This document shows, in pieces, positions 1 to 64,000 of a stretch of 64,000 nt of DNA. Numbering within the stretch: the stretch's first letter is position 1; each line of letters starts with the position of its first letter. The notes beneath the pieces are model-generated. The model made no database searches, was not told the DNA's origin, and worked only from the letters and a program-made list of their open reading frames with translations. The stretch is from Boothiomyces macroporosus. Lineage: Eukaryota; Chytridiomycota; Chytridiomycetes; Rhizophydiales; Terramycetaceae. The stretch spans positions 124,001 to 188,000 of the forward strand of contig JADGKB010000010.1 of NCBI GenBank assembly GCA_027604185.1, read 5' to 3'. The position numbers and the translations under genes are program-made.

Positions 1-302
1 ATAGTGCCCAGAGAAGTGCTTAAGCTTTTCAGTACTAGCAAGATTGAACCAAGCTTGTCTTTTGGAACATTTCTTTCCATATATTCCAATATCAATTTTC
101 CAATTCCCGGAATATGAGAACTTGGCTTGAATCGGTAGAATTCTTCCCGGTCCTGTTCAGTGACATGCAGTGAGGTTGAAATTTCTTTGGTATAGAGCAA
201 GTTGTTCAATGAAGTTTGCTCATTATTCAATTCTGCAACAAAAGTATCCGCAATACTATCAAGAACTTGAACTACGGACTAGAATTAGTATTTCGATACC
301 AT
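1..302 (-). CDS. 5' part of an unrecognised protein, cut by the window start
   Basis: Minus-strand exon 278-1 is open throughout (about 92 codons) and reads like a soluble helical protein (for example SSHIPGIGKL and ILEYMERNVP). Upstream it joins over a 21-nt GT-AG intron (279-299) with a TACTAAT branch-like motif. The intron directly follows an ATG at 300-302. A second in-frame ATG at 324-326 would add eight residues, but a TATTTATA box (333-340) lies only 7 bp from it and about 31 bp from the ATG at 302, the usual spacing here. If 302 is right, the first coding exon is just the start codon, as in RPL37 of this window. Family not recognised. Confidence 0.6.
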
Positions 303-2265
303 TTTGGATTCGATATCATAGTTCATTCTCTGTATTTATATCGTTAATGTGGTCTCGTGCCACATTTGCGCGGACGGTCTCAATAGAGGCTTCAGGGCCG
401 TTTTTCCATGCAACAAAAAGAGGTGTAAACACCAGTTGGGAAAACAAAATTCAGTTATCTCAAATTGAAATTTGAGCAGACTTGCTATAATCAATTGCCG
501 ATGAATTGGCTTTGTTTCATTTGCAATGGGCTTTTTGCCTTTAAGCAGTTTTGAAATTAGCCACGATATGTTGGGTGGCGTAGTCCAAATTTGGTTGCAG
601 ATGCCTAATCCCCAAATATAGATTATGAAGAAGAATAATTACTCAGGGTGGCACAAAACAGATCCCAATCTATCGTTCGAACAGCCATAGCGAATTAAAA
701 ATTCATCATCAGAATTTCGCCAGCACATCTTTAAAAGCACAAATTTTGAAAAATACTATTTCGATTTGGCTAAACTGTGCACGTAAAAAAGTAGGTAATC
801 AAGAACAACCAATCCTTTGATATATTGTGGAACACAGTGGGCCTGATTAGATGGCTTCTCTATTACAAATCCTGGAGATGGTGGTATTCCAAATTAAATG
901 AGCTGAAGAGTGTCTGTGCTCAAAGCGGCGAAATTTGGGGGATTTCACATGGAAGTCTATCTTACCCAAATGGGAGGACTGCCTCATCAAGAATTGCAAG
1001 AATCGAATACCATCAAATTACTCTTTCATTCATAGTATGTATCGGTCACTGAATGATACCAGAATCTCAAGGCGAGTCTTCCTGTGGAATTAAGAGATGA
1101 CTTGAGATTCACTAGCTGTCAGGAAATCTGTTTTGTCGCACTTTTCACACATTATATACAATCAAATGCTATCTGGCGAAAGGGATAAACCCCAAAGTTT
1201 AACTGCATACAATATTGGGTGGCAATCTGTGCAAGATTTATCGTTACTTTTACCTCTCATTAACAAAATTTGTTGAATAGTTCACATCTTACGCTTAATC
1301 GACTCATCCAAAGATGGCTTCTTTGTGAGACTATGTTGGAGAACGGTGCAAATTGCATTTGAAGCAGGAACAAGAACAAAGACACCAAATTGCTCAATTT
1401 CACGAAAATCTTGTCAAGAGTTGGTCGTTGAAGTTTGTTGGAAACAAGGGTTGAATCTCTAAACACTCTGGTTTCTTGAAACAATCTCATCAGTTCATAT
1501 CGTCATTTTCGCAAAATCCTTCAACAAGCTTGATTGCAGCAGGGATTTGAGCACACAAGTGATCAATAACTTGAGGAGTGTCTTGTCATTCTGCAAGTCA
1601 ATCTTGGCATTGTCCCAAAGTTCCTCGTAATCAGCTGGATTACCAACAAACAAAAACATTCTCATCCAAACCAGCAAATTGCCAAATTATTTCTCTTGGC
1701 TTGATATCAAATACACGCTGTCTTTTGGTTCGCAAGAGACTTTCAATGGAGGCTAGAGACTTGTACTTACAGTAAGAAAATACGTAATTTGCCTATCAGA
1801 GTTGTGGATATACATGAGTAATGAAAATAAGAAATGGACTCCATAGTATTTGAGATATCATGATAAGCTAGCTCAGTAATTTCAACTGGTTCGTACTTGA
1901 CTGCACTTGGAAATAATAGAAGACTCACTAATACCTAGCTAAGATGTTCTATTTTATATAAGAATTAAGAATTTAGAATACAATCTTGTATGAAAATAAC
2001 ACAAAGAAAACTGCAAATCTATGTAGACTCATACTTTGTGGGTTTAAAGAGAGAAAAAGGTAAAAAGTTAAAGGGATCACTCTATACATACATATTATGT
2101 TAATCTAGTGTGTGATGCTTTGAATCTAACAAACTCCAAATTTTAACATCCCTACCAAATGTTGTCGCGAGCCCTTTGGTAGGGAAATTTTAGAAAGTGA
2201 AATGAAAATCGTGCTTTTGATCTTCTCAATTAGTGGCAATAAATAACTCGAATAGTAATATTGAT
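303..2265. other. Gene-poor stretch left of repeat copy 1; possible gene debris
   Basis: No confident gene. The best plus-strand candidate starts with ATG at 851, has a canonical 19-nt intron-like element (884-902), reads on to about 1035 and can be continued only through an atypical 28-nt intron to an open frame ending near 1190. On the minus strand, 1260-1790 holds coding-like pieces (for example KPREIIWQFAGLDENVF) in different frames, with two in-frame stops that no ~20-nt intron removes. I read this as one or two decayed genes or as unresolved exons. From 1800 to 2265 I see nothing. Confidence 0.4.
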
Positions 2266-4670
2266 ACTATAGGAGATGAATTAAGATTTTTAAAAATATC
2301 TACCCAATCACTTTACAAGGTAATAATAATTTAGAATTTAAAATAATAGGGAGTCTGCTATTTCAGTAAAAAAATTTGGAGTAAGGTAGGATGATCTTAA
2401 AAAAAATTGACGAATTAGACAAAATGAAGCGTAATTTTAGTACTGCTAATAGTTTTTCATACTCTAGGGTTAACGAAATTGCGACTTGTAAGAACTAATT
2501 TGAAAAAATTTTGAGCAAACTAAAAATAAATGGAAACCCAGGTAATACCAATCAGAAAAATATTGAAATGTGCATTATTACATTACAAATGTTAATTCAA
2601 GTTGTGAATCCTCAATTGTAATAGAACAAGTATTAGCTAGAGATTTGAGATATTGATATTGATCGGTTTATACAATTACAACGAATAGCAAAGCGGAATA
2701 TTTCAATTTCCTAAATCAGTGTTTATCCCTACGCATGTTGAATTGCATCATTAACGGTGTTATTTAAAGTTGATATTTTGATGGCACTCCGACATTAACT
2801 TCGAATACTTAATTTTATAAAGAGGGAACGTCAAACTGTGTTCGTCAATCCCTTAGGCTACTCTGTGGAGTTTAAACCAAAATATCTGATGAAATAAGTA
2901 TGCAAATATGAATTAAAAGGATTCCTTAGTGTGAATAAGACAAAAAATATTGAACTCTCTTGAACGTGTACAAAATTCATTCGAACTAGAATGCCCCATA
3001 AGTTCGTTTTTTAGGACACAAATAATAAGGATCTCCTGATTGCTGCTTTCGTGGTGCAAAAATTATTGCCAGATGGCTTTTTGTCCACTTTGTATAAATA
3101 CTAGAATTTCTGCTGAAAGTCTAGGTGGACAATTAAATCTGTATTCTGAATAGATGGCAGAGTGGTAATTCTGGAAAAATTCTGGTCAAAGTCTGCTCTC
3201 TGTATCAGAAAAAACTGTTCAGTGATATTGTTGAAATTATTGAAAAAGCTCCATATAGTTATGTAAGGGACCTTTTAAAATTCGTTTACTCAGGAAATGG
3301 AAGCAAACTCATGTACAATAGGAAAAGATGTTTCGTACAGGTAAATCTTTTGCAATATTGAGCATCCTTATGGTTTTGCTTAAAATTTCTTTTGAACATT
3401 CCAACCTATAAACGATGTGAAAATTCAGTAACTTATCCACGCAAATGAATGCAACAACTGGTATTCAGTATTTATTATAATTAATTGTAAACATTTTCGA
3501 GTGAGATTATTTAGAATACATCAAAAATATCTGTATTTGGCTTTGTAACTGCAGTGATTTATATGGTGACCTTGTTTAATACCGTATTTTATTTGAATGA
3601 GGAAATGCTTCCCACCCTTATAAAGTGGATAGGATGAAATTTGCACCAGAATAATTTTGGAGTTATGAAAAGTAATTTTCATGGCACGTCTGAACGTTGG
3701 TTGGTATATTTGTTCTAAGAATTTTTATTAATGAAGCTCTTTTATATTGATATTTCTATTTCTCTCATCATTCTTATTTTTACCCGTTTTGGCTGATGAA
3801 GTATAGAGAATACATACTCTAGATAGCAAAAGAAATATGAGAAATTACTTTCTGATAAAAGGAAATCGATTATTTTGTTTTTGTTGAAAAAGTAATAGCC
3901 AGATTGGTTATTATTGTAAATAATTTTTACAAATCTAAAAAGTATTATATTTGGAATAAACAGTTTGCACCTGCTGATGTGATTTTGTTTCCATATATTA
4001 TCTTCTCACAGCTTGGTGTTGGTAGTGTTTTGTGTCTATGAAAAGAAAGTGAATGTTTTAGAAACTAACACTTAAATCCCTGTTTTCTTTTTCTTGTAAG
4101 GGGAAATTACCACTTTGCCTTCACATGGGTGCAAAGTACAAGGGTGATACCATTTGGGATTTTTCAGCTAATCCACTTTATTCATTTATACCAAGTATTA
4201 GATCTATTATTGGACAATATATATTTTCCAACTAGACACTCAAATTGGTGGTCACACACTATTCACCAAAGACAGACCAATATTTAGCTTATTTTTCGCT
4301 GTAATCAGCCATAGGGTAAAATTATTTACATTGCCAATGTCAATATATAGATTTTGTGCCGAATACATCGATCAATACTTGGGGAACAGAACCTTTTGAT
4401 TACATATCGGGGGTAATATTATTAGTATGAGAGAAATCATTTTTCATATCATGTTTACAAACAATTACTTTTATGATGCCTAATTTTTCCTCTAAATTTT
4501 TAGATTAATCTTTTCATTATCCTGAGATTACTGTCAATATTCAACTACCTAAATTTTCCCGCCATAAAATACTGCCAAGCTCACATCAATTAGTGTATGA
4601 CAGAAAAACCACTTTTTGGTGAGGATTGTTAATGACTGTTATATTTAACATAGTGAGTTTATTATCCTGG
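2266..4670. other. 2.4 kb AT-rich, gene-poor DNA inside repeat copy 1
   Basis: No complete gene, which is unusual where spacers are mostly 100-500 bp. An ATG-less open frame at 3137-3361 (plus) reads like the end of a BTB/POZ fold (LFSDIVEIIEKAP, then LLKFVYSG) and can splice over a 22-nt intron to a nearby stop, but no start could be built. A short frame from the ATG at about 4125 (GDTIWDFSANPLYSF) ends after 37 codons. Both look like relics. The stretch is exactly repeated at 55922-58326. Confidence 0.5.
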
Positions 4671-5135
4671 TTAAACAGTAGTGATTAATTTTTCGTTGAG
4701 AGTTTGAACCTCCTTTAGTACTTCGTCATATGTATCTTGATAATCAGCATCCTTTTTTGTGACAATCATAACTACACTGGTTGGTCTTTTTGTTGACCCA
4801 GCAGATCCTAAATCTTCTTTTGATGGTACATAAACGTATGGAATATTTGCGTCTTCACAAAGGACTGGGACATGTGTGATTACATCAATTGGTGAAATAT
4901 CACCTGCAATTACTACGATACTAGCGTTAATGTCTGATTACCCTTTGGCTCCTTTTCTTAATCCTTTAACAACTTCCTTTACACCACGTTTAATTGATTT
5001 CGATTTCTCTGCCTTCTTTACGACTTTTAAAACTTTTTTGTTCAACTTTTTTGATGCCAATGGGTGTGCGATTTCATTTACTGATTCCAATCTCTTTTCA
5101 TATGAAGTTTCTTCTTTTTCTTCCTTTTCTCCCAT
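4671..5135 (-). CDS. NHP2: H/ACA snoRNP subunit Nhp2 (L7Ae family), copy 1
   Basis: Core protein of H/ACA snoRNPs, which guide pseudouridylation of rRNA in the nucleolus. The 147-residue spliced product matches the family's length: a Lys/Glu-rich N-terminus, then the L7Ae RNA-binding fold with VKEVVKGLRKGAKG, IVVIAGDISPIDVITHVP, LCEDANIPYVYVPSK and DLGSAGSTKRPTSV. The frame is interrupted once, by a 21-nt intron (4921-4941) whose removal rebuilds the conserved KG-IVVIAGD junction exactly. Start is the ATG at 5135, preceded by an A/T-rich leader. An identical copy lies at 58327-58791. Assignment is secure. Confidence 0.95.
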
Positions 5136-5418
5136 GTTGAATGTAAAAAAGAAAAAAAATTTAAAAAATGAGGGTTAGGGCTAGCTGAAACAGTCTGTCA
5201 AAAATGGAATGAAATTTTGAGTAATGGGAGTCATACTACACTATTTGTAGATGCGGAGGTGACTATTTTTCCATTAGGTTGGAATTTTCCGTCCACTGTT
5301 GGAATCATGTTTGATTTGAGAGAGATGCATTTTGTATTGATATTGCTACTGAAGAGAAATAGATTGATAGATTTGGGTTAAATTTTTTAATCTATACGCG
5401 TTCATGAGCAGTAATTAG

Positions 5419-7617
5419 ATGTTAAGCATAGACTGTACCGCACCAACAATTAATTTATTGATTCCACCAGATATTGTATTCGCATTAGGACCCAATATAA
5501 TCACACGACAGTTTCCATTCTCTGTACTGACTGTCTAAATTAGGTTGTGTCAGGCTGTCAACCTGCGATTACGCCAAGTTGCCAAATAACCACCAATAAT
5601 CCTAATATTACTGTAACAAATGGTGTGGTCTCTATCTACCCTTTTGCACCCATCGGTTCTTACAACGGCACGATAAATTGTACTCAGGCATCCACATCTG
5701 TAATTCAGAACACGACCTCCTATTACTACTCCTATCAAACGTTTGCATTCTTTGTAGTAAACCCAACAGACTTGGAATACAATCCTCCAGCGACTGTCCT
5801 AACCTTACCAGACTGTATCAATACTTACCTATCGCGTTCAACGATAAATTTCACAGATAATGGAGATACCACACCAAGAATGCTTTTAATTACAACTTCC
5901 GCTTCTGACAACAGTGATTTGATAATTGGACCTTCCAATCGTAGTTGGTTACCTAGTTCGACTTTTACTCAGGAGGATATTGACAATTCTTTGGTCTATG
6001 TTTCCCCAGTGCAATTAACCAAAGTTGATAGCTCAAAAACTTCAAACTTTCCAGCGAGAGTAATAGATCCTGCAGGCACAGCACTGAATGTAAATTTTCA
6101 ATTCATTTTTCAATATTACTACTGTCTGAACGTTATCTCAAATGCTGCTTATGTTGTTAGTTACCAACAAATGCCAGTTATTGTCACAGCAGATATTCTG
6201 GGATTGGCTGAATCCCACGGGTTGAGTGTTTGGGATACCAAATGGATTACCCCAAGTGTGAGTGCTGGAAGATTGGAGTGGTATTGCCCTGACCAATATT
6301 GCAATGGGCCAGGATGGCAGCAATTTACCTCTGTTTCTACCTTCCCGCACTCCTGGTTTGTAATAAATGGTATACGCTGGAATCCATTAGGCTCACAGAT
6401 TGGTGTAAATTCGACAATCACTATAACATCGGTGAACCAAACAGTCACTCAAACACCTATAACAGTCAATATCATAACATCAGTTTCGACTACTAATCCA
6501 AATACTGATTCTGTACCTCTCCCTTATCAAAATTCTTTGTTTGGTAACTGCCAAGTAATGACTTTGACTCAAATTGGGGCGAGGATTACAGGTAGTTTGC
6601 CTTTTGGACCATTTAACCCGATTTCCCCCATTAGACCGATATGTGCTTCAATTACTAGCTCTTCTACCCCTACAAAGGTTGGAGACTTTGTTGTTTCATC
6701 GACAACTCAACTTACAGTTACTATATCTGGCTCTGTGATACTTGGATCAGACCTGGTACTTCCTAAAGGGTTTACCGTGCTGACCTTTACAGGGCTATCT
6801 TCAAAAATTGGACAGATATATCAAGCATTCTACTTGAAAATCGATCCATCGTATACTTACCAACCTGTAACGGTAGTGTTACCACAGATTAAATACCCGC
6901 TCAAAGTGCCACTTCAAAATACAGGGCAAATTGCGATCCTGCGATACGATGCTGATACTGGGCTCATGTCTCACATTGCTGCACAGTCATATATAAATGA
7001 TAACAGCAAACAACCTCTATTATCAATAAGTGCATCTTTCCCAGATTCAAATTACTATATAGTGGGTTATATGGACTATTCCTCTGGAATTCTACCAATT
7101 CAACCAGGGCAGTGGATAAGTTATTTAACAAGTTATGGTACCCTCAAGTTGAAAATTAATACTTACAACATGGTGATGCTCTTTTCTTGCGATGTTAATA
7201 CCAGATTTGCAATAATGCCTGCACCAAACATTCTTTGGACACCTGACGGATATACTGCAGTGCAGACTTTTACTTTAGTAGGAGAATGGAATACAGGAAA
7301 CAAAGTCTCAATTAAGCTGCTAGCAGGAAGTCAAAATTCAAACATTTTTTGGGGGTAGTTATTTTTAATCTAGAACTTTGCTAAACAGTCCTTCTTATCC
7401 TTCTGGATTCAACTGGAACATATCCTCTACTCCATCATTCATTAATGATGGTTTATATTTTGATAATTCATCAGCAAAGTATGTAGTTCAATTGACTTCG
7501 CAAGGGGCTGGAACTTGGGGAACGTTCCAGCAAAGTTCCAGGATTATAGCCGCGAGTGGGGAGCGCAAGATTGAATGCTCTCTTCTTAGTCTACTGATTC
7601 TCATTTTGAATATATAA
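5419..7617 (+). CDS. Large GPI-type cell-surface protein 1, copy 1
   Basis: Unrecognised Ser/Thr/Asn-rich surface protein of 719 residues after removing two introns (5524-5543, 20 nt; 7355-7373, 19 nt). It has many N-glycosylation sequons. A central block with paired cysteines and tryptophans (WYCPDQYCNGPGW, then SWFVINGIRWNP) and a P-[IL]-[SY]-PIRP motif recur in the next gene, so the two are tandem paralogues. The C-terminus ends in a short hydrophobic tail after a Ser/Gly stretch (LLSLLILILNI), fitting a GPI-anchor signal. The start is uncertain: ATG 5419 is the nearest in-frame Met but gives no signal peptide, so an upstream exon may be missing. Role (adhesion or coat) is inference. Confidence 0.7.
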
Positions 7618-7624
7618 TAGATCG

Positions 7625-9206
7625 ATGAATGATTTTTTCTTGAGCATCATTGACATTGACGTCACCCACAGTGAGTAAAAACTCTTCCAAAATACAGGCT
7701 GCTCAATGTCTACTACCCAACCATATTCTTTAATCTTCAATCCAAACCCTTCCTTTCTAAACACGTATCAATCACAGAGTTTGGTATTGACTACAAACTA
7801 TATCAATCCAATTGACAACTATAAAAGGAGTACTTGGGATTTAGTTTGGAGTAACTGGCCTAATTTTGCTGGCCAAGGACTTGGCGACTGGGAATACTAT
7901 TGCCCAGATGCTGGTTGCAAAAGTGCTTTTAGCTCAGATGGCTGGAACAGTATAACAGGCTTGGCAGATCCAACTGTCATTCCTCAGGTAAAATGCATTT
8001 GATAGTAGTCCTGGATTGCAATGGGTGCCATCAGATGGAACCCCAAAACTACGCCAGTTGGAAACTCTGAAACCATTCGTACAATTTATGGACAACTATA
8101 TGGATTTACTGGTAATCAAACATTAGAAGTACAAGTTTTAGCATCGTCTGGATCATCAAGTAACACTGCAGTGAATCCATATGCTTCAGCAGCTTCCTGC
8201 GGGTCCTATGGATACGCATTAGGAGCAAATGGAGCGTCTACCTTGCAAAATCCATATGGTTTTGGCAGTTTCAGTGCATATTCACCTATAAGACCACTTT
8301 GTGGATCTGGATCCGCTTCTGCAAACACACCTTTTAATATTGGTGATTTTACAATTACCCCGTCAGATTCCAGCACAGTGCTATTGAATGGATGGATATC
8401 AGTACAGAGCTCTATCAAACTGCCAACTGGATTCTCCGTTTTAAATTTCACAGGAACTGTATCGAATATTGGCACAATCGACTCTGCAGTTTATGTAAAT
8501 CTTGGCAATCAGATCACTTTGGTAACTCCAGAAGTTAGATTTTACTACGCTTCGCAAATAGCGTCCAAAGCAAACGTAGGGGCACTTGTGTATGACACTG
8601 GGAGTGGATCGAGTTGGTTCCTTGGGGCAGCGGATTGGAACTTTAACCCTAACATTCCAAACAGAATTAAAATCACTGCTTCCTCATCTGGCCTTTTGAT
8701 ATTCGGTGTACTTGACAATACCGTCAATACGATCCTTCCGGGACAATTTTCAGCGTTACTCTACTACATTGGCCTATGGTCTTCAAAAACATATTCTTTT
8801 GGATCTCTGACTGTTTCTTTTCAGTCAACCCTGGATATCTCGTTTATGGTATCGCCAATTTCTGTGCTGTCCACAGGAAGCAGCCCGATTGTCAGCTACA
8901 ACATCGGGTTTGCTCAGTCTCTCGGTAACTCAGTCGTAACCCTCTCCTATCCTGGAAACATTACCACTTATTATTGGGCGTAACACAAAAACTAATCATA
9001 GACAATTTATCTCTTCAAATTCCGCTACAGGTGGTAATTGGGTAGCAATAACCACCACCAGTGCCAATTCAACTATCAATGCTGCAATTTCTTCTTCAGG
9101 AATTTATGGTGTATTTCCTGTTGCACAAACGGTTTCTTCAAGCAACAAGGCAGTGTCCGTCTTGTTCTATGTTCCAATGATGCTTGCAATTATTTTTGCT
9201 TTGTGA
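7625..9206 (+). CDS. GPI-type cell-surface protein 2, paralogue of its neighbour, copy 1
   Basis: 503-residue product with three introns (7671-7697, 27 nt; 7988-8008, 21 nt; 8980-9001, 22 nt). It shares with the upstream gene a W-x(n)-WEYYCPDAGC segment, SWIAMGAIRWNP and YSPIRPLCG, and is otherwise rich in Ser, Thr, Gly and Asn. The tail is a typical GPI-anchor signal: small residues (SSSNKAVS) then a hydrophobic run ending MMLAIIFAL. Only 7 bp separate it from the stop of gene 1. The first exon is the weak point: its intron is longer than all but one other here and begins GTGAGT, and the leader MNDFFLSIID is not a convincing signal peptide. A real upstream start may have been missed. Confidence 0.68.
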
Positions 9207-9366
9207 TGCGAATGTTTAATAAATCCTTGTAAATCTAGGCCATGCATTCTGCTTCATCATCTCGCGTTCATCGGCTGACGTAAGTTCGGAGTGTTTTCAC
9301 AAAATATCAAAGCGCCGATTATAAACTACAATTTAGATTCAAGTAAGTGTATTTCTAATTCGTTAG

Positions 9367-10330
9367 ATGGGGTATAGCGATTTAGATAATGATCCAGTAC
9401 GCGAAGCTGAAGGTACATTGGCATCTGACAGTTAGAGTATGATGGAGCAACTGGCTTCCCTCAGGGACCATTAACAGGAAACTTGGCAGAGCCTGATCCA
9501 TTCTACCTTGGGTCATATGATTATTATAACAACAAGGAGGATATGCAGCATAATTTGGCCTTGTCTCTTGAAACTAGTTTTGATGGAGGACAAGTTGGCT
9601 TGTAATCTGGGATTAATTCAGGGGGTTGAGTTATCCAAAACTTCGATCAGAAATGCACTATGGTCTTGGGATGTTTCAGCCAATGATGATTCCAACACCA
9701 ACCGATGCCTATGCTTCCGCCCCGGCGGCATTTGGGGTATATCAGCACTCTTCGCATTCTACTCCACATGTAGAAGAGTATAATCCCGCCGTCCCATTGG
9801 ATGTTACTTCAGACAATTACGACTATTACTACCAATATCAACTAGATAATCACAACAATGAATGGCTAGATCAAAGAAATCCGTATGAGCTCGATCAATT
9901 CTCAGAATTTGTACAAGATGAGGTTGGGCCATTTGACTATTCGCGTATCGACCACTCAATCCATGTCAATCCCGCAATTCTAGAAGGGAACTTGGGAGTA
10001 GAATCAGAACAAACTATTGCTATAGAATCGCCTCTTGAAAAGAAACGCAAAGGAGGACGATCTGCCGGCCAACCTACTAATATTGTCCCCAACACGAAAA
10101 TGGACAGGAAAACATTAAAGAGATTGAGAAACAGAGTCTCTGCTTCGCGATGTAGAATTAAAAAGAAGGAGTGGATCCATGAGATGGAAGACCAGTCTTT
10201 GCAGCTCCAGGATGAAAATATGTTTTTAATGGAAAGAATTTCGTTTTTGGAAGAATCCATCGCCAACTCCCGAAAGTTCCTGGAGTACTATCAGCTTCAA
10301 AAAGCTGATTCAAGCCTTAACCTCCAATAA
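9367..10330 (+). CDS. bZIP transcription factor, copy 1
   Basis: 306-residue nuclear DNA-binding protein. The N-terminal two thirds are acidic, Tyr/Asn/Gln-rich and low-complexity (probable activation region). The C-terminus carries a basic region with the bZIP signature N-x7-R (LRNRVSASRCRIKKKEW) and a leucine-zipper coiled coil (MEDQSLQLQDENMFLMERISFLEESI). Two introns, 9413-9435 (23 nt) and 9602-9621 (20 nt), restore one frame. A further intron-like element of 24 nt (9343-9366) ends directly before the chosen ATG, so either a 5'-UTR intron exists or coding starts earlier. Target genes cannot be told. Identical copy at 63023-63986. Confidence 0.9.
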
Positions 10331-10359
10331 ATGTGTAATTTTTTTTCAATTTGGGGTGG

Positions 10360-11294
10360 ATGTCGAGAGAAAACTTTCCTTTGATGCCCAGGAATATAGC
10401 CAGTCCAACTAGGGAGATCGATACCGTATCAGTGATTACGCAGGATACATTTGATAAGCCGCTCCAGGTCGTTGAAGACAGCCAAGAACAGCTAGAAAAA
10501 ATTAATCGACTGGGAAGGCTTTTCCTCACCTCCAATGCTTGTGTCCTAGTGCTAACAATAATTCCGGTACTCGTCAATCTCCCCAGCATATATCGAGATT
10601 GGTATGGAATGGCGGATATTATCAGGTTGATTGAACCAATAGTTGCGCTTCCAATCAATCTGGTTATATTCCTGGAAATACTCTCTATTCGGAAAAAGAA
10701 TCCTTTGGAAAACTTGCATCTTACAATATTATTTGGCATTTCATTGGCAATATACCAGCAGGGTGCAGGATTTCATTCCGCGGCAAATATGTTTAAACAC
10801 CCCGTGGAGACTGTTCAATCCAGCGTATCACCTACATCCGACACTTATAGTCTCCTGCAGACTGTTTACAGCTGGATTCGAAATACTTGGGAGCACCTGA
10901 TTTCTCATTATATGGTAATTTGATGCTCACATAGTACGCAGCAGGAGGGATTCTAACTTCCTGGATATTTGCCTTTGGATTTAGGGATTTAGTATACCAC
11001 AATGGACTGCAAAAGAAACTTGATATGAGCATCTGGTTGTTTGCAATTGCTACTTATGGATTAGTAATCGGCGCAATTGCAATAGAATACCCTTATGGTG
11101 CGGCGGTAGCTTTAGTTTTAATAATTGGCTATGGCTACGGTGTCTTGGGTTATTATTACTTTACCAGGCACAAGCTATTCCTTTTTGGTTATTGCATCGT
11201 GCTTCAGTATTACTTGATTTCCTACACAATTGCCTTGATAATAATAATCATCTGGGTAGCTAAAAATGGCTTTGCAGGAAGAAATTTAGAATAA
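10360..11294 (+). CDS. Multi-pass membrane protein, unknown family
   Basis: 304 residues with one 20-nt intron (10915-10934). A polar N-terminal ~55 residues precede seven or so hydrophobic segments, beginning at VLVLTIIPVLVNL and ending at ALIIIIIWVA. A polar loop holds GAGFHSAANMFKHP, which might be functional. The topology recalls 7TM or PAQR/ceramidase-like proteins but I do not recognise the family. It converges with SAS10, with only 19 bp between the stop codons. The start ATG lies shortly after an oligo-T tract just beyond the visible end of repeat copy 1. Confidence 0.75.
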
Positions 11295-11313
11295 AGATGG
11301 CAATTTAAATATA

Positions 11314-12944
11314 TTAGAATTTTGTGGATCGTGACAGATTGGTTTTGATACCGGTAAGTTCTCCCTGGTATTTAGACAATTTCGATTTATCAACAGCAAC
11401 TCTACGGACAGAGGTCAATTTCTTCTTGGCGGCATCATACTTCATACGTTTCTTTACACGAGGGTTTCTATTTTCTTTCTTTCTGTATGGAGTTAGTCCA
11501 CGATTAGCAAGTATCTTGTAGGTTGCTTTACGTTTAGTGTCCATATCAAGGTCCTCTTCAGGAGCAGGCTCTTCCATAGGTTTGTGCAATTCTGCATGAA
11601 GCTCTTCTCTTTCTTCCCTGCGTTTGCGTTTCAAACTCTTTACTTCCTCATAGTAATCATCCGAGCCTTCTTCCTCTTGGTCTATTTCATTATCAGAGAG
11701 TTTTCCATATATCTTTTCAGTTTCATTAAGATATTGTTCATCTTCTTCTTCGTCGAAAGCAGGCTCAGTCTTTGGTTGAAGTTTTGCATTGATTTTGCTG
11801 TATAGTTTCTTATCCAAAAGATTCTAGAATTAACATAAAGTACTTGATCAACTCTGTTGACATGGAATTGCAAAGATTTCTTTTGTCTAATTTTATCTTC
11901 AAGGTCAACTTCTGCAATATCTTCACCTTCACCAAACAGGCCTGAAGCGTTCTTTTTCTTCTTTTTGAGTGGAATATACGGTTGATATTCCTCAATAGCC
12001 GCGTCGGATTCTTCTTCTGATTCTTCAACAGCACGCTCTTGCTCTTCCTCTTCTTCAGAAGACTGCGCTGAAATATCTTCTTGTTCAACCAGTTCATAGT
12101 CCTCTTCAATGGATTCCTCTTGATCCTCATCCACAAGCTGCTGAGATTTTGATACAAGCGCTTCAAACTTTTTCAAATGGTCAATGGCAGGATGTGTAGT
12201 TCTGGTATTTGTTTCTGAAGCAGCCATTGCCAAAAAATATGCCAAATTGGCCAAGTAAAGATATTTCAAGAAAAGTACTTCGTCCCTTTCTCCCTCATTT
12301 TGCAGTTCGCTCCAGATGACTGAGAATTCCTTCTGATACTTTAATATATCAGGCATATTCTTTTTCAATAGCCGCATTTGCTCCTTGACTGAGAGGTTGG
12401 ACAGATTAGGCTGAATTACTTCTGCTTCGTCCAAATTGAATTCTTTTCTTTCCACAGATTTGAGTTTGTTTTTGATGAGATTCTCAAAATTGTCGTCCAA
12501 GAAATCTTGCTCTTCAAAAGTTTCCACTTGCTTCTTTTGCAATCTTAGAGCTTCCTGCTCCTCTTCCTTCGCTAATGTCAACTTTCAATTACCTTCATCA
12601 TCCGTGGCTTCATCAGAGACATAGTAATCGTTTCTGGACTGTCCCCAGCCGTCCTCCTCTTCGTGCTCCTCTTCGTCATCAGATTTAGGCTCAAGGAAGT
12701 GTCTATTATGTGCTTTAAACTTTTCCAACAATTCCTCTTCTTCTACAGAGTCTTCGTCATAATCCATGCCAAATACTTCTTGCTCACTTTCTTCATCTCG
12801 TTGATATCTGTCATCCAGAGTAATCATTTCGGACTGATCTTGGAATTCATCTTCTGAATTTAAATCCAGGTTATTTAAATCGGCTTTGGTTTCAGTGTAT
12901 TCCTTTGGCGGTGCTGGCTTTCTAGATTTTCTCTTTCTGGCCAT
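11314..12944 (-). CDS. SAS10: Sas10/Utp3, small-subunit processome factor
   Basis: Nucleolar U3 snoRNP/SSU-processome component for 18S rRNA maturation. 529 residues, with introns at 12572-12592 (21 nt) and 11824-11843 (20 nt). The N-terminus is highly acidic, followed by the EAKEEEQEALRLQKKQ element, a Sas10/Utp3/C1D helical domain (LLKKNMPDILKYQKEF, YLYLANLAYFLAMAA), an acidic linker and the diagnostic C-terminal Sas10 domain (ILANRGLTPYRKKENRNPRVKKR). Both splices restore conserved sequence (DDEAKEEEQ and VDQNLLDKKLYSK). It is divergently arranged with RPL37, another ribosome gene, about 160 bp away. Confidence 0.94.
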
Positions 12945-13104
12945 ATTATTATAAATTCAAAAAAGAAAAAACAGAAACAGAAATATGTTCGCAACCCTAG
13001 CCCTAGCAAAGTTCAACTGCGCCACATGCTCTAATCTGATTGGCCCAATTAAAGACGGAATTTTTTTAAATTTTTTCTGGAGGTGAAAACTTTACTTTTT
13101 AACA

Positions 13105-13393
13105 ATGGTAATTCAAATGATAATGGTAGACTAAAGGTACCCAAGCGTTCGGTAAGAAACACACCAAATCCCACACCCTCTGTCGTCGTTGCGGACGTAG
13201 ATCATTCCACAACCAAAAGAAAACTTGCGCACAATGTGGATATCCTGCAGCAAAAACCCGTAACTACCAATGGAGCGAAAAAGGACGTCGTAGAAAGACT
13301 ACCGGAACTGGACGTATGTCTCATTTGAAGACTTTAGCTCGCCGCTTCAAGAACGGATTCCGTGAAGGACAAGTTGCAAAGAAGTCTGCTTAA
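13105..13393 (+). CDS. RPL37: 60S ribosomal protein eL37
   Basis: Structural protein of the large ribosomal subunit with a zinc ribbon. The 88-residue product has the family length and the paired CxxC knuckles ([19 protein letters not shown]), then [22 protein letters not shown]. The first exon is only the ATG (13105-13107); a 22-nt intron (13108-13129) follows at once and exon 2 begins [15 protein letters not shown]. Without this intron the annotated frame would be wrong over the whole gene. It lies head to head with SAS10. Confidence 0.96.
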
Positions 13394-13639
13394 TTTGGAA
13401 TATATTTTCATTACACAGTAAATTGGAAATTGGATTATCATTTATTACAATTCGTTTTCTGTGAGGTTTTACACAAGTGGAATTGTCACTATCTCGAAAA
13501 AAAAGTACAGTGACTGTCAATTGGTTCTTTCAATGAGCTTGTTACGGCGTGCCATTAAATGGGCATCTGTATAATAATATTTGACCTGAGTTTTACTTGA
13601 CATATCCTTCAAAAAGTCAACAATGATAGCTTCATTATA

Positions 13640-14352
13640 TTAGTATGGGATAACAGTCCCATCACGGCCAAAGAATTTTCCACTGTTGGATTCGCCAAGC
13701 TTTTCTACTACTTGCACCATCAAAGCAACAGAGTCATGAGCAGTAATATCTCCATTTCCACTAGTCATTCCTGTTTGAACAAACCCAGGGTGAATCGCTC
13801 CAACAGAGATTCCTATTATCAAATTCACTTACCTTTAGGTTTTAAATCAATCGCTAATCCTTTAGTAGCCATGTTCAATGCGGTTTTTGACATGCGGTAG
13901 CCATAATACTTTCCAGAACCGTTGTCTTCAATTGATCCCATTCTGGAAGTGATGTTAACGACCTTAGAGCCAGGTTTCAAGTAATCCAATACTGCTCTAG
14001 TAGTCAAGAGAGGCCCAAGTGTGTTTACGGTGAATTGCTGGATTGCCATTTCTCGAAGCTTATTGTCACCAAGGTTGTCAGAGTACAGCATTCCTGCATT
14101 GTTGATTAGCAAGTCGATTGATTCGACACCAAGGGATTTCAACTTGCTTGGCAATGCGTCAATTGAGCTTTCATCCCCAGTGTCCAACTGTAAATGTTGG
14201 GAAATCGGGATGATTGCAGCCAGCTCTTGCACCTGCGCATATGGAGTCCTTGAGGTAGCAAAGACCTTGTATTGCTGTTGGACATAGTGCTTTACAAACT
14301 CCAATCCAATCCCTCTATTGCCGCCGGTAATTAACACAGTTTTTCCACTCAT
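13640..14352 (-). CDS. Short-chain dehydrogenase/reductase (SDR), classical type
   Basis: NAD(P)-dependent oxidoreductase of 230 residues, substrate unknown. The N-terminal Rossmann motif TGGNRGIG follows KTVLI; NNAG, the catalytic S, and YGYRMSK (YxxxK) are present, then IHPGFVQTGM. This arrangement resembles the C-factor/sniffer-like carbonyl reductase group. One 20-nt intron (13813-13832) joins LKPKG to ISVGAIHPG. A relic of a second SDR start lies just upstream at 14407-14464. Confidence 0.9.
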
Positions 14353-14406
14353 TTCAGATTTGACAAAAATATTGCAAGCTTAATTTCGCTGCCATTTGAA
14401 AATTAA

Positions 14407-14464
14407 GCATTCAAATTCCAATGCTATTCCTCTCTTTCTGCCAGTGACCAACACGCAATTCTAA
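14407..14464 (-). pseudogene. Relic of a second SDR gene (cofactor-binding N-terminus only)
   Basis: On the minus strand this stretch reads NCVLVTGRKRGIALEFE, which aligns with residues of the adjacent intact SDR (KTVLITGGNRGIGLEF). The second Gly of the NAD-binding TGxxxGIG motif is replaced by Lys and its last Gly by Ala, and a stop follows within about ten codons. No further SDR sequence is seen. I infer an old tandem duplicate that has decayed to its first exon-sized piece. Confidence 0.6.
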
Positions 14465-14764
14465 TCTATTCAATTGCGTTTAAAAATCGCGACGACCAAA
14501 GTTACCAGAATGGGATTGATAAAACGCAGATGCTTAGCAGTATTAGATTGCTGGATTAAAACTAAGAGACAGTTATACTCTGGAATGCTTGGATTGAATG
14601 GATAAGCCATCCAAATATCGTTGAACGCTTTCTTGTATACTTATCGAGATATGGGAAATTTCAAAGTTTATGATACTGGTAACCAGTCAATATGCGGCGC
14701 ATAATATTGGAATCCAAGCAAGTTGGTTCCTTTTCAAAAACCTCTGACATAAATTTTTTCTGAC
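14465..14764. other. Spacer between SDR relic and WDR55
   Basis: About 300 bp, shared upstream region of divergent genes. No open frame with coding character and no clear TATA box seen. Confidence 0.4.
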
Positions 14765-15908
14765 ATGAAAAAACCACTATCCATAGAATGCTCCTCCACA
14801 GTATTCGATATTGCGTTCCATCCACTATCAAATATCATTTGCGCAGGAACTATTGAAGGACAAATAGACTGGTATGGTACCGCTAATTAGTTTTACTTTC
14901 AACGAGAAATGCGAACCACTTTTTTCAGCTCATCCCCACCAAGAATCATGCAGATCATTGGATTTTAATGCTGACGGCTCCGGATTATTCACTGTGTCGA
15001 AGGACAGATCGCTTCAGGTAGATTTTTATTCACAGAGTTAATTGATATCGAGACTCACAAAATGATTCTGAGAAAAGTTAAGGCTCATAGTTCACCAATC
15101 AATAAAGTACGCTATATATCAGAGAATTTAGTTGCGACTGGAGATGATGCGGGATGTGTAAAAGTAACAGATTTTAATGCAGATTTGGGATATTCGTACT
15201 AGAAAGCTATCTCTGAAATTCAAAGAAAATCAGGACTACATTTCCGACATGTACTATGTGGGCGAAAAGAATACACTCTTGGCTACATCTGGCGGAGGAT
15301 GTCTTAGCGTGTTTGACGTCCGAAAAGACAAGCCAATTGCTGTGTCAGCGAATCAGGATGATGAGTTGCTTTCGGTTGTAGTCGTAAAGGTAATCTTTTT
15401 TTAACGTAGAACAACAAAAAAGCAGTAATAGGCACTCAATCTGGAACTATTTTACTGTTTTCTTGGAATGACTGGGGAGATTGCACTGATAGATTCCCAG
15501 GTAACTCGTTATAACTTAGGCCATCCAATGAGTGTTTCTTCGCTATGTAAATCAAACGAAACTACTGTCTATACTGGCTCTAGCGATGGAATAATTAGAG
15601 CAGTTGGAATACTTCCCAATCAATTACTTGGAACAGTTGGTGATAACGGAGATATGCCAATTGAAGCGCTAAAACTATCAAGCGATGGTAAATGGCTTGC
15701 TAGCTGCTCTCATGATGAAACCGTAAAGCTCTGGGAGGCAGATATCACTGCTTTGGACAACGAAGTATTTGGAGATGAATTGGAAAAAGATTCTGATGAC
15801 TCTGATTATGATATGCCTGCCAAAAAGAAGCACAAGAAAACGAAAAAAGCCATTGGCAATGAAAGAGGGAAAGCATCTGCCAAAGCTTTCTTTGAAGATC
15901 TTGATTAA
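14765..15908 (+). CDS. JIP5: WD40 protein WDR55/Jip5, ribosome biogenesis
   Basis: Nucleolar beta-propeller required for large-subunit production. 348 residues after removal of five introns of 19-20 nt (14872-14890, 15018-15037, 15164-15182, 15390-15409, 15501-15519). Family hallmarks are FDIAFHP, KAHSSPINKV, the GDDAGCVKIWDIR repeat, GTILLFSWNDWGDCTDRFPGHP, TGSSDGIIRAVGILPN and the final HDETVKLW repeat with a Lys-rich acidic tail (AKKKHKKTKK). In intron 2 the reading frame requires the second AG of a tandem AGAG acceptor, giving 20 rather than 18 nt. Confidence 0.93.
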
Positions 15909-16255
15909 TACATTAATATATCCAAAGAACAAAAGGGATAATATCATTCCTTAATTGGTAGTGGAACTGTTCTTGACTTTCAAAGCATTTGATTTCGTTT
16001 AGCTAAAGTGAAACCTGTTATGTAAAGTAATATCTCGAGAGTAAATCAGGAAGATTACAGAACCGAGTTGGAAGCAACTTTGGAAAGAGTTTGTGATTTT
16101 AAACTTAGTCTGGTTCAGAAAGGAGACAGTTGGTGCTGAGATCGAGTCGAATCACAATTCACTATAAATAATCGAAAGAAAGGATGAGGTAGAACCGCGC
16201 AAGATTGCTTGTCTTTTTGAATTCAGTCGCGTCCAAACTAAAGAAATCTTTCTCA
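15909..16255. other. Spacer between WDR55 and the RalGAP gene
   Basis: About 350 bp. A short coding-like frame (around 16050-16139, plus strand, containing YRTELEATLERVCDF) has no usable start and overlaps a 20-nt intron-like element. It could be an upstream exon of the next gene or a tiny separate gene; unresolved. Confidence 0.3.
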
Positions 16256-19200
16256 ATGGCGGAATTGAAAAGACAAGAAAAGCTGTTGAAACGGGCGAGA
16301 CCATTACTAGATGATAAGCTAAAGGCAAAGCAAAGGATGAGAGGATTGCAGTCATTTTTAGGTATCCTAGTGCTAATGAGAATTTTCAACAGAAGCTGAT
16401 GAATTAAAATTCTTTCAGCAACATGACCAAATAATAGTCAGCGTTATACTGGAATGCTTCGTATATCGCATCAAAAAAGTAAAGGGTAATTCAAAATTAA
16501 AAAAGAACGAGTGTTTACAATCAACTCAAAGGATGCCCAAAACCTATTTGAAGTATTGGATTTGATTCAAAAAGCAATGAAGTACTTGCATGAAAAGCTC
16601 AATACCGGATGGAACCAATCATCACTATGTGCAGTTATTGAGTCTTTGCTCTATGACCAGAATCACGAAAAGTTGAAGCGATACGGGCTAAAGCTGCTTA
16701 TTCAATACCTCGAAATGAAGACTGAAATAGATGAAAATTCTGCGCTATTGATGAACCTATTGCTCAGCTGTGACGAAATTGAGATTAAGCAGCTAGAAAA
16801 TGCGTACAATGACTGTATTGGTGAGGACGAACGAGGGCTTATCACCAAACACAGGAATGACTGGAAATTCGTTCAATTTAAACATGTGAAGCAGGAAAAG
16901 CGGGTGTTTAAGCTTCCAACAGTTGAAAATATGTCTCCCGCTGATGAAAACCTCTTTGTGATAGTCCCAAAGGAAGCAAACGAAAAATTTACTAACGCCG
17001 AAATGGTTTCAGAGTTTCTGCTAAGTTTGATTGAAATGGCAAAGTCAATTGCAGTGAAAATTACAGTTCAAGGTAAAAGGTTGTTTAATCCAAGACTACA
17101 AAATGTCACACATAGCAAAAGTGCTACATTCGGAAAAGGCTCTACCATTGAGAAATATTTGGGATTTGTTCAAGCTGAGGATTCTCGCAAAATTCTTTCC
17201 AGCTGTTTCAAAGAGATTAGGACTGCAGGTACCAGAAGAAGCATTTGAATACTGCCCAGAAAACATCTTGAACAGCTTGCTTCAATTTATCTTGAAAATA
17301 TCTTCTGTTACTGTTCAGTTGAGTGAACTTTCTCCACAAAATGATGTCGCACTGGCTTTACTACAGCAACTACTCCTTGAAAACGAAGAAAATCGTGAAA
17401 TTTTACATGAAATGTTTAGGCAATCATTCATTATCGGAAAGTTTCAAGTTACAAACTATATTTTTGCCAGTTGGTTAACGGTTCCAGTCGAAGAAGTGCA
17501 CCAGTTTTTACGGGAAAGGATAATGAAATCTACAGAAGAGTTGGAGTCTCCTGCAGTTGTCCACTCTGTCGATTCAAGGACGAATATCATGATTAGAAGA
17601 TATGTTCGATATTTTAGATTGGGAATATTACACATGGATGTAGAAAAAGAAGAATTTGTAACTTGTTCTTAATCGAGGTGTCAAATTTGAAGGAGCTCCT
17701 GAATTTTTATAGGTTCTTGGGATATGAGAGATTTCATTTGCTGGAAAGCACCACATGGAATGTATTAATGAATTTGCTAATCGATATTCAAATTCAGGTG
17801 TTTAGGAATTCCAATCCATCATATGAAGTTGCTGTTATGCTGGCAGAAACCATGTTTTGTACTTGGATACGTAGCAGAAACGTCAGTGAACCGGCTTGGA
17901 CAAAGCTTGAATCATACATCTCCAGAGCAAAAGAATCTAAAGGCGTTTTAAAAGTCTGGGCAGTAAATTCAGCTAATTATAGGATATTATGACGAATTTA
18001 ACGACGATCGTATGTGACAAGGTCTATGGAATATCAAATTTAAGCAGTTTGATGAAAGAAGATCCGTCCAAGAGAAAGCGTGTCGGAAAAACAAAGGGAG
18101 AGCATGCTACTCTGACTCCAGCGCTTCGTAATAACGCCAATTTAGAAGAAAATGCCAGCAAAAGTAATTTCTACTAATGTAGAAAACATTATTTCTTTTT
18201 TTGAAAAAGGTTCAGATGACGGAGGGTTGGACTTATCTCACATGATGAGTATACACGGTGATGCTGCCTTGTTTGTTCAATTGAGCGAAATCAAATGGTG
18301 GGATGCTTCAACAAGTTTATTTTTATGGAAGAATGTCCTAACCAGTATTGGTAAATTGCATGAAATCAAGGTCGGATCACCTAATTTAGGACGTAGCGGT
18401 GCATTTAGATGCGATTAAATGCGTCGTAAACATTTGGGATACTCTGAATAGGGTAATAATGAGCTGATTTAGGTCAAATATACTTTGCCCCTAGCACACA
18501 ACCAAGTTCCTTCCTTGTTTGATTTCGCTGGAATAATTTTCAAAGCAGCAGATATGCCGTCGTACGTTATTGCTAAAATAGTGAATATGTGAATAGTGTA
18601 GCAGCTGCAGCTGGATGTGTTTGTCGGATGATGTGCAGGAGGCATGATCAGTCTGAATTTACAAAATGGCTGCCCTCATTTTACCGGTTACTTTTAAAGG
18701 TACTTTGTTTTAAGTCAGCATCTTGCTTTGCCGATGGACGATGTTATATTTGCAATTCTCACCAACTCTACCAAATTTTTCACTCTTGGATTACCTGGAT
18801 CGTCAATCACAATCCCAACTTTTATCAAATGTTGCTATATGGTGGTAATACCGCGTTTAACATAGGCATTACTAGAAGAAGTTCCTGATGTTGTACTGAG
18901 ATCAGTTTTTGCAATATTGGGATCGCTACTGACCTATGAGAAGCATTACCAGAAATCATTGCCAAATTTACCTGAAGATGACCGTGAAAGTATTGTATAC
19001 TCTCCAAATGCACAGGTAACTCCACCCCATTCGATTGTAAATCTAAAATTTGGGGTATTTTTGGTACTACAGAAATTCTTGTTAAAACATCAACAGCTGA
19101 AGAATTTCGACTACTGCGAAATAATTTTGAACCACCTGGGAGTATTTTTGATGGAAGAAGCAAAGTCTGCCCAACCTTCGTAATTTAAAGTTGACCTTAG

Positions 19201-21218
19201 TGCAAACAAACTAAAGCATGAAATATTGAATGTCCTGCTGGATAGTATTTCAGTTAAAAATTACAAGGCAGCGAACGCAGCGGCAATTGGAATATCATTA
19301 ATGGGAAAATGTCACACGCACTTTGAAGCAGTAAGTTTTTATTAACCTGGGAAACAAATATGCTGATTATCGATCGATTAGTTTGGGGAATCTCTGAACA
19401 TTTGCAGTATGATGATAGACGCAGAAAGATAAGTGATGTTATCACGTGTGTCAGTATCGTCTCAAATTTACTGAAAACCCTATTGGAATTGCTCATGACC
19501 TTTCCTTCCAACTTGGTATCAAACCCAAATATTTCCCTAAGAATATCAGAAGTTATCGAAGAAACCATACATCATGCTGTACGTTTGGTTAATATATAGA
19601 CTATTGGAATGGATCCAAACTCTTCTGAGAACTCTGATTTGACGGAAGCCGAATTAAACGAAGTGATCAAGGGCTATCAAGTCTTGAAGGTGGATATTTC
19701 TAATTCCAGGAATCCGCAATCAATGTTTTAATTCACTTGACGCATCATCTGGATAATTTCTCTCCAATGCATGGCGCTGCTGTTATCAATTCGTAACATA
19801 TAGCTTGATAATTAGAGATTTGGTTGAAACAGATGCAGACGAGAATGTCGATGGAAACAATATTCAATATCTATCCATAAAATCAGGGACAATCGTCACG
19901 TTGATTGATATGCCTGCAAGTAATTTGATTTAATTCAAGCAAACAAAGTCAGACTGATACTTCGAAATGCCGCAGGTAAATTTGCCTGGGATATGAAATC
20001 GTTCCACCATTCAATAGACGAGGTTGAAGGAGAACACAAATGTGCTATTCATCCAACATTGGTTCCCAAAAAATCGACTTCAGAGTCTTCCAAAATTGAT
20101 ACCTCTTCATCACGTTCTAGTTTTGATTCTGGGTCTGATATGCTAGAAACACTGCTAATGAGAATTTCAAAAAACAATCCAGAGTGCCTGTATCCAGACC
20201 CACCTAGCCCAGAAGTAGAGTTCCACAAAATGATAATGAAACATGTTGAACAAGAGTGCTTATCGCTTGAGCAGGAAGCCAGGTTATCCCAAATACGTAG
20301 ATCAGTGGGGCAAAAGGAAAACTTGGGTCTCAAAACGGAAACCAGTGCGGTATTCGAAAATGCTAGATTACTACTTGCACATTTTGGCCAACTCAACTTT
20401 GACCACTTGAAGAATGGCGAAGTACATTTACTTACAAAGAGTGTCAACCTAACAAGAGATTTAAGAGGGTTAGATAGAAAATTCAGGTATATACTTTCTA
20501 AAATAGTCGCGAAGTTGCAAAATTTGCAATAATCTATGTTGGTCCAGATCAAGAAGACGAGATGTCTATTTTCAAGAATGAAGCTGGTAGCATTGAATAC
20601 GACGAGTTTGTTAAAAGTCTTGGTTGGGAAATTAATTTGGCAGAGCATACTGGATACACGGGCGGACTTGATTCAAACCTTGTAAAAGGTGGAATCTGCA
20701 CTTACTATTGCACGTCAACCGTTGAAATGGTCTTTCATGATGTTACAAAGATGAGAATTGATAAAGAAGACTTGAAACAAGTAAAAAAGAAGAGACATAT
20801 CGGTAACGATCACGTACATATTGTTTGGAATGAAAACCGAAGAGATTATAAATATGATACTATTGGTGGAGACTTTGGAAATGCCCAAATAATAGTAACG
20901 CCTTTACCAAATGGGTTATATGCAATTGATACTTATAGAGATGATCAAGTGCAATCATTTGGCCCTCTACAAAGTCGAAATATGATTACCAAAGAGTGTT
21001 TAGGACCGCTAGTTAGGAAAACGGCAATACAGGCTTACAGGGCAGCGTTATCAGTTGATGTTACACCTGGGATGGAAACCCATCCCTTTACCTTACGAAA
21101 GCAAACTATTAGTTTGATTGCAAGTAGGCATAAAGCGAATCCAAATACCTATGAAAAGTTTTTAACTTCAATCCTTGGAAATGAACATATTATAGTGGAA
21201 GAGCCTCCCGCTGTTTAA
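16256..21218 (+). CDS. RALGAPA: RalGAP-alpha-like GTPase-activating protein
   Basis: Catalytic-subunit homologue of the Ral GTPase-activating complex, which switches off Ral/Rap-type small GTPases. 1532 residues from 19 exons; 18 introns of 19-23 nt. The N-terminus (QSFLEFSTEADELKFFQQH), the armadillo-like middle (LGLPGSSITIP, MMCRRHDQ, LLKTLLELLMTFP) and the pre-GAP part (IIYVGPDQEDEMSIF) follow human RalGAP-alpha in order. The C-terminal Rap/RanGAP domain has GWEINLAEHTGYTGGL, TSTVEMVFHD and KKRHIGNDHVHIVW, where the Asn of GND is the catalytic 'thumb' in this family. Intron 13 (19331-19350) keeps frame and length but ends GG, not AG. The start at 16256 is the first in-frame Met; a longer N-terminus is possible. 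Confidence 0.92.
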
Positions 21219-21244
21219 AAACGCTAATAAAGTACAAGCATTTA

Positions 21245-22641
21245 TTACAGCTTTGCTTTAAACATTTCCAAAGAGTACTTTAATTCTTTGAGTTGAGAAT
21301 TAGGTATCCAGATCTTGAACAACTCCTGCAACTCTTTTAAATCATTGGACAACTCTTGGTCTTTCTTTATATTTTCGTCACTAGTTAGCTTGGCAATTAT
21401 CCACGGTAAATTAAATGGGTTTGTCTTGTATGGAGCTTTGAATTTTGAAGCAATTTCTTCTTGCTGCAAGTCCCATAATTTGTTTTGGCCCATAATCCAG
21501 GAGAGCGATACATAGTAGGTATCTAATTCTTCATAAATTGCAGAATGGCCTTGGGTACCAAATCCATAGATATTCCCTGCCAAGTAATCGCTAAGCTGAG
21601 TTATTAAACCATAATCAGTTAGTCCTTTGTTTCTCAATTTCAAACCAAATACAACCAAGTGAGAAAGAAAGTCTGGCTGATAGTCTTGCGCATGGATATA
21701 AAGTGCTCTGAATACGTTAGGATGATTAATTCCTTGTAAAGTAGCAGAATATAAAGGTACTACCTGGTCATACCAACTCCCAACTGCAGATATTCTTACC
21801 CCATTGGACAGAATATATTCAAGAGCTATATTAACATAATTTACCCTTATAATAGGCAATAGTAATTTTTGCATTAGGATCATTAAAATCAAATAATTGC
21901 TTTGCGTTCTCGTTTTCAACATACTTGATCACAAGGCTCTGTTTGAGGTTGGGGTAAGGGCCATGGGATATTCCAGCCATAGCTTGATTAACAATATTTA
22001 CCCATCATGCCTGTTCGCTGTTTTTTAGTATTAATGATATTATTCTCTATCAGCCGTTCTATAATCAACGCGGTAACTGGGGTTCCTTGAGAATGAGCAA
22101 CAAATAGAACCAAATCCGCTTCTTGGATTTTATCCATATAATTGTTGAGTTGCGAGTACAATAAATCCACTCTGTCTTCTATCTTTCCCTCTCCATTCAA
22201 GGATATTAGAGACAAATCTTCTATTTGGATTCCGTTCCTTTCCCTGAAATATTTGATTGTAGCTTGCTGCATTTTATCAATGAAATAGTCTGAAGTACCT
22301 ACAGGCTCGCCTACGATCCGATTAAACATTTTATTGGGAAACCACCTTGATTAGTATTAGGTACCTACAGTTATTACGAATTACCCATGCACCCCCACAA
22401 TGGCTACTTTCTCGACATCAAATCCAGTCTTTTCTGGCTTTATTTTGTAGAAATAATTGTAAATCCGTTGCAGAAAACCAATTGGTTCCTGGATCTTTAA
22501 TTCTTCAATGTAATTCGGTAAAACGATATTTTTGGGCTTCTTTTTGAATTCGCTTGGGTCGCCGGTGAATTTGAAATCATTCTCATTCCAACTGTAGCGG
22601 ACTTGGGTATGAGGTTTTTTCATTCTCTTTAAGAGAAACAT
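21245..22641 (-). CDS. Fungal alpha/beta-hydrolase-fold protein (lipase-like)
   Basis: 439 residues belonging to a conserved, poorly characterised fungal family that I recognise by its blocks: VAIVGVHGWFPNKM, RIVGEPVGTSD, LVLFVAHSQGTPV (nucleophile Ser in a GxSxG-like HSQGT), MAGISHGPYP, SWYDQVVPLYSATLQG (possible acid residue) and YGFGTQGHSAIYEE (possible His). Substrate unknown. Introns: 22346-22384 (39 nt), 21983-22001 and 21826-21844 (19 nt each). The 39-nt intron consists of two complete GT-AG units of 20 and 19 nt back to back. It converges with the RalGAP gene, stops 26 bp apart. Confidence 0.85.
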
Positions 22642-22913
22642 TTCAGATTGAGGTTTTCAAGCCATGTGATCCGCAGATAAATGAGCAGTTATATTGCAAT
22701 TATTAGAGTTTTCTTTAACTGTGCTTAGATGGTATTGGACTTTGATATTCAGGATCCTTATCTCAACCAGTATTGAACTTTGATAGCCAGGATCCAAATC
22801 CGACTCACTGGGTATCCTTTCCTGAGTGCAAGACAGCGGTATTCAAGCACTAGTAATATTTCCAACTCACGCTTGAAATTTCAGAATTCCAAATTATTTT
22901 TTTCCAAATCAAA

Positions 22914-23672
22914 ATGATTGACCCAGTAATTGACAACCTTGTATCTTCCTTCAATAAACAGATAGAACCAACTACACCAGTATTACCGCAAAAGGGATTC
23001 GTACTCAAGACCCAAACTATGGAAGAGTCTAATTATCCTTCCCAAACCAAAGTATTCATTAACGTTTGCTACTCTGATGAAATACCTTCACCACCGCTGT
23101 TACCACAAGATCAGATCCTCAAATTAATAGCGGATCAGGATAATTCAAAATACAGGGTTCCAATGTCCTGTTCCAAAGCTAGGAACGATGTAGATAAAAA
23201 AGGAAAAGTTTGCATCGTTTACGATGTGTGTATAAATACAGTCCCATACAAGATGTGTGAAAACGAACAGTTCAAGACTTTTATTATAGAATTATGTCTG
23301 GAATGGCTGGAAGAAAAGTACACGCTGCTCCTATCGCGAGGTACCTGTTATTAATTAGATATCAGCTTACCCAAGATGGCCTCAAAGGGGCAACTGGTAC
23401 CGCATTACATTAAACAGAAAAGACCGGTGATTCAGCAGACCAAGATCAGGCCAAAATATATTGTACAAAAGGATGATTTTGTTTCAGTCCAAGTTCATTT
23501 ACCGCAATTGGAAACTGTCAAAGATTTAGCTTTGGAGATTGAAAAGAACAAGATTTTTATTGATCATGAATTGTACGAATTGACGATTGACTTGGACTGC
23601 ACTGTTTACGATGGTAAAGCGCAGTTTGACTGTACCTCGAAATATCTCTATATTACTCTTGATATCTTGTGA
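22914..23672 (+). CDS. PIH1: PIH1-domain protein (R2TP/Pih1 type)
   Basis: Adaptor of the Hsp90 R2TP complex, which assembles snoRNPs, PIKKs and, in ciliates and animals, axonemal dyneins. 246 residues. The PIH1 domain spans roughly residues 30-160 with KVFINVCYSDEIPSPP, RVPMSCSKARNDVDKKGK, IVYDVCIN and ELCLEWLEEKYTLLLSRDISLPKM; the Lys-rich stretch binds phosphopeptides in relatives. A CS-like beta domain may follow (VSVQVHLPQLETVKDLALEIE). The intron (23341-23358) is 18 nt, the shortest in the window, and its removal rebuilds SRDISLPKM. It fits well as PIH1D1/D2-like rather than the dynein-specific paralogues, but the subgroup is not certain. Confidence 0.88.
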
Positions 23673-23912
23673 TCCTAGTAAATAAAAGATCTTGAATAGT
23701 AGACACGTTGCTTTCAACAAAAGGCCCTTGCCGCAGTCAATGCTAAATACACCGCAATGGTAATTATAAGCAGTGTTTTCATTGGTTGTTGGAAAACCTA
23801 GTGGGCAATGCACACCATTGAGTACCCACGTTTTACCAAGAAAGTAAACTCAAGAGACTTGAAAAACGTGTAATAGTACTATAAATGCAGCTTGAATTTG
23901 CTATCTACACTC

Positions 23913-25248
23913 ATGCTCTCTTTACTCTTGACTTTTGTATCTGCTATATCTTTGAAAATAAAGAATGTCGTGGTCTTGGTGCAGGAAAACCGATCGTTTG
24001 ATACTCTTGCTGGAGGCTTTGACTATGATCCTTCAATCAATGGCCTAGTCGGCAAATCATTCTGCAACCCTACCGATGTCAACAATCCATCCACCACTGT
24101 ATGCTCAGATCAGATCCAACAAGCTCAAGATGTTGTTAGCGATGATCCTGATCATTCTCTTACTGGTACTTCCTTTGATTTGTATTCACAATATGTTCCT
24201 GACGAACAGCAAATCAAGAATGGCCAGCTAGTAGCTACAATGCAAGGATTTATGAATGAACAAGAAAATCGTTATGGCAATGACAATGTTAGAGCTTCTG
24301 CTATTTTGAACTACTATCATCCATCTCAAGTACCAGTGTTTCACGATTTGGCTAGAAACTACTTGCTGTTTGATGAATGGTTTTGTGCTGTTCCTGGGCC
24401 AACCAACCCCAACCGAGCATATGTAACATCAGGCACTTCACACGGCAGCGGTGATAATGATGATAGTATCTATTCGTTTGGTGGGTTTACCCACAGATCC
24501 ATTTTCCAACAACTGACTGAAAATGGTGTATCTTGGATCAATTACTCAAACTCTTCGGGAACTTCTACAGGCTACATTGAAAAATATCACAGTGCAAATG
24601 GATTCAATCCAGATTCATTGTTTTACGATTGGACATGGTCTAGCGGAGTTTACAAGAAGCAAGTCAAAGGAATTAAACAGTTCTTTACCGATGCAAAGAA
24701 TGGTAACCTCCCACAGTTTTCTTATATCAATCCAGAGTGCTGTTCATTTGATTCGATGCATCCGCCATCTCCGATTAGTATGGGAGAAGCATTTGTAAAG
24801 AAGATTTACGATGCACTGGTATCTTCGCCTCAATGGAACCAAACCTTGTTTATTCTCACTTTTGATGAAGCCGGTGGATTTGCTGATCATGTAATTCTTA
24901 TTGATATAGGTTCCTCCACCAGTTAATGTCCCAGCCGGTGACGCTCTTACTTATCAGCAAACAGCTCCAGATGGGCAAACAGCCACCTTTGATTTCACTA
25001 GACTTGGAGTTCGCGTACCAACACTGCTCATTTCACCATGGGTAGGCAAAGGTGTTGTTGAGCATCAAGCACAAACAGGCGCTTATACACACACGTCTAT
25101 CCCAAAATTCTTGTCTAGTTTGTGGAACTTGGATGCAAATAAGCCATTGACACCTCGTGTTGCCTGGTCTGCATCGATTGACCATTTGATTTTAGATTCT
25201 CCTAGAAATGATAAACCAAAGCTTTCATCACCAAATCTTGCCTTTTAA
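23913..25248 (+). CDS. Secreted phospholipase-C-type phosphoesterase (PF04185 family)
   Basis: 438-residue secreted enzyme of the bacterial/fungal phospholipase C and acid phosphatase superfamily; it should hydrolyse phospholipid or other phosphomonoester/diester substrates outside the cell. Signal peptide MLSLLLTFVSAIS, then VVVLVQENRSFDTLAGGFD (metal-binding Glu-Asn), DEWFCAVPGPTNPNR, TSHGSGDND, FSYINPECC and TFDEAGGFADHVPPP (metal-binding Asp/His). One 19-nt intron at 24891-24909 splits DH and VPPP. Start chosen at 23913 because it gives a clean signal peptide and lies 27 bp after a TATAAAT box (23880-23886). Confidence 0.93.
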
Positions 25249-25494
25249 ATAAATCAGATTGGGCAATGGAAACTGTTAGTAAAGCAATTGGTTATGGCTT
25301 TTAGTTTTAGAATATGCACAACTCTGCGATCAGTTACGCAATGTTTTTGGTCACTTTATTTTCCAACCGCGTCTGCATATCAAAGCTCCTAAAGTTAAAA
25401 TACTGTGAGCTCCGCTTAATCCAAAGTATTAATCTAAAATTGATTTCATCTTTCGCGCACGGACATTAAAAATATTGATTTTTAATCTCAGTTG

Positions 25495-27726
25495 ATGAGA
25501 ATATTTTTAATGCTTTCACTGTTACTGATATCATCAATTCTAGCGCAAAGTAGAGTATGGCTTACCTGTCCTCCTTCTTTTGACATGTCTCAAGGAAGAT
25601 CTGGAAATACAATTTCTCCTTGCGAATCGTTCACGTCAAATTCTTTTATTCAAACTGTTCAAGCTGGTTCGAGACTTAAAATTGGTTGGTGGTCTGGGAA
25701 TCTATGCGGTGGATTTGTAAAGTTATCGCTTGCACCTTTTAAACAGCCTCAAATGCAGCAGGATTTCGACAACAATCTTTTAAAGATAACTTGTTTTGGT
25801 AGTAATTCGGGAAGGTGCTCTGCATCAGGGTGCGCTCATCCTTGCGGGGCTAGAGGAGGATGTGAATTTTACAGTTCCATCAGCGATAATGAAAGGTATT
25901 CCAGCACTTATTAAGATATGACACAACAATTACTGTTCCATACAACTTGAAAGGTTCATATACTCTACAGATGGTTGCTTATATCGGAACTTCATCTTCA
26001 CCGATTTATTCATGCTCAAGACTGGAAATTCTCGGGGGCTCTACTGGCCTTTCCTGCCCACAAACAGACATATCCTTACCAAACCCCAACTGTATCCAAA
26101 CACCAACTACTCTTTACAATATCACGGATATCTTTCAAAATACTCTTGGTGGTAAGTATTATTAATTCAGGCCCATTTTGTTTTTCACCCACTGGCAGTG
26201 GCAGCATAGATGATGCCATTTCTGAAACACCAGTTAATGTTGATTGCGATCCTCGAGGAGGATGTAAAGGATATGCAGTGCCGCTAAAAGTGCCAATTTG
26301 CAATAATACTATTGGAATTGATATTTTGTCTCCATTTGTGTCTCCTCATGATGTATGTGCAGCTGCAACACCAACTGCGCCATCAATACCAACTACTACT
26401 TTGGATACCACAACGGTAACACCTTTTTCTTCCACCGAGACAACAACCGACGGTTTAGCAAGCTCGTCTACTTTGGATGTAGTTTGGACAACTCACTCTT
26501 CAGCTACTTCAACTAGTATTGAAACAAGCATGACAGATCTTACATCAAGTGTTGCAGACCCACCACCGACAACCATCAAGGTAGAAATAAGCTCAACAAC
26601 ATTTACATTGTCCGCCTTGACCACTACGAAACCTTTCGAATCAACTAAAGTAGTATCCAGCACTGAAAGAGTCTTTTCCACAACTGTATCAGAGACCACT
26701 ATTGCAAGTTCAAAAACATCCAGTACAAATACAATTGAAAACTCAACATCAGCATCAACTGGTATCTCTTCTACCGTAATTACTCCTACTAGGACAACCA
26801 CTGTCGCAAATTCACATTCATCAAGTGATAGCTATCTAACCACCGCCTCAATTGAAACAACGGATTATTCTTCTCTGTCTTTCGTTTCATTTACTGGTGC
26901 TCCATCAATGCTAACCACCCTATTGAAAACTACATCTTTTTCAACTATAAGAATAGTTGAATCTACTTTATCTTCCCAAACTACCACCAAAACAGGAAGC
27001 GCAGATATTCCTACTTCGACATCACTTGCCAGTGAAGCTTCCTTATCTACCATGGCTAGCTCAAGCAAAGGTATATTTGAATCGACAACAACATTAATTC
27101 CTACAACTCTAATTTATATTAGCGATACAGTACCACCCATTACCGCCGGAACTTCTTTTGTTCCTGCTGTATCATCCACCAGAAATTCAATTTCAGAAAC
27201 TACTTTACAATCCTCCCAAAGCACTGCTGCCATTTCCAAATCAGCAAGTATCTCAAGCGCAACATCCACTGCCAAATCAGTGAATTTTTTGGGAACAGTT
27301 GGCGATAACCTTCCTACTCCGATGCCAGCTACAGACCAGTATACTCCTCCCACTCCATCTTCTATTATTGGTGCATGTGGCCCTCAATACGGGTCATGCG
27401 CTTCGGGGTATTGTTGTTCGCAATATAACTATTGTGGTAAATGTTGATCTCACGTAGGTATGGATGACACGTACTGCGGACAAGGATGCCAACCACTTTA
27501 TGGAAATTGTACCAGCTCCACTCCCCCTACTATATCATCACCACCTATAGATTTGACACTTCCGTGCAATTTTGGCAATCAAACTTGTATTGATGATCAA
27601 TACGCCGTTTGCAACTATGTTGAAATAGGTGGAATGTATACTACAAGATTTGTGTTGCAAGATTGCGGCGCAGGGATGATTTGTACTTTGAAATATGGAT
27701 TTCCTATGTGTGATTTAACTCAATAA
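25495..27726 (+). CDS. Secreted chitin-binding protein: possible LPMO-like head, Ser/Thr linker, CBM18, CBM19-like tail
   Basis: 723 residues with introns at 25896-25915, 26152-26170 and 27437-27457. A signal peptide (MRIFLMLSLLLISSILAQ) precedes a cysteine-rich domain starting RVWLTCPPSFDMSQGRSG with GSRLKIGWW and GSYTLQMVAYIG, an arrangement that recalls fungal LPMO (AA11/X325-like) folds; but the mature N-terminus lacks the copper-binding His, so oxidase activity is doubtful. About 300 Ser/Thr-rich residues follow (mucin-like stalk), then a hevein-type CBM18 (CGPQYGSCASGYCCSQYNYCG) and a CBM19-like cysteine module (NFGNQTCIDDQYAVC, CGAGMICT). Likely binds chitin at the cell surface or in a host wall. 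The head-domain call is tentative. Confidence 0.8.
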
Positions 27727-28183
27727 ACATTGTACCTAGCTAATTTAGGCGGTGATTGTTTATTTCCATGCGAATAACGCACTTGGGTAATCATTGTTGT
27801 TGTGCTGAGCTTCACTACACTCGCTTGTTACTACCATTTCGCGATACTGGCTTTGAAAACATCACTTGAATTGTTTATCAGCAACTAGTAGCTTAACAAG
27901 CACCCGCTTTAATCGGTCACAGTCGGAACAGCTTGCCCTCGTTGACTTGCTGATTTTTGGCATTGGTCTTCCTTTCTGGGTACATTCGGGGGTAAAAATT
28001 ACAAACACACCGCTTTAAAAGAAACGACCGCATTAACCGTAAGACTTAATGCCACCAACCTTCCATTTACTTCCTTTACATTCTCGATTAATCCTATCTC
28101 CTTGATGCCTACCCGAGGTTTATCCATTCCGAGAAAAGCCACACCAAGCAGAATATGTATTTGGCGACAATTTATTTTCAAAA
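27727..28183. other. Spacer before the glycosyltransferase gene
   Basis: About 460 bp with no supportable gene on either strand. Confidence 0.4.
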
Positions 28184-29584
28184 ATGACAGTCACAGAGCA
28201 TTTGGTAGCGTTTACTTTTAGAGATTTTTCTCACTTTCTCCCAACTATTCAGCTCTGCACCATCTTGGCAAAGACAAAGAATACTCACACAACCATAGTC
28301 CTAGATGAAACCTCCATCAAGAGAATACATGACAGCAACTTGATCCCTGAAGAGCTCAAAGATTCTGTACCGGGTATTCAGCTATATCCATTTTCGTCTG
28401 ATAATAACGAGATGCCAGATTTTTTTGATGCTATGGTGGCGGCCACCCCAAAAGCTGTGGAAGACATCTCTGAAAAAATCCCAGTAACTGGATTCATTTT
28501 TGAAACATTCGGAGCTCATGCGTACGAAAAAACAGTTCAATTCAATCTCCCACACTATGTCTTTTTCTCTATAAACGCACTGGCAACCACTCACCGAGCA
28601 GCACCAAGTTTTTATCCTGAAATGTTCAAGGCACAACCCAAGTTACCCGAAAGAGTAACTCATGAGGTATGTCTAACCTCAGTAAACGATATTGAAATGC
28701 TGCACTGGCTCAACAAGCGATTTAAAACTGGTCTGATTTCAGCCCCTCCAATTGAACATGAAGTCAACAACCTGCCAAGACCAACTAAATCTAGGATGCA
28801 CGATGACAAGTATTTGATCAAGGCTATGAAAAGCGCGAAAGCCATCTTGATCAACTCATTTGAAGCATTTGATAACGAAGAATCATTCAAACACTTGATG
28901 ACACATCCAGAAATGAAATCAGAATTCAAGATGGTAGGACCAGTAGGATTGTATCGTGAAATCAAAGCTAGAGATAATTTAGATCATCCAATATTAACAT
29001 GGTTAGATGGTCAAAAAGAAAGCTCAGTACTTTATGTTGCTCATGGATCGCATCTAGTCATAAAAGACAGCGAAGTTCCAGAATTGGAAAAAGCACTTTT
29101 AGAATTGGATATTCCATTCATTTGGTCACTCCCAGAGAAACAACATCATCTTTTAGCAGACAAATCACTCTGTATTTCTAAAGATGTTGAATCTATCAAT
29201 CAAAAGGCAGTCATTACTTCTTGGGCGCCACAAGACGGAATCCTAAAGCATAAAAACACTGCTGCTTTTGTTTCTCATGTTGGATGGAACAGCATGCTTG
29301 AAGCGATGAATGGAGGAGTGCCAATAGTCGCTTGGCCACTGTTTGCAGAGCAGTTTATCAATGCTTCAATGGTGTCAGCCAAAGGAATGGGTATTTTGAT
29401 GGAAGGAACTAGCAGAGTCAGTGAAACCTATTTGAAGAGTGATGACATCAAATCTCAAATATTAAAGGTACTGCCGGAGGACGGAACTAGTCCGTTCAAA
29501 GCAAAAATGCAGTACTATCAAAACGAAATTAGAAATGCCGTTGAGCGAAATGGTACTTCATTCAACTCTATCTGCTCATTATAA
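28184..29584 (+). CDS. UDP-glycosyltransferase (GT1) with plant-type PSPG box
   Basis: 466-residue, intronless GT-B enzyme that transfers a sugar from a UDP-sugar to a small acceptor. The N-terminal domain has the catalytic His region (SHFLP, His17). The C-terminal donor site is a complete 44-residue PSPG motif from Trp347 to Gln390: WAPQDGILKH, FVSHVGWNS, LEAM, GVPIVAWPLFAEQ. The usual HCGWNS is HVGWNS. No signal peptide or C-terminal membrane anchor, unlike animal UGTs, so it should be cytosolic. The plant-like motif could mean transfer from a plant or alga, but cytosolic UGTs of similar type exist in some early fungi. Acceptor unknown. Confidence 0.92.
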   Translation: MTVTEHLVAFTFRDFSHFLPTIQLCTILAKTKNTHTTIVLDETSIKRIHDSNLIPEELKDSVPGIQLYPFSSDNNEMPDFFDAMVAATPKAVEDISEKIPVTGFIFETFGAHAYEKTVQFNLPHYVFFSINALATTHRAAPSFYPEMFKAQPKLPERVTHEVCLTSVNDIEMLHWLNKRFKTGLISAPPIEHEVNNLPRPTKSRMHDDKYLIKAMKSAKAILINSFEAFDNEESFKHLMTHPEMKSEFKMVGPVGLYREIKARDNLDHPILTWLDGQKESSVLYVAHGSHLVIKDSEVPELEKALLELDIPFIWSLPEKQHHLLADKSLCISKDVESINQKAVITSWAPQDGILKHKNTAAFVSHVGWNSMLEAMNGGVPIVAWPLFAEQFINASMVSAKGMGILMEGTSRVSETYLKSDDIKSQILKVLPEDGTSPFKAKMQYYQNEIRNAVERNGTSFNSICSL

Positions 29585-30060
29585 TATAATGTTGTATTTC
29601 CAATTAACCACTTTGACTCATACTTGCGTCTCAGCCTGTTTATCAAGTACCCACTCAAAACCTAAGGACAACAGAATATTGTCTTGTGAGCAATTTGATT
29701 TATTTGGAGATTGATAAATGTATCGTTTAGATCGATTCCTTGTTCTTTTTTAAACAATACAACTCGATCACAGGGATTTAAAGGCTGCTAATTCATATCA
29801 TTAATTAATGAAGGCTGAAGCGATTGAAGCAGCAATTTGTCCAAATTTAGTACTGTTCCGCTTGAACAAAAAAATCCTCCGTTTCCAATCCAAGATCCGA
29901 AAAACAGTCAAGCAAATGGACAGTGTTCTATTCAACTATGCACGTCTGAATAGCTGGTAGTTCTAATCCAACTCAATCACAGTCTATTATAAATTAATAT
30001 TTTTCCAGTTGTCTGTGTGCACTACGTCAAAATGTTTGATTAAAATTATATTAAATTTCG
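29585..30060. other. Spacer with a possible 50-residue ORF
   Basis: A plus-strand ORF at 29808-29960 (50 residues; includes LVLFRLNKKILRFQSKI and KQMDSVLFNYARLNSW) is basic and amphipathic but has no TATA box at the usual spacing. Probably not enough to call a gene. Nothing else seen. Confidence 0.3.
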
Positions 30061-30068
30061 TATAAAAG
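30061..30068 (+). promoter_or_regulatory. TATA box of the 30093 gene
   Basis: TATAAAAG, 25 bp before the ATG. Confidence 0.6.
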
Positions 30069-30092
30069 AGAAAAAGTGGTGGACAAAAGCAA

Positions 30093-30755
30093 ATGAAATT
30101 CTTTTCCATCGCCTTGATTTCCATTGCGCTTGCAACTACTACCACCAAAAAAACCAAAACTGCAACAAAGACCCCGTCAATCAAAACCACAAAAACCAAG
30201 ACTGCTACTGTTACAAAGACTCCATCCATCACCAGATCCAAAACAGTAACTGCTACCAAAACCACCACTAAAGTAATCAACCCTATTGGAACTTTGACTA
30301 CTACTACTGAAACTTCAACTCCGACCGGTAATTGCCCAGTTTACCCGGACATTCCTGCAAATTCTGATTGCTCATCATTTTCAGAAGGATATTCAACATG
30401 TGTTGGTGATACCGGGTCTTCTTCATCTTCCATTGCAATTTGTGATAATAACGCGTTTGTGTTAATTGCATGCCCTTCAGGCACATCATGCGTAATCAAC
30501 AATGGTGCTGCTTATTGCGGTTACCAATGTGTAAACGGTGGAACCGGTAATTCTTGTGGAACCGTCTATCCTGATCTTTCTCAAGCAACCAATTGTACTT
30601 TTGGACAACAGACTTGCTCTGGTACCCAAATCGCTACTTGTGTTTATACTGATGTATATCTAAGCACTGGATATATTACTATGGATTGCGGGCCGCAACA
30701 ACAGTGCTTGCTGTCTAATAACCTTCCAATTTGTCAACTGTGCCCATCTTCCTAA
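30093..30755 (+). CDS. Secreted Thr/Lys-rich protein with two CBM19-like cysteine modules
   Basis: 220 residues, no intron. Signal peptide MKFFSIALISIALA, a Thr/Lys-rich low-complexity stalk (KKTKTATKTPSIKT and similar), then a linker with the NPIG motif related to the NPIPT linkers of the next two genes. Two six-to-eight-cysteine modules follow: CPVYPDIPANSDC... and TVYPDLSQATNCTFGQQTCSG with CGPQQQC. The pattern G-x3-C-SGT-x3-C-x(n)-C-x3-QC resembles CBM19 chitin-binding domains. Probably a wall or matrix protein. Confidence 0.8.
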   Translation: MKFFSIALISIALATTTTKKTKTATKTPSIKTTKTKTATVTKTPSITRSKTVTATKTTTKVINPIGTLTTTTETSTPTGNCPVYPDIPANSDCSSFSEGYSTCVGDTGSSSSSIAICDNNAFVLIACPSGTSCVINNGAAYCGYQCVNGGTGNSCGTVYPDLSQATNCTFGQQTCSGTQIATCVYTDVYLSTGYITMDCGPQQQCLLSNNLPICQLCPSS

Positions 30756-31021
30756 CTATGATTTTTGAATATAACCATGCACTTCAAATTATGATTTTCA
30801 CTTTTAATCGACCAATATTTATACCTGCATTACTTTAGAGAACCCCTTGTCGATCGCTAGCCTTCCTGAACCAAGTAGCAGAGTGTATCCAGAGACCGTA
30901 GATCTAGTTGGGCCTTACCCGAATTATGCGGCTTTACTATAAATTGCTCATTATTTTTCGGACTTGATATTTTTAATATGACATTTAATTTTCGTCCATG
31001 GCGGAGTACTATATTAAATCA
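30756..31021. other. Spacer
   Basis: About 270 bp, nothing seen beyond the promoter of the next gene. Confidence 0.4.
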
Positions 31022-31030
31022 TATATAAAG
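31022..31030 (+). promoter_or_regulatory. TATA box of the 31062 gene
   Basis: TATATAAAG, 32 bp before the ATG. Confidence 0.6.
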
Positions 31031-31061
31031 GTGAATCTGATACGCGAATTTTCTACTCGCA

Positions 31062-32810
31062 ATGAAACAGATCTTCTTGGTTAGCATCGCCCTGGCTCAA
31101 TCTACTACTCTTAGCCCCCAGATCCCTAATCCCAGTGGATTGTGTGGGCCAAGTTCACCCGTTCCTACATGTATTATTGGCTGTTGTTCAAAATATGGAT
31201 ATTGGTAAGCAATTGTTAACTGTAGTGGTACAGATACTGCTTGGTGTGGTGTAAATTCTGGTTGCCTTTCAATGTACTCTCAATCTGTAAATGGAGTGAG
31301 TTTATGTCTCGCACCACAAGCAACCACTACTACTACAACAAAGAATATCAATCCCATCCCAACCCAAACTACCAGCTCAGCATCAAGTGTTAAAACGACT
31401 ACTACCAAAAACGTAAATCCTATCCCAACCATGACAACTACCACCACAGCCCCTAGTCCAACATCTACTGGCACTTGCCCAGTTTATCCCGACTTGACTG
31501 GTGTCACAGGTTGTACATACGGGGCAATCACTTGCTCTGGAACACAACAGGCAGTTTGCAACTACGTTGATATCAATCTCAACACTGCCTGGGTAATCAC
31601 CCCTTGCAATGCAGGATTTCAATGCTCTGTAATAGGTGTTAATAACGTTCTTTGTATTGACAGCAATTCTTGTACTAGTGTTAAGACAACCACTACCAAA
31701 AATGTCAATCCGATTCCAACTCAAACTTCTACCAAGTTAACAACTACTGCAAAGAAAACATCCACTGTATCAAAGGCTACCACTGCAATCAAGACCACCA
31801 CTGCAATCAAGACCACCACCGCAAAGAAAACATCAACTGCAATCAAGACCACAACTACCAAAAACGTAAATCCTATTCCAACCATGACAACTACCACAAC
31901 AGCACCAAACCCAACATCCACTGGCACTTGCCCAGTTTATCCTGACTTGACTGGTGTCACAGGTTGTACATATGGTGCCTATAGTTGTTCTGGAACTTCC
32001 TTAGCGGTCTGCAACTATGTTGATATCAATCTCAACACTGCCTGGGTGATAACACCTTGCTCATCTGGCACTCAATGCTCAGTAATTGGCCCAAATAATA
32101 TTATATGTGCAAGTGGCTCTTCTTGCACAGCAATCAAAACTACAACTACTAAAAACGTCAATCCAATCCCAACACAAACAACAACCACAGTTACAACAAC
32201 AACTGGAATCAAGACCACTACTGTAAAGACAACTACAACAAAGAACGTTAATCCTATTCCTACATTAACAACTTCTACTGTAAGCCCAACGTCCACTTGC
32301 TCGACTTACCCAGATTTAACCGGAGTCACTGGTTGTACCTATGGAACAATCACATGCTCAGGAACTTCTCAAGCAATCTGTAACTATGTTGACGTCAACT
32401 ACGATACTGCATACTTTATTTCACCATGTGGTCCAGGTTTACAGTGCGTACAAACTGGAATCAATAATATCCTTTGTTTACCATCCATATCTTGCTCCGT
32501 AACTACAACAACAAAAAACATTAACCCTATTCCAACTCAAACTACTACAACCAAGAAAATCAATCCTATACCGACCCAGACAACTTCCGCGCCTTCTTCA
32601 ACATGTACTGCTAATGCCGATTTATCGTCTGTTACTGGCTGTATTTTTGGGCAATGGGCATGCTCAGGCACTCAAGTCGCGCAGTGTGTTCAAGTGGATT
32701 CCAATCCTCTGAATAATGTGTATCAGATGACTCCGTGCTATGGAACTAATCAGTGTCAGGTACTGGATGATCAATTCTTTCCATATAATGTTGGATGTTT
32801 ACCATGTTGA
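31062..32810 (+). CDS. Secreted CBM18 protein with four CBM19-like modules and Thr-rich linkers
   Basis: 575 residues; one 21-nt intron (31205-31225) inside the CBM18 domain. Signal peptide MKQIFLVSIALAQS, then a hevein-type CBM18 (LCGPSSPVPTCIIGCCSKYG, YCGTDTAWCGV). Four tandem cysteine modules follow, the first three starting C-x-x-YPDLTGVTGCTYG with CSGT, CNYVD and QC; modules 1 and 2 are nearly identical in protein, showing recent internal duplication. Modules are separated by Thr/Lys-rich linkers carrying KN[VI]NPIPT repeats, likely O-glycosylated. Expected to be an extended chitin-binding surface or matrix protein. Confidence 0.87.
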
Positions 32811-33211
32811 GTTTATCAATATATTTCGTTTTGTTTTATTTCTAGCTCCAAGTTTAAACGCACATAGTAATGAGACTCCAAGTCTGACTTGACTATGAAC
32901 GATATAATACCCTGGCGCATACTTTTGTTCCTATTCAATCCTGAAATTGCCCTTTAGCTTACCAACGCACTATTCAGACCACACCAACAAAATCGATTCT
33001 TGTTGTTTTAATAGTTATACTTACGAATAGTAGCAGTTGATTTGCTATACACTATTGTCGACCTCTTTAAATATATCAACTGGAGGTTTGCGATACAAAA
33101 TCAATAACGTTGATCGAAATAGTGGAATCTCTTGCAATATAAGAGATTTATATTCGCACAAAGAAATCTAGACCCACGAGCCAATAGTAGTATTTAATAT
33201 ATTTTGTAACC
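32811..33211. other. Spacer before the 33317 gene
   Basis: No gene seen; AT-rich, several short A/T runs. Confidence 0.4.
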
Positions 33212-33243
33212 TCCGATTGATTTCTATAGTGGTATCAATCGGA
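33212..33243. promoter_or_regulatory. Perfect 10-bp inverted repeat in the promoter of the 33317 gene
   Basis: Arms TCCGATTGAT (33212-33221) and ATCAATCGGA (33234-33243) flank a 12-nt centre, 38 bp before the TATA box. Position and symmetry suggest an operator for a dimeric factor; function is inference. Confidence 0.4.
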
Positions 33244-33281
33244 ATAAACAAACGCGCTTTCGGAGACAACTCGAAGAAATC

Positions 33282-33290
33282 TATAAATAG
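33282..33290 (+). promoter_or_regulatory. TATA box of the 33317 gene
   Basis: TATAAATAG, 26 bp before the ATG. Confidence 0.65.
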
Positions 33291-33316
33291 AAACAGAATA
33301 TACTATTTTCCAAATA

Positions 33317-34242
33317 ATGAAATTCATTGTATCTTTGTTATCTGCTAGTGTTTACTGTCAAACACCAACTACAAATACAAACCCATCTGCTTTGTGTGGT
33401 GCTGATTCGCCTTATCCTACCTGTGCTACCGGCTGCTGCTCACAATACGGATTTTGGTAATTTCGTCTAATGGTAGCGGAACTGGTGATTCATGGTGCGG
33501 AGTTGGATCTGGTTGTCTCACTCAATACTCACAACTAGACAGTGCCGGATACAACCTATGCATTGCTCCTCAGCCAACTACTACTACAACTCCAGCACCA
33601 AACCCAACAGGATTATGCGGTGCAGGATCTCCAGTACCAACCTGTGCGATCGGCTGCTGTTCCGAGTACGGATACTGGTAATACTAATTTTATTGTAGCG
33701 GAACAGACCCAAGCTGGTGTGGTGTTGATTCAGGGTGTTTGACAAAGTACTCTAGTTTCTCCAATGGTGTCAATTTATGCCTTGCTCCTCAACCGACAAC
33801 AAAAGCTGTTCATCCCATTCCAACACAAGCAGTATGTACCGTCTATCCAACAATCAACAATGGGGATAGCTGCTCTCAGTACGATGTAGGTTATGCAACC
33901 TGCTCCGGAGACAATAGTCAGGGAGGGTCGATTGCAATGTGTAACTACGGTACTACGATTAACGTGTTTACCGTTACAAGTTGTCCTCCTGGCACTTCTT
34001 GTGTTGCTAGTGATGGATACGCATTTTGTGAATATCAGTGTACCTCTGGATGCACTACTTACCCAGATATTTCCGCAGCTACTGGATGCACTGTTGGACA
34101 ATACTCTTGCTCAGGTACGCAACTGGCTGTTTGCACTAATACTGACACGAACGGCAGCTCTGGTTACGTCCTGCAAAGCTGTGGAGCAGGAATGCAGTGC
34201 GTTCTATCTGGAGGATTAGGAACTTGCCAAGCTTGTCCTTAA
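33317..34242 (+). CDS. Secreted protein with two CBM18 domains and two CBM19-like modules
   Basis: 294 residues, with two introns (33457-33476, 20 nt; 33678-33698, 21 nt), each splitting a CBM18 at the same codon of the YC-G junction, as in the 31062 gene. Signal peptide MKFIVSLLSASVYC, CBM18-1 (LCGADSPYPTCATGCCSQYG), a short Thr/Pro linker, CBM18-2 (LCGAGSPVPTCAIGCCSEYG), a HPIPT linker, then cysteine modules TVYPTINNGDSC and TYPDISAATGCTVGQYSCSG. Same family as the two preceding secreted genes, so the three are tandem paralogues with shuffled module numbers. Confidence 0.88.
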
Positions 34243-34278
34243 TAAACTGTACTTTTTTTTAAAAACTAAATCACATAT

Positions 34279-35290
34279 TTATTGAGTAGGCGCGTAAAGT
34301 GCTTCATTGGTTACGACTAGTTCATCCAATTCTGGTGATAAATCAGAAAGTGCTTCGAAACAAGCCTTGTGGTATTGAAGTTGAATTGCAACTAAATCTG
34401 CCAAATTTCTCAATACTTTTCCATTTTCAACAACCAATTTCATCTTGCCCATAGCTTCATCAACTGCAGCAACAAATTCATCTTCAGCAGCAACCATTTC
34501 GGCACGAACTTGCTCTTGCTTTGGTGGAGCAGCAGACTTGAGGCGGGCACGGCAAGAATCATAAGTTAAACGACAAGATAAAACGTTACGACGTGATTTC
34601 TACGGTTAAATTCGTAATACAAGTGCATCTCCAATAACTGTATCCAAATCATTAACTAATGGAACACAAAATCTGCGAACCGCATCTTGATCTTGTTGTA
34701 ATCTAGCATTTCCCATCTTTTCTTCAGTAGCAGCGAATTTCTTTAACGCGGCGCCTGTCTTCAGTTACAATTTACCTAGCGGTTCATCAGCACCAATCAA
34801 TTCCGCACTTTGGAATGCTGATTTAGCAAATGCGTGTGATAAAGAAGGTGGAGTTTCTTGATGGGTTGGTGCGCTGGAAACATTTTCGGTTGACCCAGAC
34901 AATTTTTGGGTCAAAGAAGTGGCATTTGCTGTAACTACAGAAGCAAAGTCGCTTAATTTGTCATTCAATGGTGGTACATAATCGTAATTTGGAGTGGAAT
35001 AGTTCTTTCCGACTTTGAGCAACAGTTCGTTTACTAATTTCACGCGGTCGACTCTCTAAAGTCAGTCGGAATTACTTCTTCTAATTGGCGATACTCGGCT
35101 GGTAATTCGGTGACATCTGCTGTTCCTCCAATCTTTTCCTTTGCAAACTAGTGTTAGCCAAGGATACTTGAGAGACTTGAACCCACTGCTTGCCAACGTT
35201 ATCTCCTAATGGTTTGAGGGAAGTGGTGAAGCTTGAAAATGCGGAAGATAGAGCTGAAGTAGCTGCAGAGAATTGTTCTTGAGCGGACAT
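34279..35290 (-). CDS. GVP36: BAR-domain protein of the Gvp36 type
   Basis: 309-residue membrane-curvature protein; yeast Gvp36 acts in Golgi/vacuole traffic and endocytosis. Four introns (35148-35167, 35056-35075, 34755-34775, 34600-34620; 20-21 nt). Characteristic blocks are a Ser/Ala-rich amphipathic start, LKPLGDNVGKQWVQVSQ, TELPAEYRQLEERVDRVK, LLLKVGKNYSTPNYDYVP, FAKSAFQSAELIG, VRRFCVPLVNDL and a long C-terminal helix ending near VAIQLQYHKACFEALSDL. Fully helical, with no SH3 or PX domain. Its stop lies 37 bp from that of the convergent CBM18 gene. Confidence 0.87.
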
Positions 35291-35400
35291 TTTTTAAATT
35301 CGCAAAGTTCAAGAGTGGCTTTAGTCAAGATCAAAAATCCATGAAATACCAACAATCACAGGAAACAGAGTAGAATAATTAAATAATTTATTTCGCATCT

Positions 35401-35607
35401 TCATTTCGGTGGGGCTCTCTGGTTTACTTGAATAAATGGATACTCTTCAAAGACCTCGGCGACCAAATCTTTCTTTTCACGTTTGTGGTGTGTTGCCAAT
35501 TCCTTTTTTTCGCATTCAGTGCATCTCTGCTCAGGGACGCAGTACTTGCAAGTCTTGGCGTTGAAGTTTCCATAGAAGCTTGGGGGATGAGTGCTTGAAC
35601 TAGTCAT
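35401..35607 (-). CDS. Small protein with two CxxC pairs, unknown
   Basis: 68 residues, no intron. Two close cysteine pairs (CKYCVPEQRCTEC) could bind zinc; the rest is Lys/Glu-rich, ending YPFIQVNQRAPPK. A CTATTTATA box on the plus strand (35636-35644, TATAAATAG on the coding strand) sits 29 bp before the ATG, supporting a real gene. Family not recognised. Confidence 0.6.
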   Translation of the reverse strand: MTSSSTHPPSFYGNFNAKTCKYCVPEQRCTECEKKELATHHKREKKDLVAEVFEEYPFIQVNQRAPPK

Positions 35608-35870
35608 TTTTTGCTGTTTCTTTTGATCTACAGAGCTATTTATACACCAGATCCCTTAGTATTGGTGAGTAATAGTGGTTCATTCTTGCCATTAAAGTAC
35701 AATTTGTTCACGAGATAAATTTATCGCCCAATTTTTCAAGTTGAGTCAATCTGGATCATACTCTTTCCGCCAAGAGATTCCGGAAGAGCCCCTCTTTGAA
35801 AACCCCTTTGAAAAACTCTTTGAAATGTTTTTGATAAAATAATCAAGCAACTCTCTTTATTAAGGGCTAC

Positions 35871-36007
35871 TTAATGTCCACCGTGATGATGGCCACCTCC
35901 ATGATGAGGTGGGTGTTCAGGGTGATGATGACCGCCTGGAATTAAAGAATATTACCTCCTGGTCTTGGGTGATGGTGTCCGCCGTGTCCTGGTCTTTCAG
36001 AGTACAT
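35871..36007 (-). CDS. Tiny His/Gly/Pro-rich protein (38 residues)
   Basis: Two exons joined over a 20-nt intron (35936-35955) give MYSERPGHGGHHHP, then PHHGGGHHHGGH-type repeats; 14 of 38 residues are His. It probably binds metal ions; no signal peptide. An in-frame ATG at 36028 would add MFAICIQ, but the TATA box at 36034-36042 lies only 6 bp from it and 27 bp from the ATG at 36007, the normal spacing, so 36007 is preferred. Too short for routine gene calling. Confidence 0.6.
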
Positions 36008-36033
36008 TTGAATACAGATTGCAAACATGGTAG

Positions 36034-36042
36034 CTATTTATA
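36034..36042 (-). promoter_or_regulatory. TATA box of the His-rich gene
   Basis: TATAAATAG on the coding strand, 27 bp from the ATG at 36007. Confidence 0.6.
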
Positions 36043-36582
36043 CTCCTATCGCGCATCCCATGCTCGATTCATGTGATCCTTTATTTGTTTTACGTCAACC
36101 AGGCTATCGTATCTGGGGATTCTGATTAAATTGGTAGTAGAACGGGTATTCAATTCGGACTATAACCTAGCTTATTCCGGCTTTTGAACTTGCGAGTTCA
36201 TTTAGCTAAAAGCGGTTGAGATTGATGTTTGTTTTTATGCTATCCTTAACGTCATTGTACTTTCGTGTTGAGTTACCCCACACCTAAAAAGCAAAGGCTT
36301 TATCGGGATTATATCCTATCAATCTAACCAAACAAACTCAAGATAGTATAATTGAGCGGTAAATAAACGAATTGGAGATTGGTTCAGCAAAGTTGAAGCG
36401 TTTGTTGTCTTTCCTTCATCACCCCCTATCCGAGGTTTTCCCGACGTTTGCATAACTAGCACAGCCCCAATATATGCCACCCATAGATTAATATCTGACT
36501 GACTAATACCACTCACTCTATTGGAGGTTTCAAAGTTGAACAAATTTAAAGATTAAACAATGAACGTGAAATGGCTGTATTA
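36043..36582. other. Spacer of about 540 bp
   Basis: A minus-strand open frame at 36319-36543 lacks an early ATG and a TATA box and is not recognisable; I do not call it. Otherwise nothing seen. Confidence 0.35.
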
Positions 36583-37929
36583 TCAAAGTAAACGCGAATC
36601 AGGTAGATGCTCCCAGCTTGGAAACATGCCTTTGTTACATTCCAAATACCAAGGAACGCTAACTGCTTGTCGATTGTTATTATCAAGCTGCTGAACATCT
36701 ATTATCCTAGTTCCCCAATGAGACACGCTACATCTTTCTTGTTGCCACTTTTGAATTACTTGGCTGTCGTTTGAAAAGAATCTTTCTTTCATCAACTGAA
36801 GATTGTCTTTATCAAACATTCCACACTCTGTACAAGTCATATCTTTTAATAGAATTGTAGGCAGGTAGCAATAGTTGGACATGTGCATACCACCGAGTAT
36901 ATGGTGAGCGGATGTCCCTCTTTGACGTGAAGGCACGCCGCCTTTCATTGCCCCAGCAAGCGTATAAAACGTTGGATCACCAAGAGTATACGGTAGTGTA
37001 AATTCGACAGGGAAATCAGTTCTGAAAGCTTGATAAATGGTGCCCATAGGAAACCATATTCCAACATCCACAACAAATATTTCATCTCTGAATTTACAGT
37101 TCTTTAGCTCTGTCAAGACGTTGAGTGAAGGCACTTCATCTGCATCACCAAAGCCAAGTAGATCAGAGTCTGTGAAATACTTTGTATCTTTGTTCCATTC
37201 TACGAATTTGCTCCATCGCTGATGCTCTTGATACCTCTCCATTTGCCACATGTCATCAGAAGCAGCAGCTAATGGAGCATCATCTACTACTAAATGAACA
37301 ACCATATCACTGAATGGTAGAAACTCTGGCGAATACTTTAGTCGTTCCCACACTAGAGGTTTCTTTGTATTTTTAAAGTGCGTTCTGGTTGACTCAAGTA
37401 TAAATATTTTGTCAACTAGGTCTCTATACTGGTGAAGTATAATCAAGAGCGTATCTACTTCAAACCCAAACTGAATCAACAATCCTATTTTTGCTGGAGA
37501 ATCCCTTTTCCCACTAAAAATTGGTTCCGAACAGGTAGCTTTAAATACAGGTTTTTTACAAGATAGATCTGGTATTACACTTGGTGTTTGACGATTAAAT
37601 TCAAATAAATAGTCCAAAATTAAGGACCTGTAGCCAGCAATTTCTGCTTCGTTTCCGCTTTTGATTGCTTCCAGGGCTTTATCGAATGGATACCGCTGCA
37701 TATGCGTCATGAACGTGTATTTACCGATTGTATCATTAAACCGGTGCTCGGTATTATCAATATATCCCTGCTTTATCACCGGATCCTTCATAAAGAAAAA
37801 TGAGCACAGCAATCCCAATGTTACAAAACTTATCGCTGCTATAGCAATTAATTTGATTTTCTTTGATATCTGGTTCGACTTTTTGACTGTGAGTATAGTC
37901 CCATCCTCGAGCTTTGAATACTTGGCCAT
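36583..37929 (-). CDS. GT17-family N-acetylglucosaminyltransferase-like protein
   Basis: 448-residue type II membrane protein, intronless: short cytosolic tail, one membrane span (LIAIAAISFVTLGLLCSFFF) and a lumenal catalytic domain. Family 17 glycosyltransferases include beta-1,4-mannosyl-glycoprotein GlcNAc transferase (MGAT3). Landmarks are LLIQFGFEVDTLLIILHQ, FILESTRTHF, SDLLGFGDADEVPS (DxD-like site), WFPMG and HHILGGMHMSNYC. Golgi location and acceptor are inferred. Start at 37929 (MAKYSK); CATAAATAG lies about 22 bp upstream. Confidence 0.85.
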   Translation of the reverse strand: MAKYSKLEDGTILTVKKSNQISKKIKLIAIAAISFVTLGLLCSFFFMKDPVIKQGYIDNTEHRFNDTIGKYTFMTHMQRYPFDKALEAIKSGNEAEIAGYRSLILDYLFEFNRQTPSVIPDLSCKKPVFKATCSEPIFSGKRDSPAKIGLLIQFGFEVDTLLIILHQYRDLVDKIFILESTRTHFKNTKKPLVWERLKYSPEFLPFSDMVVHLVVDDAPLAAASDDMWQMERYQEHQRWSKFVEWNKDTKYFTDSDLLGFGDADEVPSLNVLTELKNCKFRDEIFVVDVGIWFPMGTIYQAFRTDFPVEFTLPYTLGDPTFYTLAGAMKGGVPSRQRGTSAHHILGGMHMSNYCYLPTILLKDMTCTECGMFDKDNLQLMKERFFSNDSQVIQKWQQERCSVSHWGTRIIDVQQLDNNNRQAVSVPWYLECNKGMFPSWEHLPDSRLL

Positions 37930-38351
37930 AAACAACTTTTGTATTCTGGCTATTTATGTATTCGTGGTTTCCTATAAAGGACAATGCCAAACTAAACAAA
38001 TTCTGCTCAGCCCCAGAAAATGATATTTCTGTGCACTGACTTGAACAAAGTGATGGGATAGAATTAAATATTATGCGGTGAGTGGAAAGAAAAAAATATT
38101 TAGAAAGCACTGGTAATATTGGTTTTCTTGGTTGCAAAGAATTCAAATTTCATAAGCGCCACACAAGTTGGACAAACTTAACAACAGTTGAGTTGGTGAC
38201 TATCATCCTGTCATGCGACAGCGGAACGGTAAAGCACCGCAAGGTACATGTGGGCAAGCCGTCCAAGTTTCAATCTTGCTATGTTTATTGGATGCTGAGA
38301 CTGGAAGACCTGCAATATTACTGTCAACTTCCAATGTACAAAAGACAGATA
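37930..38351. other. Spacer between GT17 and the first 7TM gene
   Basis: Shared region of about 420 bp; no gene supported. Confidence 0.35.
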
Positions 38352-39248
38352 TCAACTCTTTATTTTCACGGTTTGTTTCTCATTGAAAGCAATCACTGGT
38401 GCTTCATTCAGTAATACTATTTGCTTTTGTGATGGGGGTGCCATAAAAGAATCAGATGTCGATTTTGAAAGCGAAAACTCTTTGAGCATGTCCAGCAGGA
38501 ATACCAATGCCAGAGTATGTATATACACCACCAAACAAGCAGCGATTCCAAAGTGTGAAGACAGGTTTGGATCAATTGTAGCTTTTAATGACAGTAATAC
38601 CCCAATCCAATCGAGGATACCCACAGCTAATATACTACAAACCATTTTTTGTAAAAACCTTAGCTGATTCTGGTTTAGTTGTTGAACCTTTGAATGTTTG
38701 TTGAACCTGAATACCAGCAGAGTAAGAAAACCATTCTGAATGTTATCATACAAAACGCTCCCGATATTATACAAATTTCCAACGATTGTATTGTACCATG
38801 ATTTCTGCATTCTTACCACCAACACATCATATTCGCGTAGGAGAAACATTACTGTGAAAAATACAAGCAAGCAATGCAATATAATTGGTTTAACTGCAGT
38901 TGCTAGTACTGAAAATATCCCAAGGATCTCGATATTGAACACGATTAGCATGTACATTTGAGCAGATGTTAGTCCAGCTAGTGCAACATAGATAATATCA
39001 AAGTCTTGATTATCTGTGGAAAGTATGTTACACACAGATTGATTAACGTAACACCCGAGTACCCAAAACAATACCAGTAGTACAGCAACGTAGTTTATTG
39101 AAATCGCGATTATGAACAGGCTTTGGAATTTGGATGATAGTGATTTTGAATGCGAAATTTTTAGGATTGTTATGGTGGATAGAACGAGTATTATTACTGC
39201 TACAATACAGAGTGCGATTTCTATCCCGAGGCTGGTTTGATGGAGCAT
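38352..39248 (-). CDS. Seven-transmembrane protein, local family member 1
   Basis: 298 residues, intronless, about seven hydrophobic helices; family not recognised. Starts MLHQT. Shares with its neighbour IGSVLYDNIQN, LLVFRFN, FGIAACxVVxIHTL and DWIGVxxxLKAT. Looser motifs, [FL]N[IL]EILxIFSVL and a DW pair in helix 6, recur in the three 7TM genes at 47.9-50.5 kb. The cytosolic tail is Ser/Lys-rich. A receptor or sensor role is inference. Confidence 0.75.
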   Translation of the reverse strand: MLHQTSLGIEIALCIVAVIILVLSTITILKISHSKSLSSKFQSLFIIAISINYVAVLLVLFWVLGCYVNQSVCNILSTDNQDFDIIYVALAGLTSAQMYMLIVFNIEILGIFSVLATAVKPIILHCLLVFFTVMFLLREYDVLVVRMQKSWYNTIVGNLYNIGSVLYDNIQNGFLTLLVFRFNKHSKVQQLNQNQLRFLQKMVCSILAVGILDWIGVLLSLKATIDPNLSSHFGIAACLVVYIHTLALVFLLDMLKEFSLSKSTSDSFMAPPSQKQIVLLNEAPVIAFNEKQTVKIKS

Positions 39249-39391
39249 TTGGGAAATACGTCACTTTACTCGTGAATGTATGTATTTCCATGGAATATAT
39301 GAAAAGAAGCCTCAAGAAAAGCTCTACTTTAATCTCTTGAAACTAACGCGTGTTGCTGTTTAAAGAGAATATTCATATAAATGAAATGAAT

Positions 39392-40297
39392 TTACTTTAT
39401 AATTACAGTCTTTTTTTCAGTATATATCTCTACTGGTGAATTATTCAACATTATTTGGCTTTTCGGTGGCGGGAGACTTGATTTTACTGACTCTGATTTC
39501 GTTCGTGCAAACGAAAAGTCTTTGAGCATTTCTAGGATATACATTATTCCTAGTGTATGGATACACACTACCGTACAAGCTGCTATACCGAAATGAGCTG
39601 GTAGCCAATCATCAAATGTCGCTTTGAGGGCAAATGTAACTCCTATCCAATCTGATGATCCCATAACAACGATGCCCAGTACCATGCGCTGAATATATTT
39701 GATTTGGGGAGGGGAAAGATTATGTGCATGGTTTTTGTTGTTGAACCTAAACACCAACATTGACAGGTAGATATTTTGTATATTGTCATACAATACACTT
39801 CCGATAGTGTATATATTGGTCGCGATGCTATTGAATAAAGTATATGTGGAATGATTAAAGCGCAGAATCAGTATATCAATAAAACGCAGGATGAATGAAA
39901 TGGTGAATCCTAGTGTGAGTAGGTGAAGTAACAGCGGCTTGATTCTTGTATCCAAAACAGAAAATATCCGTAATATTTCGATATTGAATGATAACAGCAT
40001 ATACAACTGAAAATTAGAGATTATAGCGATCAGCAAGTAAATCAGGTCGTATTCTCCATTTTCAGTTGACAAGAAGAGACAGGCATTGTTGCTAAAATAG
40101 CAAGAAAGTGCCCAGAAGGCTGTCAATAATCCAGAAATGTAATTCACTGAAAGTGTAAATATTAGAACTGTTCTAAATCTTGCTGATAGTGATTTTGACT
40201 TTATTATTTTCGAGATTGTAATACTGGTGCCTACATAGATAACCAACACTCCGATTGTGAGACAAGAGTCCATGAATATATTTGTTTCATGAAGCAT
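39392..40297 (-). CDS. Seven-transmembrane protein, local family member 2
   Basis: 301 residues, intronless; tandem paralogue of the gene at 38352-39248, with the same MLH start, SFNIEILRIFSVLD, IGSVLYDNIQN, DWIGVTFALKAT and AHFGIAACTVVCIHTL. The ATG at 40297 is chosen by comparison with its paralogue; the codon further upstream is not ATG. Function unknown. Confidence 0.75.
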   Translation of the reverse strand: MLHETNIFMDSCLTIGVLVIYVGTSITISKIIKSKSLSARFRTVLIFTLSVNYISGLLTAFWALSCYFSNNACLFLSTENGEYDLIYLLIAIISNFQLYMLLSFNIEILRIFSVLDTRIKPLLLHLLTLGFTISFILRFIDILILRFNHSTYTLFNSIATNIYTIGSVLYDNIQNIYLSMLVFRFNNKNHAHNLSPPQIKYIQRMVLGIVVMGSSDWIGVTFALKATFDDWLPAHFGIAACTVVCIHTLGIMYILEMLKDFSFARTKSESVKSSLPPPKSQIMLNNSPVEIYTEKKTVIIK

Positions 40298-40452
40298 TTG
40301 AAAAGGTATCACGTCACTCTAATTTTTAATCTTGCGAGGTAATTCTCGTAAAGATCATCGATCATTACCTTGATGCATCTTGGACATTCAATACTCGAAA
40401 AATGCTCAACGAAATACATTCCTTTAGGCGAAAAAAGTTCAAAATACAAGGT

Positions 40453-40578
40453 TTATTTCAATTGCTGCTTCTTTTCAAAGTCTTGAGTGATGCTTGGTTG
40501 GTTGAATCCAACCTTTGGCCCATGAAGCTCTGTATCTTTATGCTCGTGTTTGTGTTGATGTTCTTCTGGCTTGGTCAT
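40453..40578 (-). CDS. Small His/Lys/Glu-rich protein (41 residues)
   Basis: ORF MTKPEEHQHKHEHKDTELHG followed by a Gln/Lys-rich end, no intron. A TATAAATAG box on the coding strand (plus 40600-40608) lies 22 bp before the ATG, which supports expression. His clusters suggest metal binding, as in the 38-residue protein at 35871-36007, though the two are not similar in sequence. Confidence 0.5.
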   Translation of the reverse strand: MTKPEEHQHKHEHKDTELHGPKVGFNQPSITQDFEKKQQLK

Positions 40579-40608
40579 TAATGTGCCATCAACGCTACTC
40601 TATTTATA

Positions 40609-41089
40609 CTGTCTAGTTACACATTATTAATTGATATGAGTAATAATAGTTTTGGCCACAAGGTTCGGGATGGGGTCTGTTCTGGTAGCATTGGTTGGTT
40701 TGTTGAAATCATTTTGGAAGCATATTCTCGGCACTATGTAGTCGATAGCGGCTCCGTTTCTGCATGGCTTTCCGGCTGAGTTTATCTCAAATTGTATTAT
40801 TCCAAAAATCACATGACCTTTTTGTGCAATTGGTTTCAATATTATTCATACCAAGACACTCTTAATCATTTTTGTACAGTATTCGAATTGGCTTTATAAG
40901 CACTTGAGCCTCTGGAACTGTTCATTCTCAAAGTTTTTTAAGTGCACCGGATTAGAAATTGTCTATTAATGAAACCGTGATACTCACGAGGGATTAAAAT
41001 ACCCTGTATTTACACTTTAAAGATACTTGCCTCTGATCACGTGATCAAAAGTCTGAAAACAAAAAAAAATAAAAAAAAGTTTCTCTAAA
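40609..41089. other. Spacer before SPB1
   Basis: A minus-strand open frame (40627-40839; contains IVPRICFQNDFNKPTN and TDPIPNLVAKTII) has coding-like composition but no ATG that I can splice to it; possibly the last exon of an unresolved small gene. Confidence 0.3.
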
Positions 41090-43601
41090 ATGGGTGTAAC
41101 GAAAAAACATGCCAAGGGAAGATTAGATAAATTCTACCACTTAGCAAAGGAGCAAGGTTACAGAGCCCGCTCCGCATTCAAACTGATTCAATTGAACAAG
41201 AAATACAACTTTTTAGAAAAGTCAAAATGCGCTATTGACTTGTGTGCAGCACCGGTACGAATTGACTAACGCAGGGTGGGTGGCTGCAAGTGTGTGTCAA
41301 GTACATGCCAAAACCAAATATAATTATCGGTGTGGATTTGGAAAAGATTAAACCAATACCGGGAGTAATAACGCATGTTGAAGATATCACAACACCAAGT
41401 TGTAGAACTACAATTAAAAGAGATTTAAAGACTTGGAAAGCCGATGTGGTAATGCATGATGGTGCCCCTAATGTGGGTGTTTCTTGGGCACAGGATGCTT
41501 TCACTCAGTCAGAGTTGACCTTGTCTGCCTGCAAATTGGCTACCGAATTCCTAGTTCCAGGTGGTACCTTTGTTACGAAAGTATTCAGATCCAAAGATTA
41601 CAATAAGCTAATGTGGGTTTTTAATCAACTGTTTGGAAAAGTAGAGGCAACAAAACCAACTGCTTCTCGTAATGTCTCTGCGGAAATCTTTGTTGTTTGT
41701 AGAGATTATTTGGCACCTAAAAAGATTGATCCAAGACTCTTGGATCCAAAGTTTGCTTTCAAGGAAATGGATGACCAAGTACCTGAAGAAGAGTCCCTAA
41801 AGAAAATCAAGGAAAAGCAAGGTGCTGTGTTGAATGACTTGTTTCATCCTGAAAAGCGAAGAAGACAGAGAGAAGGTTATGAAGATGGAGACTATACGTT
41901 GCATGTAAAGAATGATTTGGCTGAATTCATAAAGAGCCCGGATTTCCTAGGGATTCTTTCCCGCTCTAGTGCTTTTGTCTTTGGAGAAGATGAATTCAGT
42001 CAGAAAATCAAGAATAGCAAATTGACTACCGAAGAAATTCTTGAGTATCTGTCAGACCTCAAAGTTTTAGGGAAAAAGGAATTTAAACAACTTATCAAAT
42101 GGAGAGACTCTGTCCGAGTGATGATGGATTTGGTTCCTAAAAAAGTAGAAAAAGTCGTTGAAGAAGAGCCGGAGGAAGAAATGGATATTGAAGATATCAT
42201 TCAAAACGAAAAAGAAACTATGGAACAAAAGATGCGCAAGCTAAAAAAGAAACAACGAGAACGAAAAGCCAAGCAATTGCTAAAGCTGAAGCTTGGTATG
42301 GAGACTCCTGCAGATATTGGTATAGAAGGACAAAGCGATATGGGTGCACTTCCTGATATTGATTTTGGAGAAGAGGAAACAAAAGAGCATTTGAAAGTCA
42401 AGAAAGAAAAAGAACAAGCGATTGAAGAAGAGGATGATGAATCTGTGTTTGATGATTCAGATGATGAATTGGAGCGTAAAATTGGCAGGTTGGATGCTGA
42501 AATGGATACCTTGTACGAGCAGTATGAAAAGATAAAGCTTGAAAAGAACCCCAGTGCCAAAGTCAAGAAAGTCAAGGAAGCATCCCAGGCATTCGAAGAG
42601 TGGTATGGACTGGAATCTGACAAGAAAATTAAATCCAAAAGCAAAGAAGAATACAACTCAGATATTTCTGATTCTTCCAGCTCGGAAGATGAAGGAGAAT
42701 TAAGCCTTCCAGCCAACAAAAGACCGTTTGAAGGTGAAGAGCCATTATCCAAAAAAGCGAAATTGTTCTTTGACAATCCTATTTTCGAATCTACAAAAGA
42801 CAAGTTTGAAGACAGTTTATTTGATGATGAGCTAGTAATGAAGCCAAAAAAGACCAAAAAGAAAAAGACCGAAGATTTGGACTCTGACGAAGAGAAAGAA
42901 TCCAAAGGATTTGAAATTGTACCATTAGAAAAAGACATGGAAAGACCAGAATCTGATGATGAATCCGATGGTAAATTTAGATTAAGATAGGTGGAAATAT
43001 CATTGACTCTGCAGCTGCATATACTCTAGCTCAAAAAATGGTTACAAAGTCAGGAAAGAGAGATTTGATTGATGATTCGTTCAACAGATATGCCTTTAAT
43101 GATCCTGAAGATCTTCCAGCTTGGTAAAATTCGTTAATGTAAGGTTCATGCAGGATGAAAGTAGACACAACAAGCCGACAATGCCAGTTACCAAAGAAGC
43201 AGTTGAAATCATGCGTCAACAGATGAGAGCATTAGATGCCCGCCCAATAAAGAAGATTGCTGAAGCAAAATGGAGAAAACAATTACGTACCCAACGCAGA
43301 CTGGAAAAAGCAGCAAAGAAATCAGAAGGTTTAGCCAACCAAGAAGATTTATCAGAGAAAACCAAACTTGAACAAGCTAGTAAAGTAATGTCCAAGGCAA
43401 AATCCAAAGGCAAATCCGAAAAGCCACAAGTCAAGGTTGTTGTAGCTAAAGGAGCTTACCGTGGTGTGCAGGGTAGACCTAAAGGTGTCAAGGGCAGATA
43501 TAAGGTAATTTCTATTAATGTAGATGGTTGATGGTACAATGAAAAAAGAAAAGAGAGCTTTGAAACGAAAAGAGCAGAAAAACAAGAAAAGGAGAAAGTA
43601 G
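41090..43601 (+). CDS. SPB1: rRNA 2'-O-methyltransferase Spb1
   Basis: Nucleolar SAM-dependent enzyme that methylates 25S rRNA in the A-loop and is needed for 60S maturation. 810 residues; introns 41255-41274, 42971-42990, 43124-43143 and 43505-43523. N-terminal RrmJ/FtsJ domain: [20 protein letters not shown], the SAM motif [20 protein letters not shown] and FVTKVFRS, giving the K-D-K-E catalytic set. Then an acidic/Lys coiled-coil middle (DUF3381) and the Spb1 C-terminal domain ([24 protein letters not shown]-type [19 protein letters not shown]). All four splices rebuild conserved text. Confidence 0.96.
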
Positions 43602-44031
43602 TCGTATAATATATTCTTATTTCGTAGTATACTATCTCCTTTTTCAATCCTTAAATATTGAGTTTACTTGCAGCGTCCAACCAGCAGTGTATGTATCTTA
43701 AAAGTAGCCCTCTCAAACTAACAACATTTGGAATTTTGTCAAAGAACGTATTTACACTTTGCTTAAAGATAGGACTGCATTACAATATGGCTAGTTTCTG
43801 TTTCTTATCCATAATTTAAAGTTATTCATCAAAAACACGCGGTAACCCACTTTCACTCTGTACCATTTCACCGGCTGTCAGCCAAAGAAAATAGTGAACA
43901 ACTACAGACAAATTTATATATAAGGACCTTTGCCTGTACAAAATTTGTTGTTTGATTGTTCTCTTGCATAAATGAATTTAATTTTGTTCATTGGGTAATA
44001 GTAATTACGCCACTGTTTATATCACGCGTTT
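43602..44031. other. Spacer between SPB1 and the cysteine-rich gene
   Basis: About 430 bp, AT-rich, no gene seen. A TATTTATA element at 44032-44040 may serve the next gene. Confidence 0.35.
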
Positions 44032-44078
44032 CTATTTATACCAAGTCAACACGTTAGAACTTTTAAAATAGGCTTTCG

Positions 44079-46415
44079 ATGTTGTTCAACTTGCTTGCAG
44101 CTGCCGTAATAGCTTCCCAAGGTCCTAACTATCCACCAGATGTCACTAATGCTTGTCAAAATGCCATGTATGACTGGACTCACACTGCCCCAATTCGAGC
44201 ATACTGTTACCCACACACCTATAATTTTACTTATTGGGATGCTAACAGCCAAGCTCATTTCGTTCCAGGTTCAAGTGGGGTATTCAACTATCCTGGTCTT
44301 TGCCAAACTCAAAACTGTGCCAACGCTGTCTCTGCATACGTAAGCTACATCACTCCTTACTGCGCTGGCCAAGACTTGTTTGCATTTGGAAATGGGTCGT
44401 ATGTAACACCAGCTACCATTACAAACTATTTCACTGCCTTGGCTGCTATTGAATGTGTCCAAGACACAACTACTAATCCAGTTTCTTATTGCTGGGATAA
44501 CGTAGTACAAATGCTGAAAAGTGGATTTGTTGGTCAGCAAGAGTTTAATGTTATGTTTTGCTCTGCGTGCTTTAAACAAATCATGAACGCTGTTCAACAG
44601 AACGAGCCGTTATTTGGTGACTATGCTAGAGGAATCGATGCAGTCTATCAGGCTATGCAAGGGTTCTGTAATGGCGGTCCGAATTATTTCAAAATCCTGC
44701 CTACCAGTGGACTATCGTGTACAGCGCAAGTTGCTGCTGCTGCTCCATCTGTTGTTAGCGCTTGCAGTCCAAGTGTATCGTCAAACTCTAATAGCACTGG
44801 TAACACAACCATATTATTTAACCCAACAGTCTTGGATTCCATTTGCAGTGCGGCATGTGGATCTGCAGTTAACCAATTTATCTCGGCCCTTGATGCAAAC
44901 TGTGCTCAAAATCTTATTAATATTGCCGGGTTGTCTACATCAGTTTCAAATTTCAACACCTTGTTCACTGAGGTTCAATCGTTCTTTTGCTTGAAACGAG
45001 GTGGAACCTATTGCTTGGAGAATATCTTGGGAGGTGTATTTGGTAACGCTATTAGTTTCCTTTTGACTTCAGTTGGTGGCCCAGCGTTGAACTCTAGTGG
45101 GCCAATTTGCTCAGATTGTGCTGTTGCTGAAGCAAATCAACTTGCTAGCTCCTCAAATGCCATTATCCAAGCTGCTGCTCCCGGTTTGCAGCAATTTGCC
45201 CTATTTTTAAACAGTACATGCCAGCAAGGAGTTTTGCCTTCAAGTTTCATTCCTCCAAACGCCATGCTATGCCAATCCACCGCGGTAAACTCGATAAACA
45301 ATGTTGTTAGTGCTTGTGGATATAATGTTTCAAATATCATTATACCAAACTCTGGTTTGTACAACACTAGTTTCCTGAACAGCCTTTGCTCCAGCCAATG
45401 TGAGCAAGCAATTGAGGCATATGTCCAACAAGTTGAACCGGTTTGTGGGGATCAAATACTGGGCTACTATGGAGTTACTGCAAATATGACAGCAACGCAA
45501 GTCGGGAATTCATTTAAAGCTTTTCAATCTGCTTTCTGTACCAAAGCTCCGTCCTCTGATCAATATTGCATTAATGTTATAATCGGTAATTGGGTTCAAG
45601 GTCTTGCCCAATCTCTAAAGTTTGCACCAAACCTCGCTTTAAACACTACCTGTTCTGCCTGTGCCAGTTCAATGATTAGTGCAATTGGAAATACCACAGC
45701 AACCTCTAGTATTGCTCCTGCATTAAGCAACTTTTTGAATAACTTGGCTCAATTCTGTACTAGTGCCTCAAATGCCTTTGCAATAGATTATGCTGCAATG
45801 TCTCAGCAATGCGCACAGGCTGTAAATGCAAGTGGTATTGCAATTGCATCAACTTGTTTCCCATCTACAAATTATAACGGTGCTGTCATTCCTCCAGATT
45901 CACTTGGCATCCTTTGCGGTAGTGACTGTGGAAAAGTGCTCACTACTTCTGCGTCAAACATTAACCAAATTTGCGCTTCTCAGGTAATCGCTCAATTTGG
46001 GCAATCTAACCCTATTACTGGATCTCAAATTGCAGGTTTTGTTGCCGCGTTAACTGGGTTTTTGTGCACTACAGACCCAACCAGCAACAACGACTATTGC
46101 ATTCAAACTTTCCCAAGTGAAGCTGCCAAAGAAGGTTTGAAATAGCTGACACTAGTCTTTAGTTTACTGCTTCCAAATGGGTACTACTCCCTTCCTTGTT
46201 CATCTTGCGGTTTAGCAGAAGCTGTTGTGCTTCAAAATAATGCCCAAGTGTTAGGTAGTGAGTTTGGAGCACTTGGCGTGTTATGGCAGCAGCAATGTAA
46301 ACAAGTAAACTCCCCAGCAACCTCCACTTACGGCCCCAACCCTACCGTAAGCCCTAAATCTGGTGCAAGGGGATTGACCCCGCTATTAATTCTGATTCCG
46401 TTAGTTTTCCTCTAA
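44079..46415 (+). CDS. Large cysteine-rich GPI-type surface protein with repeated modules
   Basis: 771 residues; one 21-nt intron near the 3' end (46135-46155). Signal peptide MLFNLLAAAVIAS. Then about four or five degenerate modules of roughly 150-200 residues with regularly spaced cysteines, each with a pattern like SLCSSQCEQAIEAYVQQVEPVC, an Phe/Cys segment (FxSAFC) and a CxxC (CSACASS, CSDCA). The C-terminus is Ser/Pro-rich and ends in a GPI-type tail (GLTPLLILIPLVFL). Helical, Ala/Asn-rich and unlike the CBM proteins nearby. Known family not recognised; wall or adhesion role inferred. Confidence 0.8.
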
Positions 46416-46501
46416 TATATTCGTTCATCGGTACTCTTTGTAAATATCTTTACGCCACACAAGGTGATTTTGAGAGATATTATTCTTTGCTTTTCAAAAT
46501 A

Positions 46502-47509
46502 ATGAAGATTAAAATCCCAGCGTCCACTGCAAACCTTGGACCTGGATTCGACGTAATGGGTGCTGGTCTATCTCTATACCTCGAATTAACAGTCGAAAAA
46601 TCAGATATCACCACCATCTCTTATAGCGGACTGGGAACAGTTCCATTGGATCCAAAGGATAATTTCATATGTCAGATTGCTGTTTATGTTGCCAATGCGT
46701 TTAATAGGACTTTGCCTCACTATAAACTACACATCAATAACCCAATTCCGTTAGGGAGAGGTTTGGGATCATCTGGAAGTGCAATTATTGGAGCAATTGC
46801 TATGGCTGATCAGTTACTAGGATTAAAGCTATCCAAACAGGAAATACTTGACTATGCGGTAATTGTTGAAGGACACCCCGACAATGTCGCGGGTTCACTT
46901 TTTGGATCATTTGTTACTTGCTTTGTTAGATGTCCACTGCCAAAGTGGAACGATGATTGGTGTGTAGCTGGAAGTAAAGTTCCAACACCAATGTCTCTCT
47001 TGCAGGAACACAATGTTATTGGCACTCATTTGACCCAGGTTACTCCTTTAAAAGTGAATCCCGCAATTAAATGTGTTGCAATCATTCCAGAATTCACTTT
47101 GCTAACCTCTCTAGCTCGCTCAGTGTTGCCGGATTCATACAGCAGACAAGATATTATTTTTAATATGTCCAGATTGAACACGCTTACATTCGCAATTGGG
47201 GCAGAGCATGTCGAACATCAAGTAATTTATGAATCTATGCAAGATAAAATTCATCAGTCCTATCGTGCGCATCTTGTGCCTGGATTATCCACGGTCTTGC
47301 AATTAAATCCAACAACGTGTCCTGGTCTAGCTGGCATATGTTTATCAGGAGCAGGACCAACTGTCCTAGTTTTGGCTACAGATAACCTGAATGAAATCGG
47401 AACAACAATTGTTGAAATGTTCAAAAATGAAAAAGATCAGAATGGAAATGCCATCGAATCGAGATATTTGATTTTGGACTTTGACAAGTCTGGATTGGTG
47501 ATTCAATAA
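46502..47509 (+). CDS. THR1: Homoserine kinase
   Basis: GHMP-family kinase: L-homoserine + ATP gives O-phosphohomoserine, a step of threonine synthesis. 335 residues, no intron. Start MKIKIPASTANLGPGFDVMG is diagnostic; the ATP loop is PLGRGLGSSGSA; EGHPDNVAGSLFG and the C-terminal GICLSGAGPTVL follow. Only 86 bp separate it from the surface-protein gene upstream. Confidence 0.95.
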   Translation: MKIKIPASTANLGPGFDVMGAGLSLYLELTVEKSDITTISYSGLGTVPLDPKDNFICQIAVYVANAFNRTLPHYKLHINNPIPLGRGLGSSGSAIIGAIAMADQLLGLKLSKQEILDYAVIVEGHPDNVAGSLFGSFVTCFVRCPLPKWNDDWCVAGSKVPTPMSLLQEHNVIGTHLTQVTPLKVNPAIKCVAIIPEFTLLTSLARSVLPDSYSRQDIIFNMSRLNTLTFAIGAEHVEHQVIYESMQDKIHQSYRAHLVPGLSTVLQLNPTTCPGLAGICLSGAGPTVLVLATDNLNEIGTTIVEMFKNEKDQNGNAIESRYLILDFDKSGLVIQ

Positions 47510-47893
47510 ATGATTCGTACAGTTGCCTGTCATATTCTCATTTACTGTTGGTGGTTGGCTAACTTGATTCCTGTTTATTTAACAATTATGCACTCTCTGG
47601 CAATCAGATTGCCTTGGGTTTGGAGATGTCAGTAAATAAATGATTTGGCATTGGTAAAACTTGTGAGAATCTCATTTAAAGTACCGGATAACAAAATACT
47701 CTGGAAGGTTGAAGGTAATATTTACTACATACTGGGCGGATTTTTCGAATGGATATTATCACGTATCTATGAATGGCACTTGCTTTGCAATCGCATCTCT
47801 AATAAAGAGTGAGTACTTGTAGAACATTGGGCCTCAATTTGCCTTGGATAATTGATGATGACGATATTTTTCATTATCAAACAAAAATAATAT
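47510..47893. other. Spacer with an ATG-less open frame
   Basis: Plus-strand frame around 47658-47813 (RISFKVPDNKILWKVEG, GGFFEWILSRIYEW) looks protein-like, but neither an in-frame ATG nor a ~20-nt splice to one could be found. Possible relic or missed exon. Confidence 0.3.
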
Positions 47894-48688
47894 ATGGATA
47901 TAGCAGCAAAAATTATACTAGGCACTTCTTTTATATCCTCCATTGTGGTTATTGCGATATATTCGCAGGCAGTGTATATTGGAAAATTCATATACCGATG
48001 TATCTTGGTTGTTCAAACAGTACAGTTACTGGGTATAGTCTTTACCGCTTATTTCTTGTTATATTACCCGGTTCCATTCTATCTGGAGGGGTTGCGGTCG
48101 TTCGTAGCTGACTTTGTGGTAAGGATCTAGTAACACAGACATATGGGATAGTCTACATTGACCTGCATACACTTGAGATATTCGGAATATTGAACCCTAA
48201 ACTGCAAAAAGCCTGGATTGCTTATGCTAGATGGGCTATAGTCATTTGCGGATTCATAGTGGAATTCTTGTACAACATTTATATCTGGAATACGCAATTG
48301 GAGATTCTCAACCAGGTAAGACTCACTAAAGTAGGTTTCCGTATATCTTTATATTGCTATAATTGTAGTTGCAATTTTCTATGTCAACTGGCAGGGGATC
48401 TACATTACACAACTAATTATACATTACAGGAAATTCAATTCTTCCCTCTCTCAAAAGAAAAGAAAGTTACTAGTCTATAGTGTGGTAGCAATGCTGGCAC
48501 TAGATTGGTCCGCAATATCATTTTATCTGTATGGCACTTTGGCACTTGAGGGCTATGACCATGATAAAGCAAGTGCGATTTGTCTGGGACTTAGTGGCAT
48601 GCATTGCGGGCTCGCTTCATTCATGTTTTCGCAATTCAAGGACCTGGCTACCAAAGAAATGAATAGTACTATTGTATCTAAAAAATAA
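47894..48688 (+). CDS. Seven-transmembrane protein, local family member 3
   Basis: 251 residues; phase-0 introns 48119-48138 (20 nt) and 48316-48334 (19 nt). Helices are clear from start to end; motifs LHTLEIFGIL, LALDWSAISFYLYG and GMHCGLASFMFSQFKDLATKE tie it to the next two genes. Very short N-terminus and tail. Function unknown. Confidence 0.78.
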
Positions 48689-48718
48689 ACCATTGTGTCT
48701 CCACGTCATTATTTCTAC

Positions 48719-49539
48719 ATGTCTGATCAACTAGCAAAAATTACGATGGCGGTTTCGTTTCTGTCTGCAGTAGCAGTAGTAGCGGTATACAGCCAGAAAG
48801 AATATCGGACAAAGTTTGTTTACAAGTGGATGCTTTTGACGCAAATTGTTCAAATGATTGGTGTGCTCTATCTCGTGTATATTCTATTATCTTATCCGAT
48901 TCCCCAATTCAGTATGGTAATAAGATCGTTTTTAGCAGACTTTGTAGTGGTACATAATTTCTAAAAAGTATGGAATCACAATGATTGAATTGAATAGCCT
49001 GGAAATTTTTGGAAGCCTGGATCCGCGTATAAACAAACGGTACATTTACTATACAAAGATCGTTGTCACTGTTATTTTCTTATTTTGCGAAGTAACTTAT
49101 GATATGTACATCTACACCAATGACGAGTTTACGGGAAATGTAATCTTTTTCTAACTAGCTTTCAAACTTCTCATACATGGCGGTACTAGGATGTGGCATT
49201 ATGTATTCTACAGTGCAAGGGGTCTATTTGACATTTTTGATAAACAAGCATAGAGTATTCATAACCAGCCAGTCAAAAGCACAAGTCAGAGCAGTTCTTG
49301 TATCAATTGCAGTGATGGTATCTTTAGATTGGGTAGCACTATGCGGTTATATTTACAATTACCTGAATTTCTCTGGGTACCAGTATGAACAAGGCAGAGC
49401 AATCACAGTATCCCTTGGTGGTTGGCATTGCGCGTTGGCTGCATATAATTTTAGTAAATTCAGGCTTTTAGCTACGAGAGACCTGAAGTCAGACGACGCA
49501 GCGAATCAAAAGAAGCGCACCGAAGAGACCAAGAAATAA
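48719..49539 (+). CDS. Seven-transmembrane protein, local family member 4
   Basis: 260 residues; phase-0 introns 48950-48968 and 49140-49158 (19 nt each), at the same two places as in the upstream paralogue (the first shifted by one codon). Motifs IRSFLADFV, LNSLEIFGSLD, SLDWVALCGYIYN and GWHCALAAYNFSKFRLLATRD. Spacing to the upstream stop is only 30 bp. Confidence 0.78.
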
Positions 49540-49632
49540 ACTTTGAATAAACTGAATATTCATTTTGGAGCGTGATTTGGATACTCACTATTTGTTTGTC
49601 TACCCAATGTGATATTTTGTTTCTCCACGTCA

Positions 49633-50542
49633 ATGAACGCACAATTCATTCAGTACAGCACACTAACAGTACTCATCCTTACTATCTTGGCAAGTACAGC
49701 AATAATAATAAAATACCTAATTCAGAATGACATCAAACAACCAATCATCCGGTACATTGTTGGGCTGCAATTTGCCAATCTAATTGGCTGCGCACAACGA
49801 ATAGCTTATTACAATACATATCCTAAAGATGCGATTAATTTCCTTGTTCAGGGAATATGGATTCAAATCATTACGATTGGAATTTGTTTTGTGCATTTGA
49901 AAACGTTGGAGATATTTTCAATCTTGGATACTCGTATAACCGAAAAGGGCATCAGGCTGGTATTCATCATTATTGTTGCTGTATACGCTATTTTTATCAG
50001 TACTTTTGTCTACCAGTACTATGTAGAAAGCCCGCTACTAGCAGCAGTAAGCATTTCTTATGTAGGTCCTCTCTGTTTCATTTGATACCTGGCTAGCACT
50101 CCTCATATTTACATTCAACGCTCAGATGTTTTACATTGCATACCTCATTTACAAGCACTTGACTCAGCTAACAGTAACCACGAATTTGAGACTTAAAGTA
50201 CTAATTTACTCGTTACTAGGTACATGCGGTCTGAATTGGTTCACGTTTTTTGTATTCCTAGAATCTAAATATGACCGGCAAACGTTAATGTCAGCTCAGC
50301 TATACGATATCTCGTGTGCCATGATGGGACTGCATTCAACAATCTTGTCACTGCTGTTTGATCAGTTTAAAATATTGGCGTTGCGTAAGAGAAGGCAGGT
50401 TCCGCTGGAAACGACAGCTGCAGAAAAAGTTGAACCATCTGGGCTGACTGTACATACACCAGTGGTAAAAGAAGTCAAGCCTGCGCTAAATTTATTGGGC
50501 GAATCGATCGTCGTAAATTCGAATAAATACTCGAATCCTTGA
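49633..50542 (+). CDS. Seven-transmembrane protein, local family member 5
   Basis: 296 residues; keeps only the second family intron (50047-50065, 19 nt, phase 0). LKTLEIFSILDTRI matches the LNIEIL-IFSVLDTRI motif of the minus-strand pair at 38.3-40.3 kb, so it links the two clusters. Long Lys/Glu/Val tail. Start ATG 49633 preferred over non-ATG codons upstream. Confidence 0.77.
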
Positions 50543-50599
50543 ACGGTCCTTTTAGTTGTTTCCCCTAGAGCAATCTATAAATTAAACGAGTCTATTTAT

Positions 50600-51384
50600 T
50601 TATTCTAATATTTGGGATATATCTACTGAGCCGTCGCCATCTCCGCTAAATTTGTATGCTAAACATAGGAGCGGAGTTTCCTGTTTCTGTTCATCTACGC
50701 AATGAAATACCTTGTTAGAACAAAAGTACCTGGATAATGGTCAAGCTCTCTATTGCAATACTAGCTTCGATCTCATTAGAAAGAAGTTGGAACCCATTCA
50801 AGAACGCAGTCCTATAGTCAACAGATACTTGCCAATATTCTCTAACGAAATCGAATTTGTAAATATAATTGTTTTCTTGTACTCTTAAAGGCTTGTGTGC
50901 CTCCTTTGTTTCCAAGATGAGGTCGTCGTACGAATAAATAGAAGTGGTACATGATATACATGTCTGTAACGGGGTTTCGACCAAGATCATTGACTTTGCA
51001 TCCCCGAGTGGTAGCCCAGCTGTATCTAAATGTATCTATATTAGTGATATTTACATGAAGGTAATAAAAAGATGCGAATCCGTAAAGATTAAAAGCAGAT
51101 TTGATTACTCCTGGTTCAAAATCGTTGATGGAAACTGTTTCGACAAAATCATCCGGTAAATTAGAGTGACAAGTTAGGGCATGTCTAGGGTTCTATATTA
51201 GTAGCAAGTACATCGTAGATGGAGTCCGAAGGGTCGATGAATAAATATAGGTAGCGGAGAAACATTAGCGGTGAAGCTTGCCTGATAGTCTGCAACTGGG
51301 TCTTTTTGCCAACCTCCTTCTTGTTTAATAAATAATCTTTGGCCTACGATTAGCTTCAAGTACATAAACTGCATCAGATATCAT
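50600..51384 (-). CDS. Five-exon gene, product not recognised
   Basis: Rebuilt only by splicing: four GT-AG introns (51344-51363, 20 nt; 51193-51211, 51036-51054 and 50711-50729, 19 nt each), all in phase 0 with good branch motifs, give 235 residues: MISDAVYAKDYLL at the start, then SNLPDDFVETVSINDFEPG, SFYYLHIHLDTAGLPLG, NYIYKFDFVREYWQVSVDYR and FSGDGDGSVDISQILE at the end. No signal peptide or membrane helix; mixed alpha/beta with an acidic end. No family recognised. A different frame stays open across exon 4 if intron 3 is retained, so that junction needs testing. Confidence 0.62.
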
Positions 51385-51815
51385 TTTAATTTGTTAAACT
51401 TTAGTTTGGGCGTGACTTTTACATCCCCCCGTAGGTAAATGATGTCAGTCGAAAAATATAGAAACTTACTTTAGATGCTAGAAGGTGATGTAAGTTGATT
51501 GTGGAAACCCGAATACTTTTGTTTCACTTGCAAGCGGCTGCATTGGCCCCACAAATAAAATGAGGAAACAATAGCAGCTTTTAGCACAGTGCGTAAAACT
51601 ATGCTGCAGCTACAGCGTGTTATTCTTGATAGATTGAGGGTGTAAATCCGGGTATTTCCTGGCGGACCCATTTGTGAGGAATTTGAAACAACTGAATAAT
51701 ATTGAATAACACGAAGGATGGCTTTTTTTCAAGTGGCCAAGCCCTGATTTGTAAGAGCCTACGGCAAGTATAAAACCCAAACGAAAAAAATTAATGTAGT
51801 AAACTTACTTGCTGG
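51385..51815. other. Divergent spacer upstream of NoxR
   Basis: About 430 bp. A minus-strand open frame at 51471-51671 has no splice link to the gene downstream and is probably chance. Confidence 0.35.
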
Positions 51816-53140
51816 ATGAGTACTGTCAAAGTATTTCATTTTTTACATAGGAACAATTAATAAAGTGGGCCACTGCTCTCACTTCATTTGATCAGGGCAA
51901 CTACAAGCTATCCCTAGTGCAGTTCCAAGAATTTGCAGACATTTCCAAATTGCACTTTAACGTAGGAATGGTTGCAATGAAGTTGAAAGACAGCGAAGAA
52001 GCTGTAAGTTGTTGCTAATTCTAGGTTGCTGCTTTTAACAGGGCCATTCAGTGCGACCCTTTTCTTGCTGCTGCTTACTTTCAAAAGGCGGCGATTTATT
52101 ATTACGCAGATGATGTAGAAACAGCTTTAGAATGCTATCAAGACTGCTACGATAGACTTCGCTCAAACACCTTCATCAACTATACCCAGCTGGGTTTAGA
52201 CTACACTCTACATGCTGCTCATATTATTTTCAATTTAGCTCTATGTTTCTTGGTACTTGGAGATGAAGGCAGGGGATTAAAGTACTTTAACGAGGCTCTT
52301 GATTTAGCAAGTCAGTCCGAAACAAAACCAGATACCAGTAAAATACAAGAAGCTCTTCGTTTGGGATCCCAAGCGCCATCAAAGATTTTGCCATATGAAA
52401 TTCCAGACACTACTGTGTATCGTCCTCAAGAAGACAACATTAAGAATGCCAAAAAAGTAAATTATTTGGGAACCGCTACTGTCGTTGCTGCCAATAGTGC
52501 AAATGACAATTTCGACGGGTTCTCTGGAAGACAAGTCAAGGAAATGACACTTGGCAGAAACTACAGACAAAAGAACAAGCAAAGTCCTATGCCAGCTTTG
52601 CCAACGACCATTCCTGAAGACGTTCAAATTAACGCTACACTTACAAGAAGAGCCCCAACATTACCTAAAAGCAGCAACTCTAATATAAGACAAAGAAGCA
52701 GTTCCGTTGGTGCAAAGCCAAATTATATCAATTTGGATGATGCCAAAGAACGCAAGCCAGTTCAAATTACTCAGCGAAGATCCTCATTATCACAAAATGA
52801 ACCTTATGAAAGAAGACCTGGGTTGGCTGCCGAATCCCCTAGATCAGACGCATCTGGGATCTCTATACCTAATGATATGGTAATTTTCAATTAACATCAG
52901 ATCCGTGTAAAAGCTACCTTTAACGACACCAGAATGATTCTTGTTCCTGATGATGTTATATATGAGGAGCTGCTTGAATTTGTTCGCAAAAAGTTCAAGA
53001 ACCAAGATTTGTTGATTAAATTCCTTGATGAATCAGGACAAAAGTGTGTAATGTCGAATGATGACGATTTGAACGAAGCCATAGAAACTGCACCTAATCC
53101 TGCAAAACTGGACATTTGGTGTTTTGTACCTTCATATTAA
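51816..53140 (+). CDS. noxR: NoxR, p67phox-like NADPH oxidase regulator
   Basis: Cytosolic activator that binds Rac through its TPRs and switches on the Nox membrane oxidase to make superoxide. 420 residues; introns 51831-51850 (20 nt), 52004-52024 and 52880-52900 (21 nt). N-terminal TPR array: WATALTSFDQGNYKLSLVQF, ISKLHFNVGMVAMKLKDSEEA, AIQCDPFLAAAYFQKAA and LHAAHIIFNLALCFLVLG. The middle is disordered (DYR-like GRNYRQKN, basic Ser-rich). A C-terminal PB1 domain follows (RVKATFNDTRMILVPDDV, LIKFLDESGQKCVMSNDDDLNEA). No SH3 domain, as in fungal NoxR. No oxidase gene is in the window. Confidence 0.9.
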
Positions 53141-53489
53141 ACTGTACTTTAATCATTTTTCTTTCTCGTCGTGTAAATAGTTTCTTTCACTGAATTAATC
53201 GGCTGAGCAAGCATCCTTAGTACCCGACCCGTAAATATCTCTGGCGGATATTAATATATCCGTGTAATCAAATTATTGGTGGGCTCTTTAACGGACAATG
53301 GCTTTATATTCATGCCAATTCAATCAAAGCACTCTGGAAAAGATTTTCTTTGATGCTCTGTGTCTGGCTGGGGCCTTCTCTCCTTGAGAGACCGATCTTT
53401 CGCCACACACTTACGAATGATGACATAAAATTAAATCCCAACCCCACAATAAATTATAATTGCAATGTCTCTTTTATTTTACAAATGAT
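53141..53489. other. Spacer between NoxR and the AT-hook gene
   Basis: No gene seen; convergent 3' ends. Confidence 0.35.
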
Positions 53490-53777
53490 TCAACTCTTTA
53501 CAATGGCTTTTGCCACAGAAAAATACAACCCCATAGGTGAGTTTGGTTCCTTGCTCTCGGAAGCACTATCGCTAACTGGCGGCCTGATTTTCTTTGGCCT
53601 TCCCCTCCCTCTTTTAACTGGTATTTCCTTCTCTATAATCCGTTTTCGGTACAGCAAGCTGGAGGGTTTAGAGTGCAGTATAGCGTATACGTCTAGCTGA
53701 ATAATTCCCATTTCTTCCTTGTTCAGAGGATCGACCGACAGTGATTTTACGGGAATTAGCTTTTTGCGACAAACCAT
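53490..53777 (-). CDS. Small AT-hook protein
   Basis: 95 residues, no intron. A single AT-hook (KRGRGRPKK) in a basic, Ser/Pro-rich C-terminal half; the N-terminal half has no known fold. A TATAAATA box on the coding strand (plus 53804-53812) lies 27 bp before the ATG. Probably a nuclear protein binding the minor groove of AT-rich DNA. Confidence 0.65.
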   Translation of the reverse strand: MVCRKKLIPVKSLSVDPLNKEEMGIIQLDVYAILHSKPSSLLYRKRIIEKEIPVKRGRGRPKKIRPPVSDSASESKEPNSPMGLYFSVAKAIVKS

Positions 53778-53812
53778 TTTTTGGGTTCATTAAACAGCAG
53801 TGATATTTATAC

Positions 53813-54284
53813 TTGAGGTGCCACACATCATTTTGACTTGGATGGCCCATAAAAGGAAGAAATGTCTTTTGCCAACGGGCTTTGGGTCAAAAATGGGGCA
53901 CTGAGGGGGTAAGAGATAGCTTTGGTGTAACCAAGTGACCTATGTCGTTCAGACACTACATTGCCTTACGAATGAATCAAACTCGCAAACCAAAACCATT
54001 AAAAATAAAAAAATTTAATAGCACCACGAAGCGAATGGGGATAAAATGGCTCCCTCTTGAAAGTCGCTTATCCGCCTTGTTTCTAGTTTCAAGCAACCCC
54101 TTGGACGGAAAAAATTTATTAAAAAGGTTTCATGTCCATTTTGAACAGAGGGATAACAAGCTCATCATCGGAAAGGAACCAATTTCCATTTCAGGCTGCT
54201 ATACGCTATTTCTTTTAGCTTGGTTTTTTTAAAACATCCGTGCGCTTGAAATCACGCTCAAGCCCCTGAAAATCTCAGTAATCA
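53813..54284. other. Spacer before CDK20 with a doubtful 96-residue ORF
   Basis: Plus-strand ORF 53942-54232 (starts MSFRHYIALRMNQ; basic) has neither a TATA box nor recognisable homology; I leave it uncalled. Confidence 0.35.
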
Positions 54285-55364
54285 ATGAATCAATACAATA
54301 TACTCGAAAAAGTAAATTGCAAATTAAATAGATTGGCGAGGGAGCGCATGGAGTTGTGCTCAAAGCTACTTTTGTAAAAACTGGAGAAATCGTAGCGTTG
54401 AAAAAAGTACCTCTAAGAAAAGTAGCTTTGATTTAATTTAGCTTGAGAATGGGATTCCCACGACCATAATCAGAGAAATCAAAGGTAGGCGGATTTAATA
54501 TAGCTTTGGAGCAGCTTAATCATCCCAACGTTGTATTATTGCGCGAAGTGTTTCCGTCTGGCACTGGATTTGTTTTAGCTTTTGAATACATGCTGTCCGA
54601 TTTGGCTGAAGTCCTCAAAAACGGTGTTGCACCATTGACTGAACCACAAATCAAGACTTACATGCTGATGATATTGAAGGGAATAGCTTATTGCCATTCC
54701 AACAAAATCATGCATAGAGACTTGAAACCGGCAAACTTGCTGATATCTCCAAACAGAATACTGAAATTGGCTGATTTTGGACTTGCCAGAGTGTGTAATT
54801 TGGAAACTGCTAGACCTTATTCTCACCAAGTTGCTACAAGGTTTTCATTTTTTTACAAAGGTGGTACAGAGCACCAGAGTTGCTCTATGGTGCGAGAAAG
54901 TATGACTTTGGAGTGGATTTGTGGGCAGTAGGATGTATATTTGGGGAACTATTGAATCACTCTCCTCTCTTTCCAGGACAGAACGACATTGATCAGTTAT
55001 TCAGTGTAATTTCTGTGCTGGGCACGCCAACAGTTGAATCTTGGCCAGTAATATTGATTAACTAGAGGAGCTGGAGAACCTTCCGGATTACAACAAGATT
55101 CAATTTCCAACTACAAAAGGAGTCCCTATCCAAACTATTTGCCCTGATGCAAGCAAAGAGGCAGTAGCACTACTGGAAAAGTTTTTGATTTATCAAAGCA
55201 GCAAAAGGATATCTGCTAGTGAAGCGCTACTTGATTCCTATTTTTTCAACAAACCGCTTCCCGCTCATCACCTAGAGCTGCCTCTGCCAAAGAAACAGCC
55301 CAAAGAGCAGTTTGACACTGACCAACCACTGGATTGGAGACTGTTTTTCAAAAAGCAGACCTAA
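54285..55364 (+). CDS. CDK20: Cyclin-dependent kinase 20 (CCRK/CDK20)
   Basis: Ser/Thr kinase that in animals and algae controls cilium length and cell-cycle entry; in yeasts it is absent. 326 residues; five introns (54312-54331, 54422-54441, 54485-54503, 54841-54860, 55048-55067). Motifs: [22 protein letters not shown] (Lys33), [57 protein letters not shown] and [23 protein letters not shown] and the LLYGAR loop distinguish CDK20 from CDK7. Intron 4 begins GTTTTC. Intron 5 must use the second AG of an AGAG acceptor to keep frame ([13 protein letters not shown]). Confidence 0.94.
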
Positions 55365-55921
55365 TAAATTATTTGACAGACAATATTGTGAATTTTTGCA
55401 GTAAAATTCAGCCCTTTTAAATTGGTACATTAATAGAGTAGTATCTGCTACAGTCACAGCTGTTATTACATAAGCTCTCATGAGACTGAGCCAGATTTCA
55501 CTAGAGTCAGTGTTTTCAAAAAGTGGGCTTTCTATAAAACGTTTATGAAAAGCAGAGAAAGCAGCCCTTGATCTACTTTATTTTGATTGTGCAGCCAACC
55601 CATGGAAAGCTTGAACTAATAGATTGTTGGTAAAGATCATATGTCTGAACGTTTTGACGGATACCCCGCGAAATTACGATTTGGTTACTCCTGTTATGGG
55701 TGATACGGTCAACACACTCGATCATTTGACTGCAACTCAATCGAAAATGAATATCAATGGCTTCCGCAATTGATTCAACTCATTCTCTCATTATGCAAGA
55801 TTGAGAATTCACCCTTTCTTCTATTTTTATCCTTTATTGAAGACTTAGTACTTGATAATGCAAGAGTTCTTTTTGTTGGACCATTCCTTTTGTACAGTAT
55901 AAGTCTTTCCGTCTCCACCAG
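55365..55921. other. Junction region left of repeat copy 2; broken coding-like frames
   Basis: On the minus strand, a frame open from the repeat junction (about 55925) down to 55767 (LILYKRNGPTKRTLALSSTK, EFSILHNERM) continues after a one-base shift as a second open frame of about 77 codons (ESIAEAIDIHFRL, SNQIVISRGIRQNVQTYDL) to a stop near 55575. Together they look like the 3' part of a gene whose 5' part is missing at the junction and whose frame is broken. No family recognised. Confidence 0.4.
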
Positions 55922-58326
55922 ACTATAGGAGATGAATTAAGATTTTTAAAAATATCTACCCAATCACTTTACAAGGTAATAATAATTTAGAATTTAAAAT
56001 AATAGGGAGTCTGCTATTTCAGTAAAAAAATTTGGAGTAAGGTAGGATGATCTTAAAAAAAATTGACGAATTAGACAAAATGAAGCGTAATTTTAGTACT
56101 GCTAATAGTTTTTCATACTCTAGGGTTAACGAAATTGCGACTTGTAAGAACTAATTTGAAAAAATTTTGAGCAAACTAAAAATAAATGGAAACCCAGGTA
56201 ATACCAATCAGAAAAATATTGAAATGTGCATTATTACATTACAAATGTTAATTCAAGTTGTGAATCCTCAATTGTAATAGAACAAGTATTAGCTAGAGAT
56301 TTGAGATATTGATATTGATCGGTTTATACAATTACAACGAATAGCAAAGCGGAATATTTCAATTTCCTAAATCAGTGTTTATCCCTACGCATGTTGAATT
56401 GCATCATTAACGGTGTTATTTAAAGTTGATATTTTGATGGCACTCCGACATTAACTTCGAATACTTAATTTTATAAAGAGGGAACGTCAAACTGTGTTCG
56501 TCAATCCCTTAGGCTACTCTGTGGAGTTTAAACCAAAATATCTGATGAAATAAGTATGCAAATATGAATTAAAAGGATTCCTTAGTGTGAATAAGACAAA
56601 AAATATTGAACTCTCTTGAACGTGTACAAAATTCATTCGAACTAGAATGCCCCATAAGTTCGTTTTTTAGGACACAAATAATAAGGATCTCCTGATTGCT
56701 GCTTTCGTGGTGCAAAAATTATTGCCAGATGGCTTTTTGTCCACTTTGTATAAATACTAGAATTTCTGCTGAAAGTCTAGGTGGACAATTAAATCTGTAT
56801 TCTGAATAGATGGCAGAGTGGTAATTCTGGAAAAATTCTGGTCAAAGTCTGCTCTCTGTATCAGAAAAAACTGTTCAGTGATATTGTTGAAATTATTGAA
56901 AAAGCTCCATATAGTTATGTAAGGGACCTTTTAAAATTCGTTTACTCAGGAAATGGAAGCAAACTCATGTACAATAGGAAAAGATGTTTCGTACAGGTAA
57001 ATCTTTTGCAATATTGAGCATCCTTATGGTTTTGCTTAAAATTTCTTTTGAACATTCCAACCTATAAACGATGTGAAAATTCAGTAACTTATCCACGCAA
57101 ATGAATGCAACAACTGGTATTCAGTATTTATTATAATTAATTGTAAACATTTTCGAGTGAGATTATTTAGAATACATCAAAAATATCTGTATTTGGCTTT
57201 GTAACTGCAGTGATTTATATGGTGACCTTGTTTAATACCGTATTTTATTTGAATGAGGAAATGCTTCCCACCCTTATAAAGTGGATAGGATGAAATTTGC
57301 ACCAGAATAATTTTGGAGTTATGAAAAGTAATTTTCATGGCACGTCTGAACGTTGGTTGGTATATTTGTTCTAAGAATTTTTATTAATGAAGCTCTTTTA
57401 TATTGATATTTCTATTTCTCTCATCATTCTTATTTTTACCCGTTTTGGCTGATGAAGTATAGAGAATACATACTCTAGATAGCAAAAGAAATATGAGAAA
57501 TTACTTTCTGATAAAAGGAAATCGATTATTTTGTTTTTGTTGAAAAAGTAATAGCCAGATTGGTTATTATTGTAAATAATTTTTACAAATCTAAAAAGTA
57601 TTATATTTGGAATAAACAGTTTGCACCTGCTGATGTGATTTTGTTTCCATATATTATCTTCTCACAGCTTGGTGTTGGTAGTGTTTTGTGTCTATGAAAA
57701 GAAAGTGAATGTTTTAGAAACTAACACTTAAATCCCTGTTTTCTTTTTCTTGTAAGGGGAAATTACCACTTTGCCTTCACATGGGTGCAAAGTACAAGGG
57801 TGATACCATTTGGGATTTTTCAGCTAATCCACTTTATTCATTTATACCAAGTATTAGATCTATTATTGGACAATATATATTTTCCAACTAGACACTCAAA
57901 TTGGTGGTCACACACTATTCACCAAAGACAGACCAATATTTAGCTTATTTTTCGCTGTAATCAGCCATAGGGTAAAATTATTTACATTGCCAATGTCAAT
58001 ATATAGATTTTGTGCCGAATACATCGATCAATACTTGGGGAACAGAACCTTTTGATTACATATCGGGGGTAATATTATTAGTATGAGAGAAATCATTTTT
58101 CATATCATGTTTACAAACAATTACTTTTATGATGCCTAATTTTTCCTCTAAATTTTTAGATTAATCTTTTCATTATCCTGAGATTACTGTCAATATTCAA
58201 CTACCTAAATTTTCCCGCCATAAAATACTGCCAAGCTCACATCAATTAGTGTATGACAGAAAAACCACTTTTTGGTGAGGATTGTTAATGACTGTTATAT
58301 TTAACATAGTGAGTTTATTATCCTGG
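55922..58326. other. AT-rich gene-poor DNA inside repeat copy 2
   Basis: Identical to 2266-4670; same start-less BTB-like frame at 56793-57017 and no complete gene. Confidence 0.5.
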
Positions 58327-58791
58327 TTAAACAGTAGTGATTAATTTTTCGTTGAGAGTTTGAACCTCCTTTAGTACTTCGTCATATGTATCTTGATAAT
58401 CAGCATCCTTTTTTGTGACAATCATAACTACACTGGTTGGTCTTTTTGTTGACCCAGCAGATCCTAAATCTTCTTTTGATGGTACATAAACGTATGGAAT
58501 ATTTGCGTCTTCACAAAGGACTGGGACATGTGTGATTACATCAATTGGTGAAATATCACCTGCAATTACTACGATACTAGCGTTAATGTCTGATTACCCT
58601 TTGGCTCCTTTTCTTAATCCTTTAACAACTTCCTTTACACCACGTTTAATTGATTTCGATTTCTCTGCCTTCTTTACGACTTTTAAAACTTTTTTGTTCA
58701 ACTTTTTTGATGCCAATGGGTGTGCGATTTCATTTACTGATTCCAATCTCTTTTCATATGAAGTTTCTTCTTTTTCTTCCTTTTCTCCCAT
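58327..58791 (-). CDS. NHP2: H/ACA snoRNP subunit Nhp2, copy 2
   Basis: Exact duplicate of the gene at 4671-5135, including the 21-nt intron (58577-58597). 147 residues, all L7Ae blocks intact. Two identical copies of a normally single-copy snoRNP gene would be unusual if real. Confidence 0.93.
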
Positions 58792-59074
58792 GTTGAATGT
58801 AAAAAAGAAAAAAAATTTAAAAAATGAGGGTTAGGGCTAGCTGAAACAGTCTGTCAAAAATGGAATGAAATTTTGAGTAATGGGAGTCATACTACACTAT
58901 TTGTAGATGCGGAGGTGACTATTTTTCCATTAGGTTGGAATTTTCCGTCCACTGTTGGAATCATGTTTGATTTGAGAGAGATGCATTTTGTATTGATATT
59001 GCTACTGAAGAGAAATAGATTGATAGATTTGGGTTAAATTTTTTAATCTATACGCGTTCATGAGCAGTAATTAG

Positions 59075-61273
59075 ATGTTAAGCATAGACTGTACCGCACC
59101 AACAATTAATTTATTGATTCCACCAGATATTGTATTCGCATTAGGACCCAATATAATCACACGACAGTTTCCATTCTCTGTACTGACTGTCTAAATTAGG
59201 TTGTGTCAGGCTGTCAACCTGCGATTACGCCAAGTTGCCAAATAACCACCAATAATCCTAATATTACTGTAACAAATGGTGTGGTCTCTATCTACCCTTT
59301 TGCACCCATCGGTTCTTACAACGGCACGATAAATTGTACTCAGGCATCCACATCTGTAATTCAGAACACGACCTCCTATTACTACTCCTATCAAACGTTT
59401 GCATTCTTTGTAGTAAACCCAACAGACTTGGAATACAATCCTCCAGCGACTGTCCTAACCTTACCAGACTGTATCAATACTTACCTATCGCGTTCAACGA
59501 TAAATTTCACAGATAATGGAGATACCACACCAAGAATGCTTTTAATTACAACTTCCGCTTCTGACAACAGTGATTTGATAATTGGACCTTCCAATCGTAG
59601 TTGGTTACCTAGTTCGACTTTTACTCAGGAGGATATTGACAATTCTTTGGTCTATGTTTCCCCAGTGCAATTAACCAAAGTTGATAGCTCAAAAACTTCA
59701 AACTTTCCAGCGAGAGTAATAGATCCTGCAGGCACAGCACTGAATGTAAATTTTCAATTCATTTTTCAATATTACTACTGTCTGAACGTTATCTCAAATG
59801 CTGCTTATGTTGTTAGTTACCAACAAATGCCAGTTATTGTCACAGCAGATATTCTGGGATTGGCTGAATCCCACGGGTTGAGTGTTTGGGATACCAAATG
59901 GATTACCCCAAGTGTGAGTGCTGGAAGATTGGAGTGGTATTGCCCTGACCAATATTGCAATGGGCCAGGATGGCAGCAATTTACCTCTGTTTCTACCTTC
60001 CCGCACTCCTGGTTTGTAATAAATGGTATACGCTGGAATCCATTAGGCTCACAGATTGGTGTAAATTCGACAATCACTATAACATCGGTGAACCAAACAG
60101 TCACTCAAACACCTATAACAGTCAATATCATAACATCAGTTTCGACTACTAATCCAAATACTGATTCTGTACCTCTCCCTTATCAAAATTCTTTGTTTGG
60201 TAACTGCCAAGTAATGACTTTGACTCAAATTGGGGCGAGGATTACAGGTAGTTTGCCTTTTGGACCATTTAACCCGATTTCCCCCATTAGACCGATATGT
60301 GCTTCAATTACTAGCTCTTCTACCCCTACAAAGGTTGGAGACTTTGTTGTTTCATCGACAACTCAACTTACAGTTACTATATCTGGCTCTGTGATACTTG
60401 GATCAGACCTGGTACTTCCTAAAGGGTTTACCGTGCTGACCTTTACAGGGCTATCTTCAAAAATTGGACAGATATATCAAGCATTCTACTTGAAAATCGA
60501 TCCATCGTATACTTACCAACCTGTAACGGTAGTGTTACCACAGATTAAATACCCGCTCAAAGTGCCACTTCAAAATACAGGGCAAATTGCGATCCTGCGA
60601 TACGATGCTGATACTGGGCTCATGTCTCACATTGCTGCACAGTCATATATAAATGATAACAGCAAACAACCTCTATTATCAATAAGTGCATCTTTCCCAG
60701 ATTCAAATTACTATATAGTGGGTTATATGGACTATTCCTCTGGAATTCTACCAATTCAACCAGGGCAGTGGATAAGTTATTTAACAAGTTATGGTACCCT
60801 CAAGTTGAAAATTAATACTTACAACATGGTGATGCTCTTTTCTTGCGATGTTAATACCAGATTTGCAATAATGCCTGCACCAAACATTCTTTGGACACCT
60901 GACGGATATACTGCAGTGCAGACTTTTACTTTAGTAGGAGAATGGAATACAGGAAACAAAGTCTCAATTAAGCTGCTAGCAGGAAGTCAAAATTCAAACA
61001 TTTTTTGGGGGTAGTTATTTTTAATCTAGAACTTTGCTAAACAGTCCTTCTTATCCTTCTGGATTCAACTGGAACATATCCTCTACTCCATCATTCATTA
61101 ATGATGGTTTATATTTTGATAATTCATCAGCAAAGTATGTAGTTCAATTGACTTCGCAAGGGGCTGGAACTTGGGGAACGTTCCAGCAAAGTTCCAGGAT
61201 TATAGCCGCGAGTGGGGAGCGCAAGATTGAATGCTCTCTTCTTAGTCTACTGATTCTCATTTTGAATATATAA
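59075..61273 (+). CDS. Large GPI-type cell-surface protein 1, copy 2
   Basis: Exact duplicate of 5419-7617 with introns at 59180-59199 and 61011-61029; the same doubt about the N-terminus applies. Confidence 0.7.
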
Positions 61274-61280
61274 TAGATCG

Positions 61281-62862
61281 ATGAATGATTTTTTCTTGAG
61301 CATCATTGACATTGACGTCACCCACAGTGAGTAAAAACTCTTCCAAAATACAGGCTGCTCAATGTCTACTACCCAACCATATTCTTTAATCTTCAATCCA
61401 AACCCTTCCTTTCTAAACACGTATCAATCACAGAGTTTGGTATTGACTACAAACTATATCAATCCAATTGACAACTATAAAAGGAGTACTTGGGATTTAG
61501 TTTGGAGTAACTGGCCTAATTTTGCTGGCCAAGGACTTGGCGACTGGGAATACTATTGCCCAGATGCTGGTTGCAAAAGTGCTTTTAGCTCAGATGGCTG
61601 GAACAGTATAACAGGCTTGGCAGATCCAACTGTCATTCCTCAGGTAAAATGCATTTGATAGTAGTCCTGGATTGCAATGGGTGCCATCAGATGGAACCCC
61701 AAAACTACGCCAGTTGGAAACTCTGAAACCATTCGTACAATTTATGGACAACTATATGGATTTACTGGTAATCAAACATTAGAAGTACAAGTTTTAGCAT
61801 CGTCTGGATCATCAAGTAACACTGCAGTGAATCCATATGCTTCAGCAGCTTCCTGCGGGTCCTATGGATACGCATTAGGAGCAAATGGAGCGTCTACCTT
61901 GCAAAATCCATATGGTTTTGGCAGTTTCAGTGCATATTCACCTATAAGACCACTTTGTGGATCTGGATCCGCTTCTGCAAACACACCTTTTAATATTGGT
62001 GATTTTACAATTACCCCGTCAGATTCCAGCACAGTGCTATTGAATGGATGGATATCAGTACAGAGCTCTATCAAACTGCCAACTGGATTCTCCGTTTTAA
62101 ATTTCACAGGAACTGTATCGAATATTGGCACAATCGACTCTGCAGTTTATGTAAATCTTGGCAATCAGATCACTTTGGTAACTCCAGAAGTTAGATTTTA
62201 CTACGCTTCGCAAATAGCGTCCAAAGCAAACGTAGGGGCACTTGTGTATGACACTGGGAGTGGATCGAGTTGGTTCCTTGGGGCAGCGGATTGGAACTTT
62301 AACCCTAACATTCCAAACAGAATTAAAATCACTGCTTCCTCATCTGGCCTTTTGATATTCGGTGTACTTGACAATACCGTCAATACGATCCTTCCGGGAC
62401 AATTTTCAGCGTTACTCTACTACATTGGCCTATGGTCTTCAAAAACATATTCTTTTGGATCTCTGACTGTTTCTTTTCAGTCAACCCTGGATATCTCGTT
62501 TATGGTATCGCCAATTTCTGTGCTGTCCACAGGAAGCAGCCCGATTGTCAGCTACAACATCGGGTTTGCTCAGTCTCTCGGTAACTCAGTCGTAACCCTC
62601 TCCTATCCTGGAAACATTACCACTTATTATTGGGCGTAACACAAAAACTAATCATAGACAATTTATCTCTTCAAATTCCGCTACAGGTGGTAATTGGGTA
62701 GCAATAACCACCACCAGTGCCAATTCAACTATCAATGCTGCAATTTCTTCTTCAGGAATTTATGGTGTATTTCCTGTTGCACAAACGGTTTCTTCAAGCA
62801 ACAAGGCAGTGTCCGTCTTGTTCTATGTTCCAATGATGCTTGCAATTATTTTTGCTTTGTGA
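61281..62862 (+). CDS. GPI-type cell-surface protein 2, copy 2
   Basis: Exact duplicate of 7625-9206 with introns at 61327-61353, 61644-61664 and 62636-62657; same uncertain first exon. Confidence 0.68.
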
Positions 62863-63022
62863 TGCGAATGTTTAATAAATCCTTGTAAATCTAGGCCATG
62901 CATTCTGCTTCATCATCTCGCGTTCATCGGCTGACGTAAGTTCGGAGTGTTTTCACAAAATATCAAAGCGCCGATTATAAACTACAATTTAGATTCAAGT
63001 AAGTGTATTTCTAATTCGTTAG

Positions 63023-63986
63023 ATGGGGTATAGCGATTTAGATAATGATCCAGTACGCGAAGCTGAAGGTACATTGGCATCTGACAGTTAGAGTATGATG
63101 GAGCAACTGGCTTCCCTCAGGGACCATTAACAGGAAACTTGGCAGAGCCTGATCCATTCTACCTTGGGTCATATGATTATTATAACAACAAGGAGGATAT
63201 GCAGCATAATTTGGCCTTGTCTCTTGAAACTAGTTTTGATGGAGGACAAGTTGGCTTGTAATCTGGGATTAATTCAGGGGGTTGAGTTATCCAAAACTTC
63301 GATCAGAAATGCACTATGGTCTTGGGATGTTTCAGCCAATGATGATTCCAACACCAACCGATGCCTATGCTTCCGCCCCGGCGGCATTTGGGGTATATCA
63401 GCACTCTTCGCATTCTACTCCACATGTAGAAGAGTATAATCCCGCCGTCCCATTGGATGTTACTTCAGACAATTACGACTATTACTACCAATATCAACTA
63501 GATAATCACAACAATGAATGGCTAGATCAAAGAAATCCGTATGAGCTCGATCAATTCTCAGAATTTGTACAAGATGAGGTTGGGCCATTTGACTATTCGC
63601 GTATCGACCACTCAATCCATGTCAATCCCGCAATTCTAGAAGGGAACTTGGGAGTAGAATCAGAACAAACTATTGCTATAGAATCGCCTCTTGAAAAGAA
63701 ACGCAAAGGAGGACGATCTGCCGGCCAACCTACTAATATTGTCCCCAACACGAAAATGGACAGGAAAACATTAAAGAGATTGAGAAACAGAGTCTCTGCT
63801 TCGCGATGTAGAATTAAAAAGAAGGAGTGGATCCATGAGATGGAAGACCAGTCTTTGCAGCTCCAGGATGAAAATATGTTTTTAATGGAAAGAATTTCGT
63901 TTTTGGAAGAATCCATCGCCAACTCCCGAAAGTTCCTGGAGTACTATCAGCTTCAAAAAGCTGATTCAAGCCTTAACCTCCAATAA
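63023..63986 (+). CDS. bZIP transcription factor, copy 2
   Basis: Exact duplicate of 9367-10330 with introns at 63069-63091 and 63258-63277. It ends 14 bp before the window end, so what follows this copy cannot be compared with copy 1. Confidence 0.9.
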
Positions 63987-64000
63987 ATGTGTAATTTTTT

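Follow-up and report, generated by a model that had tools for sequence, protein, structure and literature searches.

The window, by which we mean the whole stretch of 64,000 nucleotides that was analysed (C10:124001-188000), belongs to a genome of 15.2 Mb. Our final gene models place 27 genes in it, of which 21 bear introns. All 55 introns of these models are 18 to 23 nt long (one of 18 nt, 14 of 19 nt, 23 of 20 nt, 13 of 21 nt, two of 22 nt and two of 23 nt). The original prediction had counted 73 introns of this size among 75, between positions 4921 and 55067. The length class stood and both end points coincide exactly with introns of our models, the first and the last; the count did not, and our total is lower because the finder missed some genes. 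The gene of eL37 was examined separately from the finder models (Table 1), and its spliced product aligns with the solved eL37 starting at residue 1. In the region 16256..21218, the Rap_GAP Pfam match lies in the final modelled piece, and the three pieces would join into one gene. The contig carries one assembly oddity, an exact tandem copy with a period of 53,656 that runs to the contig end.

Table 1. Genes and introns of the window, with the evidence at each junction (positions are those of the window).
Gene	Strand	Gene extent	Intron	Length (nt)	Evidence at the junction and remarks
Nhp2	-	4671-5135	4921..4941	21	within L7Ae domain; alignment to solved NHP2 gap-free
Sas10, intron 1	-	11314-12944	12572..12592	21	outside Sas10 C-terminal Pfam match
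Sas10, intron 2	-		11824..11843	20	outside Sas10 C-terminal Pfam match
eL37	+	exons 13105-13107 and 13130-13393	13108..13129	22	immediately 3' of ATG
Short-chain dehydrogenase	-	13640-14352	13813..13832	20	within adh_short match
WDR55	+	15062-15908	15164..15182	19	within WDR55 match
WDR55	+		15390..15409	20	within WDR55 match
WDR55	+		15501..15519	19	within WDR55 match
Rap-GAP, probably single and long	+	16256..21218	13 introns	19-23	three modelled pieces
Phosphoesterase	+	23913..25248	one intron	19	within Phosphoesterase match
BAR-domain, intron 1	-	34279-35290	35148..35167	20	no gap against 6 chytrid proteins
BAR-domain, intron 2	-		35056..35075	20	no gap against 6 chytrid proteins
BAR-domain, intron 3	-		34755..34775	21	no gap against 6 chytrid proteins
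BAR-domain, intron 4	-		34600..34620	21	no gap against 6 chytrid proteins
Spb1, intron 1	+	41090-43601	41255..41274	20	within FtsJ match; gap-free against solved Spb1
Spb1, intron 2	+		42971..42990	20	within Spb1_C match; one-residue gaps beside junction against solved Spb1
Spb1, intron 3	+		43124..43143	20	within Spb1_C match; gap-free against solved Spb1
Spb1, intron 4	+		43505..43523	19	within Spb1_C match; gap-free against solved Spb1
CDK20, intron 1	+	54285-55364	54312..54331	20	6 of 7 relatives continuous; JEL0838 deposit (P0121) has a different first exon
CDK20, intron 2	+		54422..54441	20	6 of 7 relatives continuous; one-residue insertion nearby in P0124
CDK20, intron 3	+		54485..54503	19	7 of 7 relatives continuous
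CDK20, intron 4	+		54841..54860	20	starts GTT; 6 of 7 continuous; Globomyces JEL0801 model (P0211) short by 3 residues
CDK20, intron 5	+		55048..55067	20	6 of 7 continuous; Globomyces JEL0801 model (P0211) broken here

The three proteins for which we searched relatives (BAR, CDK20 and homoserine kinase) are all closest to chytrids. For spliced CDK20 and BAR, agreement with the proteins of Boothiomyces sp. JEL0838 (Rhizophydiales) is about 100%, which makes the genus Boothiomyces (Terramycetaceae, Rhizophydiales) the source of their nearest named proteins, and the nearest relative of the homoserine kinase is from Terramyces sp. JEL0728 (84%). We assign the genome to a chytrid that is a Boothiomyces or a close neighbour of that genus. 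An ascetosporean (mikrocytid) origin, our initial idea, was discarded because of these protein affinities. The fungus is free-living. From the JEL0838 proteins we infer that the DNA of this strain shares the introns described here. A search for 5S gave no match.

Intron lengths were surveyed with a gene finder whose coding model was trained on long ORFs only, with introns of 12 to 120 nt equally likely and no motif. The ends GT..AG were its sole fixed intron feature, and they were compared with nine decoy dinucleotide pairs. The statistics cover 255,921 bases, made up of 200 kb from contig C1 and positions 1-55921 of the window. With GT..AG, 150 of the 330 introns fell at 18-23 nt (18 nt, 1; 19 nt, 27; 20 nt, 66; 21 nt, 33; 22 nt, 16; 23 nt, 7), against 7-30 of the 249-362 introns obtained with each decoy. 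The most frequent single length within 15-29 nt held at most 11 introns in any decoy versus 66 for GT..AG. The final models, with learned signals and allowed lengths of 14-30 nt, comprise 158 genes and 360 introns in the window and C1, 345 of them at 18-23 nt with a mode of 20. Nearly all introns in these 200 kb of one contig and the window are shorter than about 30 nt and span a narrow range. Extrapolation from 360 per 257 kb to 15.2 Mb would give about 21,000 introns genome-wide.

The finder calls introns only at a change of frame or at a stop. That each of the 70 introns with a length divisible by three contains an in-frame stop was consequently dropped as circular. Stopless candidates of such lengths within called coding sequences exceeded those in shuffles at the stricter thresholds (10 versus 3.4 ± 2.4 and 23 versus 13.8 ± 4.2), and a part of the introns may hence have passed for coding sequence; at the loosest threshold there was no excess (38 versus 36.0 ± 6.2). 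Cryptic introns of 19, 20, 22 and 23 nt in coding sequences numbered 38 versus 48.2 ± 6.3, and those of 25-33 nt were depleted as well (87 versus 106.9 ± 8.4), which gives no clear sign that cryptic introns are avoided.

The removal of these short segments restores frames that are conserved in homologous proteins. A Pfam scan covered 17 of the 27 window proteins, and in the 13 that have both a match and introns, 22 of the 34 introns lie inside the matched domain. Junctions are gap-free relative to solved structures in Nhp2 (one of one) and Spb1 (three of four). The five CDK20 junctions were compared with seven relatives each, i.e., 35 comparisons, with four exceptions.

The introns have the layout GTA...YTNAY...AG, with a GTAATT-like 5' splice site in which strong conservation is limited to GTA. 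Of the 151 introns of 18-24 nt called by the flat-prior finder, 135 have A at +3 and 103 have T at -3, neither of which the finder required. A branch motif fitted afterwards on the same motif-free calls has the branch A in 147 and the T two bases upstream also in 147. After retraining, the motif score exceeded 1.5 in 330 of the 349 introns of 18-24 nt. GT-AG ends above the decoys and a branch-site motif near the 3' end, recovered even in motif-free calls, are as found in U2-type introns. The introns have 29% GC, 167 of the 360 are in phase 0, and exon position -2 is an A in 57%.

The branch A lies at intron position 14-15 in 282 of the 330 introns (85%), and in 276 (84%) its distance to the intron end is 5-6 nt, which leaves no space for a polypyrimidine tract. 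Both spacings grow with intron length (correlations of 0.62 and 0.55). They are negatively correlated with each other (-0.31), which may be a product of misplaced branch calls. The original prediction proposed that the machinery measures length, and two such tight spacings are what one would expect of an active ruler. Yet neither spacing is fixed, since length correlates with both, and a floor with a deletion bias predicts an identical histogram. The proposal therefore goes too far, and we regard a ruler, which would be compatible with ultrashort spliceosomal introns, as possible but rather unlikely. The narrow range is more probably the outcome of deletions that stopped at the minimum spacing tolerated by the branch helix and the active site. 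U2-type introns would have shrunk until almost nothing was left beyond the sequences by which they are recognized, namely a GTAATT-like 5' splice site, a few free bases, YTNAY, and 5-6 nt from the branch A through AG. The U1 and U2 snRNPs would sit almost adjacent on about 20 nt, by intron definition. Because a polypyrimidine tract does not fit before the AG, U2AF65 probably acts otherwise, via contacts with SF1 and U2 or on the downstream exon.

One could also suppose two classes of introns, a large one near 20 nt and a sizeable set of ordinary longer ones that our models missed. Some genes were indeed missed or split by the finder, and when motifs were used and lengths up to 300 were allowed, 134 of 420 calls missed the 18-24 nt class, and 131 of these were longer. 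We read the longer calls as noise, though some may be real longer introns. In the flat-prior run, introns of 30-120 nt were rarer with GT..AG (158) than with every decoy (202-292), and there is therefore no sign of a long-intron class. Moreover, none of the genes examined in detail (Nhp2, eL37, Spb1, BAR, CDK20 and WDR55) needed a longer intron. We consider a second class improbable and retain a single ultrashort one.

The splicing parts that we looked for are mostly encoded and appear ordinary. U2 snRNA was found twice (142 and 135 bits), U6 was found at 62 bits, and a U1 candidate scored 68.8 bits, just below the cut-off of 69.5. The 5' end of U1 (ACUUACCUG) and U2 (GUGUAGUAUC) look canonical. 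U5 gave no match in a search run without a working control. All five proteins sought (U2AF65, SF1, Slu7, Prp18 and Isy1) were found, some in genes that themselves carry tiny introns. The gene of U2AF65 has introns of 19, 20, 19 and 19 nt, and its family score rises from 230.7 bits on the DNA to 342.7 after splicing (cut-off 310.3). SF1 has its SF1-HH, KH and zinc knuckles (introns of 24, 22 and 21 nt), and the Slu7 match spans 253 of 253 positions (introns of 20 and 23 nt). The Isy1 gene model, intended for comparison with Stentor, is unreliable at its N-terminus.

The GT..AG ends, the GTA at the donor, the T at -3 and the YTNAY branch sequence are of the kind that a spliceosome recognizes. 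Together with the encoded snRNAs, SF1, U2AF65, Slu7 and Prp18, they make it very improbable that the segments are removed by other means, be it excision from DNA like that of IESs in ciliates, splicing of the tRNA type or a bypass during translation. Still less credible is an origin of the frame breaks in indels from sequencing or assembly, or in gene decay, with GT-AG gaps by chance: the tandem copy does show that the contig has an assembly oddity, but random indels would not yield one GT-AG length class at 5-21 times the decoy counts or a branch motif at fixed spacing, nor would near-identical proteins have been deposited for another Boothiomyces. We are therefore highly confident, on genomic evidence, that these introns are real, spliceosomal and ultrashort genome-wide, a confidence that concerns their existence and not the cause of their narrow range. 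Splicing presumably takes place at the RNA level. The central claim of introns of 18-23 nt is thereby upheld by the lengths relative to decoys, the branch motif, the homology across junctions, the JEL0838 proteins and the presence of snRNAs, SF1 and U2AF65.

Among the published genomes that we located, introns as short or shorter occur in nucleomorphs, in certain ciliates and in the parasitic mikrocytids, and in several of these the splicing machinery is altered or reduced. In the chlorarachniophyte nucleomorphs of Bigelowiella natans and Lotharella oceanica, introns are described as mostly 18-23 bp (mode 19), GT-AG and AT-rich, with a phase-0 excess of 58-59% and A favoured at exon position -2 (PMC4035089). 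The length class is shared with the chytrid, whose mode is 20, and the GC content, the phase-0 share and the A at exon position -2 given above for the chytrid fit the same picture. A nucleomorph, however, is what remains of an algal nucleus, and its genome is tiny (about 385 kbp in Gymnochlora, PMC4035089), whereas the chytrid has 15.2 Mb and chytrid proteins. For the ciliate Stentor coeruleus, the text reports introns of 15-16 nt, the commonest beginning with GUAAUU; in those of 15 nt the branch A is nucleotide 10, which leaves a 5-nt tail, and Slu7 and Prp18 are listed as undetected (PMC9505925). Stentor and the chytrid have in common uniform tiny introns and similar tails (5 versus 5-6 nt). 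The chytrid introns are some 4-6 nt longer, the extra preceding the branch A (14-15 versus 10), and unlike Stentor the chytrid has a clear branch motif and encodes Slu7 and Prp18. The mikrocytids Mikrocytos mackini and Paramikrocytos canceri, intracellular parasites, are reported to have introns of 16-17 nt (224 in M. mackini) and a strongly reduced spliceosome with 17-19 proteins found (PMC10245619). They resemble the chytrid in the narrow size range and the conserved signals, but their introns are shorter. With such lengths on record in Stentor and mikrocytids, the suggestion that about 20 nt is near the minimum goes too far. Nyctotherus (21-29 nt, exon|GTA...TAG|exon) and Paramecium (20-33 nt) are also given as having short introns (PMC2633312). 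Both are ciliates; the mode in the chytrid is 20.

Among the titles and abstract openings of the matches listed in our literature search, no fungal genome with mainly ~20-nt introns appeared; a PNAS paper that reportedly describes these chytrid genomes lay outside that set. Cryptococcus is presented as the short-intron fungus, with a mean of 56-63 nt (PMC8476143, PMC11913375). In the intron-rich Cryptococcus neoformans, "ultra-short" refers to less than 60 nt, and introns below 40 nt are described as few and poorly spliced (PMC11913375, PMC8476143). In the chytrid, by contrast, about 20 nt is the rule. The earlier remark that such introns would be exceptional for a fungus agrees with these two accounts.

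By a modest degree we favour a wider view: a free-living fungus that keeps U2AF65, SF1, Slu7 and Prp18 would have some 20,000 introns of nucleomorph length, so that neither a reduced genome nor a pared-down spliceosome would be a precondition for tiny introns, U2AF65 would do its work although no polypyrimidine tract separates the branch point from the AG, and Globomyces would probably show the trait too. This chytrid would offer a direct way to test the lower limit of intron length for a standard spliceosome, the dependence of U2AF65 on a polypyrimidine tract, and the reason for the retention of Slu7 and Prp18 when the distance from branch to AG is about 6 nt nearly throughout. The extension to Globomyces comes from its deposited CDK20 model, which is interrupted precisely where two of our five introns lie and looks mis-spliced there, suggesting that gene callers can mis-model such genomes.

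We searched for introns with a gene finder that had learned its coding model from long open frames alone (122,679 bases). It assigned an equal cost to every intron length from 12 to 120 nt and fixed only the first two and last two bases of an intron. On both strands of 255,921 bases (200 kb of contig C1 and positions 1-55921 of the window), introns bounded by GT..AG numbered 330, of which 150 were 18-23 nt long (27 of 19 nt, 66 of 20 nt, 33 of 21 nt, 16 of 22 nt and 7 of 23 nt). Nine other dinucleotide pairs, used as decoys and treated identically, gave 249-362 introns each, yet 7-30 at 18-23 nt, and in none of them did the commonest single length within 15-29 nt exceed 11 introns. At 30-120 nt GT..AG gave 158 introns and every decoy gave more (202-292). 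For the window by itself, 33 of 72 introns were of 18-23 nt, versus 2-9 for decoys, a comparison that is not independent because the coding model had been retrained on our own gene models.

The motif-free introns of 18-24 nt (n = 151) had A at +3 in 135 cases and T at -3 in 103. A branch motif fitted to them after calling had the branch A in 147, and a T two bases upstream also in 147. The final models included donor and branch signals and allowed lengths of 14-30 nt. They comprised 158 genes in the C1 sample and the window, 119 of them with introns, and 345 of the 360 introns were of 18-23 nt; in the 27 genes of the window all 55 were. The branch motif was present in 330 of the 349 final introns of 18-24 nt. 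Among these 330, the branch A occupied position 14 or 15 in 282 introns, and 5 or 6 nt lay between it and the intron end in 276. Intron length correlated with the distances on both sides of the branch (0.62 and 0.55), i.e., the extra length of longer introns is shared by both sides. Donor positions +4, +5 and +6 were mostly A, T and T (0.56, 0.48 and 0.55), and the upstream exon tended to end in A-G (0.57 and 0.53). GC content was 29% in introns and 40% in coding sequence, and intron density was 1.94 per kb of coding sequence.

These statistics derive from the sequence of 200 kb of one contig and of the window. The finder is blind to introns divisible by three and lacking a stop. In the called coding sequences of C1 and the window (149 genes scoring >15), intron-like segments of 18, 21 or 24 nt numbered 10 at the strictest threshold, against 3.4 ± 2.4 in synonymous shuffles, and 23 against 13.8 ± 4.2 at the second threshold; there was no enrichment at the loosest. 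The enriched segments are perhaps missed introns. When the finder used learned motifs and allowed lengths up to 300 nt, 134 of 420 calls fell outside 18-24 nt, and we take these as noise.

The Nhp2 junction was gap-free against a solved structure, as were three of the four Spb1 junctions (residues 55, 664 and 785). The second (residue 620) falls in a weakly conserved stretch with one-residue gaps alongside, where the structure alignment provides no check. The spliced eL37 protein aligned from residue 1, but since its intron directly follows the ATG, homology backs the exons better than it fixes the precise point of splicing. We scanned 17 of the 27 window proteins with Pfam; in the 13 that had both a hit and introns, 22 of 34 introns lay inside the matched domain. 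The four junctions of the BAR-domain gene were gap-free against six chytrid proteins.

The five CDK20 junctions were each compared with seven relatives, with four exceptions in 35 comparisons. At junction 1 the protein deposited for Boothiomyces sp. JEL0838 (P0121) uses another first exon, and the other six relatives fit our model. Close to junction 2, one relative carries an extra residue. The Globomyces sp. JEL0801 protein (P0211) has lost residues at both junction 4 and junction 5. These breaks resemble mis-modelled introns, because Globomyces pollinis-pini has the full protein at the same places. Both deposited models thus look mis-spliced, and Globomyces introns may be tiny too. P0211 also lacks residues at one further place. 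The DNA of JEL0838 likely carries the same introns, in which case its annotators' models already remove them.

The original prediction, that GT-AG gaps of 18-23 nt are genuine introns, is borne out by these sequence-level tests: lengths against nine decoys, the branch motif, and homology across junctions. Ultrashort introns appear general throughout the sample (200 kb of C1 and the window) and would be unusual for a fungus. Published reports allow a comparison with other systems. Chlorarachniophyte nucleomorph introns, mostly of 18-23 bp with a mode of 19 (PMC4035089), equal those of this chytrid in length. Stentor has introns of 15-16 nt, in which the branch A is base 10 of 15 and a 5-nt tail follows it (PMC9505925); the tail is the same here, whereas the chytrid's extra length sits upstream of the branch A. 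Mikrocytids have introns of 16-17 nt and a reduced spliceosome (PMC10245619). Among fungi, Cryptococcus (mean 63 bp) is named as short in a survey of 644 genomes (PMC8476143). Another report on this genus (mean 56 nt) uses "ultra-short" for introns below 60 nt and describes those below 40 nt as few and poorly spliced (PMC11913375). This chytrid is, on its gene models, a putative member of an already known class of ultrashort-intron genomes. Among the titles and abstract openings of the matches listed, none described a fungal genome dominated by introns of about 20 nt, and we make no claim to be the first to report the trait.

The interest of the case lies in the retention of the splicing factors sought (U2AF65, SF1, Slu7, Prp18 and Isy1). 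Among those singled out for inspection beforehand, U2AF65 and SF1 were found. A U1 snRNA candidate scored slightly below its cut-off (68.8 versus 69.5 bits). U2 snRNA had two genome matches with differing scores (see table) and U6 had one (62 bits). The segments of U1 and U2 that recognise the 5' splice site and the branch, respectively, look canonical. The U5 search gave no match in this genome, nor in any control. On unspliced DNA, U2AF65 reached 230.7 bits, below the cut-off of 310.3; its spliced protein, with three RRM stretches, exceeded that cut-off at 342.7. SF1 showed the SF1-HH, KH and zinc-knuckle regions, the Slu7 family match spanned 253 of 253 positions, Prp18 scored 173.6 bits, and Isy1 was present in pieces. 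In Stentor, Slu7 and Prp18 were not detected (PMC9505925). The genes of U2AF65, SF1 and Slu7 themselves hold introns of 19-24 nt. The 5-6 nt that separate the branch A from the intron end are too few to accommodate a polypyrimidine tract. Two RRM hits on contig C20 had identical scores and lay 45,067 bases apart, perhaps a second tandem-type duplication.

Coordinates of features in the window and elsewhere in the assembly
Feature	Position in window	Position in contig	Score (bits)
Window		C10:124001-188000	
Tandem copy, presumed extent		C10:126266-233577	
Tandem copy, identical stretches	2266-10344 and 55922-64000		
Recurring stretch	15000-17000	C10:192656-194656	
Recurring stretch	45922-55921	last 10,000 bases of C10	
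U2 snRNA, first match		C80:60682-60874	142.2
U2 snRNA, second match		C178:9607-9797	135.4
RRM hit		C20:74242-74502	
RRM hit		C20:119309-119569	
Threonine-rich protein cluster	25492-34242		
TPR and PB1 protein	51816-53140		

The genome has 15,203,306 bases in 216 contigs. Three window proteins were compared with a large protein set. The homoserine kinase was nearest to Terramyces sp. JEL0728 (84%; 59% for Globomyces sp. JEL0801), and for both CDK20 and the BAR-domain protein the identity to Boothiomyces sp. JEL0838 rounded to 100%. The BAR protein differs from the deposit by one residue; CDK20 differs at the N-terminus and the last residue and otherwise agrees after junction 1. Terramyces, Boothiomyces and Globomyces belong to the order Rhizophydiales, and the source is therefore a chytrid fungus in or adjoining Boothiomyces. 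No 5S rRNA gene was found in the whole genome at E 0.001, in a search that gave a match in 11 of 14 control genomes. The window contains an exact tandem copy with a period of 53,656 (8,079 of 8,079 bases identical). Judging from the three stretches compared, the second copy, if complete, stops precisely where the contig itself stops, a coincidence suggestive of an assembly artefact. The threonine-rich proteins are probably secreted; one scanned member matched Chitin_bind_1, and similar cysteine modules were seen by eye in others. The protein with TPR and PB1 domains shows the domain layout of p67phox/NoxR.
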